DNA of 42,025 nt from an uncultured Oscillospiraceae bacterium (lineage in GTDB: Bacteria > Bacillota > Clostridia > Oscillospirales > Oscillospiraceae), in NCBI GenBank assembly GCA_947632005.1, contig CANRNU010000019.1:1-42025 (forward strand), in the 5' to 3' direction. The notes under the pieces are model-generated. The model made no database searches, was not told where the DNA came from, and worked only from the letters and a program-made list of their open reading frames with translations. Positions 1 through 42,025 of the stretch are shown here, piece after piece. Each line of letters starts with the position of its first letter. Positions within the stretch are counted from its first letter, which is position 1. Both the position numbers and the translations under genes were made by a program.

Positions 1-1086
1 GTGGAGATCGACATCGAGGAAGTCCTGTCCGAGGACATCGAGTCCCGTGTCATCGCCTCCAACGGCGACACCTCCACCCTGCCCGACATCCTGCTGGTGC
101 AGGACCACTCCATCCAGAAGTTCGTTACCAACTATCCTGAGGTCTATCACGACATCACCGACGAGTTCGACTTCACCGACTTCATGCCCGCGAAGCTGGG
201 CCTGTCCGTGGTGGATGGCCGCAACTACGGCATTCCCTTTGACGCCGGCACCGTCGTGGCCGCCTGGCGTACCGACTATCTGGAAGAGGCCGGCTACACC
301 GTGGACGACCTGACCGACATCGACTGGGATCAGTTCCTGGAGATCGGCCGTGACGTGAAGGAGAAGACCGGTATGCCCATGCTCTCCGGCCAGGCCGGCG
401 CTGTGGACACCGTGCTGATCATGCTCCAGTCCTGCGGCGGCTCCATGTTCAACGAGGATGGCTCTGCCAACCTGGCTGACAACGAGAAGCTGAAGGCCGT
501 TATCGACACCTACAACACCATGGTGAAAGAGGGCATCTTCATCGAGGTCAACTCCTGGGATGAGTACATCGGCACCCTGTCCAACGGCTCTGTCGTGGGC
601 ACCATCAACGGCTGCTGGATCCTCTCCACCATCATGAGCCTGGCCGATCAGGCCGGCAAGTGGGACATCACCAACATGCCCGCCATGGTGGGCGTGGACG
701 GCGCCACCAACTACTCCAACAACGGCGGCTCCACCTGGGCCATCGTCAACAACAAGGACATCGAGCTTGCGCTGGACTTCATGGAGATGTACCGGAACGT
801 GGACTTCTATAACGAGATCCTGCCCACCACCTCCGCTGTCGCCTGCTTCAGCCCCGCCAAGGATGCTCCCAACTACACCGCTCCCAGCGACTTCTTCAAC
901 GGCACGCCCATCTTCGCCACCATCGTGGAGTTCGGCGACAGCGTCCCCGAAGAGGTCACCGGCCCCTTCTACTATGACGCCCGCGGGAATGTGGGTACTG
1001 CTGTCACCAACGCCCTGAACGGCGGCGACCTGGACAGCGAGCTGCAGACCGCTCAGGACACCACGGAATTCACCATGGGCTTCTGA
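1..1086 (+). CDS. Sugar ABC transporter substrate-binding protein (family 1), 5' truncated
   Basis: This is the C-terminal 361 residues of an extracellular solute-binding protein that captures a sugar and delivers it to the two permeases encoded next. The reading frame is open to the left edge, so the true start, the signal peptide and the lipobox lie outside the window; the GTG at position 1 is only an in-frame valine. The visible part has the features of carbohydrate-binding family 1: a GIPFDAGTVVAAWRTD segment, a 'D.DWDQFLEIGRDVKEKTG' region and a late 'NNGGSTWAI' strand. Codon choice is strongly biased to C-ending codons, as expected for an abundant binding protein. The neighbouring lacZ suggests a beta-galactoside or galacto-oligosaccharide ligand, which is inference only. 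No ATPase gene follows, as is common where one shared MsmX-type ATPase serves several importers. Confidence 0.85.
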   Translation: MEIDIEEVLSEDIESRVIASNGDTSTLPDILLVQDHSIQKFVTNYPEVYHDITDEFDFTDFMPAKLGLSVVDGRNYGIPFDAGTVVAAWRTDYLEEAGYTVDDLTDIDWDQFLEIGRDVKEKTGMPMLSGQAGAVDTVLIMLQSCGGSMFNEDGSANLADNEKLKAVIDTYNTMVKEGIFIEVNSWDEYIGTLSNGSVVGTINGCWILSTIMSLADQAGKWDITNMPAMVGVDGATNYSNNGGSTWAIVNNKDIELALDFMEMYRNVDFYNEILPTTSAVACFSPAKDAPNYTAPSDFFNGTPIFATIVEFGDSVPEEVTGPFYYDARGNVGTAVTNALNGGDLDSELQTAQDTTEFTMGF

Positions 1087-1119
1087 GTTCCGGACGTGAG
1101 TTTCTGATCTGAACACCAG

Positions 1120-1152
1120 ACTGCCGCTTCGGCGATTCTCCGGAGCGGCAGT
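1120..1152 (+). other. Intercistronic hairpin after the binding-protein gene
   Basis: Bases 1120-1132 pair with 1140-1152 to give a 13-bp stem containing one G-T pair and a 7-nt loop. There is no U tract directly after it. Such a hairpin between a binding-protein gene and its permease genes commonly protects the upstream mRNA, giving more binding protein than permease. That role is inferred from position. Confidence 0.55.
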
Positions 1153-1212
1153 CCTCTTAAAGGCGTTTCGCACCCTTTACATCAAAAAAGCGAGAGAGGG
1201 GAGTTCCTGACA

Positions 1213-2115
1213 ATGACTGAATCTTCCGGGAGAAGGCTCACCATGCATCAGAAGCAGAACATCATGGGCTGGTTTTTCCTGATCCCAGCCACGGTGCTGA
1301 TCTTCTGGATGAGCTTTTATCCCATGATCCGGGCCCTGATGATCTCCTTCCAGACCGGCCGGCCCACGGCTCTGGCCTATTCCGATCCGCTGACCCGGAA
1401 CTACCAGTTCCTGACCAAGGACAGAGTCTTCATCCAGTCTCTGAAAAATACCTTTACATACCTCATCATCCAGGTGCCTGTCATGCTGGTGCTGGCCATG
1501 ATCTTTGCCACGCTGCTGAACGATCACCAGCTGAAGTTCAAGGGCATCTTCCGCACCTGCATCTTCCTGCCCTGCGCCACGGCGCTGGTGGCCTATTCTC
1601 TGATCTTCCGGACCATGTTCGCCTATGACGGCATGATCAACGCCGTGCTGATAAAGATCGGCATCCTGGACGCGCCCATCAACTGGCTCAACAGCCCCGG
1701 CACCGCCAAGGCGGTGATCATCATCGCCCTGATCTGGCGCTGGACGGGCTACAACATGATCTTCTACCTGTCCAGTATGCAGAGCATCGACTACTCTGTG
1801 TACGAGGCGGCCCGCATCGACGGCGCCGGCGCCGCCACCCAGCTGTTCAAGATCACCATCCCGCTGCTGAAGCCCATCATCCTGGTGACGGCCATCATGT
1901 CCACCAACGGCACGCTGCAGCTGTTCGACGAGTCGGTGAACCTGACCAAGGGCGGCCCGGCCAACGCCACCATCACCATGTCGCACTACATCTACAACAC
2001 CATGTTCCAGAACAACCCCAACTTCGGCTATGCCGCGGCTATGAGCTTCGTCATTCTGATCCTGGTGGCTATCCTCAGCGCAATTCAGATGAAAGTGGGT
2101 GATAAACGTGAGTGA
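1213..2115 (+). CDS. Sugar ABC transporter permease, MalF/LacF type
   Basis: This 300-residue integral membrane subunit of a carbohydrate uptake ABC transporter forms the pore together with the next permease. After a short cytoplasmic head comes a first membrane segment (about residues 15-35), then further hydrophobic segments. The conserved cytoplasmic EAA loop near residues 198-215 begins EAARIDGAGA and continues to a FKITIPLLKP segment; it docks on the ATPase. The start is ATG 1213, preceded by a purine-rich GAGAGAGGGGAG at a good distance; ATG 1243 is a weaker alternative. The stop overlaps the start of the next gene, implying translational coupling. Family assignment is firm; substrate is inferred from the adjacent lacZ. 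Confidence 0.92.
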   Translation: MTESSGRRLTMHQKQNIMGWFFLIPATVLIFWMSFYPMIRALMISFQTGRPTALAYSDPLTRNYQFLTKDRVFIQSLKNTFTYLIIQVPVMLVLAMIFATLLNDHQLKFKGIFRTCIFLPCATALVAYSLIFRTMFAYDGMINAVLIKIGILDAPINWLNSPGTAKAVIIIALIWRWTGYNMIFYLSSMQSIDYSVYEAARIDGAGAATQLFKITIPLLKPIILVTAIMSTNGTLQLFDESVNLTKGGPANATITMSHYIYNTMFQNNPNFGYAAAMSFVILILVAILSAIQMKVGDKRE

Positions 2116-2932
2116 GGGTGCTTTCAAGAAATACGGCAAGAGGACACTGATCTATCTCTTTCTGATCCTGATGAGCATCATCTCCGTGTTCCCCCTGTAT
2201 TGGTGCTTCATCTCCTCCTGCAACACCACCCAGGAGATCCTGGGCGGCAAGATGCTCCCGGGCTCCCACCTGATGGAGAACCTGAAAAACCTGTTCGCCC
2301 AGCAGGATGTGGTCGGCGCGTTCAAAAACTCCGTGATCAACACGGCCCTGGTGCTGGTACTGAGCCTGGCCATCTGCTCCGTTGCGGGCTATGGCTTTGA
2401 GATCTTCCACGACAAGGGCAAGGACACCGTGATGGCGCTGATCATGATGAGCATGATGGTGCCCTTCGTGGCCATCCTGGTGCCTCTGTTCCAGATGTTC
2501 ACGAAGATGGGCTTTGTCAACAAGTACATCGGCTTCATCCTGCCCAGCCTGTCCACGCCGTTTTTGATCATGCTGTTCAGAAACAACGCCCGCACCTTCC
2601 CCAAGGAGGTGCTGGAGGCGGCCCGGATGGACGGCCTGAGTGAGATCGGCATCTTCGTGCGCATGTTCGTGCCCATGATGCGCCCCACCTTCGCGGCGGC
2701 GGCCACCATCACTTTCATGAACACGTGGAACGCGTACCTCTGGCCCAAGGTAGTGCTGCAGACCCCCGACTCCATCACCATGCCCATGTTGGTGGCCAAC
2801 CTCTTGAGCGGCTATGTCATCGACTACGGCGTAGTCATGGCCGGCGTCACCATCTGCACGCTGCCCACGGTCATCGTGTTCTTCATCCTGCAGAAGAGCT
2901 TCACCGAAGCCGTTGCCGGCGCTGTGAAGTAA
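2099..2932 (+). CDS. Sugar ABC transporter permease, MalG/LacG type
   Basis: This is the second pore subunit of the sugar importer, 277 residues. It shows the MalG-type order: one N-terminal membrane helix (about 17-37), a periplasmic-side loop, then five more helices with the EAA motif EAARMDGLSEIG around residues 178-189, ending MMRP. The frame begins at GTG 2099, overlapping the upstream permease by 17 bases; GTG 2108 is an equally plausible start, and neither has a strong ribosome binding site, so coupling to the upstream gene is likely. The gene ends just before a separate consensus promoter for lacZ, so the transporter and lacZ can be controlled independently. Confidence 0.92.
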   Translation: MINVSEGAFKKYGKRTLIYLFLILMSIISVFPLYWCFISSCNTTQEILGGKMLPGSHLMENLKNLFAQQDVVGAFKNSVINTALVLVLSLAICSVAGYGFEIFHDKGKDTVMALIMMSMMVPFVAILVPLFQMFTKMGFVNKYIGFILPSLSTPFLIMLFRNNARTFPKEVLEAARMDGLSEIGIFVRMFVPMMRPTFAAAATITFMNTWNAYLWPKVVLQTPDSITMPMLVANLLSGYVIDYGVVMAGVTICTLPTVIVFFILQKSFTEAVAGAVK

Positions 2933-2935
2933 GCA

Positions 2936-2964
2936 TTGATAGTTACGGCGGACTCTGTTATAAT
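2936..2964 (+). promoter_or_regulatory. Sigma-A promoter for lacZ
   Basis: TTGATA at 2936-2941 and a perfect TATAAT at 2959-2964 are separated by exactly 17 bp. The promoter starts four bases after the permease stop codon and reads toward lacZ. Predicted transcription start is near 2971, giving a leader of about 120 nt. Confidence 0.7.
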
Positions 2965-3003
2965 GCGGAAAAGGCATTGCTGCGGCGTCCGTACGGCCAA
3001 AAC

Positions 3004-3030
3004 GATGCCGTGCCTTGATGGCACGGCATC
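3004..3030 (+). other. Leader hairpin upstream of lacZ
   Basis: An 11-bp perfect stem (3004-3014 with 3020-3030) and a 5-nt loop sit in the predicted lacZ leader. No U run follows, so it is not a clear intrinsic terminator. It could terminate weakly for the permease transcript or stabilise the lacZ mRNA. Confidence 0.4.
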
Positions 3031-3092
3031 ATGGTTATCCAGCGCCGTGAGGCATTAAAATTCAGTTAGGAGGAAGGCCGTATCCGGCGGCC

Positions 3093-6000
3093 GTGAGACC
3101 CGTGCGTTTTGATTACAACAGATTGAAGGACCCCGCCTTTTTTGCCGAGAACCGCGCCGCGGCCCACTCGGACCATGCCGTCTATGCGTCTCAGGCGGAG
3201 AAGGCAGCCGGTCAGAGCAGCCTGCGCTGCTCTCTCAACGGCTATTGGAAGTTTTTCTGCGCCCAGAATGAGGGCCAGGTGATCCCCGGCTTTGAGGCGG
3301 AGGACTATGACTGCTCCGGCTGGGCGGACATCGCCGTGCCCGCCCATATCCAGCTGGAGGGCTATGGCGCGCCCCAGTATGTGAACGTCCAGTATCCCTG
3401 GGATGGCCGGGAGGACCTGGAGATCGGGCAGATCCCGGAGAAGTTCAATCCGGTGGCCTGCTATGTGAAGGATTTCTATCTGCCGGAGGCTATGGCCGGC
3501 AAACGGGTGTTCGTGTCCTTCCAGGGGGCCGAGAGCTGCGTGGCGGTGTGGCTGAACGGACAGTATGTGGGCTTTTCCTCCGACTCCTTCACCCCGTCGG
3601 AATTTGAGTTGACGGAGTACCTGAAGGAGGGGCGGAACAAGCTGGCCTGCCGGGTATACCGCTGGACGGCGGGAAGCTGGCTGGAGGACCAGGACTTCTT
3701 CCGGTTCTCCGGACTGTTCCGGGATGTGTACCTGTACGCCATCCCGGCGGTCCACATCCGGGATATCCGGGTGAAGACCCTGCTGGACGACGACTATCGG
3801 GACGCGGTGCTGGACGTGCGTGTCCAGGTCCTGGCGGAGGCCGGCTGGAAGCTGCGACTGACCCTGGCCGACGGCGGGAAGACCGTGGCCGAGGCCGGAC
3901 AGGAGGGGACCGGGGAGGAGGCGGCGTTCTCCATCCCGGTGAAGGACCCGAAGAAGTGGAGCGCGGAGCAGCCGGACCTGTATGAGCTGACCATTGCCGC
4001 GCTGACCCCGGCGGGGGAGACGGTGGAGCTGGCAGTCCAGAAGGTGGGCTTCCGCCGCTTTGAGATCACGGACGGTGTGATGCGGCTGAACGGACAGCGC
4101 ATCGTCTTCAAGGGCGCCAACCGCCATGACTTCTGCGCCGAGACGGGCCGGGCCATCACCCCGGAAAAGATACGCCGGGACCTTCTCACCATGAAGCGGC
4201 ACAACATCAACGCCATCCGCACCAGCCACTATCCCAACCACAGCGCCCTGTATGCCCTGTGCGACGAGCTGGGGCTGTACGTGATGGACGAGAACAACAT
4301 GGAGTCCCACGGGGCCTGGGACCCGGTGGCCCAGCGGAAAAAGCCCCTGGACTATGCCCTGCCCGGCGACCGGACGGACTGGCAGGACATGCTCCTGGAC
4401 CGGGTGAACTCCACCTATCAGCGGGACAAGAACCACCCCTGCGTGCTGATCTGGAGCTGCGGCAACGAGTCCTTCGGCGGCAGCGTGATCTTTGAGATGA
4501 GCCAGCTGTTCCGGAAGCTGGACGATACCCGCCCGGTGCACTATGAGGGCGTGTTTCTGGACCCCCGGCGACCGGAGACCACGGACATCGAGAGCCGTAT
4601 GTATACCCCTGTGGCGGAGGTCCGGCAGTTCCTGGCCCAGCACCGGGGCAAACCCTTCATCATGTGTGAGTACACCCACGCCATGGGCAACTCCAACGGC
4701 GCCATGCACAAGTACACCGAGTACGCCTATGAGGAGCCCCTGTACCAGGGCGGCTTCATCTGGGACTACATCGACCAGGCGGTCCGCATGAAGGACAGGT
4801 ACGGCCATACGGCCTACGGCTACGGCGGCGACTTCGGCGACCGGCCCAACGACGGCGATTTCAGCGGCGACGGCATCGTGTACGCCGACGGTGCCCCCAG
4901 CCCCAAGATGCAGGAGATCAAGTACAACTACCAGAACATTGTGGCCGAGGTGGGGAAGGAAACGGTCAGGGTCGTTAACCGGCACCTGTTCACCAATACG
5001 TCGGCCTATGTGTGCGTGCTGACCCTGGCCCGGGACGGGGTGACCGTGGCGGAGGCGAAGCTGGACACGGACGTTCCGCCCCTGGAGGAGCGGACCTATC
5101 CGCTGCCCTTTGAGAAGCAAAGCGTGCCCGGCGAGTATGCGGTGACCGCCTCTTTCCGGCTGAAGGAGGACACGGCCTGGGCCGGGCAGGGCCATGAGGT
5201 GGCCTTCGGCCAGAGCGTCGTCTATGCGGTCGAAGCTGCGCCGGTCCGGCAGGCCCATGCGCCTTTGAAGGTGGTGCGCGGCAACAGCAACCTGGGCGTC
5301 GTCGGCGACGGGTTCGAGGTGCTGTTCAGCTACATGGAGGGCGGCCTGACCTCCTACCGCTTCGGCGGCGTGGAGATGCTCAGGACCATGCCCATGCCCA
5401 ACTTCTGGCGAGCCGTCACGGACAACGACCGGGGCAACTTCATGCCCCAGCGGTACGGCCAGTGGAAGCTGGCCAGCCTGTATGCCAGCGCCCATGGCGG
5501 CGGCCATATCTTCGGCCATGAGCCGCCCCAGGTGACGGAGGGGCCCGATGGCGTCTCGGTCCGGTTCACATACTACCTTCCCACCACGCCCGCGGCCCAG
5601 TGCGATGTGACGTACACGGTGCATCCCTGCGGGACGGTGGCGGTACACCTGCACTATGACCCGGCGGAGGGGCTGAGTGCCATGCCGGAGTTTGGCATGC
5701 TGCTGAAGATGGACGCGGACTATGACCATGTGAAGTGGTACGGTCTGGGTCCGGAGGAGAGCTATGTGGACCGCTGCCAGGGCGCGAAGCTGGGCGTCTG
5801 GGAGAGCTCCGTCTCCGGGCGGATGGCCCGGTACCTGCTGCCCCAGGAGTGCGGCAACATGACCGGCGTGCGCTGGGCGGAGGTCACCGACTACAAGGGC
5901 CGGGGCCTGCGCTTCACCGGCGGGGGCATGGACTTTTCCGCCCTGCCCTATACGCCCCATGAGCTGGAGAACGCCGCCCATGATTACGAACTGCCCCCCG

Positions 6001-6143
6001 TGCATTACACGGTGGTCCGGGCCGCGCTCCGGCAGATCGGCGTGGCCGGGGACAACAGCTGGGGCGCGATGCCCCATGAGGAATACCTCATCGACACGTC
6101 CGGACCGCTGGACTTCACTTTCAGCTTCCGGGGCGTCTGCTGA
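3093..6143 (+). CDS. lacZ: Beta-galactosidase, GH2 family (LacZ type)
   Basis: This 1016-residue cytoplasmic enzyme hydrolyses terminal beta-galactosides such as lactose or galacto-oligosaccharides. Length and domain order match the long LacZ class: jelly-roll sugar-binding domain, Ig-like domain, TIM barrel, second Ig-like domain, C-terminal Bgal_small_N domain. The acid/base glutamate is E459 in LIWSCGNES and the nucleophile is E526 in IMCEYTHAMGNS, both textbook GH2 motifs. GTG 3093 is chosen as start; an AGGAGGAAGG sequence lies rather far upstream (about 17 nt), and GTG 3102 is an alternative. It has its own promoter at 2936-2964 and lies downstream of a sugar ABC importer. It is convergent with a GH53 galactanase, which would supply galacto-oligosaccharides. 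No signal peptide is seen, so substrate must be imported. Confidence 0.93.
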   Translation: MRPVRFDYNRLKDPAFFAENRAAAHSDHAVYASQAEKAAGQSSLRCSLNGYWKFFCAQNEGQVIPGFEAEDYDCSGWADIAVPAHIQLEGYGAPQYVNVQYPWDGREDLEIGQIPEKFNPVACYVKDFYLPEAMAGKRVFVSFQGAESCVAVWLNGQYVGFSSDSFTPSEFELTEYLKEGRNKLACRVYRWTAGSWLEDQDFFRFSGLFRDVYLYAIPAVHIRDIRVKTLLDDDYRDAVLDVRVQVLAEAGWKLRLTLADGGKTVAEAGQEGTGEEAAFSIPVKDPKKWSAEQPDLYELTIAALTPAGETVELAVQKVGFRRFEITDGVMRLNGQRIVFKGANRHDFCAETGRAITPEKIRRDLLTMKRHNINAIRTSHYPNHSALYALCDELGLYVMDENNMESHGAWDPVAQRKKPLDYALPGDRTDWQDMLLDRVNSTYQRDKNHPCVLIWSCGNESFGGSVIFEMSQLFRKLDDTRPVHYEGVFLDPRRPETTDIESRMYTPVAEVRQFLAQHRGKPFIMCEYTHAMGNSNGAMHKYTEYAYEEPLYQGGFIWDYIDQAVRMKDRYGHTAYGYGGDFGDRPNDGDFSGDGIVYADGAPSPKMQEIKYNYQNIVAEVGKETVRVVNRHLFTNTSAYVCVLTLARDGVTVAEAKLDTDVPPLEERTYPLPFEKQSVPGEYAVTASFRLKEDTAWAGQGHEVAFGQSVVYAVEAAPVRQAHAPLKVVRGNSNLGVVGDGFEVLFSYMEGGLTSYRFGGVEMLRTMPMPNFWRAVTDNDRGNFMPQRYGQWKLASLYASAHGGGHIFGHEPPQVTEGPDGVSVRFTYYLPTTPAAQCDVTYTVHPCGTVAVHLHYDPAEGLSAMPEFGMLLKMDADYDHVKWYGLGPEESYVDRCQGAKLGVWESSVSGRMARYLLPQECGNMTGVRWAEVTDYKGRGLRFTGGGMDFSALPYTPHELENAAHDYELPPVHYTVVRAALRQIGVAGDNSWGAMPHEEYLIDTSGPLDFTFSFRGVC

Positions 6144-6163
6144 CGGACGCGGAACAAAAAGCA

Positions 6164-6197
6164 AAAACAGGCACACCCAAAAGGGTGTGCCTGTTTT
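6164..6197. terminator. Bidirectional intrinsic terminator between lacZ and the GH53 gene
   Basis: A perfect 15-bp stem (6164-6178 with 6183-6197) with an AAAA loop is flanked by A-rich sequence on one arm and T-rich on the other. It lies between the convergent ends of lacZ (6143) and the galactanase gene (6211), so it can terminate both. Confidence 0.85.
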
Positions 6198-6210
6198 GAC
6201 CGTGGGGATG

Positions 6211-7323
6211 TCACAGACTGTCCAGGGCCAGCAGGGCCGGCAGGGCCCGGCCGCTGTAGTCGAACAGCGCCTGGTTGGCCCATTCGTTGCCCCCGGGGCC
6301 CTTCTCCCCGGTATATCGCAGCGCGTCCGGGGTGGCCCAGCCGCTGCCGGGCACAGGGAGCCAGGCAGGCTCCCACCAGAAAAAGCCCCGGCACTTTCCC
6401 GCCGGCACGGCACGTATCACGGCCGTCAGGTCCCGCAGGAAAGCCCTCTGGCCGGCGGGCGTCATGGGGTAACCGATGCCCCGGGAGCGTTCCGGGGTGG
6501 CAGCCATGCCCTTGCGCTGGTGGGGCGCCAGCTGCTCATAGCCGCCGTAATCCTCCAGGGTGAATCCCATGGAGGTCTCCGCCACGACCATGTCCTTCCC
6601 GTACCGTGCCGCCAGGTCTTCCATGTTTCGGGCGAGCCCCTCCATGGGGCCGTGCCAGAAGGGATAATAGCTCAGGCCGATCACATCGAAGTCGGGGCCG
6701 CCGGCGGCAAAATACCGGTCGAACCAGCTCCGGTAAAGGGCGTTGTTCCCCCCGGCGTCCAGGTGCAGCATCACGGGGGCGGCGGGGAGCGCCTCCCGCA
6801 CCGCCCGGATCCCCGCGCCCGCCAGCCGGGCAATGGCGCGGAAGTCGGGCGCCTTGCCCAGGGGCCAGAGAAGTCCGTTCGTGATCTCGTTGCCCACGGC
6901 CACCATGTCCGGCGCCAGGCCGTTCCGGGTCAGGGTGTCCAGCACGGAGCGGGTATATCGATAGACCGCCTGCTCCATGTCCGGCAGCGCCAGGCCCTGC
7001 CAGCGCTTGGGGACGGTCTGCTTGCCCGGGTCGGCCCAGAAGTCGCTGTAGTGGATGCACAGCAGCCACCGGCAGCCCTGAGCCCGGGCCCGCCGGGCCA
7101 TCGCCATGGTCCGGGACAGGTCGCATGTCCCCCCGCCATAGGGGACCCCCGCCTGGGAATAGGGGTCTGTCCACAGCCGCAGCCGCACCCAGTTCATCCC
7201 GTGGCGGCGGAGGATGGTCATGGCGTCCTCCGGGTCGGGGCCGTCATAGAACCGCCCGCCGCACGCCTCCACCTCCGGCAGGGTGGACAGGTCGGCGCCC
7301 TTGATGAGTGCCGGACCGGTCAA
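6211..7323 (-). CDS. Endo-beta-1,4-galactanase, GH53
   Basis: This 370-residue protein is a GH53 arabinogalactan endo-beta-1,4-galactanase, which cuts beta-1,4-galactan chains into short oligosaccharides. The N-terminus IKGADLSTLPEVEACGG is a hallmark of the family. The acid/base glutamate lies in VAVGNEITNGLLWP and the nucleophile in MVVAETSMGFTLED; the latter differs slightly from the usual ETAYP. There is no signal peptide, so the enzyme appears cytoplasmic, unlike most secreted GH53 enzymes; it may trim imported oligosaccharides for LacZ. The start is TTG 7323, overlapping the stop of the zinc-ribbon gene (TTGA), with GAGGAG upstream. It is the last gene of a three-gene minus-strand operon and ends at a bidirectional terminator. 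Confidence 0.88.
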   Translation of the reverse strand: MTGPALIKGADLSTLPEVEACGGRFYDGPDPEDAMTILRRHGMNWVRLRLWTDPYSQAGVPYGGGTCDLSRTMAMARRARAQGCRWLLCIHYSDFWADPGKQTVPKRWQGLALPDMEQAVYRYTRSVLDTLTRNGLAPDMVAVGNEITNGLLWPLGKAPDFRAIARLAGAGIRAVREALPAAPVMLHLDAGGNNALYRSWFDRYFAAGGPDFDVIGLSYYPFWHGPMEGLARNMEDLAARYGKDMVVAETSMGFTLEDYGGYEQLAPHQRKGMAATPERSRGIGYPMTPAGQRAFLRDLTAVIRAVPAGKCRGFFWWEPAWLPVPGSGWATPDALRYTGEKGPGGNEWANQALFDYSGRALPALLALDSL

Positions 7324-7559
7324 GCCCGCTCCTCTTCCCCGGAGAAATCCTCAAAATCCGTGAACCGCCGGTACATGGCCCCATAGCGGAACCGGGCCAT
7401 TTGGTTTTTCTCCAGCACGTCCGCCTCGCTGCCCCGATACTGGCAGCGGATGCAGTAGTATTCGTCCTTGTCTCTGTCGTAGAACATGTCGATGTCCAGA
7501 TCCCGCATGAAGCAGGAGGGGCACCGGTAGTTCAGTCTGCCCTTTCCAGCTTGAGCCAT
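7320..7559 (-). CDS. Small zinc-ribbon protein, 79 aa
   Basis: This is a short unassigned protein with two CxxC knuckles: CPSC (C13, C16) and CIRC (C36, C39), the spacing of a zinc ribbon. The C-terminal half is rich in charged and aromatic residues. It begins at ATG 7559, 28 bases inside the end of the upstream gene, and its stop overlaps the TTG start of the GH53 gene, so the three genes are probably translationally coupled. The two CxxC pairs argue strongly for a real protein. I do not recognise a function; a zinc ribbon could bind nucleic acid or a partner protein. Its place between a large putative carbohydrate-active protein and a galactanase is unusual. Confidence 0.7.
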   Translation of the reverse strand: MAQAGKGRLNYRCPSCFMRDLDIDMFYDRDKDEYYCIRCQYRGSEADVLEKNQMARFRYGAMYRRFTDFEDFSGEEERA

Positions 7560-9370
7560 GTGGTGAAGACCTCCTTGTCCTGAAGTTTTCCGGTATAGCC
7601 CAGGGTGAACATGGGGCTGAAGGCATAGCCCTCCCGGACATAGCCCTCCTTGTCCGCTCCGACGCAGGCCATGGACACCTTTGTCCGAATGGGCGGCAGC
7701 GTGCAGCTGACCGTGTCCGCGCCGGGCAGCGCCGCCTCCCGGCACCGGTAGGCGTACGGGATGACCTCTTTTTTCTCCCCGGCCTCCACCGCCAGGGTGA
7801 GACCGGTCATGTCCTCCGGGTACTCGGTGGTGCCGTAGCAGGCCACCATGTATTCGTTTACCGTCACCTCCGCCCCGGGGTCGCTCATGGAGAGCACCCG
7901 CCGCTCGGTCCGGATCCTGCCGGTCCCCTCCGGGAAGGCGATGACCGTCTGGATGCGGACGGTGAGGTCGGAGAACTCCACCTCCACCGGGTCCAGCGTC
8001 AGCACACGCTCGCCGTTGTCCTGGGAGAAATGGGCGTGGGTCCGGCACAGGCACAGGTCCACCTCCTCGCCGTTGTGGCAGATCTTGGCGCTGCGGATGG
8101 TGCCCTCTCCGGCGTAATGGGTAAAGTATCCCGCCCGGTATTTCTCCTGGATGAGGAAGGGGTAGCTGGCGTCCTGGACGTGGGGCGTGCCGATGCCCAC
8201 GGGCCATTCGAGCTTCGCCGCGTAGGGGCGGAGGTCCACGATGGCCCCGCCCTGGTCCATGTTGACACACACGCGCATATAGGGGTCGCAGTACCAGAAA
8301 AGCTGCTTCTGGCTGCCGTAGAGGATGTCCCGCCACAGGGCGCATTCCGGCTCCGTGTAGTGCTTTTTCTGCCGGTAGTAGTCGGCGAACTCGCCCATGG
8401 TCATGTCCAGGAGCTTGCCCTCTTTTTTCAGCTTCCCATAGTAGGCGCAGCCGTCCTCATAGGACTTTTTCAGCAGCTCATAGGGCGCCTCCCACCGGCC
8501 CATTTTATTCATCCAGCCGGGTCCCACGAACATCATGTTGTAGGCGTAGCCGTTGTTGAAGCTGGCCAGGTGCCGGTATTGGTCGATGAGGTTGTAAAGG
8601 TAGGGGTATTCCCAGGTGTCCGTGTCGTAGATCATGCCCCGGAGGACGTTCTGGGGATGGGTGCCGAAGTTGGAGCCGTTGCCGTCGTAGCAGGCCAGCA
8701 GATCCCGGCTCAGGTGGGGAATGGCCACGATGCCGCTGTCCTCCGCCTCGTTGGCGGCGGGGGCGTGGGTGTTCTGCTTCGAGGGGATCCAGGGCGCCCA
8801 GGGACCGCCGTCCATCAGGGTGTACCAGGAGTTGTTGCAGGTGTGATATGCCTTGGGGCCCTCCTCCCAGCAGGTGGCGATGGCGCACCGGACAGAGGGA
8901 TACTCCGCCTTGATGAAGTTGATCAGGTCCGCATCCATATAATAGGAGCCGGTGGACGTGGGATAAAAGCCGAACCGCTCGTGGAATTTCCCGAACACGT
9001 CCCGGACGATGGCCTTCTTTTCCTCCATGGGGAACATCCAGATGCAGAAATCCTTGGTTCGGTACTTCTCCCGGAACTGCTCGCAGGGCAGTCCCAGCAG
9101 GCTCAGGCCGATCTCGTCCCCGTATACGGCATGGTGCTCCTTGGCGATGGCCACCGCCTCGTCGTTGAAGAGACTGGCATAGGTCATATGGATGGTGGTC
9201 TTAAGGCCGTTTTTGTGGGCGATCTCCTGTTGGGTCTTGAAAATATCCAGGCTCTCGGTTAAAAGAGCCTTTCGCCCGATGTCCTCGGCCTTGCCCTGGC
9301 CGGTGATCTTTTCGGCGTATTCCGGGACCATCTCCGGGCGGTGGATGATGTTGATGATAAATTGGTCCAT
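7532..9370 (-). CDS. Uncharacterised 612-aa protein, possible deacetylase/GH57-like barrel plus beta domain
   Basis: I do not recognise a named enzyme here. The N-terminal half (residues about 1-330) looks like an alpha/beta barrel of the glycoside hydrolase/deacetylase type: 'TTIHMTYASL', 'GDEIGLSLLGL', 'FYPTSTGSYYMDADLI' and repeated Trp/Tyr-rich segments (WYTLMDGGPWAPW). The C-terminal part (about 400-612) is beta-rich and may be a substrate-binding domain. It may belong to the uncharacterised DUF3863/DUF3864-type group; I could not check this. No signal peptide is seen. The start at ATG 9370 is preferred over ATG 9403 because GGAGAGGAGG lies upstream at a usable distance. A consensus promoter lies at 9438-9466. 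Operon partners (zinc ribbon, GH53) suggest carbohydrate metabolism. Confidence 0.6.
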   Translation of the reverse strand: MDQFIINIIHRPEMVPEYAEKITGQGKAEDIGRKALLTESLDIFKTQQEIAHKNGLKTTIHMTYASLFNDEAVAIAKEHHAVYGDEIGLSLLGLPCEQFREKYRTKDFCIWMFPMEEKKAIVRDVFGKFHERFGFYPTSTGSYYMDADLINFIKAEYPSVRCAIATCWEEGPKAYHTCNNSWYTLMDGGPWAPWIPSKQNTHAPAANEAEDSGIVAIPHLSRDLLACYDGNGSNFGTHPQNVLRGMIYDTDTWEYPYLYNLIDQYRHLASFNNGYAYNMMFVGPGWMNKMGRWEAPYELLKKSYEDGCAYYGKLKKEGKLLDMTMGEFADYYRQKKHYTEPECALWRDILYGSQKQLFWYCDPYMRVCVNMDQGGAIVDLRPYAAKLEWPVGIGTPHVQDASYPFLIQEKYRAGYFTHYAGEGTIRSAKICHNGEEVDLCLCRTHAHFSQDNGERVLTLDPVEVEFSDLTVRIQTVIAFPEGTGRIRTERRVLSMSDPGAEVTVNEYMVACYGTTEYPEDMTGLTLAVEAGEKKEVIPYAYRCREAALPGADTVSCTLPPIRTKVSMACVGADKEGYVREGYAFSPMFTLGYTGKLQDKEVFTTWLKLERAD

Positions 9371-9437
9371 GGGCGCGCAGCGCCTCCTCTCCGGCAAAAA
9401 CATTCATGGGGAAGCCGCCCTCGGACGGCTTGTCTGC

Positions 9438-9466
9438 AATATATCTCCTTTTGGGAAAAGTGTCAA
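9438..9466 (-). promoter_or_regulatory. Sigma-A promoter for the GH53 operon
   Basis: On the minus strand, TTGACA (9466-9461) and TATATT (9443-9438) are separated by exactly 17 bp. Predicted start is near 9431, about 60 nt upstream of ATG 9370. This drives the 612-aa protein, the zinc ribbon and the galactanase. Confidence 0.75.
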
Positions 9467-9499
9467 CCCTCTTGAACGGGCGCTGCATACCGGCAGCAC

Positions 9500-9550
9500 A
9501 AAGCGCATCCCCGGAGCCGAAGGGCCCCGGGGATGCGCTTTATTTTTTTG
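9500..9550. terminator. Strong hairpin between the IclR gene and the GH53 operon
   Basis: A perfect 15-bp stem (9500-9514 with 9527-9541) and a 12-nt loop are followed on the plus strand by a run of seven T (9543-9549). It lies downstream of the minus-strand IclR gene, where the 3' tail on that strand is only TTT. The T tract faces the opposite way, so it terminates IclR transcripts only weakly, or mainly blocks rightward antisense transcription. Confidence 0.6.
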
Positions 9551-9579
9551 TCTTGGCAGCTTCCCCCAGAGGGGGCGCC

Positions 9580-10365
9580 TCACACCTGATAGCCGAGCTG
9601 ACGGGAGATGCGGTCGGCCGCCTCGTTCAGGCACTGGAGGGTGTGGGCCCGCTTCTCCGCCGTGACCCGCACCGAGGGCATGCTGACGCTGATGCCGGCC
9701 ACGATCTCGCCGGTATAGTCCCGCACGGCCATGGCCATGCAGTACAGTCCCAGGCAGTATTCCTCGTTGTCCACCGCGTAACCCCGCTGGCGGATGATGC
9801 GCTCATCCTTCAGGAGGGCGTCCACGGTGGAGATGGTGTTGGGCGTATAAGTCGGCAGCTCGTTTTTCCCGTCAAAAAGCGAGCGTATCTGGCTGGCGTT
9901 CCACTCGCTGAGCATCATCTTGCCCAGCGCGGTGGCATGGATGGCCTCGTATTCGCCGGGGTTGATGTTGACCCGCAGGTGGTCCCGAACGCCTTCGATC
10001 TTGGAGATGATGACCACCTCGCCCCGCTTGAGCATGCCGAGATTGACCGTCTCGTGGGTCTCGTGGCTGAGGTCCATCAAATAATTCTGGTTGATGTCGA
10101 ACAGCTGGTTTTGCAGGGGAATGACCTGTCCGATCTTATACAGCTCCCAGCCCAGCTTATACCGCTTTGTCTCCGGGTCTTTCTCTACGTAGCCGTAAAA
10201 CTGGAGGGTGTCGAGCAGCCGGTGCACGGTGCTCTTTCCGATACCGAGGAACTGGCTCAGCTCGCTGATGCTGTCGCCTCGGTTGCCTGTGTCCTGGGAA
10301 AGGTGGTTGATGATATCAATGGCCTTTGCAACGGTCTTAACAGGATATTTTGGTTCCTGCATCAT
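9580..10365 (-). CDS. IclR-family transcriptional regulator
   Basis: This 261-residue protein has the two-domain IclR layout. The N-terminal winged helix-turn-helix spans about residues 10-70 (VKTVAKAIDIINHL, then ISELSQFLGIGKSTVHRLLD). The C-terminal effector-binding domain includes NPGEYEAIHATALGKMML and CLGLYCMAMAVRDYTGEIVAGISVS. IclR proteins usually bind small carboxylic or aromatic acids and control nearby catabolic genes. The start ATG 10365 follows AAGGGGG at about 10 nt; ATG 10362 is next to it. It lies directly downstream of ammonia-lyase copy 1 on the same strand, separated by a terminator-like hairpin. A matching 17-bp palindrome in front of two catabolic operons (11233-11249 and 17176-17192) is a candidate binding site, but this link is inference. 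Confidence 0.92.
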   Translation of the reverse strand: MMQEPKYPVKTVAKAIDIINHLSQDTGNRGDSISELSQFLGIGKSTVHRLLDTLQFYGYVEKDPETKRYKLGWELYKIGQVIPLQNQLFDINQNYLMDLSHETHETVNLGMLKRGEVVIISKIEGVRDHLRVNINPGEYEAIHATALGKMMLSEWNASQIRSLFDGKNELPTYTPNTISTVDALLKDERIIRQRGYAVDNEEYCLGLYCMAMAVRDYTGEIVAGISVSMPSVRVTAEKRAHTLQCLNEAADRISRQLGYQV

Positions 10366-10430
10366 AAATGTAAAACCCCCTTAGCGATCACGATTTGCGC
10401 AAAAGACCGGCCGGCCCGCCGTTTGCCCTA

Positions 10431-10473
10431 TCAAAAAATGTCTGAGACCCGAAAAGGCGCAGACATTTTTTGA
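10431..10473. terminator. Intrinsic terminator after ammonia-lyase copy 1
   Basis: A perfect 14-bp inverted repeat (10431-10444 with 10460-10473) has a 15-nt loop and a run of six T (six A on the other arm) within the stem. It lies between the stop of ammonia-lyase copy 1 (10496) and the IclR gene (10365). The shape suits a terminator on either strand. Confidence 0.65.
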
Positions 10474-10493
10474 CGATATGGGACAGTGCCGGT

Positions 10494-10931
10494 TCTCAGC
10501 GGACCTGGAACTTGGGGTCGCCGGCCTCGGGGCGCTGAAGCTCCTTCTTGACCATCAGGGTGCCGGTGCCGTAAGCGCACAGGATGGGTTCGGGATAGAC
10601 GTCGGCGGCGGAGTCGGCCAGACCCTTGGAGCCGTCACGGTCGGCCAGACCCATGACCTTGTGAGCCTCGAAGTGGCAGGTCAGGGAGGTGTTGCCCACC
10701 TTCTCGATCCAGCCGGAATACTCCATCCAGTCGCCGGCGTACACGGGAGCCGTGTAGCGGACCTCGGAGTAGCCGACGAACAGGCTCTCATCGCCGAACA
10801 GGCGGATGGCCAGTTCTGTGCCCACATCGCCCCAGGCGGTCACGATGTGCGCGCCCTCCACCAGCTGGCCGGCGTAGTGGGCGTCCGCAGCGGACATACG
10901 ATAACGCAGGGTAACTTTTTCTCCGATCATG
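10494..10931 (-). repeat. 438-bp exact direct repeat, copy A (contains ammonia-lyase copy 1)
   Basis: By direct comparison this block is identical to 33630-34067, including all synonymous positions. The identity starts two bases before the stop codon and ends one base after the start codon; flanks differ at once on both sides. Both copies are on the minus strand. Confidence 0.93.
10496..10930 (-). CDS. Beta-aminoacyl-CoA ammonia-lyase (beta-alanyl-CoA / 3-aminobutyryl-CoA type), copy 1
   Basis: This 144-residue single hotdog-fold protein removes ammonia from a 3-aminoacyl-CoA to give the 2-enoyl-CoA (beta-alanyl-CoA to acrylyl-CoA, or 3-aminobutyryl-CoA to crotonyl-CoA). Recognition rests on the family string MSAADAHYAGQLVEGAHIV, then WGDVGTEL, SLFVGY, TAPVYAGDWMEY and GWIEKVGN, which I recall closely from Clostridium propionicum beta-alanyl-CoA ammonia-lyase; the later DSAADVYPEPILC segment resembles the lysine-pathway Kal enzymes. 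Substrate is therefore one of these or a methyl-branched relative. ATG 10930 follows AGGAGG by nine bases. A perfect TTGACA-17-TATAAT promoter (11091-11119) gives a leader of about 150 nt containing a hairpin at 10966-10991. An identical gene lies at 33632-34066. Confidence 0.85.
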   Translation of the reverse strand: MIGEKVTLRYRMSAADAHYAGQLVEGAHIVTAWGDVGTELAIRLFGDESLFVGYSEVRYTAPVYAGDWMEYSGWIEKVGNTSLTCHFEAHKVMGLADRDGSKGLADSAADVYPEPILCAYGTGTLMVKKELQRPEAGDPKFQVR

Positions 10932-11090
10932 GTTGTGTTCCTCCTAAAATTGTTATTTTGATCTTCTGACCCCACAAAAAAGGGGGGTCAGGGGGTCAGG
11001 GCCGACGGGAAAGCGTTCTGTTTATAGGAGGAAACATCCCTATATTCAGAAAGACGTTCCAATTACGAGGAAAATCGCCCTAACAACCGC

Positions 11091-11119
11091 ATTATATCAG
11101 GAACGATACCCCTTGTCAA
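11091..11119 (-). promoter_or_regulatory. Perfect-consensus promoter for ammonia-lyase copy 1
   Basis: On the minus strand, TTGACA (11119-11114) and TATAAT (11096-11091) are separated by exactly 17 bp, matching the sigma-A consensus at all 12 positions. It reads toward ammonia-lyase copy 1. The 499-bp gap 10931-11429 otherwise holds the divergent promoter, operators and leader listed separately. Confidence 0.85.
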
Positions 11120-11232
11120 CAACCCCCTGCAAGAAAAAACTTTCGGGAAATCTCCCGCTTTGTTGTAGAAATTGTCAGATTTGCCCCGCGCTCTCCCGGA
11201 GAATTCCAGAAATCTGCCGACCCACGGCTAGG

Positions 11233-11249
11233 ATTCTAAATAATAGAAT
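11233..11249. promoter_or_regulatory. Candidate operator, palindrome A
   Basis: ATTCTA-AATAA-TAGAAT is a perfect 6-bp inverted repeat with a 5-bp spacer, ending 13 bp before the -35 box of the ferredoxin-operon promoter (centre near -57). The same 17-mer with one change occurs at 17176-17192 in front of the PreA-like gene. IclR-family sites are often AT-rich palindromes of this size, so the adjacent IclR regulator is the obvious candidate. Confidence 0.55.
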
Positions 11250-11262
11250 ATTCTTCTGCATA

Positions 11263-11291
11263 TTGACAATGTCGAAAGACGGTGTTACAAT
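11263..11291 (+). promoter_or_regulatory. Sigma-A promoter for the ferredoxin/oxidoreductase operon
   Basis: TTGACA at 11263-11268 and TACAAT at 11286-11291 are separated by exactly 17 bp. Predicted start is near 11298, leaving a leader of about 130 nt before the ferredoxin gene. It is divergent from the promoter of ammonia-lyase copy 1. Confidence 0.78.
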
Positions 11292-11307
11292 GACCCCAAC
11301 AAAACGG

Positions 11308-11321
11308 CGGTGATATCACCG
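11308..11321. promoter_or_regulatory. 14-bp perfect palindrome just downstream of the start site
   Basis: CGGTGATATCACCG is self-complementary and lies about 10-24 bases after the predicted transcription start. That position suits a repressor operator; no cognate regulator can be assigned. Confidence 0.45.
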
Positions 11322-11334
11322 GAAAAGAGGTCAT

Positions 11335-11375
11335 AAAAGCGCGTATCCATGTTCGAGTGTTGGAGGGCGCTTTTT
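11335..11375 (+). terminator. Possible attenuator hairpin in the ferredoxin-operon leader
   Basis: AAAAGCGC (11335-11342) pairs with GCGCTTTT (11367-11374) across a 24-nt loop and is followed by a further T. The T run suggests conditional transcription termination in the leader. The long loop makes this uncertain. Confidence 0.4.
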
Positions 11376-11429
11376 GCATTTGTTTTCCGATGGCGCCGTA
11401 ACAATACAGGATTGTTTAGGAGTGAGTGT

Positions 11430-11645
11430 ATGGTTGGCGCAAAAGGCAGGGTCATAATTGACTTTGATCGCTGCAAAGAATGTGGTTACTGTATCCGATT
11501 TTGTCCGAAGGGCGTCCTCACGAAGGGACAGCGGATCAACAAGAGCGGTTATTACCCGCCGGTGGCGGGGGAGGGCTGTATTGGCTGCGCCACCTGCGCA
11601 CGGGTCTGTCCCGATACGGCGATCTCTGTTTATCGAGAGGAGTGA
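11430..11645 (+). CDS. korD: 2-oxoacid:ferredoxin oxidoreductase delta subunit (2[4Fe-4S] ferredoxin)
   Basis: This 71-residue ferredoxin carries two classic [4Fe-4S] motifs: CKECGYCIRFCP (residues 15-26) and CIGCATCARVCP (residues 50-61). It is the electron-transfer subunit of the oxidoreductase encoded by the next three genes, passing electrons from 2-oxoacid oxidation to soluble ferredoxin. The start ATG 11430 is supported by TAGGAGTGAG just upstream; more distant upstream starts lack a ribosome binding site. It is the first gene of the operon, 11 bases before the alpha subunit. Confidence 0.9.
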   Translation: MVGAKGRVIIDFDRCKECGYCIRFCPKGVLTKGQRINKSGYYPPVAGEGCIGCATCARVCPDTAISVYREE

Positions 11646-11656
11646 GGCAGATACAT

Positions 11657-12712
11657 ATGGGCGAGAAAGTATTTATGCAGGGGAATCAGGCCATGGCGGA
11701 ATCCGCCATCCGGGCCGGCTGTAAGCTGTTTTTCGGCTACCCCATCACCCCCTCCAGCGAGATCCCGGAGTACTATGCCAAGGCCATGCGGGAACGGCCG
11801 GAGGAGAACATCGTGTTCATCCAGGCGGAGACGGAGATCGCCGCGTTCAATATGGTGGCAGGCGCGGTAGCCGCCGGGCACCGGGCTATGACGGCCACGT
11901 CCGGACCGGGCTTCAGCCTGGGCCAGGAGACCTTGTCCTATATGGCGGCAGCCGATCTGCCGGCGGTCGTGGTGGAGGTCATGCGGGCAGGGCCCGCCGA
12001 CGGAGAGATCCTGGCGGCCCAGGGCGACTATTTTCAGGCGGTCAAGGGCGGCGGCCACGGGGACTACAACAACCTGGTCCTGGCGCCCTATTCCGTGCAG
12101 GAGCTCTGCGAGATGATCCAGGAGAGCTTCGTGCTGGCGGAAAAGTATCACAATCCGGTCATCGTTCTCAGCGACGCCACCATCGCCAAGATGCGGGAGT
12201 CGGTGGAGCTGCCCGGATATACCCAGGTCCCTGTGCCGGCGGAGCAGTACAACGCTCTGCGGGGCTGCGGGGACAGCGAGCCCCACAAGATCATCACCTG
12301 CGGGAACGGCCCGGTGCAGTGGGGCCGGTTCAACGAGCGCCTGCAGGAGAAGTTCCGGCGCATCCGGGAGAACGAGGCCCGGTATGCGGCGCAGAACCTG
12401 GAGGACGCGGACATCATCCTGGTGGCGTACGGCTCCATGGCGCGGGTATGCGAGAGCGCGATGCGCATGGCCCGGGAGGAGGGCATCCGGGTGGGCATGA
12501 TACGGCCTATCACCCTCTGGCCCTTCCCGGAGAAGGCGTTCGCGGGCATCACAGGCAAGAAGTTCCTGGTCTGTGAGCTCAGCGCGGGACAGATGGTAGA
12601 GGACGTGAAGCTGTCGGTGGAAGACAAGCGGGATGTGACCTTCTTTGGAAGACTGGGCGGCTCGACGCCCAGCCCCAAGGAGATCATGGAACAGATTCGG
12701 AAGTTGAGGTGA
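11657..12712 (+). CDS. korA: 2-oxoacid:ferredoxin oxidoreductase alpha subunit
   Basis: This 351-residue subunit contains the pyrimidine-binding and transketolase-like domains of a KGOR/VOR-type enzyme that oxidatively decarboxylates a 2-oxoacid to an acyl-CoA, reducing ferredoxin. Family marks are GNQAMAESAIRAGCKLFFGYP near the N-terminus, EIPEYYA, and TATSGPGFSLGQE around residue 80. The C-terminal half (from about 250) carries the transketolase C-terminal-like domain (VAYGSMARV, GMIRPITLWPFP). ATG 11657 follows GAGAGGAGTGAGG. The stop overlaps the GTG start of the beta gene by four bases. The exact substrate (2-oxoglutarate, 2-oxoisovalerate, 2-oxobutyrate or another) cannot be read from sequence. 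Confidence 0.9.
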   Translation: MGEKVFMQGNQAMAESAIRAGCKLFFGYPITPSSEIPEYYAKAMRERPEENIVFIQAETEIAAFNMVAGAVAAGHRAMTATSGPGFSLGQETLSYMAAADLPAVVVEVMRAGPADGEILAAQGDYFQAVKGGGHGDYNNLVLAPYSVQELCEMIQESFVLAEKYHNPVIVLSDATIAKMRESVELPGYTQVPVPAEQYNALRGCGDSEPHKIITCGNGPVQWGRFNERLQEKFRRIRENEARYAAQNLEDADIILVAYGSMARVCESAMRMAREEGIRVGMIRPITLWPFPEKAFAGITGKKFLVCELSAGQMVEDVKLSVEDKRDVTFFGRLGGSTPSPKEIMEQIRKLR

Positions 12713-13473
12713 GTGACGTGAAGGTTGTATATGAAAGGCCGAAGATCTTCACAGATGCGATGACAACCTATTGCGGCGGCTGCGGACACGGCATCGTGGG
12801 CAAGCTCATCGCGGAACTCATCGATGAGATGCATCTGCAGGACAAGGGCATCATGGTCTGGCCCATCGGCTGCTCCTGCCTGTCGGACCGGTACTATAAG
12901 ATGGATATGATGATGGCCCTGCACGGCAGGGCTCCTGCCGTTGCCACCGGCATCAAACGGGCGGAGCCCGACAAGCTGGTGATGGTCTATCAGGGCGACG
13001 GCGACCTGGTGTCCGAGGGCATGGCGGAGATCATGCACGCGGGCATCCGGGGGGAGAAATTCTCCGTGATCTTTATCAACAACGCCATTTACGGCATGAC
13101 CGGCGCCCAGATGGCCCCCACCACCCTTATGGGCCAGCGGGCGTCCACCGCGCCGACAGGCCGGATGGCGGACAACTCCGGCTACCCGGTGCGCATGGCG
13201 GAGATCATGGCGATGCTTCCGGGCGTGGTATACAGCGAGCGGGTGACGGTGAACAGCCCCGCCCGCATCATGGCATGCAAAAAAGCCATCCGCAAGGCAT
13301 TTGAACTGCAGATGTCCGGCAAGGGCCTGGGATTCGTGGAGGTGCTGAGCCCCTGCCCCACGGGCTGGAGCATGTCTCCGGTCAAGTGCCTGGACTGGAT
13401 CGACGAGAAGATGCTGGACGTCTATCCCCTGGGGGTCATCAAGGACGCGGAAAAGGAGGGCGGAGAGAGTTGA
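12709..13473 (+). CDS. korB: 2-oxoacid:ferredoxin oxidoreductase beta subunit (TPP-binding)
   Basis: This 254-residue subunit binds thiamine pyrophosphate: the signature GDGDLVSEGMAEIMHAG with the downstream FINNAIYGMTGAQ segment is at about residues 102-130. Cysteines in YCGGCGHG (residues about 20-27) and CSCL are those that usually hold the proximal [4Fe-4S] cluster. The start is GTG 12709, sharing GTGA with the alpha stop; the stop is likewise shared with the gamma start. Strict overlaps through alpha-beta-gamma imply coupled translation of a stoichiometric complex. Confidence 0.9.
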   Translation: MSDVKVVYERPKIFTDAMTTYCGGCGHGIVGKLIAELIDEMHLQDKGIMVWPIGCSCLSDRYYKMDMMMALHGRAPAVATGIKRAEPDKLVMVYQGDGDLVSEGMAEIMHAGIRGEKFSVIFINNAIYGMTGAQMAPTTLMGQRASTAPTGRMADNSGYPVRMAEIMAMLPGVVYSERVTVNSPARIMACKKAIRKAFELQMSGKGLGFVEVLSPCPTGWSMSPVKCLDWIDEKMLDVYPLGVIKDAEKEGGES

Positions 13474-14000
13474 AGCAGGAACTGCTGTTTTCCGGCGTGG
13501 GCGGCCAGGGGATCATCACCCTGGGCGAGGCCCTCTGTGACGCGGCCATCAAGGCCGGGTTCAACGTGACGTTCGTCCCCTTTTACGGCCAGGAGAAACG
13601 GGGCGGCAAGACCATGTGCAACATCGTCATCTCCGACCAGGTGGAGAGCCCCATCATCTCCGGCACGGACCTGATGCTGATCATGGATGAGCAGTCCCTG
13701 AGCGACTATCAGGACCTGATGTACGACAGCGGCACCCTTGTCATCAACAGCTCCATGGTGGAGAAAGAGCCCGTGTGCCGGTGTGCCGACATCCGGAAGG
13801 TCCCCTTTTACGACATCGCCCAGCAGCTGGGCAATTCCAAAACATCCAATATCGTGGCGCTGGGCTACCTGGCCCGGCTGCTGCCTATGGTCCCTTACGA
13901 CCTTATCGCCGCGGAGGTGGAGAAATCCTTCGCCGCGAAGCCAAAGCTGATCCCTCTGAACCTGGAAGCCCTGCGGAAGGGCTATGAACTGGAGAGCTGA
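13470..14000 (+). CDS. korC: 2-oxoacid:ferredoxin oxidoreductase gamma subunit
   Basis: This 176-residue gamma subunit is recognisable from LLFSGVGGQGIITLGEAL at its N-terminus and the YGQEKRGGKTMCNIVIS segment at about residues 40-56, typical of the POR/KOR gamma domain. The start is TTG 13470, overlapping the beta stop as TTGA, with AAAGGAGGGCGGAGAG upstream; an apparent upstream ATG in this frame falls inside the beta gene and is not needed. It completes a four-subunit delta-alpha-beta-gamma enzyme. A 60-bp gap separates it from the acyl-CoA dehydrogenase gene. Confidence 0.9.
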   Translation: MKQELLFSGVGGQGIITLGEALCDAAIKAGFNVTFVPFYGQEKRGGKTMCNIVISDQVESPIISGTDLMLIMDEQSLSDYQDLMYDSGTLVINSSMVEKEPVCRCADIRKVPFYDIAQQLGNSKTSNIVALGYLARLLPMVPYDLIAAEVEKSFAAKPKLIPLNLEALRKGYELES

Positions 14001-14060
14001 CCTGCCTGAAGCGCAGGGATGCAAACACACGAAATAACACGATCGAATCGGGAGGTTACC

Positions 14061-15209
14061 ATGGATTTCAAACTGGACAAGGCGCATCAGTTGCAGCAAG
14101 AGCTGTTCCGGAACTTTGCGGAGACGGAGATCCGGCCCATAGCGAAGGAGATGGACGAGAACGAGGCGCTGGACCTGGATATGCTGAAGAAGGCGGCGAA
14201 GTACGGACTGTTCGGCATACCGTACAGCAAGGAGTACGGCGGCGCGGGTTCGGACACTCTGGCCTACACGCTGTGCATGGAGGAGATCTCCAAGGTAGAC
14301 GCCAGCACGGGCGTCACCATCTCCGTACATACCTCCCTGTGCTGCTCCTGCATCAACAACTTCGGCACGGAGGAGCAGAAGCAGACCTATCTGCGTCCCC
14401 TGGTGGACGGCAGCAAGTTTGGCTGCTTTGGCCTGACGGAGACCAACGCGGGCTCCGATGTGCAGGGCGCCCAGACCACCGCGGTGAAGGACGGGGACGA
14501 CTGGATCATCAACGGCTCCAAGATCTTCACCACCAACTCGGGCTTTGCGGACACCTGCATTCTGTTCGCGCTGACGGACCGGACGGTGCCGGCTTCCAAG
14601 GGTCTGACGGCCTTCATCGTGGACCTGAAGAACACCCCGGGCATCACGGTGAGCGACAACATCGAGCGGATGGGCATCCGAGCGGCCAGCAACTGCATCG
14701 TGACGTATGAGAACGTGCGCGTGACGCCGGACCGTGTGCTTGGGCCTCTCGGGAAGGGCTTCAAGATCGCCATGACGGCGCTGGACACGGGACGAATCGG
14801 CATCGCGGCGCAGGCGCTGGGCATCGCCCAGGGCGCCCTCAACGAGGCCATCAAGTACGGCAAGGAGCGCAAGCAGTTCGGCAAGCCCATCAATGCCTTC
14901 CAGAACACCCAGTTCAAGATGGCGGAGCTGCAGACGAAGATCGACGCGGCGCGGCTGATGGTGTGGCGCGCGGCGTGTGCGGAAGACAACCATGAGCCTT
15001 ATGGGCCTCTGGCAGCCATGGCGAAGCTGATGGCGTCGGACGTGGCCAACCAGGTGACGCGGGAGTGCGTGCAGTTCATGGGCGGCTACGGCTACTGCCG
15101 AGAGTACCCGGTGGAGCGGATGATGCGCGACGCGAAGATCACCGAGATCTACGAGGGGACCAGCGAGGTCATGAAGATGGTCATCTCCGGGTCCATGAAG
15201 CTGAAGTAA
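14061..15209 (+). CDS. Acyl-CoA dehydrogenase (short-chain, butyryl/acryloyl-CoA reductase type)
   Basis: This 382-residue FAD flavoprotein has the usual alpha-beta-alpha acyl-CoA dehydrogenase layout. Visible motifs are FGLTETNAGSDVQG (about 124-137), WIINGSKIFTTNS, ERKQFGKPI near 275 and the C-terminal IYEGTSEV, whose catalytic base is E365. With EtfAB encoded next, it most likely runs as an enoyl-CoA reductase, e.g. crotonyl-CoA to butyryl-CoA or, given the neighbouring ammonia-lyase, acrylyl-CoA to propionyl-CoA. ATG 14061 follows GGGAGG; an in-frame upstream ATG (14019) lacks a ribosome binding site. Substrate length is not determinable by eye. Confidence 0.9.
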   Translation: MDFKLDKAHQLQQELFRNFAETEIRPIAKEMDENEALDLDMLKKAAKYGLFGIPYSKEYGGAGSDTLAYTLCMEEISKVDASTGVTISVHTSLCCSCINNFGTEEQKQTYLRPLVDGSKFGCFGLTETNAGSDVQGAQTTAVKDGDDWIINGSKIFTTNSGFADTCILFALTDRTVPASKGLTAFIVDLKNTPGITVSDNIERMGIRAASNCIVTYENVRVTPDRVLGPLGKGFKIAMTALDTGRIGIAAQALGIAQGALNEAIKYGKERKQFGKPINAFQNTQFKMAELQTKIDAARLMVWRAACAEDNHEPYGPLAAMAKLMASDVANQVTRECVQFMGGYGYCREYPVERMMRDAKITEIYEGTSEVMKMVISGSMKLK

Positions 15210-15224
15210 GAGGGAGGAAGAAGA

Positions 15225-16013
15225 ATGAAGATCGTAGTATGCATCAAGCAGGTCCCGGACACGGCGGAAGTGCGGCTGGACCCGAAGACCGGGACCCTGA
15301 TCCGAGACGGCGTGCCCAGCATCATCAACCACGACGACAAGGCAGGCCTGGAAGCGGCGCTGACGCTGCGGGAGAAGGTCGGCGGCACGGTGACGGTGGT
15401 CTGCATGGGTCCCCCGCAGGCGGACGTGGCCATGCGGGAGGCGCTGGCCATGGGCGCGGACGAGGCATATCTGGTGTCCGGGCGTGAGTTTGGCGGCTCG
15501 GATACCTACGCCACGGCGACGATCATCGCCACGGCGCTGCGGAAGATCGGGTATGACCTGGTAATCACGGGCCGGCAGGCCATCGACGGCGACACGGCCC
15601 AGGTGGGCCCGCAGATCGCCGAGCAGCTGCATATCCCCCAGGTGAGCTATGCGGAGAGCCTGGATGTAGAGGGCGACAGCGTAGTGGTAAAGCGGCAGTA
15701 TGAGGACCAGTCCCACATGCTGAAGGTGAAGCTGCCCTGCCTGGTGACGGCGCTGAGCGAGCTGGCGGAGCCCCGGTACATGCACGTGGGTGGCATCGTG
15801 GACGCGTACCAGAAGGAAGTGAAGGTCCTGGGCTTTGAGGATCTGAAGAACGACCTGAATCCGGAGTGGATCGGACTGAAGGGGTCGCCCACGAATGTGT
15901 TCATGTCCTTCGGCAAGCAGCCCAAGGCGGCCGGGCATATGCTGACCGGGCTGTCGGCGGACGAGGCCGTGGCCGCGATCATGGAAAAGCTGATCGAGCG
16001 GCACATCATCTGA
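15225..16013 (+). CDS. etfB: Electron transfer flavoprotein subunit beta
   Basis: This 262-residue EtfB starts at ATG 15225 after GAGGGAGGAAG. The family signature CIKQVPDT is at residues 6-13. The segment GRQAIDGDTAQVGP (about 117-129) is the kind seen in electron-bifurcating Etf proteins, where EtfB binds FAD instead of AMP. This suggests NADH-driven enoyl-CoA reduction coupled to ferredoxin reduction, though non-bifurcating relatives also exist. The neighbouring acyl-CoA dehydrogenase and EtfA form the expected complex, 15 bases apart on each side. Confidence 0.92.
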   Translation: MKIVVCIKQVPDTAEVRLDPKTGTLIRDGVPSIINHDDKAGLEAALTLREKVGGTVTVVCMGPPQADVAMREALAMGADEAYLVSGREFGGSDTYATATIIATALRKIGYDLVITGRQAIDGDTAQVGPQIAEQLHIPQVSYAESLDVEGDSVVVKRQYEDQSHMLKVKLPCLVTALSELAEPRYMHVGGIVDAYQKEVKVLGFEDLKNDLNPEWIGLKGSPTNVFMSFGKQPKAAGHMLTGLSADEAVAAIMEKLIERHII

Positions 16014-16027
16014 GGGAGGACGAGGAA

Positions 16028-17104
16028 ATGAGTAAAGATATCTATGTAGTGATAGAGCAGCGGAACGGAGCGATCCAGAAGGTGAGCCTGGAGCTGATCG
16101 GCGAGGCAAGCAAGCTGGCGGCGGACATGGGCGAGCAGGTGGTCGCGGTGCTGATGGGCTATAAGATCGCGGACAAGGCGCAGATGCTGATCGAGTACGG
16201 TGCGGCGAAGGTGCTGGTGCTGGACGCGCCGGTGCTGGAGCACTACACGACGGAGCCGTACGTGAAGGGCGTGGAGTACGTCATCAAGGAGTACGAGCCG
16301 AACGTGGTGCTGTTTGGCGCCAGCAGCATTGGCCGAGACATGGCTCCCCGTATCGCCGGGCGTGTGCACACCGGACTGACCGCCGACTGCACGCGTCTGG
16401 ACGTGGAAGTGGGCAAGTACCAGGAGTACCTGCGCAAGTCCACCAACGTGCCTGCGGACAAGATCGAGGGTCTGGACACGGCGGACAAGAATCTGAAGAT
16501 GACCCGTCCCGCCTTCGGTGGGAACGTGATGGCGACCATCGTGTGCCGGAACTACCGGCCCCAGATGGCGACGGTCCGCCCCGGCGTCATGGAGATGCCC
16601 ACCCGGGACGCCGCCCGCACCGGCGAGATCATCATGGTGGATGCCGGCCTCAGCGAGGCGGACATGAACGTGGAGATCCTGGAGGTCGTCAAGAACGAGA
16701 AGAAGTCCGTGGACATCACGGACGCGAAGGTACTGGTGTCCGGCGGCCGGGGCGTAGGGGGCCCGGAGGGCTACGAGCCGCTGCGTGAGCTGGCAGCGGA
16801 GCTGGGCGGCGAGGTATCCTCGTCCCGTATCGGCGTGGACAGCGGCTGGATCGAGAAGGACCGGCAGGTAGGCCAGACGGGCAAGACGGTGCATCCCAAC
16901 CTGTACATCGCGTGCGGCATTTCCGGCGCCATCCAGCATCTGGCCGGCATGGAGGACTCCGAGTTCATCATCGCCATCAACAAGGATGAGTCCTGCCCGA
17001 TGATGAAGCTGGCGGACCTGGGCATCCAAGGCGACCTGAAGGTCATCGTCCCCAAGCTGACTGAGGCCATTAAGGCATACAAGGCCAAGCAGTTCGCCGA
17101 CTGA
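16028..17104 (+). CDS. etfA: Electron transfer flavoprotein subunit alpha
   Basis: This 358-residue EtfA begins at ATG 16028 after GAGGGAGGACGAGG. The N-terminal domain carries [17 protein letters not shown] around residues 97-113. The C-terminal FAD domain shows SGGRGVGG (about 238-245), [33 protein letters not shown] and [11 protein letters not shown], all standard. There is no N-terminal ferredoxin-like extension. It is the last gene of the operon; a terminator-like hairpin with a T-rich tail follows. Confidence 0.92.
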
Positions 17105-17125
17105 GCAGCAGTACGGGGAACTGCG

Positions 17126-17160
17126 TCCCCTCTGTGCTAGGGGAAGTATTTCACTTTTTA
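17126..17160 (+). terminator. Probable terminator after etfA
   Basis: A 6-bp stem (17126-17131 with 17139-17144) and 7-nt loop precede a T-rich tail (GTATTTCACTTTTT). An upstream GGGGA can pair with the same C run, so two alternative hairpins are possible. Confidence 0.45.
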
Positions 17161-17175
17161 GAAAAATAGAAAAGA

Positions 17176-17192
17176 ATTCTAAATAATAGAAC
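17176..17192. promoter_or_regulatory. Candidate operator, palindrome B
   Basis: ATTCTA-AATAA-TAGAAC matches palindrome A (11233-11249) at 16 of 17 positions. It lies 120 bp upstream of the PreA-like start codon in otherwise AT-rich sequence. No good sigma-A promoter is evident directly after it, so an activator-dependent promoter is possible. Confidence 0.55.
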
Positions 17193-17311
17193 AATAACCG
17201 GTTTAACGGAACCGCTGGTATCCAGATATGGGACCGAAAAAATATACGGAAGAGTAAAAACAAGAAAAATCGAAAGAGTAAAACAATGTGTTAACAGGAG
17301 GATGTGTGACC

Positions 17312-18529
17312 ATGTACAACGATTTTCGCGGCACCAACGGTGTGGATCTGGGTGTCAATATCTGCGGGGTGGATTTCCCCAACCCTCTGATCCTGGCGTC
17401 CGGTCCGGAGACCGACTCGGCAGAGAAGATCCTGCGCGCCTTTGACAAGGGCTGGGGCGGAGCGATCCTGAAGACCATCTCCATGGATCTGGCCGCCCAC
17501 ACCAACGTCACCCCCCGCTTCTACACCTACAAGATCGGCGGGAAGATGGCTGCCTTCACCAACATGGAGGTCAGCTCCACCCACGGCCTGGACTGGTGGG
17601 CAGAGGTCGTCTATCGCATCAAGAAGGAATTCCCCGACCGCCCCATCTTCGCTTCCATCATGCGGGCCAACAACCGCAAGCATTCCGACTGGATCGACGC
17701 CACCAAGGCGTTCACCCAGGCCGGTGTGGACGGCTTTGAGCTGAACTTCTCCTGCTCTCACGCCTTCCATGCCAACGGCAGCGGCGCCTCCATCGGCAAG
17801 GACCCCGAGGCCACCCGCACCATCGCCGGCTGGGTCCGCTCCGCCACCGACCTGCCCATCGTGGCAAAGCTCCCCTCCATCACCTCCTACATCTGGGATG
17901 TGGCGAAGGCCGCCATGGAGGGCGGCGCCAACGGCATCACCGCCATCAACAGCGTCCCCGGCATCGCGGGCTTCGACCTGGACACCATGGAGCCCTATCC
18001 CAACGTGGGCGGCTTCTCCTCCTTCACCGGCTATACCGGCCAGGCCATCAAGCCCATCGCCCTGCGCTGCATCGGCGAGATCCTGACCCGGGTGGATGTG
18101 CCCATGATCGGCTGCGGCGGCATCTGGGATTGGAAGGACTGCATCGAGTTCACCCTCATGGGCAGCTCCGGCCTGGAGGTCTGCACCGCGCCCATGTTCA
18201 AGGGCTTTGCCATGGCCTCTGACCTGATCGAGGGGATGAGCGAGTATCTGGCCGGGAAGGGCTATCACTCCCTGGACGACATCCGCGGCGTCGGCCTGCG
18301 CAAGTTCAAGGACCACGGTGACCTGTCCCGGGATTACCACGTGAAGGCCAGCATCGACCACGACAAGTGCCGGGCCTGCGGCCTGTGCTATCACGCCTGC
18401 CAGGACGGCACCGGCGACGCCATCGAGGCCGGCCCCGACGGGAAGATGTTCGTCACCGACCGCTGCATCGGCTGCGGCCTGTGCCCCCATGTGTGCCCCT
18501 TCGGCTGCATCACCCTGGAGCGCCAGTAA
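17312..18529 (+). CDS. Dihydropyrimidine dehydrogenase (PreA)-like flavoprotein with two [4Fe-4S] clusters
   Basis: This 405-residue protein has a dihydroorotate-dehydrogenase-type FMN barrel (residues 1-330) and a C-terminal ferredoxin domain with two clusters: C353-C356-C359-C363 and C385-C388-C391-C395. It aligns without gaps to the catalytic region of dihydropyrimidine dehydrogenase: N145 in ELNFSCSH and N213-S214 match substrate-contacting Asn and Asn-Thr residues. However, the residue matching the catalytic loop cysteine (C671 in the mammalian enzyme) is I161, preceded by S160. So it either uses another proton donor or acts on a different ureide. No PreT partner is present; electrons probably come from ferredoxin. 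ATG 17312 follows AACAGGAGG. It is first in a long catabolic run. Confidence 0.8.
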   Translation: MYNDFRGTNGVDLGVNICGVDFPNPLILASGPETDSAEKILRAFDKGWGGAILKTISMDLAAHTNVTPRFYTYKIGGKMAAFTNMEVSSTHGLDWWAEVVYRIKKEFPDRPIFASIMRANNRKHSDWIDATKAFTQAGVDGFELNFSCSHAFHANGSGASIGKDPEATRTIAGWVRSATDLPIVAKLPSITSYIWDVAKAAMEGGANGITAINSVPGIAGFDLDTMEPYPNVGGFSSFTGYTGQAIKPIALRCIGEILTRVDVPMIGCGGIWDWKDCIEFTLMGSSGLEVCTAPMFKGFAMASDLIEGMSEYLAGKGYHSLDDIRGVGLRKFKDHGDLSRDYHVKASIDHDKCRACGLCYHACQDGTGDAIEAGPDGKMFVTDRCIGCGLCPHVCPFGCITLERQ

Positions 18530-18548
18530 GGGCGGAAAGGATACGGCT

Positions 18549-19892
18549 ATGGTTGACCTGCTCATCAAAAACGTGGACGCCGTCTTTCCGGACGGAGTCC
18601 GGCGGGGAGATATTGCCGTCTGTGGGGGCAAGATCGTCCCGGCGGAGGGCGAGGCCAGGGAGGTCATCGACGGAACGGGCCTGACCGCGTTTCCGGGCCT
18701 TCTGGATACCCACATGCACATCCGGGCCCCGGGCATCTCACACCGGGAGACCTTCTATACCGGCACCGCCGCGGCGGCGGCGGGGGGCATCACCACCGTG
18801 TTCGAGATGCCCGTATCCCGCCCGGCCACCAGCAATGTGGCCCTGCTGGAGGAGAGGATCCGGGACATGGAGGCCAAGGCCATTGTGGATGTGGCGTTTT
18901 ACGGCAGCGCCGGGTACGACAACGTAAAGGAGATCAAGCCCCTGGCCGAGGCCGGCGTCATCGGTTTCAAGACCTTCTCCCAGCGGGCGGTGAAGGGCCG
19001 GGAAAATGAGTTCGTGGGCCTGACCTGCCCCACCTCGGGGGAGCTGTACCGGGTCTGCGACGAGATCGCCCAGACGGGAAAACTGTTCGCCATCCACGCC
19101 GAGTCCGACCCGATCATCGACCTGGTGAACAGCGACCCCCGGTATGAGCGCTGGACCCAGCCGCCCTATTACGCCCGGCCCAAGATCGTGGAGATGGACG
19201 CCATTGCCCGGGCCATCGTCATCGCCCTGGACACCGGTACCCGCATCAGCCTGTGCCATGTGAGCAACCCGGACGCGGTGGAACTGGTCCTGCGGATGCG
19301 GGCGCCGGGCCAGGAGGTCTATGTGGAGACCTGCCTGCACTATCTGGAGTGCTCCCAGGACGACACCCTCCGCACCGGCGTGTGGGGCAAGATGAAGCCG
19401 CCTCTGCGGGAGGCGGAGGGACTGCCCCGGATGCGGGCCCACTTCGCGGCGGGACACATCGACATGCTGGGCAGCGACCACGCCCCCTTCACCAGGGAGG
19501 AGAAGCTGAAGCCTGCCATGCCCGACGGCATCGCCGCGGTGGAGATGACCCTGCCCATGCTCCTTTGCAGCTACAAGCGCGGGGAGATCCGCCTGGAGGA
19601 CATCGCCGCCTACGCCGCCCAGAGGCCGGCAGAGCTGTTCGGCATCGGAGACCGGAAGGGCTCGCTGAAGACCGGCGCGGACGGGGACATCGTACTGGTG
19701 GACCTGAACAAGACCTACACCGTGGAGCTGAACAAGCTCCAGACCATGGCAAAAGAGTGCGTCGCTCTGTATGAGGGACGCGAGACAGGAGGCACCATAG
19801 TACGCACCATCGTGCGTGGGAAGACCGTCTATCAGGACGGCGCGGTGACCGCCGAACCCGGGTGGGGCACCTGGATAAAACCCCGCTCCTGA
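18549..19892 (+). CDS. Cyclic amidohydrolase (dihydropyrimidinase / hydantoinase / allantoinase / dihydroorotase family)
   Basis: This 447-residue metal-dependent enzyme opens a cyclic amide ring to an N-carbamoyl acid. Binuclear metal ligands are visible: H55 and H57 in DTHMHIRAPG, probable carbamylated K141 in IGFKTF, H183 in FAIHAES, H237 in SLCHVSN and D310 in GSDHAPFTREEK. The GFK context and SDHAPF resemble allantoinase and dihydroorotase more than classic dihydropyrimidinase, so the substrate is open: dihydrouracil, hydantoin, allantoin or similar. ATG 18549 follows AAAGGA, 20 bases after the PreA-like gene, so reduction and ring opening are probably consecutive steps. Confidence 0.85.
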   Translation: MVDLLIKNVDAVFPDGVRRGDIAVCGGKIVPAEGEAREVIDGTGLTAFPGLLDTHMHIRAPGISHRETFYTGTAAAAAGGITTVFEMPVSRPATSNVALLEERIRDMEAKAIVDVAFYGSAGYDNVKEIKPLAEAGVIGFKTFSQRAVKGRENEFVGLTCPTSGELYRVCDEIAQTGKLFAIHAESDPIIDLVNSDPRYERWTQPPYYARPKIVEMDAIARAIVIALDTGTRISLCHVSNPDAVELVLRMRAPGQEVYVETCLHYLECSQDDTLRTGVWGKMKPPLREAEGLPRMRAHFAAGHIDMLGSDHAPFTREEKLKPAMPDGIAAVEMTLPMLLCSYKRGEIRLEDIAAYAAQRPAELFGIGDRKGSLKTGADGDIVLVDLNKTYTVELNKLQTMAKECVALYEGRETGGTIVRTIVRGKTVYQDGAVTAEPGWGTWIKPRS

Positions 19893-19961
19893 GACACAAT
19901 ATCCGTTTATTGACGCCGTCCATGCGTTGATAATAAAAAATCTTTTTTAGGAGGCTTTTCA

Positions 19962-20954
19962 ATGAACACTTTGAGAGGCAAAGATTTCCTTAGCATCATG
20001 GACCTGACTAAGGAAGAGCTGGAGTACCTCATCGACGAGGCTCTCTACCTGAAGCATCAGCTGGACCGCGGCGAGCGTCATAACGATCTGCTGAAGGATA
20101 AGTCCTTCGGTATGATCTTCGCGAACCCCTCCACCCGTACCCGTGTCTCCTTCGAGACCGGCATGACCCAGCTGGGCGGCCACGCGCAGTTCTACACCAC
20201 CACCGACATGCAGACTGCCCACAAGGAGACCTGGGCCGACACCGCCAAGGTGCTGAGCCGTTACCTGAACGGTCTGCTGATCCGTATCTATGACCTGCCT
20301 GAGCTGGGCATGGGCCGTGAGGTCGTGCGCACCGTGGCTGCCAACGCGGACATCCCCGTCATCAACGCTCTGGACGACTTCGAGCATCCCTGCCAGTGCA
20401 TTGCTGACCTGGTGACCATGAAGGAGAAGTTCGGCGACGACTTCAAGAAGAAGAAGGTCGTCATGTCCTGGGCTTATTCCGAGCGCTTCAAGCCCGCCGG
20501 CGTGCCTCAGGCCATCCTGGCTGCTGCGGGCCTGCTGGGCATGAACCTGACCCTGGCTTATCCCGAGGGCTATGACCTGCACGAGGATTACATGAACTTC
20601 TTCGACAAGGCCTCCAAGAAGTCCGGCGCCACCCTGAACATCACCCACGACCTGAAGGAAGCCTCTCAGGATGCCATCGTCATCTATGCCAAGAGCTGGG
20701 GCTCCTACAGCATCCCCCGGGAGGAGGATCTGGTCTACCGCGAGCAGTTCAAGGACACCTGGTGCGTCAACGACGAGCACTTCGCTCTGGCCGACCCCAA
20801 CGCCATCTACATGCATCCCCTGCCCGCCAACCGGAACCAGGAGGTCACCGACTCCGTGCTGGACGGCCCCCACTCCGCCATCTATGACCAGGCTGAGAAC
20901 CGGCTGCACGCCCACAAGGCGATCCTGGTCTCCCTGATGTCCGACAAGATCTAA
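19962..20954 (+). CDS. Aspartate/ornithine-type carbamoyltransferase, knotted (YgeW/AOTC-like)
   Basis: This 330-residue carbamoyltransferase has the carbamoyl-phosphate loop STRTRVSFE (S57-E65), HPCQ (142-145) and MHPLPA near residue 272. The stretch WAYSERFKPAGVPQA (170-184) resembles the proline-rich loop of knotted family members (acetylornithine, succinylornithine and YgeW proteins), not classic ornithine transcarbamylase. Arginine genes are absent; neighbours are a cyclic amidohydrolase and carbamate kinase. It may therefore run phosphorolytically, splitting an N-carbamoyl compound into amine plus carbamoyl phosphate, as oxamate and putrescine carbamoyltransferases do. Codon use (CGT, GCT, CTG) suggests high expression. 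ATG 19962 has a strong TAGGAGG site; a weak promoter may lie in the 69-bp upstream gap (TTGACG at 19910). Confidence 0.85.
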   Translation: MNTLRGKDFLSIMDLTKEELEYLIDEALYLKHQLDRGERHNDLLKDKSFGMIFANPSTRTRVSFETGMTQLGGHAQFYTTTDMQTAHKETWADTAKVLSRYLNGLLIRIYDLPELGMGREVVRTVAANADIPVINALDDFEHPCQCIADLVTMKEKFGDDFKKKKVVMSWAYSERFKPAGVPQAILAAAGLLGMNLTLAYPEGYDLHEDYMNFFDKASKKSGATLNITHDLKEASQDAIVIYAKSWGSYSIPREEDLVYREQFKDTWCVNDEHFALADPNAIYMHPLPANRNQEVTDSVLDGPHSAIYDQAENRLHAHKAILVSLMSDKI

Positions 20955-21006
20955 AAAGCGCCACCGGCGCACGGCGTGAAAAACGCCGGGGAAGGAGAAG
21001 ACCGTC

Positions 21007-22287
21007 ATGCTGCGGACCATTGAAATACCATGGGGCCACGGGACGAAGAGCTTCTGCCTGCCGGAGGACCGGGTGGCCTGGGTGGTGACACCCAAGGCCA
21101 GCCCGGCCGTGCCGGACGAGGCGGAGGAGATACGCCGGGCCATGCGCCAGCCCATCGGCTGCGCGCCCATTCCGGAACAGATCGGCGACCCGAAGGGAAA
21201 GAAGATCGCCATCGTGGTGGACGACAACACCCGGGTCACCCCCGTCAACCGGATCCTGCCTGTGGTGGTGAACGAGCTCAACTGTTATGGCATCACCGAT
21301 GAGCAGATCACCGTCATCATCGCCCTGGGCAGCCATCGGTATATGACGGAAGACGAGATCCGCACCCGCGTGGGTGAGGAGTGCTTCCGGCGGCTGCGGG
21401 TCATCAGCCACGAGTATGACGACCCGGAGCAGCTGGTCTACTGCGGCACGACGATCTTTTCCACCCCTGTTTACATCAACCGTGCCTTTGTGGAGAGCGA
21501 CTTCGGGATGTGCATCGGAAACATCATCCCCCACTTTGTGGCGGGATGGTCCGGCGGCGCCAAGAGCATCCAGCCCGGTATCAGCGGGAAGGAGACCACC
21601 GCCTGTGTGCATCTGAACAGCAGTCTGGACTGGCCGACGCGGTTCGGCAATCCGGACAACGACATCCGTCTTGATATGGAGGACATCGCGGCCAAGGCCG
21701 GGCTGAAATTCATCATCAATACGGTGCTGAATCTGGACGAGCAGATCGTCCACGTGGTCGGCGGAGAACCGGTGGCGGCCCACAGGCAGGGCGTGGCGTA
21801 TGCCCGGGAGGTATACCAGGAGGATCTGACCGTCCGCCCGGATGTGGTGATCGTCAGTTCCTATCCCGCGAACCGGGACCTGTGGCAGGCCAACAAATCC
21901 ATCGCGGCGGCCTGCATGTGCGTGAAAGAGCACGGCACCGTCATCGCGGCGGCCCCCTGCTATGAGGGGGCGTATTCCGAGCATCCGGACGTGATGGCGC
22001 TGGGCGACACCGGGCCGGAGGAGGTCTTCCGCATGTGTTCGGAAGGCGAGTTCTCCGACGTGGTCGGCGCCACCGGATTCATCAGTGCCGGCGTCATGCG
22101 GCGTATGGCGGACATCATTCTGGTGACGGAGGGCCTGGACCAGGCCACCGCCGAGGCGCTGGGCTACACCTACGCGCCCTCGCTGGAAGCCGCCATCGAG
22201 CTGGCACAAAACAAACAGAAGGGGGGAGTGGCCACATTTGGAGTACTGACCCACGGCGCAGACCTGGCCCCCAGGATCATAGAGTGA
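21007..22287 (+). CDS. LarA-family nickel-pincer-dependent 2-hydroxyacid racemase/epimerase-like protein
   Basis: This 426-residue protein matches the lactate racemase (LarA) family. Key residues line up: D73 and R76 in DDNTRVTP, H110 in LGSHRYMTEDE, H175 and K186 in NIIPHFVAGWSGGAKS, and H202 in CVHLNS. K186 corresponds to the lysine that binds the nickel-pincer nucleotide cofactor. Cofactor genes (larB, larC, larE) are not in the window. LarA relatives act on many short 2-hydroxyacids; here the downstream Ldh_2 dehydrogenase suggests racemisation before oxidation of a 2-hydroxyacid, perhaps ureidoglycolate or lactate. It starts at ATG 21007, 52 bases after the carbamoyltransferase gene, with GGGGAAGGAG upstream. 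Confidence 0.8.
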   Translation: MLRTIEIPWGHGTKSFCLPEDRVAWVVTPKASPAVPDEAEEIRRAMRQPIGCAPIPEQIGDPKGKKIAIVVDDNTRVTPVNRILPVVVNELNCYGITDEQITVIIALGSHRYMTEDEIRTRVGEECFRRLRVISHEYDDPEQLVYCGTTIFSTPVYINRAFVESDFGMCIGNIIPHFVAGWSGGAKSIQPGISGKETTACVHLNSSLDWPTRFGNPDNDIRLDMEDIAAKAGLKFIINTVLNLDEQIVHVVGGEPVAAHRQGVAYAREVYQEDLTVRPDVVIVSSYPANRDLWQANKSIAAACMCVKEHGTVIAAAPCYEGAYSEHPDVMALGDTGPEEVFRMCSEGEFSDVVGATGFISAGVMRRMADIILVTEGLDQATAEALGYTYAPSLEAAIELAQNKQKGGVATFGVLTHGADLAPRIIE

Positions 22288-22390
22288 TCCGAATCATCCT
22301 TAGCAGTTCCAGCATTTCCCCAGCGGTTTTTTAAGCAGGACCCTTTTTGCAGACAAAAGAGTAAACTTTCATTGAGGAGGTAAAAGGTTT

Positions 22391-22558
22391 ATGTTCGGTT
22401 TACCCTTTTCAACCGCCGTCTGCTGGATCGGAACACCCATCATGGTGATCGCCATCGTGCTCATCACATTTTGGGTCGAGGACCAGCGCGACATGACCGA
22501 ATGGGAAGGTGATCCCATCGATTATCAGAAGTACATGAAGAAGGGGGGCAAGAAATAA
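22391..22558 (+). CDS. 55-aa single-span membrane protein, probable small subunit of the symporter
   Basis: This short gene encodes one hydrophobic helix (about residues 9-29: AVCWIGTPIMVIAIVLITFW) followed by an acidic and then lysine-rich cytoplasmic tail ending KKGGKK. Its TAA stop overlaps the ATG of the following symporter (TAATG), so the two are translationally coupled. TTGAGGAGG lies upstream at a suitable distance. Small one- or two-helix partners next to sodium:solute symporters are known (for example YhdT beside PanF, and DUF485 proteins), which suggests an accessory subunit. I cannot name its family. Confidence 0.75.
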   Translation: MFGLPFSTAVCWIGTPIMVIAIVLITFWVEDQRDMTEWEGDPIDYQKYMKKGGKK

Positions 22559-24078
22559 TGGTACAGCAGCTCACTTCTACTGCTATGATCGTTTTCTGGC
22601 TCTACTTCGCAGCAATGGTCGGCATCGGCATTTACTGCATGAAGTATGCCAAGGGCTTCAATGAGTACATGGTGGGCAACCGGAACCTGGGCCCCTGGTA
22701 TCTGGGCGCTACGTTCTTTGCCACCTACATGAGCTCTTCCGTTATGATCGGCAACTGCGGCACCGCTTACACCAGCGGCATGAGCTACATGTGGAACGGC
22801 GCCGTGCAGGTGCTGTGCGTGCCGTTCGGCATCATCTTCCTGTTTGCCGGCCTGTCCAAGGCTTCCAAGCAGATCGGCGCGGTGACGGTCCCCGGTTATC
22901 TGAAGGCCCGTTACCTGAGCAAGACGCCCTCCGCGATGCTGGGCGTGTTCATGTGCATTTTCCTGCTGCCCTATCTGATCGGCATCGTCAAGGGCTCCGC
23001 CAACATGATCTCCGCGGTCACCGGCTTCTCCTTTGCCAACAGCGTGTATCTGCTGCTGGGCGTCACCGCGCTGTACGCGGTGGTGGGCGGATTCATGGCC
23101 GGTACGGTCACGGACTTCTTCCAGGCGCTGCTGATGTGCTTCGGCGCCACCTTCGTATTTGTGGCCGCCCTCATCCAGATCGGCGGCATGGAGAACGTGG
23201 TGAACAACCTGAAGGAGATCGACCCCATCCTGATCGACTCCCCGGGCACCCTGGGCTGGAACCAGCTGGTGGGCGTGACCTTCGTTTACGGCTTCGCCCC
23301 CTGGGGACTGCCCCAGCTGGTACAGAAAGGCTTTGCCATGCGCGACAAGCGGGTCATCAAGCCCTGCATCGTCGTGGTCGCCTTCCTGCTCCTGTTCATC
23401 CTGTTCACCTCCAACGCCAACGGCGCCTTTGGCCGTGCCCTGTATGGGGACGAGTTCATCGGCTCTCAGGACAACGTATTCCCCGTGATGGTGTCCCGGC
23501 TGCTGCCTGAGTGGGCACAGGGCCTGGTGCTGGCCGGCGTCGTCGCCGCTGCCATGTCCACCCTGGACAGCGTGGTGCTGGTCATGGCCGGCGCTGTCGC
23601 CAACGACATCTACAAGGAGTGCATCAACAACAATGCCTCCGACAAGACCATGCTCCGTATCTCCCAGACCACCGTGTTCGTGGTGTTCGCTCTGCTGGCT
23701 GTCATCGTTGCCGGCGGCGTCGGACAGGAGATCACCTTCCTGGCGACCTTCTCCCACACCATGATGGCTTCCATGTGCGCCGCGCCTCTGTTCGGCGGCA
23801 TGTTCTGGAAGAAGGGCAACGCCACCGGCGTGGTGGTCGGCCAGCTTTGCGGCATCGGCTTCGCCCTGCTGTGGTACGCCATCGGGCAGCCCTTCTGCCA
23901 CTTCTTTTTCCCGGCCATCATCATGTCCTTCGTGGGCTACTTTGTGGGCAGCAAGTTCGGCAAGCCCCTGCCGGAAGCCTACATCAACGAGCTCTTCCCC
24001 GGCGGCGACCGTCGGAAAGAGTTCCACTGGGGCGTTTACAACTCGAAGACCAAGAAGGAAGCGGTCAAGGCCGACTGA
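22558..24078 (+). CDS. Sodium:solute symporter (SSS family)
   Basis: This 506-residue, multi-spanning membrane protein (about 13 hydrophobic segments) belongs to the SSS/SLC5 family. Marks are the N-terminal YMVGNRNLGPWYLGATFFAT segment after the first helix, GGFMAGTVTDFFQALLM in the middle, and LVLAGVVAAAMSTLDSVVLV, which corresponds to the sodium-site helix. The C-terminal tail is hydrophilic and lysine-rich. The best-known close relatives transport pantothenate, proline or monocarboxylates, so the substrate is unknown; a carboxylate or amino acid made or used by the pathway is plausible. It overlaps the 55-aa gene by one base. Hairpin-rich DNA follows the stop. Confidence 0.9.
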   Translation: MVQQLTSTAMIVFWLYFAAMVGIGIYCMKYAKGFNEYMVGNRNLGPWYLGATFFATYMSSSVMIGNCGTAYTSGMSYMWNGAVQVLCVPFGIIFLFAGLSKASKQIGAVTVPGYLKARYLSKTPSAMLGVFMCIFLLPYLIGIVKGSANMISAVTGFSFANSVYLLLGVTALYAVVGGFMAGTVTDFFQALLMCFGATFVFVAALIQIGGMENVVNNLKEIDPILIDSPGTLGWNQLVGVTFVYGFAPWGLPQLVQKGFAMRDKRVIKPCIVVVAFLLLFILFTSNANGAFGRALYGDEFIGSQDNVFPVMVSRLLPEWAQGLVLAGVVAAAMSTLDSVVLVMAGAVANDIYKECINNNASDKTMLRISQTTVFVVFALLAVIVAGGVGQEITFLATFSHTMMASMCAAPLFGGMFWKKGNATGVVVGQLCGIGFALLWYAIGQPFCHFFFPAIIMSFVGYFVGSKFGKPLPEAYINELFPGGDRRKEFHWGVYNSKTKKEAVKAD

Positions 24079-24101
24079 TCGGCTGGTACCGCCCTCCCCA
24101 A

Positions 24102-24227
24102 GGGGTGTTCCGGCGTGAGCCGGAATACCCCCAGGCGGAGACACAAAGAGCCGCCCGGCCCAGGCCGGGACGGCACGGAACATCAAGACGAACGTCCCTC
24201 CGGGCAGGGATGACCCTGCCCGAGGGA
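24102..24227 (+). other. Hairpin-rich intergenic segment after the symporter gene
   Basis: Two strong stem-loops lie in 166 bp: 24102-24114 with 24119-24131 (13 bp, GTGA loop) and 24195-24209 with 24214-24227 (14 bp with one bulged C, ATGA loop). A shorter GC-rich inverted repeat (GGCC core) lies between them near 24151-24174. None has a clear U tail. They may act as mRNA-stability or processing elements dividing the long operon. Confidence 0.45.
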
Positions 24228-24244
24228 ACAGCGGAGGGATAGCA

Positions 24245-25597
24245 ATGGCTGACTATGAGTTCCACTTTGGACACTTTTTGGACATGGCCGCCGGCCTGCG
24301 GTTTGAGGACCTGGGCCCTGCCACAGTCAGCCGCACGGAACGGGTGGTGTTCGACACCATAGGCGCGATGCTCAGCGGCTCCCTGGAGCCGGAGAACCGC
24401 GCGATGGTGCGCCGGCTGCCCGCTGCCTCCGGCCGCGCCGCCACGGCGTTTGCCGAAGGCTTCCCCGCCACGGACGCCCTCTGGGCCGCGTTTTTCAATG
24501 CCACAGAGGTCGTCTTCCTGGAGATGGACGAACATCACCGCCCCACAGGCCACCCGGGCTCCCATGTGGTGCCCTCGGCCCTGGCGCGGGCGGAGGCCGA
24601 GGACTGCTCGGGCCGGGAGCTCATCACCGCCATCGTGGCGGGGTATGACCTGGCCGCCCGGCTGGCGAACGGCTGCACGCTGCGGGATTTCATGCACTGT
24701 CACGGGCATATGGGCGCCACGGGCGCGGCCCTGGCAAACGGAAAGCTCCTGGGTTTTGACCGGGAACACCTCCGTCAGGCGGTGCATGTGGCCGCGGGGA
24801 TGCCGCTGTTCTCCTCCTGGGAGCCCTGCTTTGAAGGGGCCACCGTGCGCAACACCTATACGGGGGTCGCCGCGGGGGTGGGCATCCTGGCCGCCGAACT
24901 GGCGGGAAGCGGGTTCACCGGGCTGTCCAACGCCCTGGAGCACACCTTCGGAGAGCTGGTAGGCTCCCACCTGGAGCTGTCCGCCCTGGACGAGGACCTG
25001 GCCGCGCCGTTTCAGATCGACACGGACATGTTCAAGTTCCACGCCTGCTGCGCCATGAACCACCCCCCGGTGGAGGCGCTGCTGAAGGCGCTGAACGGGC
25101 GGCGGCTGGACAGCCGGGATATCGACCACATCGACCTGCGGGTGACGGCGCGGAGCATGCGCCTGGACCGTCTGCCCGCCCCGAAGCAGCTGTCCGCCAA
25201 ATTCTCCATTCCCTTCGCCGTGGCCACCACGGTCTTTCACGGCCATGCCCATCCCGAGGCATTCCGGGATGAGAAGGCCGCCGATCCGGCCATTCTGGAT
25301 CTTGCCGGTCGGGTACACATGATCCCTGACGAGGAGCTCACCGCCCGCTGGCCCAAGGACGGCGGCGCGGACATACAGGTCTTTCTGAAGGACGGGGAGG
25401 TCCTGCACGGACACGTGGACAACCCCTACGGATGGCTGACCGAGCCCAGCACGGACCAGGACCTGGTGGACAAATTTTCCCTGCTGAACGCGGAGCTCTA
25501 TACGCCCCAACAGGCGCAGCAGATCTTTGAGCTGTGCGATCAGCTGGCGGATGCACCGAGCATATCCCAGTTTATCCAACGTCTGAAAGACGTCTGA
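24245..25597 (+). CDS. MmgE/PrpD family protein
   Basis: This 450-residue protein belongs to the MmgE/PrpD fold, which includes 2-methylcitrate dehydratase, cis-aconitate decarboxylase and iminodisuccinate epimerase. Supporting segments are VVFDTIGAMLSGSLEP, the HPGSHVVPSALA and GYDLAARLANG region, GHMGATGAALANGKLLGFD near 155-173, and FKFHACCAMNHPPVEAL near 260, where family members carry active-site His/Lys. No other methylcitrate-cycle gene is present, so dehydration, decarboxylation or epimerisation of a locus intermediate is more likely than propionate catabolism by that route. ATG 24245 follows GCGGAGGGATAG. Confidence 0.82.
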   Translation: MADYEFHFGHFLDMAAGLRFEDLGPATVSRTERVVFDTIGAMLSGSLEPENRAMVRRLPAASGRAATAFAEGFPATDALWAAFFNATEVVFLEMDEHHRPTGHPGSHVVPSALARAEAEDCSGRELITAIVAGYDLAARLANGCTLRDFMHCHGHMGATGAALANGKLLGFDREHLRQAVHVAAGMPLFSSWEPCFEGATVRNTYTGVAAGVGILAAELAGSGFTGLSNALEHTFGELVGSHLELSALDEDLAAPFQIDTDMFKFHACCAMNHPPVEALLKALNGRRLDSRDIDHIDLRVTARSMRLDRLPAPKQLSAKFSIPFAVATTVFHGHAHPEAFRDEKAADPAILDLAGRVHMIPDEELTARWPKDGGADIQVFLKDGEVLHGHVDNPYGWLTEPSTDQDLVDKFSLLNAELYTPQQAQQIFELCDQLADAPSISQFIQRLKDV

Positions 25598-25767
25598 TCC
25601 TACGGTGGCACAGAGCCACGGGATCCCGAACGAGAATGTGTATGGCCTGAAATGCAGCGCAGCGATGCGCAGACGCCATCATAGTTTCTCGTCTCCCCAC
25701 AAGGGCGGCCCCACTGCGGGCGCGGCCATACAAAATTCTTTATAACATCGAGGAGAGTGAAGCGCAC

Positions 25768-27384
25768 ATGATCAAAATTACGAAGGAATTGCTGCCCAGC
25801 AAGCCACAGGAAAAGGTATGGAATACCTGGAACTACTTCGCCCTGTGGATCGGCATGAATGTGGCTGTGGCGACCTATTACGTCGTGGACAGCTACATGC
25901 AGCTGGGCCTCGCTGTCTGGCAGGTCATCCTGAGCATCGCCATCGGCTGCCTGGTGCTTGTGCTGCCCATGGCCGCCAACGGCCATGCCGGACAGAAATA
26001 CGGCATCCCGTCCCCTGTGTATTGGCGTTCCGCCTGCGGCTATAAGGGCTCCAGCGTGACCGCCATCATCCGCGCCTGCGTCGCGGTGTTCTACTTTGGT
26101 ATCCACCTGTATATCGGCGCCCAGTGCGTCAACGCCGCCATCCGGACCGTCGTCCCCGCCTGGGGAGACCTGTCCTTTGGCTTCGGCATCAGCTTCGGCC
26201 TGTACTGGCTGGTCACCCTCTGGGTGCTGACCAAGGGCGCCACCATGCTGAAGAAGATCGAGAGCTTCAGCGCGCCCCTGCTCATCGTCTGGATGGTCGT
26301 GCTTCTCGTCTGGGGCTACCGTCACGCTGACGGCTGGGGCACCCTGATCTCCCAGCCCGCCACCGTCTCCGGCAGCGCTCTGCGCAACCAGATGCTGGTC
26401 TGCATCACCGCCACCATCGGCTGGTGGGCCACCCTGGTGCTGAATATCACCGACTTCACCCGTTACTCCAAGGACCAGAAGTCCCACGTCATCGGTTCCG
26501 CCATCGGCAACCCGGTGGGCTTCTGCGGCCTGGCCCTGGTGGGCGCGCTGGTCACCAGCTGCTCCGTCGTCATGTTCGGCGAGGCCATCTGGGACCCCGT
26601 GGAGCTGACGTCCCGTGTGGACAGCGCCCTGTTCGTGGTGGGCATGCTGGTGTTCCTCGGCCTGGCTGAGATCTCCACCAACACCGCCGCCAACGCCTGG
26701 GCCCCCTGCATGGACATCTCCACCGTCTCCGGCGGCCGGCTCTCGTTCAAACAGGCCGTCATCATTTTCGGCGTGGGTTCCCTGCTTACCCAGCCCTGGA
26801 AAATGATGGCCTCCTCCGACCTGTACGTGAACGCGTTCCTGGTCTGCTCCGGCGGCATCCTGGCCCCTCTGGCCGGCGTGAACATCGCCAACTACGTCTT
26901 CATCCGCAAGACCAAGCTGGACCTGAGCGCTCTGTACGACCCCGACGGGGAGTTTGCGTACAAGCGTATGTCCAAGTATAACATGCCGTTTGCCATCATC
27001 ATGTACGTCATCGGCGGCGTGCTGGTGCTGCTGGGCTTCGTGTGCAACAAGGAGTACCTTGCCACCACCAGCGCCATCGGCCTGTCCATGCGCCTGACTT
27101 ACATCGCTCTGGCCCTGTTCTTCCTGATCTTCGCCACCCTTCTGGTGAAGAACAAGAACGGCGGCTACAACCCCGTGGCATTTTTCACCATCGCCGTGAG
27201 CGTGCTGTGCACCTTCATCGGCGTGTACGTTCCCTCCCTGGCCGTCCTCTACAACGGCGCCTGGTTCGTGGCCACCATCGTCTCCATCGTGCTCTACTAT
27301 GTGCTGATGAAGGTCCTTGACCCCGAGTTCGGCAACGCCGTGGAGAACCTGGAGATCGACACCAGCAAATTTGAGATCAACTAA
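25768..27384 (+). CDS. NCS1-family nucleobase/hydantoin/allantoin:cation symporter
   Basis: This 538-residue permease has about 12 hydrophobic segments and the NCS1 pattern: a short N-terminal tail with NTWNYFALWIGMNVAV, a PVYWRSACGYKGS segment after helix 2, and TLVLNITDFTRYSKDQK with IGSAIGNPVG after helix 6, the family fingerprint. NCS1 proteins take up uracil, cytosine, hydantoins, allantoin or related ureides with sodium or protons. It therefore supplies the likely starting substrate of this locus. The 170-bp region before it contains GC-rich inverted repeats and a possible TATAAC box but no convincing -35. ATG 25768 follows GAGGAGAG. Confidence 0.9.
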   Translation: MIKITKELLPSKPQEKVWNTWNYFALWIGMNVAVATYYVVDSYMQLGLAVWQVILSIAIGCLVLVLPMAANGHAGQKYGIPSPVYWRSACGYKGSSVTAIIRACVAVFYFGIHLYIGAQCVNAAIRTVVPAWGDLSFGFGISFGLYWLVTLWVLTKGATMLKKIESFSAPLLIVWMVVLLVWGYRHADGWGTLISQPATVSGSALRNQMLVCITATIGWWATLVLNITDFTRYSKDQKSHVIGSAIGNPVGFCGLALVGALVTSCSVVMFGEAIWDPVELTSRVDSALFVVGMLVFLGLAEISTNTAANAWAPCMDISTVSGGRLSFKQAVIIFGVGSLLTQPWKMMASSDLYVNAFLVCSGGILAPLAGVNIANYVFIRKTKLDLSALYDPDGEFAYKRMSKYNMPFAIIMYVIGGVLVLLGFVCNKEYLATTSAIGLSMRLTYIALALFFLIFATLLVKNKNGGYNPVAFFTIAVSVLCTFIGVYVPSLAVLYNGAWFVATIVSIVLYYVLMKVLDPEFGNAVENLEIDTSKFEIN

Positions 27385-27398
27385 GGAGGCTGCCATCC

Positions 27399-28235
27399 AT
27401 GCGTGAAGTGACCCTGGGCCTGATCCAGCTGGAACCCAAGCTGGGCGACACGGCCTACAACTGCCAGCATTCCATCGAGCTCATCCGCAAGGCGGCTGCC
27501 AAGGGCGCGCAGATCTGCGTACTGCCTGAGACCGCCATCACCGGCTATGACCTGACCATCTACGACCAGCAGGCATTTTACGACATGGCCGAGACCCTGG
27601 ACGGCCCCACTGTCACGGCCCTGCGGGCCACGGCCAAGGAGCTGGGCGTGTACATCGTCGCGGGCATGGCCCTGCGGACCCCCGAAGCTCCCGTCATGGA
27701 GAACGCCATGGTGTTCATCCAGGACGACGGCGAGCTGGGCGAGACCTATTTCAAGAACCACCTGTTCGGGCCGGAGCAGCAGTACTTTATCAAGCACAAC
27801 CGCTTCCCGGTCTATGACACCAAGTACGGCAAGATCGGCCTGATGTGCTGCTATGACGCCAACTTCCCCGAGCCGGGCCGTCTTCTGACCCTCAAGGGCG
27901 CCGAGCTCATCCTCCACAGCGCCACCTGGCGCCGGGAGGACGAGGACGTCTGGCACCTGATGCTGCCCTGCCGGGCGGCGGAGAACGTGGTCTTCTTTGC
28001 CTCCACCAACACCTTCGGCCAGGCTCCCAGCCGCTATACCTTCGGCCGCTGCAAGGTCATCAACCCCCGCGGCGTCGTGGTGGCGGAGACCGGCATGTGG
28101 GAGGAGGAGGTCCTGGTGGCCACCATCGACCTGGACCAGGTCGCCCAGTGGCGCAAGGAGATGCTCTATCTGGACGATCTCAATCCCACCGTTTACGGAC
28201 AGCTGGACGAACAGTACAAGCAGTTCAGCAAATAA
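27399..28235 (+). CDS. Carbon-nitrogen hydrolase (beta-ureidopropionase / N-carbamoyl amino acid hydrolase type)
   Basis: This 278-residue nitrilase-superfamily enzyme shows the full catalytic triad: E44 in LPETAITGYD, K119 in ETYFKNHLFG and the nucleophile C151 in MCCYDANFPEPG. Members cleave amide or carbamoyl C-N bonds. Next to a cyclic amidohydrolase and an NCS1 permease, the best guess is hydrolysis of an N-carbamoyl amino acid to amino acid, CO2 and ammonia; other amidase activities are possible. It starts at ATG 27399 after AAGGAGG, 14 bases after the permease stop, so the two are co-transcribed. It appears redundant with the carbamoyltransferase route. Confidence 0.85.
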   Translation: MREVTLGLIQLEPKLGDTAYNCQHSIELIRKAAAKGAQICVLPETAITGYDLTIYDQQAFYDMAETLDGPTVTALRATAKELGVYIVAGMALRTPEAPVMENAMVFIQDDGELGETYFKNHLFGPEQQYFIKHNRFPVYDTKYGKIGLMCCYDANFPEPGRLLTLKGAELILHSATWRREDEDVWHLMLPCRAAENVVFFASTNTFGQAPSRYTFGRCKVINPRGVVVAETGMWEEEVLVATIDLDQVAQWRKEMLYLDDLNPTVYGQLDEQYKQFSK

Positions 28236-28250
28236 GCAATCTTACTTACC

Positions 28251-28285
28251 GTCCGCCCGGCCGCCTTCCGGCGGCCCGGGCGGAC
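28251..28285 (+). other. GC-rich hairpin between the C-N hydrolase and AbrB-family genes
   Basis: Bases 28251-28265 pair with 28270-28285 apart from one bulged base, with a TTCC loop. There is no U tail, so it is more likely a processing or stability element than a terminator. Confidence 0.45.
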
Positions 28286-28299
28286 ACCGGGGACCATTT

Positions 28300-29343
28300 A
28301 TGAACGTCGCACATGTTCTTCTGACCCTGGCCTTTGCGGCCGTAGGCGCCGGTATCTTCCTGGTGTGCAAGATACCCGGCAGCCTGATGGTGGGGGCCAT
28401 GACGGCCACCATCGCCACGAACCTCCTGCTGCACACCGGCGAGCTCCCCTCCGGCATGTCTGTGTTCGTACAGTACCTGCTGGGCTGCTACATCGGCAGC
28501 ATGCTCCACAAGAGCGACATCATCAAATTGAAGACCCTGGCGGCCCCGGCGGCAGTGCTGACCGGATGCATGACCGCCTATGCCCTGGCGGCGGGGTTCA
28601 TCCTCCGGGCGGTGTCCTCCTGCGACACCCTCACGTCCCTGTACGCCACCGCCCCCGGCGGCATGGTGGAGGTCTGCATCTTCGCCGCCGACGTGGGGGC
28701 CAACACCTCCTTCATTGCCGGGTTCCACACCCTGCGCACGGCGGTGCTGTATTTCCTGGTGCCTGTGATGGCCACGGTCTGCCTGAAAAAAGAGCGCAAG
28801 GGCGACAGCGAGAGCGTGAAAGCCCCCGCGCCCGCCAAGACCGGCAGATGGAAACAGCGGGCGCTGTTTCTGGCCATGACCCTGGCGGTGGGACTGGTGG
28901 GCGCTTTCCTGGGCAAGGTCTCCGGCATCCCCGCCGGAACGCTTCTCATCACCATCATTGTGGTGGGCCTGTTCAGCATCGCCACAGGAAAGACCTATAT
29001 CCCCGTGTGGCTGAAGCGCGCCAGCCAGATCATGAGCGGCGCGGTGGTGGGCCTGCGGTGCAGCCTGGACGAGCTGATGCAGATCAAGGACGTGCTGCCC
29101 CTGGTCCTGGTGGTCATCCTGGGGTACCTGCTCCTGACGATCGTGCTGGGCCGGCTGCTGGCCCGGAAGGGCTATGTGGACCTGCCCACGGGCATCTTTT
29201 CCTGCTGCGCCGGCGGCGTCAGCGATGTGACGCTGGTGGCCAGCGACTATAACGTGGATATCACCAAGGTGGTCCTGCTCCATCTTGTCAGATATTTCAG
29301 CATCTTCATCACCTATCCCATCGTATCGGCGATCTTCGGATAA
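28300..29343 (+). CDS. AbrB-family membrane protein (PF05145 type)
   Basis: This 347-residue integral membrane protein has two similar halves, each of about five hydrophobic segments. The halves are joined by a charged linker near residues 165-185 (KKERKGDSES, KTGRWKQR). Matches such as IPGSLMVGAM in the first half, IPAGTLL in the second, and LYATAPGGMVEVC versus IFSCCAGGVSDVTLV show the internal duplication typical of the AbrB membrane family, sometimes annotated as putative ammonia monooxygenase. It is probably a transporter; neighbours suggest an organic acid, amino acid or ammonium product, but no substrate is known. ATG 28300 has only a weak GGGGA upstream. Confidence 0.78.
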   Translation: MNVAHVLLTLAFAAVGAGIFLVCKIPGSLMVGAMTATIATNLLLHTGELPSGMSVFVQYLLGCYIGSMLHKSDIIKLKTLAAPAAVLTGCMTAYALAAGFILRAVSSCDTLTSLYATAPGGMVEVCIFAADVGANTSFIAGFHTLRTAVLYFLVPVMATVCLKKERKGDSESVKAPAPAKTGRWKQRALFLAMTLAVGLVGAFLGKVSGIPAGTLLITIIVVGLFSIATGKTYIPVWLKRASQIMSGAVVGLRCSLDELMQIKDVLPLVLVVILGYLLLTIVLGRLLARKGYVDLPTGIFSCCAGGVSDVTLVASDYNVDITKVVLLHLVRYFSIFITYPIVSAIFG

Positions 29344-29366
29344 ATCTATTGTGAGGAGACATCAAC

Positions 29367-30308
29367 ATGAGCAACAGCAAAAAACGGATCGTTGTGGCAC
29401 TGGGCGGAAACGCCCTGCAGGACGCCCATAGCGGCGCCACTGCCGAGGAACAGCTGCAGGTGGCGAAAAAGACCTGCGATTACATCGTAGAGCTTATCAA
29501 AGCCGGCAATGAGGTCGTGATCGTCCACGGAAACGGCCCCCAGGTGGGACGCATCGTGCTGGCCAGCGAGACGGCCCGGGATGTGACGCCGGCCATGCCC
29601 TTTGACGTCTGCGGCGCCATGAGCCAGGGCTATATCGGCTATCATATCCAGCAGGCCTTGAGCGAGAAGCTGCGGAAGGCCGGCATCGATATGCCGGTGG
29701 TGACGCTGGTGACCCAGGTGGTCGTGGACGGGCAGGACCCGGCCTTCGGCGCCCCCTCCAAGCCCATCGGTCCCTTCAACACCAAGGAGCAGGCGGAGGA
29801 GCTGATCCGCACCAAGGGCTACACCATGAAAGAGGACGCCGGCCGCGGCTGGCGCCGGGTGGTGGCGAGCCCCCGCCCCGTGGACATCGTGGAGCTGGAC
29901 ACCATCCATAAGCTGGTGGGCAGCAGCATCGTGATCACCTGCGGCGGCGGCGGTATCCCCGTGGTGCGCAAGGAAGACGGCAGCCTGGAAGGCGTGGCGG
30001 CGGTCATCGACAAGGACTTTGCCGCGGAGCTGGTGGCGGAGAAGGTGGACGCGGACATGCTGCTCATCCTCACCGAGGTGGAGCATGTGGCCGTGAACTT
30101 CAACAAGCCCGACCAGCGTGACCTGACGACCATGACGGTGGCCGAGGCGGAGAAATATATGGCCGAGGGCCAGTTCGCCCCCGGGTCCATGCTCCCCAAG
30201 GTCCAGGCGGCGGTGAAGTTCGCCCAGACCGGCAAGAGCGCCGTCATCACTTCCCTGTACTGCGCGGTGGACGCCGTGGCGGGCAAGACGGGCACGACCA
30301 TCCGGTGA
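29367..30308 (+). CDS. arcC: Carbamate kinase
   Basis: This 313-residue enzyme interconverts carbamoyl phosphate + ADP with carbamate + ATP. It has the amino-acid-kinase signatures VVALGGNAL at the N-terminus, VIVHGNGPQVG near 50, RVVASPRPVDIVE near 165, CGGGGIPVV near 192 and VIDKDFAAELVA near 214, and the usual length. No arginine deiminase gene is present, so it is not the arginine pathway. With a carbamoyltransferase in the same run it can gain one ATP per carbamoyl group. ATG 29367 follows GTGAGGAG. Confidence 0.95.
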   Translation: MSNSKKRIVVALGGNALQDAHSGATAEEQLQVAKKTCDYIVELIKAGNEVVIVHGNGPQVGRIVLASETARDVTPAMPFDVCGAMSQGYIGYHIQQALSEKLRKAGIDMPVVTLVTQVVVDGQDPAFGAPSKPIGPFNTKEQAEELIRTKGYTMKEDAGRGWRRVVASPRPVDIVELDTIHKLVGSSIVITCGGGGIPVVRKEDGSLEGVAAVIDKDFAAELVAEKVDADMLLILTEVEHVAVNFNKPDQRDLTTMTVAEAEKYMAEGQFAPGSMLPKVQAAVKFAQTGKSAVITSLYCAVDAVAGKTGTTIR

Positions 30309-30348
30309 CGGTACCGGCGTGATTAACAATATTTGGAGGTAACATTAC

Positions 30349-31416
30349 ATGGCAACTCAGAAGGTATATGTCGCAAAGGATGTTTTGCTGGACTACTGCA
30401 CCAAGATCTTCTGCGCCGCGGGCATGGAGCCGGAGGACGCGGTCGTTGTGGCCGACAACCTGGTGTTTGCTGACCTGCGGGGCATGGACTCCCACGGCGT
30501 GATGCGCGTGCCCGCCTATACCAAGCGGCTGCGGGACGGCGGCACCCTCCCCAAGAGCGACATCGAGATCGTCCGTCAGAGCCCCACCACCGCCGTGGTG
30601 GACGGCCACAACGGCATGGGCCAGGTGGTGAGCAAGTTCTGCATGGAACTGGCCATCGACAAGGCCGACAAGGCGGGCGTGGCCTTCGTGGCCGCCCGGG
30701 GGAGCAACCACTTCGGCATGGCCTCCTACTTCTCCCAGATGGCGCTGAAGCATGACATGATCGGCATGGTCTGCACCTCCCCGGCGGCGCATCTGCTGGC
30801 GCCCACCGGCGGCATCGACCCCATTCTGGACAACAACCCGTTCTCCTTCGCCATCCCCGCCGGGGAGCAGTTCCCCGTGGTGCTGGACATGGCCACCTCC
30901 GTGGTGTCCCGCGGCAAGATCGCGTCCGCCAAAAAGCGCGGCGACCGCATCCCCTGGGACTGGGCCATGACCATCGACGGCGAGCCCACCGATGACCCGG
31001 ACCTGGCCTTCGACGGCATCCTGCTGCCCGTGGGCGGCTATAAGGGCTACGGCCTGACGGTCATCTCCGGCGTGATGGCGGCCATGCTCAGCAATGCCGC
31101 GCTCCTCAGCCGGGATATCTGCGACTTCTATACCGACACCGACCGGCCCCAGAACATCGGCCACCTGTTCGGCGCCATCAAGATCGACTGCTTCTGCGAC
31201 GTGCCTGACTTCAAGGCCCGGATGGATGAGATGGTCCTGGAGATCAAGGGCAGCCGCAAGGCCAAGGGCGTGGAGGAGATCATCCTGCCCGGCGAGCGGG
31301 GCTACAAGAACTACCGGCGCAACAGCGCCGAGGGCGTGCCTCTGAACGAGACGGTGTTCAACGACATGAACGCTGTCGCCGTCAGCTATGGCATGGAGCC
31401 GCTGAAGCTGGCCTGA
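30349..31416 (+). CDS. Malate/L-lactate/ureidoglycolate dehydrogenase family (Ldh_2)
   Basis: This 355-residue NAD(P)-dependent dehydrogenase belongs to the Ldh_2 family. Characteristic segments are ADLRGMDSHGVMRVPAY (residues about 43-59, with the conserved His), ARGSNHFGMASYFS around 120 and VLDMATSVVSRGKI near 182. The family oxidises 2-hydroxyacids such as malate, lactate and (S)-ureidoglycolate (AllD) to 2-oxoacids. Next to carbamate kinase and a carbamoyltransferase, the AllD-type role (ureidoglycolate to oxalurate) is a serious option; lactate or another hydroxyacid is equally possible given the LarA-type protein. ATG 30349 follows TTGGAGG. It ends the plus-strand run, before a strong terminator. 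Confidence 0.88.
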   Translation: MATQKVYVAKDVLLDYCTKIFCAAGMEPEDAVVVADNLVFADLRGMDSHGVMRVPAYTKRLRDGGTLPKSDIEIVRQSPTTAVVDGHNGMGQVVSKFCMELAIDKADKAGVAFVAARGSNHFGMASYFSQMALKHDMIGMVCTSPAAHLLAPTGGIDPILDNNPFSFAIPAGEQFPVVLDMATSVVSRGKIASAKKRGDRIPWDWAMTIDGEPTDDPDLAFDGILLPVGGYKGYGLTVISGVMAAMLSNAALLSRDICDFYTDTDRPQNIGHLFGAIKIDCFCDVPDFKARMDEMVLEIKGSRKAKGVEEIILPGERGYKNYRRNSAEGVPLNETVFNDMNAVAVSYGMEPLKLA

Positions 31417-31497
31417 TAAAACCTGTATTTGAGCGCGGCTGATGGGGATCGCCGTGTTTCAGATAGCGCATACTCCTTTTCTCATTCTTTGAAGGGA

Positions 31498-31530
31498 GAT
31501 GGCCCTGGAATATTCCAGGGCCATCTTTCT
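31498..31530 (+). terminator. Strong intrinsic terminator ending the catabolic run
   Basis: A perfect 12-bp stem (31498-31509 with 31514-31525), ATAT loop and TTTCT tail lie between convergent genes: the Ldh_2 gene (ends 31416) and the VWA gene (ends 31550 on the minus strand). Confidence 0.85.
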
Positions 31531-31549
31531 TATTGCGGTGTTTGGGACA

Positions 31550-32746
31550 TCAGCGGCGGACCATGAGACGCTTCATGCCTGCCTCCAGCCCCTCGGCGGT
31601 CAGGTCGTACATGGGCAGCATCCGGCCCAGGAACCAGTGGGTCTGGGTCCAGTAGGAGGACTGCTCCGGCATGGGCTCGGGGTTGAGCCAGATCAGGTAA
31701 GGGTAGTGCTTTTGAAGACTCTCCAGCACCTCCAGGCCCGAGGGGCCATAGCTGCCCCGGCCCCAGTGATAGCGGGGGCCTTTCAGCTCGTTGGGACTCA
31801 TGGCCGCGTCCCCTACCAGGATGACCTTATAGCTGGCGTCGAAGTTCTGCAGGAGCCATTCCACCGGCACGTCGGTGTCCCAGGCCAGAGTGGGATCGGT
31901 GTATACGTCCTCGTAGACGCAGTTGTGGAAGTAATAGGTGTGCAGATCCTTGAAGTGATTGGACCTGGTGGCCGCCTGGAACAGAGCGCCGCACAGCCGG
32001 GCATAGTAATCCATGGAGCCGCCGGAATCCATGAGCAGCAGCACCTTTACGGTGTTTTTCCGGCGGTTTTTATACCGGAGCTTCAGGCTGCCGGCGTTGT
32101 TGCCGGTGTCCCGGACGGTGCCGTCGATATCCAGTTCCTTGTCACTGGCGTCTGCCTGGGCGGACAACTGCCGAAGCAGCCGGAAGGCCATCTGGAACTG
32201 GCGGATGTCCAGGGTGTTGTCCCGCCGGAAGTCCCGGAAACGGCGCTGGCCGGCCACCTCCACAGCAGTCCTCCAGCGGCCCTCGCCGCCCACCCGCAGG
32301 CCCCCGGGGTGCCAGCCGCTGTTGCCGAAGACGGATCGGCCCTGGGTGCCCAGCCAGTAGGTGCCCCCGTTGTGCTCCTCGTGCTGCTCCTTGAGCCGCT
32401 GCTCCAGCATTTGGAGGATCTCCTCCATGGTCTTGTCCGGCAGGGCCAGCTCCCGCAGCTTGCCCATGTCCTGCCCCAGGTCCTCGGAGGGCTTTTCCAG
32501 CCAGTCCAGCAGTTCCTGGGGGATCTCCCCCTTGAAGGGCACATCCCGGAAAAACTCCAGAAACGCCTGGTCGAACCGGTCGAACTCGGTCTCGCTCTTT
32601 ACCAGCACAGTCCGGCAGAGCTGGTAAAACCCCGTGAGACTGGACCGGTGCAGGCCCTTGTCCAGACCCTCCAGAAGGGTCATCCACTCGTTCAGAGACA
32701 CGTCCAGCCCCCGGGCCCGGAGCAGATAGAAAAAGGAGGTGAACAT
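31550..32746 (-). CDS. VWA domain protein (CoxE-like), partner of MoxR ATPase
   Basis: This 398-residue protein ends with a von Willebrand A domain. The metal-site motif reads LLLMDSGGSMD with D240; the usual second position of DxSxS is Gly here, a known CoxE-like variation. The N-terminal half is helical and Glu/Leu-rich. The gene starts three bases after the MoxR-type ATPase gene, the standard pairing in which the AAA+ protein and VWA adaptor act together in metal-cofactor insertion or protein remodelling. No signal peptide is seen. The client protein is unknown. Confidence 0.85.
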   Translation of the reverse strand: MFTSFFYLLRARGLDVSLNEWMTLLEGLDKGLHRSSLTGFYQLCRTVLVKSETEFDRFDQAFLEFFRDVPFKGEIPQELLDWLEKPSEDLGQDMGKLRELALPDKTMEEILQMLEQRLKEQHEEHNGGTYWLGTQGRSVFGNSGWHPGGLRVGGEGRWRTAVEVAGQRRFRDFRRDNTLDIRQFQMAFRLLRQLSAQADASDKELDIDGTVRDTGNNAGSLKLRYKNRRKNTVKVLLLMDSGGSMDYYARLCGALFQAATRSNHFKDLHTYYFHNCVYEDVYTDPTLAWDTDVPVEWLLQNFDASYKVILVGDAAMSPNELKGPRYHWGRGSYGPSGLEVLESLQKHYPYLIWLNPEPMPEQSSYWTQTHWFLGRMLPMYDLTAEGLEAGMKRLMVRR

Positions 32747-32749
32747 CCC

Positions 32750-33562
<813 letters not shown>

Positions 33563-33588
33563 AGATACCTTCCTCCCAGATAATAGAT

Positions 33589-33610
33589 AGGGCCCCCGAA
33601 AGGGGGCCCT
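33589..33610. terminator. Short GC-rich hairpin after ammonia-lyase copy 2
   Basis: A 9-bp perfect stem (33589-33597 with 33602-33610) with a GAAA loop lies between ammonia-lyase copy 2 and the MoxR gene. There is no U tail on the minus strand, so termination would be partial. Confidence 0.45.
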
Positions 33611-33629
33611 GAAGATCGTACGCGGCGTG

Positions 33630-34067
33630 TCTCAGCGGACCTGGAACTTGGGGTCGCCGGCCTCGGGGCGCTGAAGCTCCTTCTTGACCATCAGGGTGCC
33701 GGTGCCGTAAGCGCACAGGATGGGTTCGGGATAGACGTCGGCGGCGGAGTCGGCCAGACCCTTGGAGCCGTCACGGTCGGCCAGACCCATGACCTTGTGA
33801 GCCTCGAAGTGGCAGGTCAGGGAGGTGTTGCCCACCTTCTCGATCCAGCCGGAATACTCCATCCAGTCGCCGGCGTACACGGGAGCCGTGTAGCGGACCT
33901 CGGAGTAGCCGACGAACAGGCTCTCATCGCCGAACAGGCGGATGGCCAGTTCTGTGCCCACATCGCCCCAGGCGGTCACGATGTGCGCGCCCTCCACCAG
34001 CTGGCCGGCGTAGTGGGCGTCCGCAGCGGACATACGATAACGCAGGGTAACTTTTTCTCCGATCATG
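33630..34067 (-). repeat. 438-bp exact direct repeat, copy B (contains ammonia-lyase copy 2)
   Basis: This block is identical base for base to 10494-10931. Same orientation, 23,136 bp offset. The surrounding promoter and terminator sequences are unrelated. Confidence 0.93.
33632..34066 (-). CDS. Beta-aminoacyl-CoA ammonia-lyase, copy 2
   Basis: This 144-residue protein is identical to copy 1 (10496-10930), so function and motifs are the same: hotdog-fold lyase with MSAADAHYAG, WGDVGTEL, TAPVYAGDWMEY and GWIEKVGN. What differs is expression context. Its own GGAGG site lies at 34075-34079 behind an A/T-rich stretch. It is the fourth gene after the riboswitch-like leader, following an APC permease, a saccharopine-dehydrogenase-like gene and a CoA-acylating aldehyde dehydrogenase. 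Having one copy under a constitutive-looking promoter and one under a separate control suggests the enzyme serves two routes. Perfect identity including third codon positions points to very recent duplication or gene conversion. Confidence 0.85.
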   Translation of the reverse strand: MIGEKVTLRYRMSAADAHYAGQLVEGAHIVTAWGDVGTELAIRLFGDESLFVGYSEVRYTAPVYAGDWMEYSGWIEKVGNTSLTCHFEAHKVMGLADRDGSKGLADSAADVYPEPILCAYGTGTLMVKKELQRPEAGDPKFQVR

Positions 34068-34163
34068 ATACGAATCCTCCAAAAAAAGTATTTTTTATAG
34101 ATAGGTCTTGTTCGATAACGGAGCCTCTCTCCCCCGCGGTATCCGGGGGAGTGACTGGGCTTC

Positions 34164-35516
34164 TCAATCGGCAAAGAGCACGGCGGGGTCGGGCAGCTCC
34201 ACATCCAGAGGCATAGCCACCTTGGAGATGTTGATGAGGTGCTTGTAGTCCACGTTCTCGCAGAGGATGTTGTTGCCCCAGGTGCCGCAGCTCTCGCTGA
34301 CGGCGGGGGACAGGCCGTTGGTGACGGGGCCCCAGGCGTCGGGGGTGGGCTGGTTGACCAGCACCCGGGCCACGGGGATGCGCTCGGCATAGTAGTCAAT
34401 GTGGGCCTTATCGTTGGAGAAGATGCCTGCCGTGTGGCCGATGCCGCCGGACTCCACCATGTTCTGCACGGCCATGGCGGTGGCCTCCTCGAAGGTCTCA
34501 TAGCTCTTGAGCACCACGATGGGGCCCATGATCTCCTTGTTGAGCACATTGGCACGGCCCACGGCCTCGATCTTCAGCCCCACCACCTTGGTGCCGGCGG
34601 GCAGAGGCACGCCTGCGGCCTCGGCGATGGTCTCGGCGTCCTTGCCCACCAGGGCGGAGTTGACCTTGCCGTCGTGGAACAGGACCTTGCCGAAGGCCTC
34701 CACGTCTGCCTTGTCCTCGAAGATGACCACGCCCTCGGCCTTCAGAGCGTTGAACCAGGCCGTTTCCAGCTCGGCGGGATACAGAAGCAGGTTGTCGCCG
34801 TCGCAGAGGATGCCGTTGTCGCTGCCCACGGCCACCACGGTCTTCTTGGCGGCGTCGGTCAGGTCATAGTCCCGGTCCAGGACCACAGGGGGATTGCCCG
34901 GGCCCACGCCGTAGGCGGGGGTGCCGGAGGAGTAGGCGGCCTTCACCATGCCGGAGCCGCCGGTGGCGATGATGAGATCCGCTGCCTCCATGAGAGCCTG
35001 GGAGTTCTCCAGGGTCACCTCGTCCAGGACCTGGATCAGGTCCGCAGGGGCGCCGCACTTGCTCAGCGCCTCACGGATGAGATCCACGGTATGGGTGGTG
35101 GACTTGGCGGCCCGGGGCGCGGGGGAGACGATGAGGGCGTTCTTGCCCTTCATGGCGTCCATGAAGTTGCCCAGAGGGGTCACGTTGGGGTTGGTGGCCG
35201 GGGTGATGGCCGCGATGACGCCCACGGGATGGGCCACGTCCATGATGCCGGTCTCCGGATCGAAACCGATGATGCCCACGGACTTCTTGTCCTTCAGATA
35301 GTGCCAGAAGGCGGTGGGGGTATCGGTGTTCTTGGCGATCTTGTCCTCGTAGTTGCCAAGGCCCGTCTCCTCTACGGCCTCCTTGGCCAGCTCCGCGGCA
35401 TGCTTGTAGATGATCTTGCCGGACGCATAGACCAGCTTGTCCACCTGTTCCTGGGTGTAATCGGCGATGGCCTCCACCGCCGCGCGGCCGCGGGCCACGT
35501 ATTCCTGTACATTCAT
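34164..35516 (-). CDS. CoA-acylating aldehyde dehydrogenase (SucD/PduP/EutE-like)
   Basis: This 450-residue aldehyde dehydrogenase is of the CoA-acylating class, interconverting an aldehyde with its acyl-CoA using NAD(P). The catalytic cysteine is C238 in SDNGILCDG. Supporting segments are AITPATNPNVTP and SPAPRAAKST (about 103-140), the ATGGSGMVKAAYSSG region, and SCGTWGNN near the C-terminus, all typical of succinate-semialdehyde, sulfoacetaldehyde and propionaldehyde members. Adjacent genes suggest a semialdehyde derived from an amino acid, such as malonate semialdehyde from beta-alanine, but this is inference. ATG 35516 follows AAAGGAAG. A 140-bp gap with GC-rich inverted repeats precedes it. 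Confidence 0.87.
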   Translation of the reverse strand: MNVQEYVARGRAAVEAIADYTQEQVDKLVYASGKIIYKHAAELAKEAVEETGLGNYEDKIAKNTDTPTAFWHYLKDKKSVGIIGFDPETGIMDVAHPVGVIAAITPATNPNVTPLGNFMDAMKGKNALIVSPAPRAAKSTTHTVDLIREALSKCGAPADLIQVLDEVTLENSQALMEAADLIIATGGSGMVKAAYSSGTPAYGVGPGNPPVVLDRDYDLTDAAKKTVVAVGSDNGILCDGDNLLLYPAELETAWFNALKAEGVVIFEDKADVEAFGKVLFHDGKVNSALVGKDAETIAEAAGVPLPAGTKVVGLKIEAVGRANVLNKEIMGPIVVLKSYETFEEATAMAVQNMVESGGIGHTAGIFSNDKAHIDYYAERIPVARVLVNQPTPDAWGPVTNGLSPAVSESCGTWGNNILCENVDYKHLINISKVAMPLDVELPDPAVLFAD

Positions 35517-35656
35517 GATGTGTTGCTTCCTTTCATAGCAAGAATTGACGGCAGGGGAGAAAACAACGGGCGATCCTCAGCCGCCGGGAGAGGTCCCGCC
35601 CGGTCCGGCCGTCCCCGGCGGACCGGGGAGGACCGGATATGAAGGCCGGCGGGAGC

Positions 35657-36910
35657 TCAGTCCTGCCAGGTGACGCCTTCCTTGAGCTCGATGGTATAGG
35701 TGATGCCCAGCTCCTTGGCCCAGACCAGGTACTGCTCCACCTGCTTCTCGTCCAGCATGTCGGAGGAGATAAGACCCTTCTGGGTGAGCATGTCCCGCAC
35801 GAGCAGGCGGGTATAGAGGAACGCGCCCTGGCCGGTCAGGTACATCTCGCCGGTCATTTTGGCCTTCTCGTAGGACTCCTCGATGCCGGGGGCGGACAGG
35901 TGCAGGTCCACCATCACGTCCTTGCCGTCCTTCTTGCCGTAGGCCTCGCACACGAACGCGCCGTTGTCCTCCACCACGCCCTCGTCCAGGATGGCCTTGA
36001 TCTCGTCGGGGTCCTTGGGGGGCGCGGGGATGTGCTTGAGGACCCAGTCGAAGGGCACGATCTTGGTGCCGTTGAAGTCCTCCTCTTCGTGGTGCAGCAG
36101 GCCGGCCTTATACAGGCCCTCGGAGAATTCGATGCCAGTGCCGCCGTACTTGAAGTAGGCGTTTTTGCAGCCCTTGAAGTATTTCTCCCGGTTGAAGCCG
36201 ATGTACACGGGCTCGTCGTGGGCGTGCTCCACCAATGTGACCTCCCGGCCGCACTCCGGCCAGTTGCGCTTGATGGGGCGGGAGAAGGGCTTGGTGCGGA
36301 TGTGCTTGCCGTTTTCAAAGGCGTAGGCGTCCTCCTCCATGTCGCACAGAGCCACCTCCGGGGACCAGAAGAAGGGGATGAACCGCTTGGTGCGGGTGCC
36401 CTCGTAGACCATGCAGGCGATGGTGTCGCACTCGTCCAGTTCCTCCACGGCCTTCCGGGCCACCACGCACATGACCCCGGGGGCGGAGCCGGTTCCGATG
36501 ACGGCGGTAGTGCCGTTCTCAGCGAAGCGGCGGCCGTACTCGGTGTACATGTAGCGGATGCCCTCCAGCCAGGTGTCATACTCGGGGAAGCCCTCCACCA
36601 CGTTCTCACAGGCGGACAGGTCCTGGTAGCATGCCTTGATCTGCAGGGCGGCCTGCATCACGTTCACGCCGTACTCCAGGGGCATGACGTTCACGATGAG
36701 CTCGCAGCCCTGGGCCGCGGCCACGATCTCGTCCACATGGGCGGCGTTGACCTGTTTGGGGGTGCCCTTCTTCATGAGCCTGCACACGGCCTCGGCGGAC
36801 GCCAGATTGTAGTCGGCGCAGACGACCTCTTCGATGTTGGGCTCCTCGTCCAGTCTCCGGCAGATGGTGGAACCCTGGGCGCCGCAGCCGCATACCATAA
36901 CTTTCTTCAT
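35657..36910 (-). CDS. Saccharopine dehydrogenase-like amino acid dehydrogenase
   Basis: This 417-residue NAD(P)-dependent enzyme has an N-terminal Rossmann fold (VCGCGAQGSTICRRL, residues 6-20, GxGxxG) and the saccharopine dehydrogenase C-terminal domain (TGSAPGVMCVVARKAVEEL near 140, GEMYLTGQGAFLYTRLLV near 360). Relatives include saccharopine reductase, lysine 6-dehydrogenase and carboxynorspermidine synthase. No lysine-pathway partners are visible. In this operon, with an amino acid permease and an acyl-CoA-forming aldehyde dehydrogenase, it could oxidatively deaminate an amino acid to a semialdehyde. ATG 36910 follows TAGGAGG; the permease gene is 43 bases upstream. Confidence 0.82.
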   Translation of the reverse strand: MKKVMVCGCGAQGSTICRRLDEEPNIEEVVCADYNLASAEAVCRLMKKGTPKQVNAAHVDEIVAAAQGCELIVNVMPLEYGVNVMQAALQIKACYQDLSACENVVEGFPEYDTWLEGIRYMYTEYGRRFAENGTTAVIGTGSAPGVMCVVARKAVEELDECDTIACMVYEGTRTKRFIPFFWSPEVALCDMEEDAYAFENGKHIRTKPFSRPIKRNWPECGREVTLVEHAHDEPVYIGFNREKYFKGCKNAYFKYGGTGIEFSEGLYKAGLLHHEEEDFNGTKIVPFDWVLKHIPAPPKDPDEIKAILDEGVVEDNGAFVCEAYGKKDGKDVMVDLHLSAPGIEESYEKAKMTGEMYLTGQGAFLYTRLLVRDMLTQKGLISSDMLDEKQVEQYLVWAKELGITYTIELKEGVTWQD

Positions 36911-36953
36911 AACAATATCCTCCTAATAGTATTATCCTTTGATTTGTGCAAGG

Positions 36954-38675
36954 TCAGCCCGGCAGCTTTTTCTCCCCGGGGACGGCCCCATGGAAGGCCC
37001 GCAGGGTCTCGTCCAGCTTCTTCTTGCGCTGGACCTGAAGCTTCTCCAGCTGGGGCAGCTCCTTTTTCTTGCCGATGTGGCGCATGATGAGGCCCGCCAC
37101 GATCATGGCCACGCCCAGGGCCAGGCTGAGGATCAGCATGGCGTAGTAGTTGCTGAACAGGCCGCTCTCATACTCCTCCAGGTAGTACTCCACGCCGTAT
37201 TCCCGCTCATAGAAGTACAGCCACACGGCGGCGGTCGCGCTCATGACGCCGAACAGGGCCAGGTAGTTGCCGATGTTGAAGATGTCTCCCAGATCCAGTT
37301 TTGTCTTGGGATTCAGGGGGTATAGCTTCGGGTCATCCAGATACCAGCCCTTGTAGACCCACTTGCAGGCCAGATAGGCCAGCAGGCCGCCGAGGATCAC
37401 CACAAAGCCGGCGACGAAGTACTCCGTGCCGTTCACAAAAATGGCGAACAGGCTCACCAGTATCACGCAGGCCGAGCAGAAGTACAGCCCCAGCTTGCCC
37501 CCCGGCATGACCGTGAGGCCCATGGCCTTCCGGTCCTCCACCGGGTACATGGCCCGGAACTTGAAGACGCAGGCCACCAGCATCAGGTATAGGTACAGCT
37601 GGATGGGGTTGGTGGCCATGACCAGGGTGGTGAAGTCGAACTGGCAGGTGATGATGGTGAAGATGGCCAGCAGGATGATGGCCACGGTGGGGATGCCCCG
37701 CTTGTCGACCTTCTTCATGATGGGCGGGAACATGTGGTCGTCCGCCATGACGAAGAAGGCCCGGGAGCCGTGGGCGATATAGGAACAGAAGATGGAGCAG
37801 TTGGAGATGATGGCGATGATGACGAACAGCACCCCGGCCCAGTTGCCCACATGCTGGATGAGCACGTCGGCATAGCCCACGGCACCGCCGCCCTGGTCGA
37901 TGGACCAGCTGTCCCAGGAGCCGATGGCCGCCAGAGCCGCCAGGGTGGGCAGCACATAGCTCAGGGCGATCACAGGCTGGGAAAGGCGCATGGCCTTGGG
38001 TATGATCTGGGGATTGTCCATCTCCTCCGCCATATTGGACATGCACTCATAGCCCAGATACATCCAGATGATGATGGCCACGCCCTCGCCGATGGAGTGG
38101 AACAGACCCTCGTCCGGATTGAAGAAGGGCTGGATGGGGTTGAACTGCCAGTTGCCGAAGCCCACGATGGCCACGGCGGCGAAAGCGGCCACCACCAGCA
38201 CGGTGAAGAAGGTCTCCAGCCGCTCCAGCCAGTCCAGGCCGATGATGTTGATGATGGTGAACACCACCACCACGGCCACCTTCACCATAAAGGTGCCGGT
38301 GGGGGACAGGGCGATGAGCTTGGCGGCGTAGCCGGCTACCAGGGCGCAGTACTCAGCCTGGCACAGCCAGGTGGTCAGGGCCCCCCAGAGGCCCACCTGC
38401 CAGCCCCAGAACTCGCCGAAGGCCTCCCGGCCCCAGGAGTAGACGCCGCCCTCGCCGGGCAGGATGGAGCCCAGTTCTCCCACCATCTCGCACAGCGGGA
38501 AGCACCAGATGAACGGGAAGATGACGAGCATCGCGATGGTGACGCCCGGTCCGCTGGCAGCGACGGCCTCCTCGATGCCGAAGCAGCCCGCGGCCACGAA
38601 GGAAAAGATGATCGCGATGACGCCGATGACGGACATCTTTTGCTTGCGGAGCAATGCGGTATTTTTTTCGTTCAC
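36954..38675 (-). CDS. APC-superfamily amino acid permease
   Basis: This 573-residue membrane protein has about 12-14 hydrophobic segments. The first helix ends in the APC feature AAGCFGIEEAVAASGPG; further marks are GELGSILPGEGGVYSWGREAFG after helix 2 and IWMYLGYECMSNMAEEMDNP near helix 6. The tail is basic and lysine-rich. GTG 38675 is the preferred start because AGGAGG lies seven bases before it; a TTG further upstream would put that site inside the gene. A riboswitch-like leader and terminator precede it, pointing to glycine or a related amino acid as signal, and perhaps as substrate; beta-alanine is a speculative alternative. Confidence 0.9.
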   Translation of the reverse strand: MNEKNTALLRKQKMSVIGVIAIIFSFVAAGCFGIEEAVAASGPGVTIAMLVIFPFIWCFPLCEMVGELGSILPGEGGVYSWGREAFGEFWGWQVGLWGALTTWLCQAEYCALVAGYAAKLIALSPTGTFMVKVAVVVVFTIINIIGLDWLERLETFFTVLVVAAFAAVAIVGFGNWQFNPIQPFFNPDEGLFHSIGEGVAIIIWMYLGYECMSNMAEEMDNPQIIPKAMRLSQPVIALSYVLPTLAALAAIGSWDSWSIDQGGGAVGYADVLIQHVGNWAGVLFVIIAIISNCSIFCSYIAHGSRAFFVMADDHMFPPIMKKVDKRGIPTVAIILLAIFTIITCQFDFTTLVMATNPIQLYLYLMLVACVFKFRAMYPVEDRKAMGLTVMPGGKLGLYFCSACVILVSLFAIFVNGTEYFVAGFVVILGGLLAYLACKWVYKGWYLDDPKLYPLNPKTKLDLGDIFNIGNYLALFGVMSATAAVWLYFYEREYGVEYYLEEYESGLFSNYYAMLILSLALGVAMIVAGLIMRHIGKKKELPQLEKLQVQRKKKLDETLRAFHGAVPGEKKLPG

Positions 38676-38788
38676 GTTTCTTCCTCCTTCCAAAATTTTG
38701 GTCAACAAAGCTTTGCGTAAGGGTCGTGCGCTATTTTTAACAGGGGTCCGCCGGCCGGCCCCTGCTTTGTACGCTGCGGAGGATACAA

Positions 38789-38830
38789 AAACAGACAGGG
38801 GAGAGCTTGCTGCGCTCTCTCTGTCTGTTT
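38789..38830 (-). terminator. Intrinsic terminator in the permease leader
   Basis: On the minus strand a long stem (38830-38821 plus inner pairs with 38798-38789) is followed by TTTTTG. Its 5' arm is the same ACAGACAGAG segment that would close the second aptamer, so aptamer folding and terminator formation exclude each other. No gene ends nearby on this strand, which argues for attenuation. Confidence 0.7.
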
Positions 38831-38972
38831 GCCAGTTGGTTATTGCCTCATTGGCGCCGCATGCAGACGGTCTTTCCAGAGTTCCGTCAGGCGACCTTTC
38901 TTTTTGCCTGTCATTTTCAGCGGGGCACTCGCAATGTGCCGCGCCTTCACGCGTCGGTCTTCCAATGTGGAA
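38819..38972 (-). promoter_or_regulatory. Glycine-riboswitch-like tandem aptamer controlling the APC permease operon
   Basis: In the minus-strand leader two similar units are seen. Unit 1 contains TTGGAAGACC (from 38965), GTGAAGG and, at 38912-38900, GACAGGCAAAAAG. Unit 2 contains ACTCTGGAAAGACC (38882-38869), GCGCCAATGAGGCAA and AACTGGCAAACAGACAGAG (38837-38819). These match the order and core of tandem glycine aptamers (CTCTGGAGAGACC, GCGCCGAAGGGGCAA, CAGGCAAAAGGACAGAG). CTCTG (38881-38877) pairs with CAGAG (38823-38819) as the closing helix of unit 2, and the latter also forms the terminator. That predicts an ON switch. Both units are somewhat degenerate, so the ligand might not be glycine. 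Confidence 0.58.
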
Positions 38973-39044
38973 TGTCTCAGATCGCCGTCTCCCGGGCTAT
39001 GTTCAATTGTTATGTTTGTCATTCAAAAAACTTTCTGTATCTTC

Positions 39045-39073
39045 ATTCTAGTCCAAAGTTCCCGGTTCGTCAA
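39045..39073 (-). promoter_or_regulatory. Promoter for the riboswitch-controlled permease operon
   Basis: On the minus strand TTGACG (39073-39068) and TAGAAT (39050-39045) are 17 bp apart. Predicted start is near 39038, about 360 nt before the permease start codon, which leaves room for the riboswitch. Apart from this leader and the divergent promoter at 39232, the 614-bp gap 38676-39289 holds no gene I can support. Confidence 0.75.
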
Positions 39074-39231
39074 CGGACAATTTTGGACAAGAATCCGGGA
39101 GACAATTTGGTTAAAATGCTATTTTTACAGGCGAAAATAGGTGTTTTCTTAGCGATATAAACATATTGTTTATTTGGAATATATGTGTGAAGGCGTCCCG
39201 CCGGCGGTCGGGGGAGCGCCGGAGAAAGCTA

Positions 39232-39261
39232 TTGACAAAGGGCGGAGCGGGATACTATGAT
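39232..39261 (+). promoter_or_regulatory. Promoter for the 99-aa hypothetical gene
   Basis: TTGACA at 39232-39237 and TATGAT at 39256-39261 are 18 bp apart, with a start near 39268, about 20 nt before the ATG. Confidence 0.6.
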
Positions 39262-39289
39262 GGGCCCAGAACGAGATGGGAGGCGCACC

Positions 39290-39589
39290 ATGACGAGGGA
39301 AGATATCTTGGAAAAACTGGAGCAGATCGTGCAGGACGAGAAGTTCAAGCTGGACGCGGCGTTTTTGTGCGGCGCGGCGGCGGAGCTTCCCAACCAGCCC
39401 CTGCAGCGGGCCTGCGAGGCGTATCTGGCCGCGGACAAGGCGGGGGAGCCGCTGGAGGGGCCCCGGGCGGCCCTGACCGCCCAGCTGGAGGCCGCCCTGG
39501 CCAAGGAGCCAAAATTCGTCATCCGGGGCGACCTGAGCGACAACCGGGGGGACATCCGCCTGGTGTACGAGAACCGGGACCTGCTCTGA
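39290..39589 (+). CDS. Hypothetical protein, 99 aa
   Basis: I do not recognise this protein. It begins TREDILEKLEQIVQDEKFKLDA after the initiator Met and appears mostly helical, Ala/Leu/Glu-rich, without membrane segments, ending in a short beta-like stretch (VIRGDLSDNRGDIRLVYEN). ATG 39290 has GGGAGG at a good distance; an upstream in-frame ATG at 39257 overlaps the predicted -10 box and is unlikely. It has its own promoter and is followed 67 bases later by a YitT-family gene on the same strand. Confidence 0.65.
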   Translation: MTREDILEKLEQIVQDEKFKLDAAFLCGAAAELPNQPLQRACEAYLAADKAGEPLEGPRAALTAQLEAALAKEPKFVIRGDLSDNRGDIRLVYENRDLL

Positions 39590-39656
39590 GCCGGTGCCGC
39601 GTCTTTCCCGCTGATTCCACCGCCGGCGGGGCCGGCAAAAGTGAGGTCGTTATCCT

Positions 39657-40271
39657 TTGAGGAAGTTCAAGCTGTCCAGATGTCTGATCGTCCTGGCGAG
39701 CAGCGCGGTGCTGGCCTTCGGGCTCTATAATGTCCATGCGGTGGCCACCATCACCGAGGGCGGCGTGCTGGGGATGATCCTGCTTCTGGAGCACTGGTTC
39801 CACATCTCCCCGTCCATCACATCGTTTCTGTTGGACGGGCTGTGCTATCTTACGGGCTGGCTGCTGCTGGGCAACCAGTTCGCCCTGTATTCTGTGATCG
39901 CCACCGGCGGATTTTCGGTGTTTTATGCCATCTTCGAGCAGTTCGAGCCGGTCTGGCCACAGCTGGCCCATATGCCCCTGGCGGCGGCGCTGATCGGGGC
40001 GCTGTTCGTGGGCGTGGGCGCCGGCGTCTGCGTGCGGATCGGCGGCGCAGCGGGGGGCGACGACGCCCTGGCCATGGTCATCTCCCACTGGACCGGCTGG
40101 GAGATCCAGTGGTCCTATATCGTCACCGATATGGTGGTGCTGGGCCTGTCCTGGACTTACATCCCCTTCTCCCGGCTGTGCTATTCCATGCTGACGGCCT
40201 TTCTGTCCGGGCAGATCATCGGCTGGATACAGAAGATACCGCCCCGCGGGATGGAGGGCCGCCTCGGGTGA
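39657..40271 (+). CDS. YitT/YczE-type small membrane protein
   Basis: This 204-residue protein has about five hydrophobic segments. The pattern GLYNVHAVATITEGGVLGMILLL, the GWLLLGNQFALYSVIATGGFS middle and RIGGAAGGDDALAMV resemble YitT-family membrane proteins (DUF161-like repeats). It lacks the C-terminal soluble DUF2179 domain of full YitT proteins. The start is TTG 39657, with GTGAGG upstream. Function is unknown for the family. It ends before a strong convergent terminator. Confidence 0.75.
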   Translation: MRKFKLSRCLIVLASSAVLAFGLYNVHAVATITEGGVLGMILLLEHWFHISPSITSFLLDGLCYLTGWLLLGNQFALYSVIATGGFSVFYAIFEQFEPVWPQLAHMPLAAALIGALFVGVGAGVCVRIGGAAGGDDALAMVISHWTGWEIQWSYIVTDMVVLGLSWTYIPFSRLCYSMLTAFLSGQIIGWIQKIPPRGMEGRLG

Positions 40272-40299
40272 GAGATGCCCGGCCAAGCAGACAACAAAG

Positions 40300-40333
40300 C
40301 CGCGGCGGCAGGAGATAGCTCCTGCCGCCGCGG
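40300..40333. terminator. Convergent terminator between the YitT-type gene and the cupin gene
   Basis: A perfect 15-bp GC-rich stem (40300-40314 with 40319-40333) with an ATAG loop sits between convergent genes ending at 40271 (plus) and 40353 (minus). There is no strong T run on either side. Confidence 0.7.
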
Positions 40334-40352
40334 GTCATATCCAGGACCAGGG

Positions 40353-40706
40353 TCATTCGTAGACGGGATTTTCCACGTTCACCTTGTCCACTTCCTGATA
40401 GGGGGCCAGGGTGGAGACCATCTTTACGGGCGCGGCATAGGCGTTTTTCACATAGTGCACCTCGCCGGGTTCGATGTGGATGAGGTCACCGGCGGCCAGC
40501 ACATGCTTTACGCCGTCCACGACGATGTCCACTTTGCCCTCCAGGATGAAGAAATTCTCCTCCATCACGTTGTGGTAGTGGGCCTGAAAGTCCTCGCCGG
40601 GGAGGAAGCGCACCAGGGCAAAATTCATCCGGGGCCCCTTCATCAGATACTTGGGGCCGCTCTCGCCGAAGCGGTATTCCCGCTCGTTCTCGTTGATCAC
40701 AAACAT
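40353..40706 (-). CDS. Single-domain cupin protein
   Basis: This 117-residue protein is a small beta-barrel cupin. Motif 1 is GEDFQAHYHNVMEENFFILEG (His-x-His, Glu) from about residue 37, and motif 2 is GDLIHIEPGEVHYVKN near 72, so the metal ligands (two His, Glu, His) are complete. The start ATG 40706 follows AAGGAGG by seven bases; longer upstream frames have no ribosome binding site. It lies 26 bases after the LsrK-like kinase on the same strand, so it probably acts on or senses a sugar-like product in the same pathway. The reaction is unknown. Confidence 0.85.
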   Translation of the reverse strand: MFVINENEREYRFGESGPKYLMKGPRMNFALVRFLPGEDFQAHYHNVMEENFFILEGKVDIVVDGVKHVLAAGDLIHIEPGEVHYVKNAYAAPVKMVSTLAPYQEVDKVNVENPVYE

Positions 40707-40732
40707 GTCGTATCCTCCTTGATCGTTCGGGT

Positions 40733-42025
40733 TCAAAGGCCCGGGGCGATCCACATATTGCGGGTCACGCCCTGGTCGCACAGGGAAAGCTGGACGGGAT
40801 AGAGCTTGCGCCAGGTGTCATACAGCTCGTCGTAGACCGCCTTGTTGGCGGCGTTGGGGGCATAGGTCCTGTCCCACTTGACGGTCCGCTCCACGGCGGC
40901 CTCGATGGAGGGATAGAGCCCCACGCCCACCCCGGCCAGGATGGCCGCGCCCAGGGCGGTGGCCTCTTTGACCACGGGGACTTTGACGGGCTTGCCGGTC
41001 ACATCCGCCACGATCTGGCTCCAAAGGGGGCTCTTGGCCGCGCCGCCGGCGAAGATCAGCTCGTCCGGCTCGTTGCCGGTGGCCTCCTTCACCAGCTCGA
41101 TGTGGCTGCGCACGATGAGGGCGGTGTTCTCCAGGATGGCCCGGTAGAAGGTGTAGCGGTTGAACTTCTCCGGCTCCAGCAGGAAGTTGGTGAAGGTGGG
41201 GCTGGCGTGCTTCCAGTTGATGAAGTTCATGGTGTCGCTGAAGCAGCACTGCATGCCGTAGCTGCCGGCGGGGATGAGCTCCGCCTTCTCGTTCATCAGG
41301 TCGTAGGGGTCCCGGCCGGTCTGGGCCGCCTGGGCCACCTCCTGCTGGCAGAAGCCGTCCCGGAACCAGCGCATCACCAGACCCGGCTTGAAGGCCAGGG
41401 CCTCGTACTGCCACAGGTCCGGCACCGCATGGCAGTTGACCCGCACCCGGCAGCCCGGGTCCGTCTTGCCCGAGGCGGTGTTGAACTCATACTGCCAGAA
41501 GCTGCCGCCGAACACCGCGGCCTGTCCCTCCTTGCAGGCGCCCACGCCGATGGTGCCCAGCTGGCAGTCGCCGCCGCCCACCACCACGGGGGTCCCCTCC
41601 AAAAGGCCGGTCTCTGCCGCACCCTTGGCGCTCACATGGGCGAAGAGCGTGCCGCATTCCACCACCGGCGGGAAGATGTCTGACCGCAGGCCGCACTGGG
41701 CGGCGATTTCCGGCAGCCACTGACGGCTCTGCAGGTCCATGATGCCGGTGGTGCTGCCGTTGCTGGGCTCCACCGCCAGCTTGCCGGTCAGCTTGTAGAT
41801 GAGCCAGTCGTTGAACATGCCCACCGCCGCGGTCTTCTCGTAGACCTCCGGCATGTTGTCCCGGACCCAGAGGATGCGGGGCAGGGCGCCCAGGGCGTAG
41901 GTCTGACCGGAGCGGGCATAAATCTTCTTCTCCAGCTCCGGGTCCAGGCGGATGAGCTGGCCCACCTGGTCGTCGCTGCGGGCGTCCACGTTGGCGCAGG
42001 CCCACAGCTCGTTGCCGTCCTTGTC
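40733..42025 (-). CDS. lsrK: LsrK-like (autoinducer-2 type) FGGY sugar kinase, 5' end outside window
   Basis: About 430 C-terminal residues of an FGGY-family kinase; the frame is open to the right edge and the start lies beyond it. Similarity to LsrK, which phosphorylates autoinducer-2 (DPD), is strong by recall: WACANVDARS at the visible N-terminus, VFGGSFWQYEF, GLVMRWFRDGFC, the VPVVKEATALGAAILAGVG ATPase segment and the ending MWIAPGL. LsrK and other FGGY kinases share a fold, so a related pentose or keto-sugar substrate is possible. No lsr transporter genes are visible on this side; they may lie to the right. It is followed by a cupin gene. Confidence 0.82.
   Translation of the reverse strand, partial: DKDGNELWACANVDARSDDQVGQLIRLDPELEKKIYARSGQTYALGALPRILWVRDNMPEVYEKTAAVGMFNDWLIYKLTGKLAVEPSNGSTTGIMDLQSRQWLPEIAAQCGLRSDIFPPVVECGTLFAHVSAKGAAETGLLEGTPVVVGGGDCQLGTIGVGACKEGQAAVFGGSFWQYEFNTASGKTDPGCRVRVNCHAVPDLWQYEALAFKPGLVMRWFRDGFCQQEVAQAAQTGRDPYDLMNEKAELIPAGSYGMQCCFSDTMNFINWKHASPTFTNFLLEPEKFNRYTFYRAILENTALIVRSHIELVKEATGNEPDELIFAGGAAKSPLWSQIVADVTGKPVKVPVVKEATALGAAILAGVGVGLYPSIEAAVERTVKWDRTYAPNAANKAVYDELYDTWRKLYPVQLSLCDQGVTRNMWIAPGL

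Follow-up and report, generated by a model that had tools for sequence, protein, structure and literature searches.

A putative two-operon locus that may join reductive cyclic-ureide breakdown to acyl-CoA chemistry in an uncultured Oscillospiraceae bacterium

Gene Content and Proposed Pathway

Why would genes for the reduction and opening of a nucleobase-like ring stand beside genes for the reduction of an acyl-CoA? A preliminary description of the window (the whole stretch of DNA analysed, 42,025 nucleotides) had read positions 9580-31416 as a candidate route from uracil (or thymine) to propionate (or isobutyrate). We scored the predicted genes against curated profile cut-offs (NCBIfam/TIGR), Pfam and their nearest PDB entries; the host draft genome measures 2.3 Mb and is 77.6% complete. 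All the genes named in that description are indeed intact ORFs in this interval, and its gene list is borne out; the interval also holds VorDABG (11430-14000), LarA, an SSS symporter, a PrpD-family protein, an AbrB-family membrane protein and a malate/sulfolactate-type dehydrogenase, all absent from the description, as was a second, base-identical ammonia-lyase gene, acl2. Two operons can be distinguished, acl1/vorDABG-acdA-etfBA and another that begins preA-hyd-carbamoyltransferase:

9580..10365, minus strand, IclR-family regulator (PF01614 E 3.8e-41; PF09339)
10496..10930, minus, acl1, predicted beta-aminoacyl-CoA (beta-alanyl-CoA type) ammonia-lyase, hotdog fold (PDB 4mtu E 2.3e-41)
11430..11645, plus, vorD, ferredoxin-type subunit (Fer4 Pfam matches)
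11657..12712, plus, vorA, 2-oxoacid:ferredoxin oxidoreductase (NF005507 456 bits, cut-off 399)
12709..13473, plus, vorB, TPP subunit (PorB/KorB family 117.5 bits, below the cut-off of 262)
13470..14000, plus, vorG, gamma subunit (ORF, named from operon position)
14061..15209, plus, acdA, acryloyl-CoA reductase/acyl-CoA dehydrogenase-like (NF042972 AcrC 447.7 bits, cut-off 640)
15225..16013, plus, etfB (NF040731 356 bits, AcrB 320 bits, both under cut-off)
16028..17104, plus, etfA (NF042970 AcrA 426.6 bits, cut-off 600)
17312..18529, plus, preA-like, FMN domain and C-terminal 2[4Fe-4S] (NF006183 398 bits, cut-off 335)
18549..19892, plus, cyclic amidohydrolase (hyd), allantoinase/L-hydantoinase-like (AllB 336 bits, cut-off 358; 1gkr E 6e-70)
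19962..20954, plus, carbamoyltransferase with knotted YgeW/AOTC-type sequence marks (proline-rich loop, KSWG motif)
21007..22287, plus, LarA-family nickel-pincer 2-hydroxyacid racemase (LarAH6 malate racemase 315 bits, cut-off 500)
22391..24078, plus, small membrane ORF (from translation) and SSS sodium:solute symporter (TIGR00813 193 bits, above cut-off)
24245..25597, plus, MmgE/PrpD-family protein (PF03972, PF19305; closest PDB entry iminodisuccinate epimerase)
25768..27384, plus, NCS1 nucleobase/allantoin-type permease (TIGR00800 265 bits, cut-off 353; allantoin permease 244 bits, cut-off 620)
27399..28235, plus, C-N hydrolase of the nitrilase superfamily (nitrilases and N-carbamoyl amidohydrolases among its PDB relatives)
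28300..29343, plus, AbrB-family membrane protein (PF05145 E 3.5e-68)
29367..30308, plus, carbamate kinase (TIGR00746 402 bits, cut-off 358)
30349..31416, plus, type-2 malate/sulfolactate/ureidoglycolate dehydrogenase (NF040650 275 bits, cut-off 500; closest PDB entry malate dehydrogenase 1v9n)
33632..34066, minus, acl2, second ammonia-lyase gene, in a separate operon (435/435 bases the same as acl1)

Within the limits of each search, 60 near genomes, 394 of the same order and 398 of the same phylum (host included) yielded no close relative of the ureide genes tested, and no second genome among those searched carries the entire locus.

In our best reading, two IclR-linked operons would ferment a cyclic ureide of pyrimidine type, with the ureide serving as electron sink, by a reductive pathway that yields ATP and leads into acyl-CoA chemistry; we put the probability of this reading at about 40%. 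The parts of the pathway are known, and their combination appears to be new. We infer the reactions, the substrate and the electron flow from the gene content, from residue signatures and from a site shared by the two operons. The NCS1 permease would take up the ring, the PydA-type PreA would reduce it with reduced ferredoxin, and the amidohydrolase would then open it, giving an N-carbamoyl amino acid that the YgeW-like carbamoyltransferase would split with phosphate; carbamate kinase could then convert carbamoyl phosphate to ATP. The leftover beta-amino acid would become a CoA ester in a putative activation step, Acl would deaminate this ester to an enoyl-CoA, and AcdA-EtfBA would yield the saturated acyl-CoA (propionyl-CoA from uracil, isobutyryl-CoA from thymine). 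On the oxidative side, LarA and the malate/sulfolactate-type dehydrogenase may feed a 2-hydroxyacid to VorDABG, which would give reduced ferredoxin and an acyl-CoA, oxidation of the hydroxy or oxo acid paying for ureide reduction in a Stickland-like manner. The preliminary scheme leaves LarA, PrpD and this dehydrogenase without explanation; ours gives no role to PrpD, the SSS symporter or the AbrB-family protein, which counts against it. The fully specified version, a Stickland-type nucleobase fermentation in one regulon, with a 2-hydroxy/2-oxo acid oxidized via LarA, the malate-type dehydrogenase and Vor, and the nucleobase as the electron acceptor turned into short-chain acyl-CoA with phosphorolytic ATP, we consider unlikely.

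Acyl-CoA Genes and Electron Supply

Over the stretch aligned, the acl1 product is 54% identical to beta-alanyl-CoA:ammonia lyase 2 of C. propionicum (4mtu, its best PDB match), and it scores below the cut-off of NCBIfam KAL (129 bits, cut-off 160); by homology, Acl is probably a beta-alanyl-CoA-type ammonia-lyase. The top NCBIfam matches of AcdA and EtfA are AcrC and AcrA, and AcrB comes second for EtfB, all under the curated cut-offs. According to the accessible part of PMC5861303, the Acr-Etf complex of C. propionicum appears to be non-bifurcating; the ATP from electron bifurcation put forward in the preliminary description gains no support from this precedent.

By calculation, the conversion of uracil to propionate, CO2 and 2 NH3 takes up four electrons, which the chain needs from outside and which Vor, missed in the preliminary description, could supply; within the regulon, Vor stands out as the source of low-potential electrons. 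The earlier claim of uracil to propionate is only partly supported: the amidohydrolase is not dihydropyrimidinase-like, the searches turned up no dedicated CoA-transferase, the C. propionicum precedent appears not to bifurcate and the chain by itself has no redox balance. The CoA-transferase gap had been acknowledged and persists: none is found among the window's annotated genes, and a profile search of the host genome returned no match for PF01144 or PF02515 and one for PF13336, on another contig (C36).

This gap disappears if Vor itself makes the CoA ester. LarA and the dehydrogenase would then provide a 4-amino- or 4-hydroxy-2-oxoacid from a 2-hydroxyacid, Vor would decarboxylate it to a beta-amino- or beta-hydroxyacyl-CoA, Acl would remove ammonia or water and AcdA-EtfBA would reduce the enoyl-CoA, the ureide genes releasing an amino acid that feeds the route. 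Genome G337, of the same family, bears on this alternative, as acl directly adjoins vorDABG in two of its seven acl stretches read: L102, with Vor 75-83% identical to that of the window (75% for the ORF equivalent to vorG), and L105, with Vor 56-76% identical and an IlvD/Edd-type dehydratase next to it. A third acl locus (L099) holds LarA-group-22, IlvD/Edd-type and galactarate-dehydratase-like genes and, at L113, a LarA-like ORF (by reading of the ORF) adjoins an AllD-like gene. No ureide genes lie beside Vor-acl in the G337 stretches read, and PreA has no match in G337 at E<=1e-30. Vor beside acl without ureide genes fits this alternative better than our preferred reading, and such short ureide-free contigs suggest that the acyl-CoA half, Vor with Acl, may be a portable module. 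However, the vor-adjoining acl copies are only 45-49% identical to the window acl (L102 also carries a closer copy, with 81% identity over 91 residues, as a second and divergent gene), the L102 and L105 contigs are only 6.2 and 6.5 kb long, with identical inverted ends in L105 that could be an assembly artefact, and the action of Acl on a beta-hydroxyacyl-CoA is hypothetical. We also know of no cyclic ureide that this gene set would convert to a 4-amino-2-oxo acid, and we consider this alternative unlikely. The scattered occurrence in relatives that the preliminary description had set against a joint locus is seen in part, for acl and vor, which recur in G337 with no PreA match.

A Shared Inverted Repeat at the Two Promoter Regions

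An inverted repeat, ATTCTA-AATAA-TAGAAT, lies between acl1 and vorD (11233..11249, plus strand), and a second copy with 1 mismatch in 17 lies upstream of preA (17176..17192, plus); with up to three mismatches allowed, the expectation in the window is 0.00 in 100 shuffles. Its 15-base core occurs without mismatch exactly twice in the 2.3 Mb draft, once ahead of vorD/acl1 and once ahead of preA, and matches at 2-3 mismatches are close to background (38 in total versus 28 for the reversed-pattern control). Divergent sigma70-type promoter matches surround the first repeat (11119, minus, 12/12; 11263, plus, 11/12; 10 matches in the region versus 4.7 in shuffles), and a strong hairpin terminator (10425-10480, z -5.1) separates the IclR gene from acl1. 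We regard ATTCTAAATAATAGAAT as a putative regulator site that the IclR-family protein may bind. A site present at both promoter regions links the ureide operon with the acyl-CoA one, in support of the connection between the two halves made in the preliminary description.

Could unrelated catabolic operons lie side by side by chance? Vor, acl and acdA-etf do recur in G337 stretches without ureide genes, and a part in ureide breakdown is not obvious for LarA, SSS or PrpD, but the perfect site copies, confined in the draft to these two promoter regions, and the single co-directional run in which carbamoyltransferase and carbamate kinase bracket LarA, SSS, PrpD and NCS1 make chance quite improbable.

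Ring Opening and Carbamoyl Transfer

The amidohydrolase falls short of the dihydropyrimidinase profile TIGR02033 (213 bits, cut-off 393) and is closest, by profiles and PDB entries, to allantoinase and L-hydantoinase, which counts against uracil as the substrate. This likeness favours an anaerobic breakdown of allantoin or hydantoin by AllB, a ureidoglycolate-dehydrogenase-like enzyme, carbamoyltransferase, carbamate kinase and NCS1, with PreA peripheral, as do the scores of NCS1 to allantoin permease (244 bits) and of the dehydrogenase to ureidoglycolate dehydrogenase (236 bits). None of these scores, however, reaches its curated cut-off, the dehydrogenase lies closer to malate/sulfolactate enzymes, AllC and AllFGH are absent among the window's annotated genes, and PreA and Acl would be left without explanation; such a breakdown is very doubtful.

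The fold of the carbamoyltransferase is confirmed, and its knotted type is predicted from sequence marks: a KSWG motif (versus an SMG-type motif in ArgF-like rows), a proline-rich loop, an extended 120's loop and a Lys at the start of the 240's loop, in line with the knotted transcarbamylase group defined in PMC4581275. The enzyme is thus predicted to be YgeW-like, with a Leu, by alignment reading, at the position equivalent to YgeW Q160. In reductive urate breakdown, as far as the portion of PMC12507026 at hand describes it, YgeW, with phosphate, takes the product that HyuA forms from ureidomethyl-hydantoin on to albizziin, the substrate of YgeW carrying a 2-ureido (alpha) group. Together with carbamate kinase, a YgeW-like enzyme makes the ATP from carbamoyl phosphate proposed in the preliminary description a reasonable expectation. 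One has to consider that N-carbamoyl-beta-alanine is a beta-ureido acid, and this difference from the alpha-ureido substrate of YgeW counts against our preferred reading, as does the Leu at the Q160 position. Phosphorolytic splitting of ring-derived ureido acids has been described in the breakdown of urate (YgeW), allantoate (UGTCase) and oxalurate (AllFGH); the window enzyme is a candidate for the phosphorolysis of a pyrimidine-derived one. The C-N hydrolase is 28-32% identical to those in five Pyd-context stretches, and M20-type PydC has no match in the 77.6%-complete host genome.

The PreA-like Reductase

PreA keeps N609, E611, N668, C671 and N736 (pig numbering). E611 and N668 occur together in 11/11 Pyd-context and 6/6 unassigned relatives, and D611/S668 in all 20 relatives from urate clusters (context labels assigned within this analysis); the window PreA has E/N, a pyrimidine-type signature that upholds the earlier naming of this reductase. 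The urate clade leaves PreA outside in the tree (100/100), on a very long branch (1.89), a kind of placement that the tree program flags as unsure, and 8 of the 68 conserved columns are altered, T737 and the position following the catalytic Cys among them, which speaks against uracil as the substrate; the long branch and the altered active-site neighbours suggest that the substrate may be new. Judged by its residues, PreA is probably a divergent PydA-family reductase of pyrimidine type. No gene for a PreT-like NAD(P)H-oxidising partner is found among the window's annotated genes; a ferredoxin-dependent PydAc has already been described (PMC7332683).

A UacX-type reductase was rejected for PreA, as 2/2 diagnostic residues are absent, and a variant reductive uric acid pathway (UacX-HyuA-YgeW-carbamate kinase) is highly improbable even though the nine closest PreA relatives by plain identity (43-45%) are urate-context proteins, with a HyuA-like gene in 8/9 of the stretches read, a YgeW-like gene in 5/9 and carbamate kinase in 3/9, since XdhD and YgeY also have no match in the host genome (77.6% complete) at E<=1e-10 and the SsnA-like match reaches only 28%.

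Comparison with Known Pathways

If our preferred reading is right, it would let anaerobes draw both ATP and a short-chain acyl-CoA from rings of nucleobase type: ring reduction with phosphorolysis would be combined with an acrylate-type acyl-CoA outlet, two pathways each described on its own, and Vor with Acl would be an acyl-CoA module that is met repeatedly, within one bacterial family, in catabolic loci of different kinds; each proposed step falls within standard enzyme assays.

As proposed for the window, an FMN/Fe-S PydA-family protein that lacks an NAD(P)H domain reduces the ring in the PydAc type of the Pyd pathway (PMC7332683), which also has a cyclic amidohydrolase, a C-N hydrolase and, in some clusters, an NCS1 permease. 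PydAc, however, has two ferredoxin domains and the window PreA one, the amidohydrolase subfamilies differ, carbamoyltransferase and carbamate kinase are added to the C-N hydrolase in the window, and acyl-CoA genes stand where Pyd has malonic semialdehyde enzymes; unlike Pyd, the 77.6%-complete host genome shows no match to PydC (M20) or, at E<=1e-10, to the PydD of L087. The reductive uric acid pathway (XdhD-YgfK/UacX-SsnA-HyuA-YgeW-YqeA-YgeY-YgeX), as covered in the same portion of PMC12507026, shares the module of reductase, amidohydrolase, YgeW-like carbamoyltransferase and carbamate kinase; it differs by a diaminopropionate lyase in place of acyl-CoA genes, by the pyrimidine-type residues of the window PreA and by XdhD and YgeY, unmatched in the host genome. 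The anaerobic allantoin pathway with the oxamic transcarbamylase AllFGH, in the excerpt of PMC11326118 consulted, has in common an AllB-like amidohydrolase, an AllD-superfamily dehydrogenase and ATP from carbamoyl phosphate, whereas the window has a YgeW-like enzyme and adds PreA and acyl-CoA genes. The beta-alanine/acrylate route of C. (Anaerotignum) propionicum, so far as the available sections of PMC4619459 and PMC13067684 extend, shares an ammonia-lyase of Acl type with the window, and its acryloyl-CoA reductase AcrCBA has a putative counterpart there in AcdA-EtfBA; in contrast, the window has no Act-type CoA-transferase in the locus and has Vor and ureide genes linked by a common site.

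Gene Content of the Locus

The window is the entire contig C19 (42,025 bases) of a draft genome of 2.32 Mb, estimated to be 77.6% complete with 5.1% contamination. Every gene named in the preliminary description of this DNA was found, all with open reading frames and intact in the window, so that its gene list is borne out; Vor (the VorDABG 2-oxoacid:ferredoxin oxidoreductase), LarA, PrpD, a symporter and a dehydrogenase also lie in the locus and were absent from that list. The features are as follows:

1-7323: galactoside block of solute-binding protein, ABC permeases and LacZ (Bga2A, over cut-off), with a GH53 galactanase on the opposite strand to the rest
7532-9403, minus: 623-codon open frame between the GH53 gene and iclR, no Pfam match
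9580-10365, minus: iclR, separated from acl1 by a strong terminator
10496-10930, minus: acl1, for a beta-alanyl-CoA-type ammonia-lyase (Acl)
11430-17104, plus: vorDABG, acdA, etfB, etfA
17312-31416, plus: ureide run, with preA, amidohydrolase, carbamoyltransferase, larA, SSS symporter and small membrane ORF, prpD, NCS1, C-N hydrolase, AbrB-family membrane protein, carbamate kinase and malate/sulfolactate-type dehydrogenase
31550-38708, minus: second operon, with amino-acid permease, carboxynorspermidine-synthase-like dehydrogenase, CoA-acylating aldehyde dehydrogenase, acl2, AAA ATPase and VWA protein

This grouping is real and beyond chance, and it is best read as a pathway that breaks down a cyclic ureide by reduction and phosphorolysis, coupled to acyl-CoA genes. 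To that extent the pathway first proposed, from uracil or thymine to propionate or isobutyrate, is partly supported, while uracil, propionate and electron bifurcation are unproven.

Enzymes of the Ureide Run

Aligned with pig dihydropyrimidine dehydrogenase, the PreA-like protein retains N609, E611, N668, S670, C671, H673 and N736 and carries Ser at the position of T737, all positions with roles in uracil binding and catalysis. We gathered 37 PreA relatives and labelled them by their gene neighbours as urate-cluster (20), Pyd-cluster, i.e., reductive pyrimidine degradation (11), or unassigned (6). Asp611 and Ser668 are found in 20/20 urate-cluster relatives; Glu611 and Asn668, as in the window PreA, are found in 11/11 Pyd-cluster and 6/6 unassigned ones. 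In the tree, the urate clade leaves out the window PreA with a support of 100/100, and the latter groups with the PydA-type proteins of loci L056-L058 (support 96/84), a place that is unsure because its own branch measures 1.89; these three loci have no PreT/GltD-like partner within 20 kb. By plain identity, the nearest proteins are urate-context ones (43-45%). The reductive urate pathway was rejected, given the residue signature of PreA and the genes missing from the 77.6%-complete draft.

Of 68 columns with 90% or more conservation among the other sequences, the window PreA differs at 8, including the position that follows the catalytic Cys (P in 37/37 relatives) and T737 (37/37); the same count gives 10/70 each for the relatives L066 and L086, 7/70 for L070 and at most 5 for the other 34. 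From its sequence, we read the window PreA as a pyrimidine-type enzyme with a drifted pocket, perhaps suited to a substituted pyrimidine. Because the annotation of the window includes no PreT-like gene, the likely electron donor is ferredoxin, by analogy with PydAc, for which this donor has been demonstrated (PMC7332683); PydAc has two ferredoxin domains, as opposed to one in the window PreA.

The closest matches of the amidohydrolase are L-hydantoinase 1gkr and allantoinases, and it scores under the cut-offs of 25/25 models among the matches listed. Its metal ligands appear intact at the known ligand positions. In the carbamoyltransferase, KSWG replaces the SMG-type motif, and both a proline-rich loop and an extended 120's loop are present; PMC4581275 gives these as marks of knotted transcarbamylases. 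Judged by these motifs, the carbamoyltransferase is putatively of the knotted type, and its AlphaFold model (pLDDT 71) confirms the fold, though not the knot. YgeW, from the knotted group, has phosphate and a ureido acid as its substrates in the reductive breakdown of urate (PMC12507026); by manual reading, Leu matches YgeW Q160 in the window protein, and the HCLP motif is HPLP.

Acyl-CoA Genes and Redox Balance

Acl shares 54% identity with C. propionicum Acl2; AcdA is nearest to AcrC and EtfA to AcrA, and the second match of EtfB is AcrB, all under cut-offs. By our own calculation, the conversion of uracil to propionate, CO2 and 2 NH3 consumes four electrons, so the uracil-to-propionate chain of the preliminary description, with ATP from carbamoyl phosphate and electron bifurcation, cannot stand alone. 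Vor could supply low-potential electrons, with LarA and the dehydrogenase supplying its 2-oxoacid. As for bifurcation, the Acr-Etf precedent in C. propionicum appears to be non-bifurcating (PMC5861303).

In the same-family genome G337, which has 10 Acl matches, vorDABG directly adjoins acl in 2/7 stretches read (short contigs of 6.2 and 6.5 kb), followed in one by an IlvD/Edd-type dehydratase gene; a third acl stretch holds LarA-group-22, IlvD/Edd-type and galactarate-dehydratase-like genes. For the copies in contact with vor, identity to the window acl is 45-49%; at locus L102 a more similar copy, 81% identical across 91 residues, begins about 0.5 kb further on. Alongside acl-vor, G337 carries acdA-etfBA (75-82% identity to the window's), and it yielded no PreA hit at E<=1e-30, so Vor and Acl seem to form a module that works apart from ureides. 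No Vor was seen at the other same-family acl loci read (L106-L110, five stretches in four genomes).

The CoA-transferase gap recorded in the preliminary description persists, as a dedicated enzyme is still missing: in the draft, neither PF01144 nor PF02515 has a match, and PF13336 has one, on contig C36, some 4 kb away from an EtfA-like fragment (ORFs read manually). Alternatively, Vor itself may make a beta-substituted acyl-CoA.

A Shared Inverted Repeat

The six-base inverted repeat ATTCTA-AATAA-TAGAAT lies at 11233, between acl1 and vorD, with a near-consensus promoter match 13 bases downstream, and a second copy with one mismatch lies at 17176, upstream of preA. Shuffled versions of the window gave no copy at up to three mismatches. 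The 15-base core has two perfect copies in the draft, both in this window, and with up to three mismatches 38 matches versus 28 for a reversed-pattern control. The shared repeat links the acyl-CoA and ureide operons and is a putative binding site of the IclR protein encoded nearby; at locus L099 of G337, too, acl adjoins an IclR gene (37% identity). A site-like sequence with three mismatches directly ahead of the C36 CoA-transferase gene, inside its apparent promoter, was dismissed, such matches being at background level. Another inverted repeat, AACAAT-ACAGG-ATTGTT, occupies 11400-11416 and precedes the vorD start by 13 bases.

Distribution and Origin

A contig scan with the carbamoyltransferase gave 5 distant loci (41-43%), and the amidohydrolase gave long matches of only 27-36% in 59 relatives, some short pieces being higher. 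Across 394 same-order genomes including its own, with at most two candidates scored per genome, a fused query (amidohydrolase, carbamoyltransferase and PrpD) reached 43% at best, with no PrpD among the matches listed outside its own genome; for PreA, the best was 45% in 398 same-phylum genomes, own included, with at most four candidates scored per genome. Within these searches, the tested ureide genes have no close relatives outside their own genome. Of the seven same-genus stretches read, four show synteny with the left flank (SBP-permease-permease-LacZ), with identities of 91-94% for the permeases, 77% for LacZ and 78-90% for SBP; no locus gene matched in these seven stretches, nor was the right flank matched. 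Within this sampling, the locus is therefore specific to its lineage, and it was probably acquired. Contamination of the draft was judged unlikely given the left-flank synteny and the presence of LacZ in 12/35 genus genomes, own included. We found no published account of the joined pathway in the open-licence literature, subscription papers falling mostly outside this coverage.

Second Operon and acl Copies

The 31550-38708 operon could convert 3-aminopropanal from polyamines to beta-alanyl-CoA and acryloyl-CoA. Its acl2 (33632-34066) is identical to acl1 at 435/435 coding bases, with unrelated flanks; recombination between these direct repeats, which enclose about 23 kb and almost all of the locus, is possible in principle. 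In G337 (loci L099, L100, L102, L103 and L105), at least four acl copies, three of them cut by contig ends, share 99.6-100% identity over 150-343 shared bases and are just 76-80% identical to the window acl, and one 6.5-kb contig carries an identical inverted pair at its two ends. These patterns point to homogenisation inside each genome, or else to recent copying that happened repeatedly.
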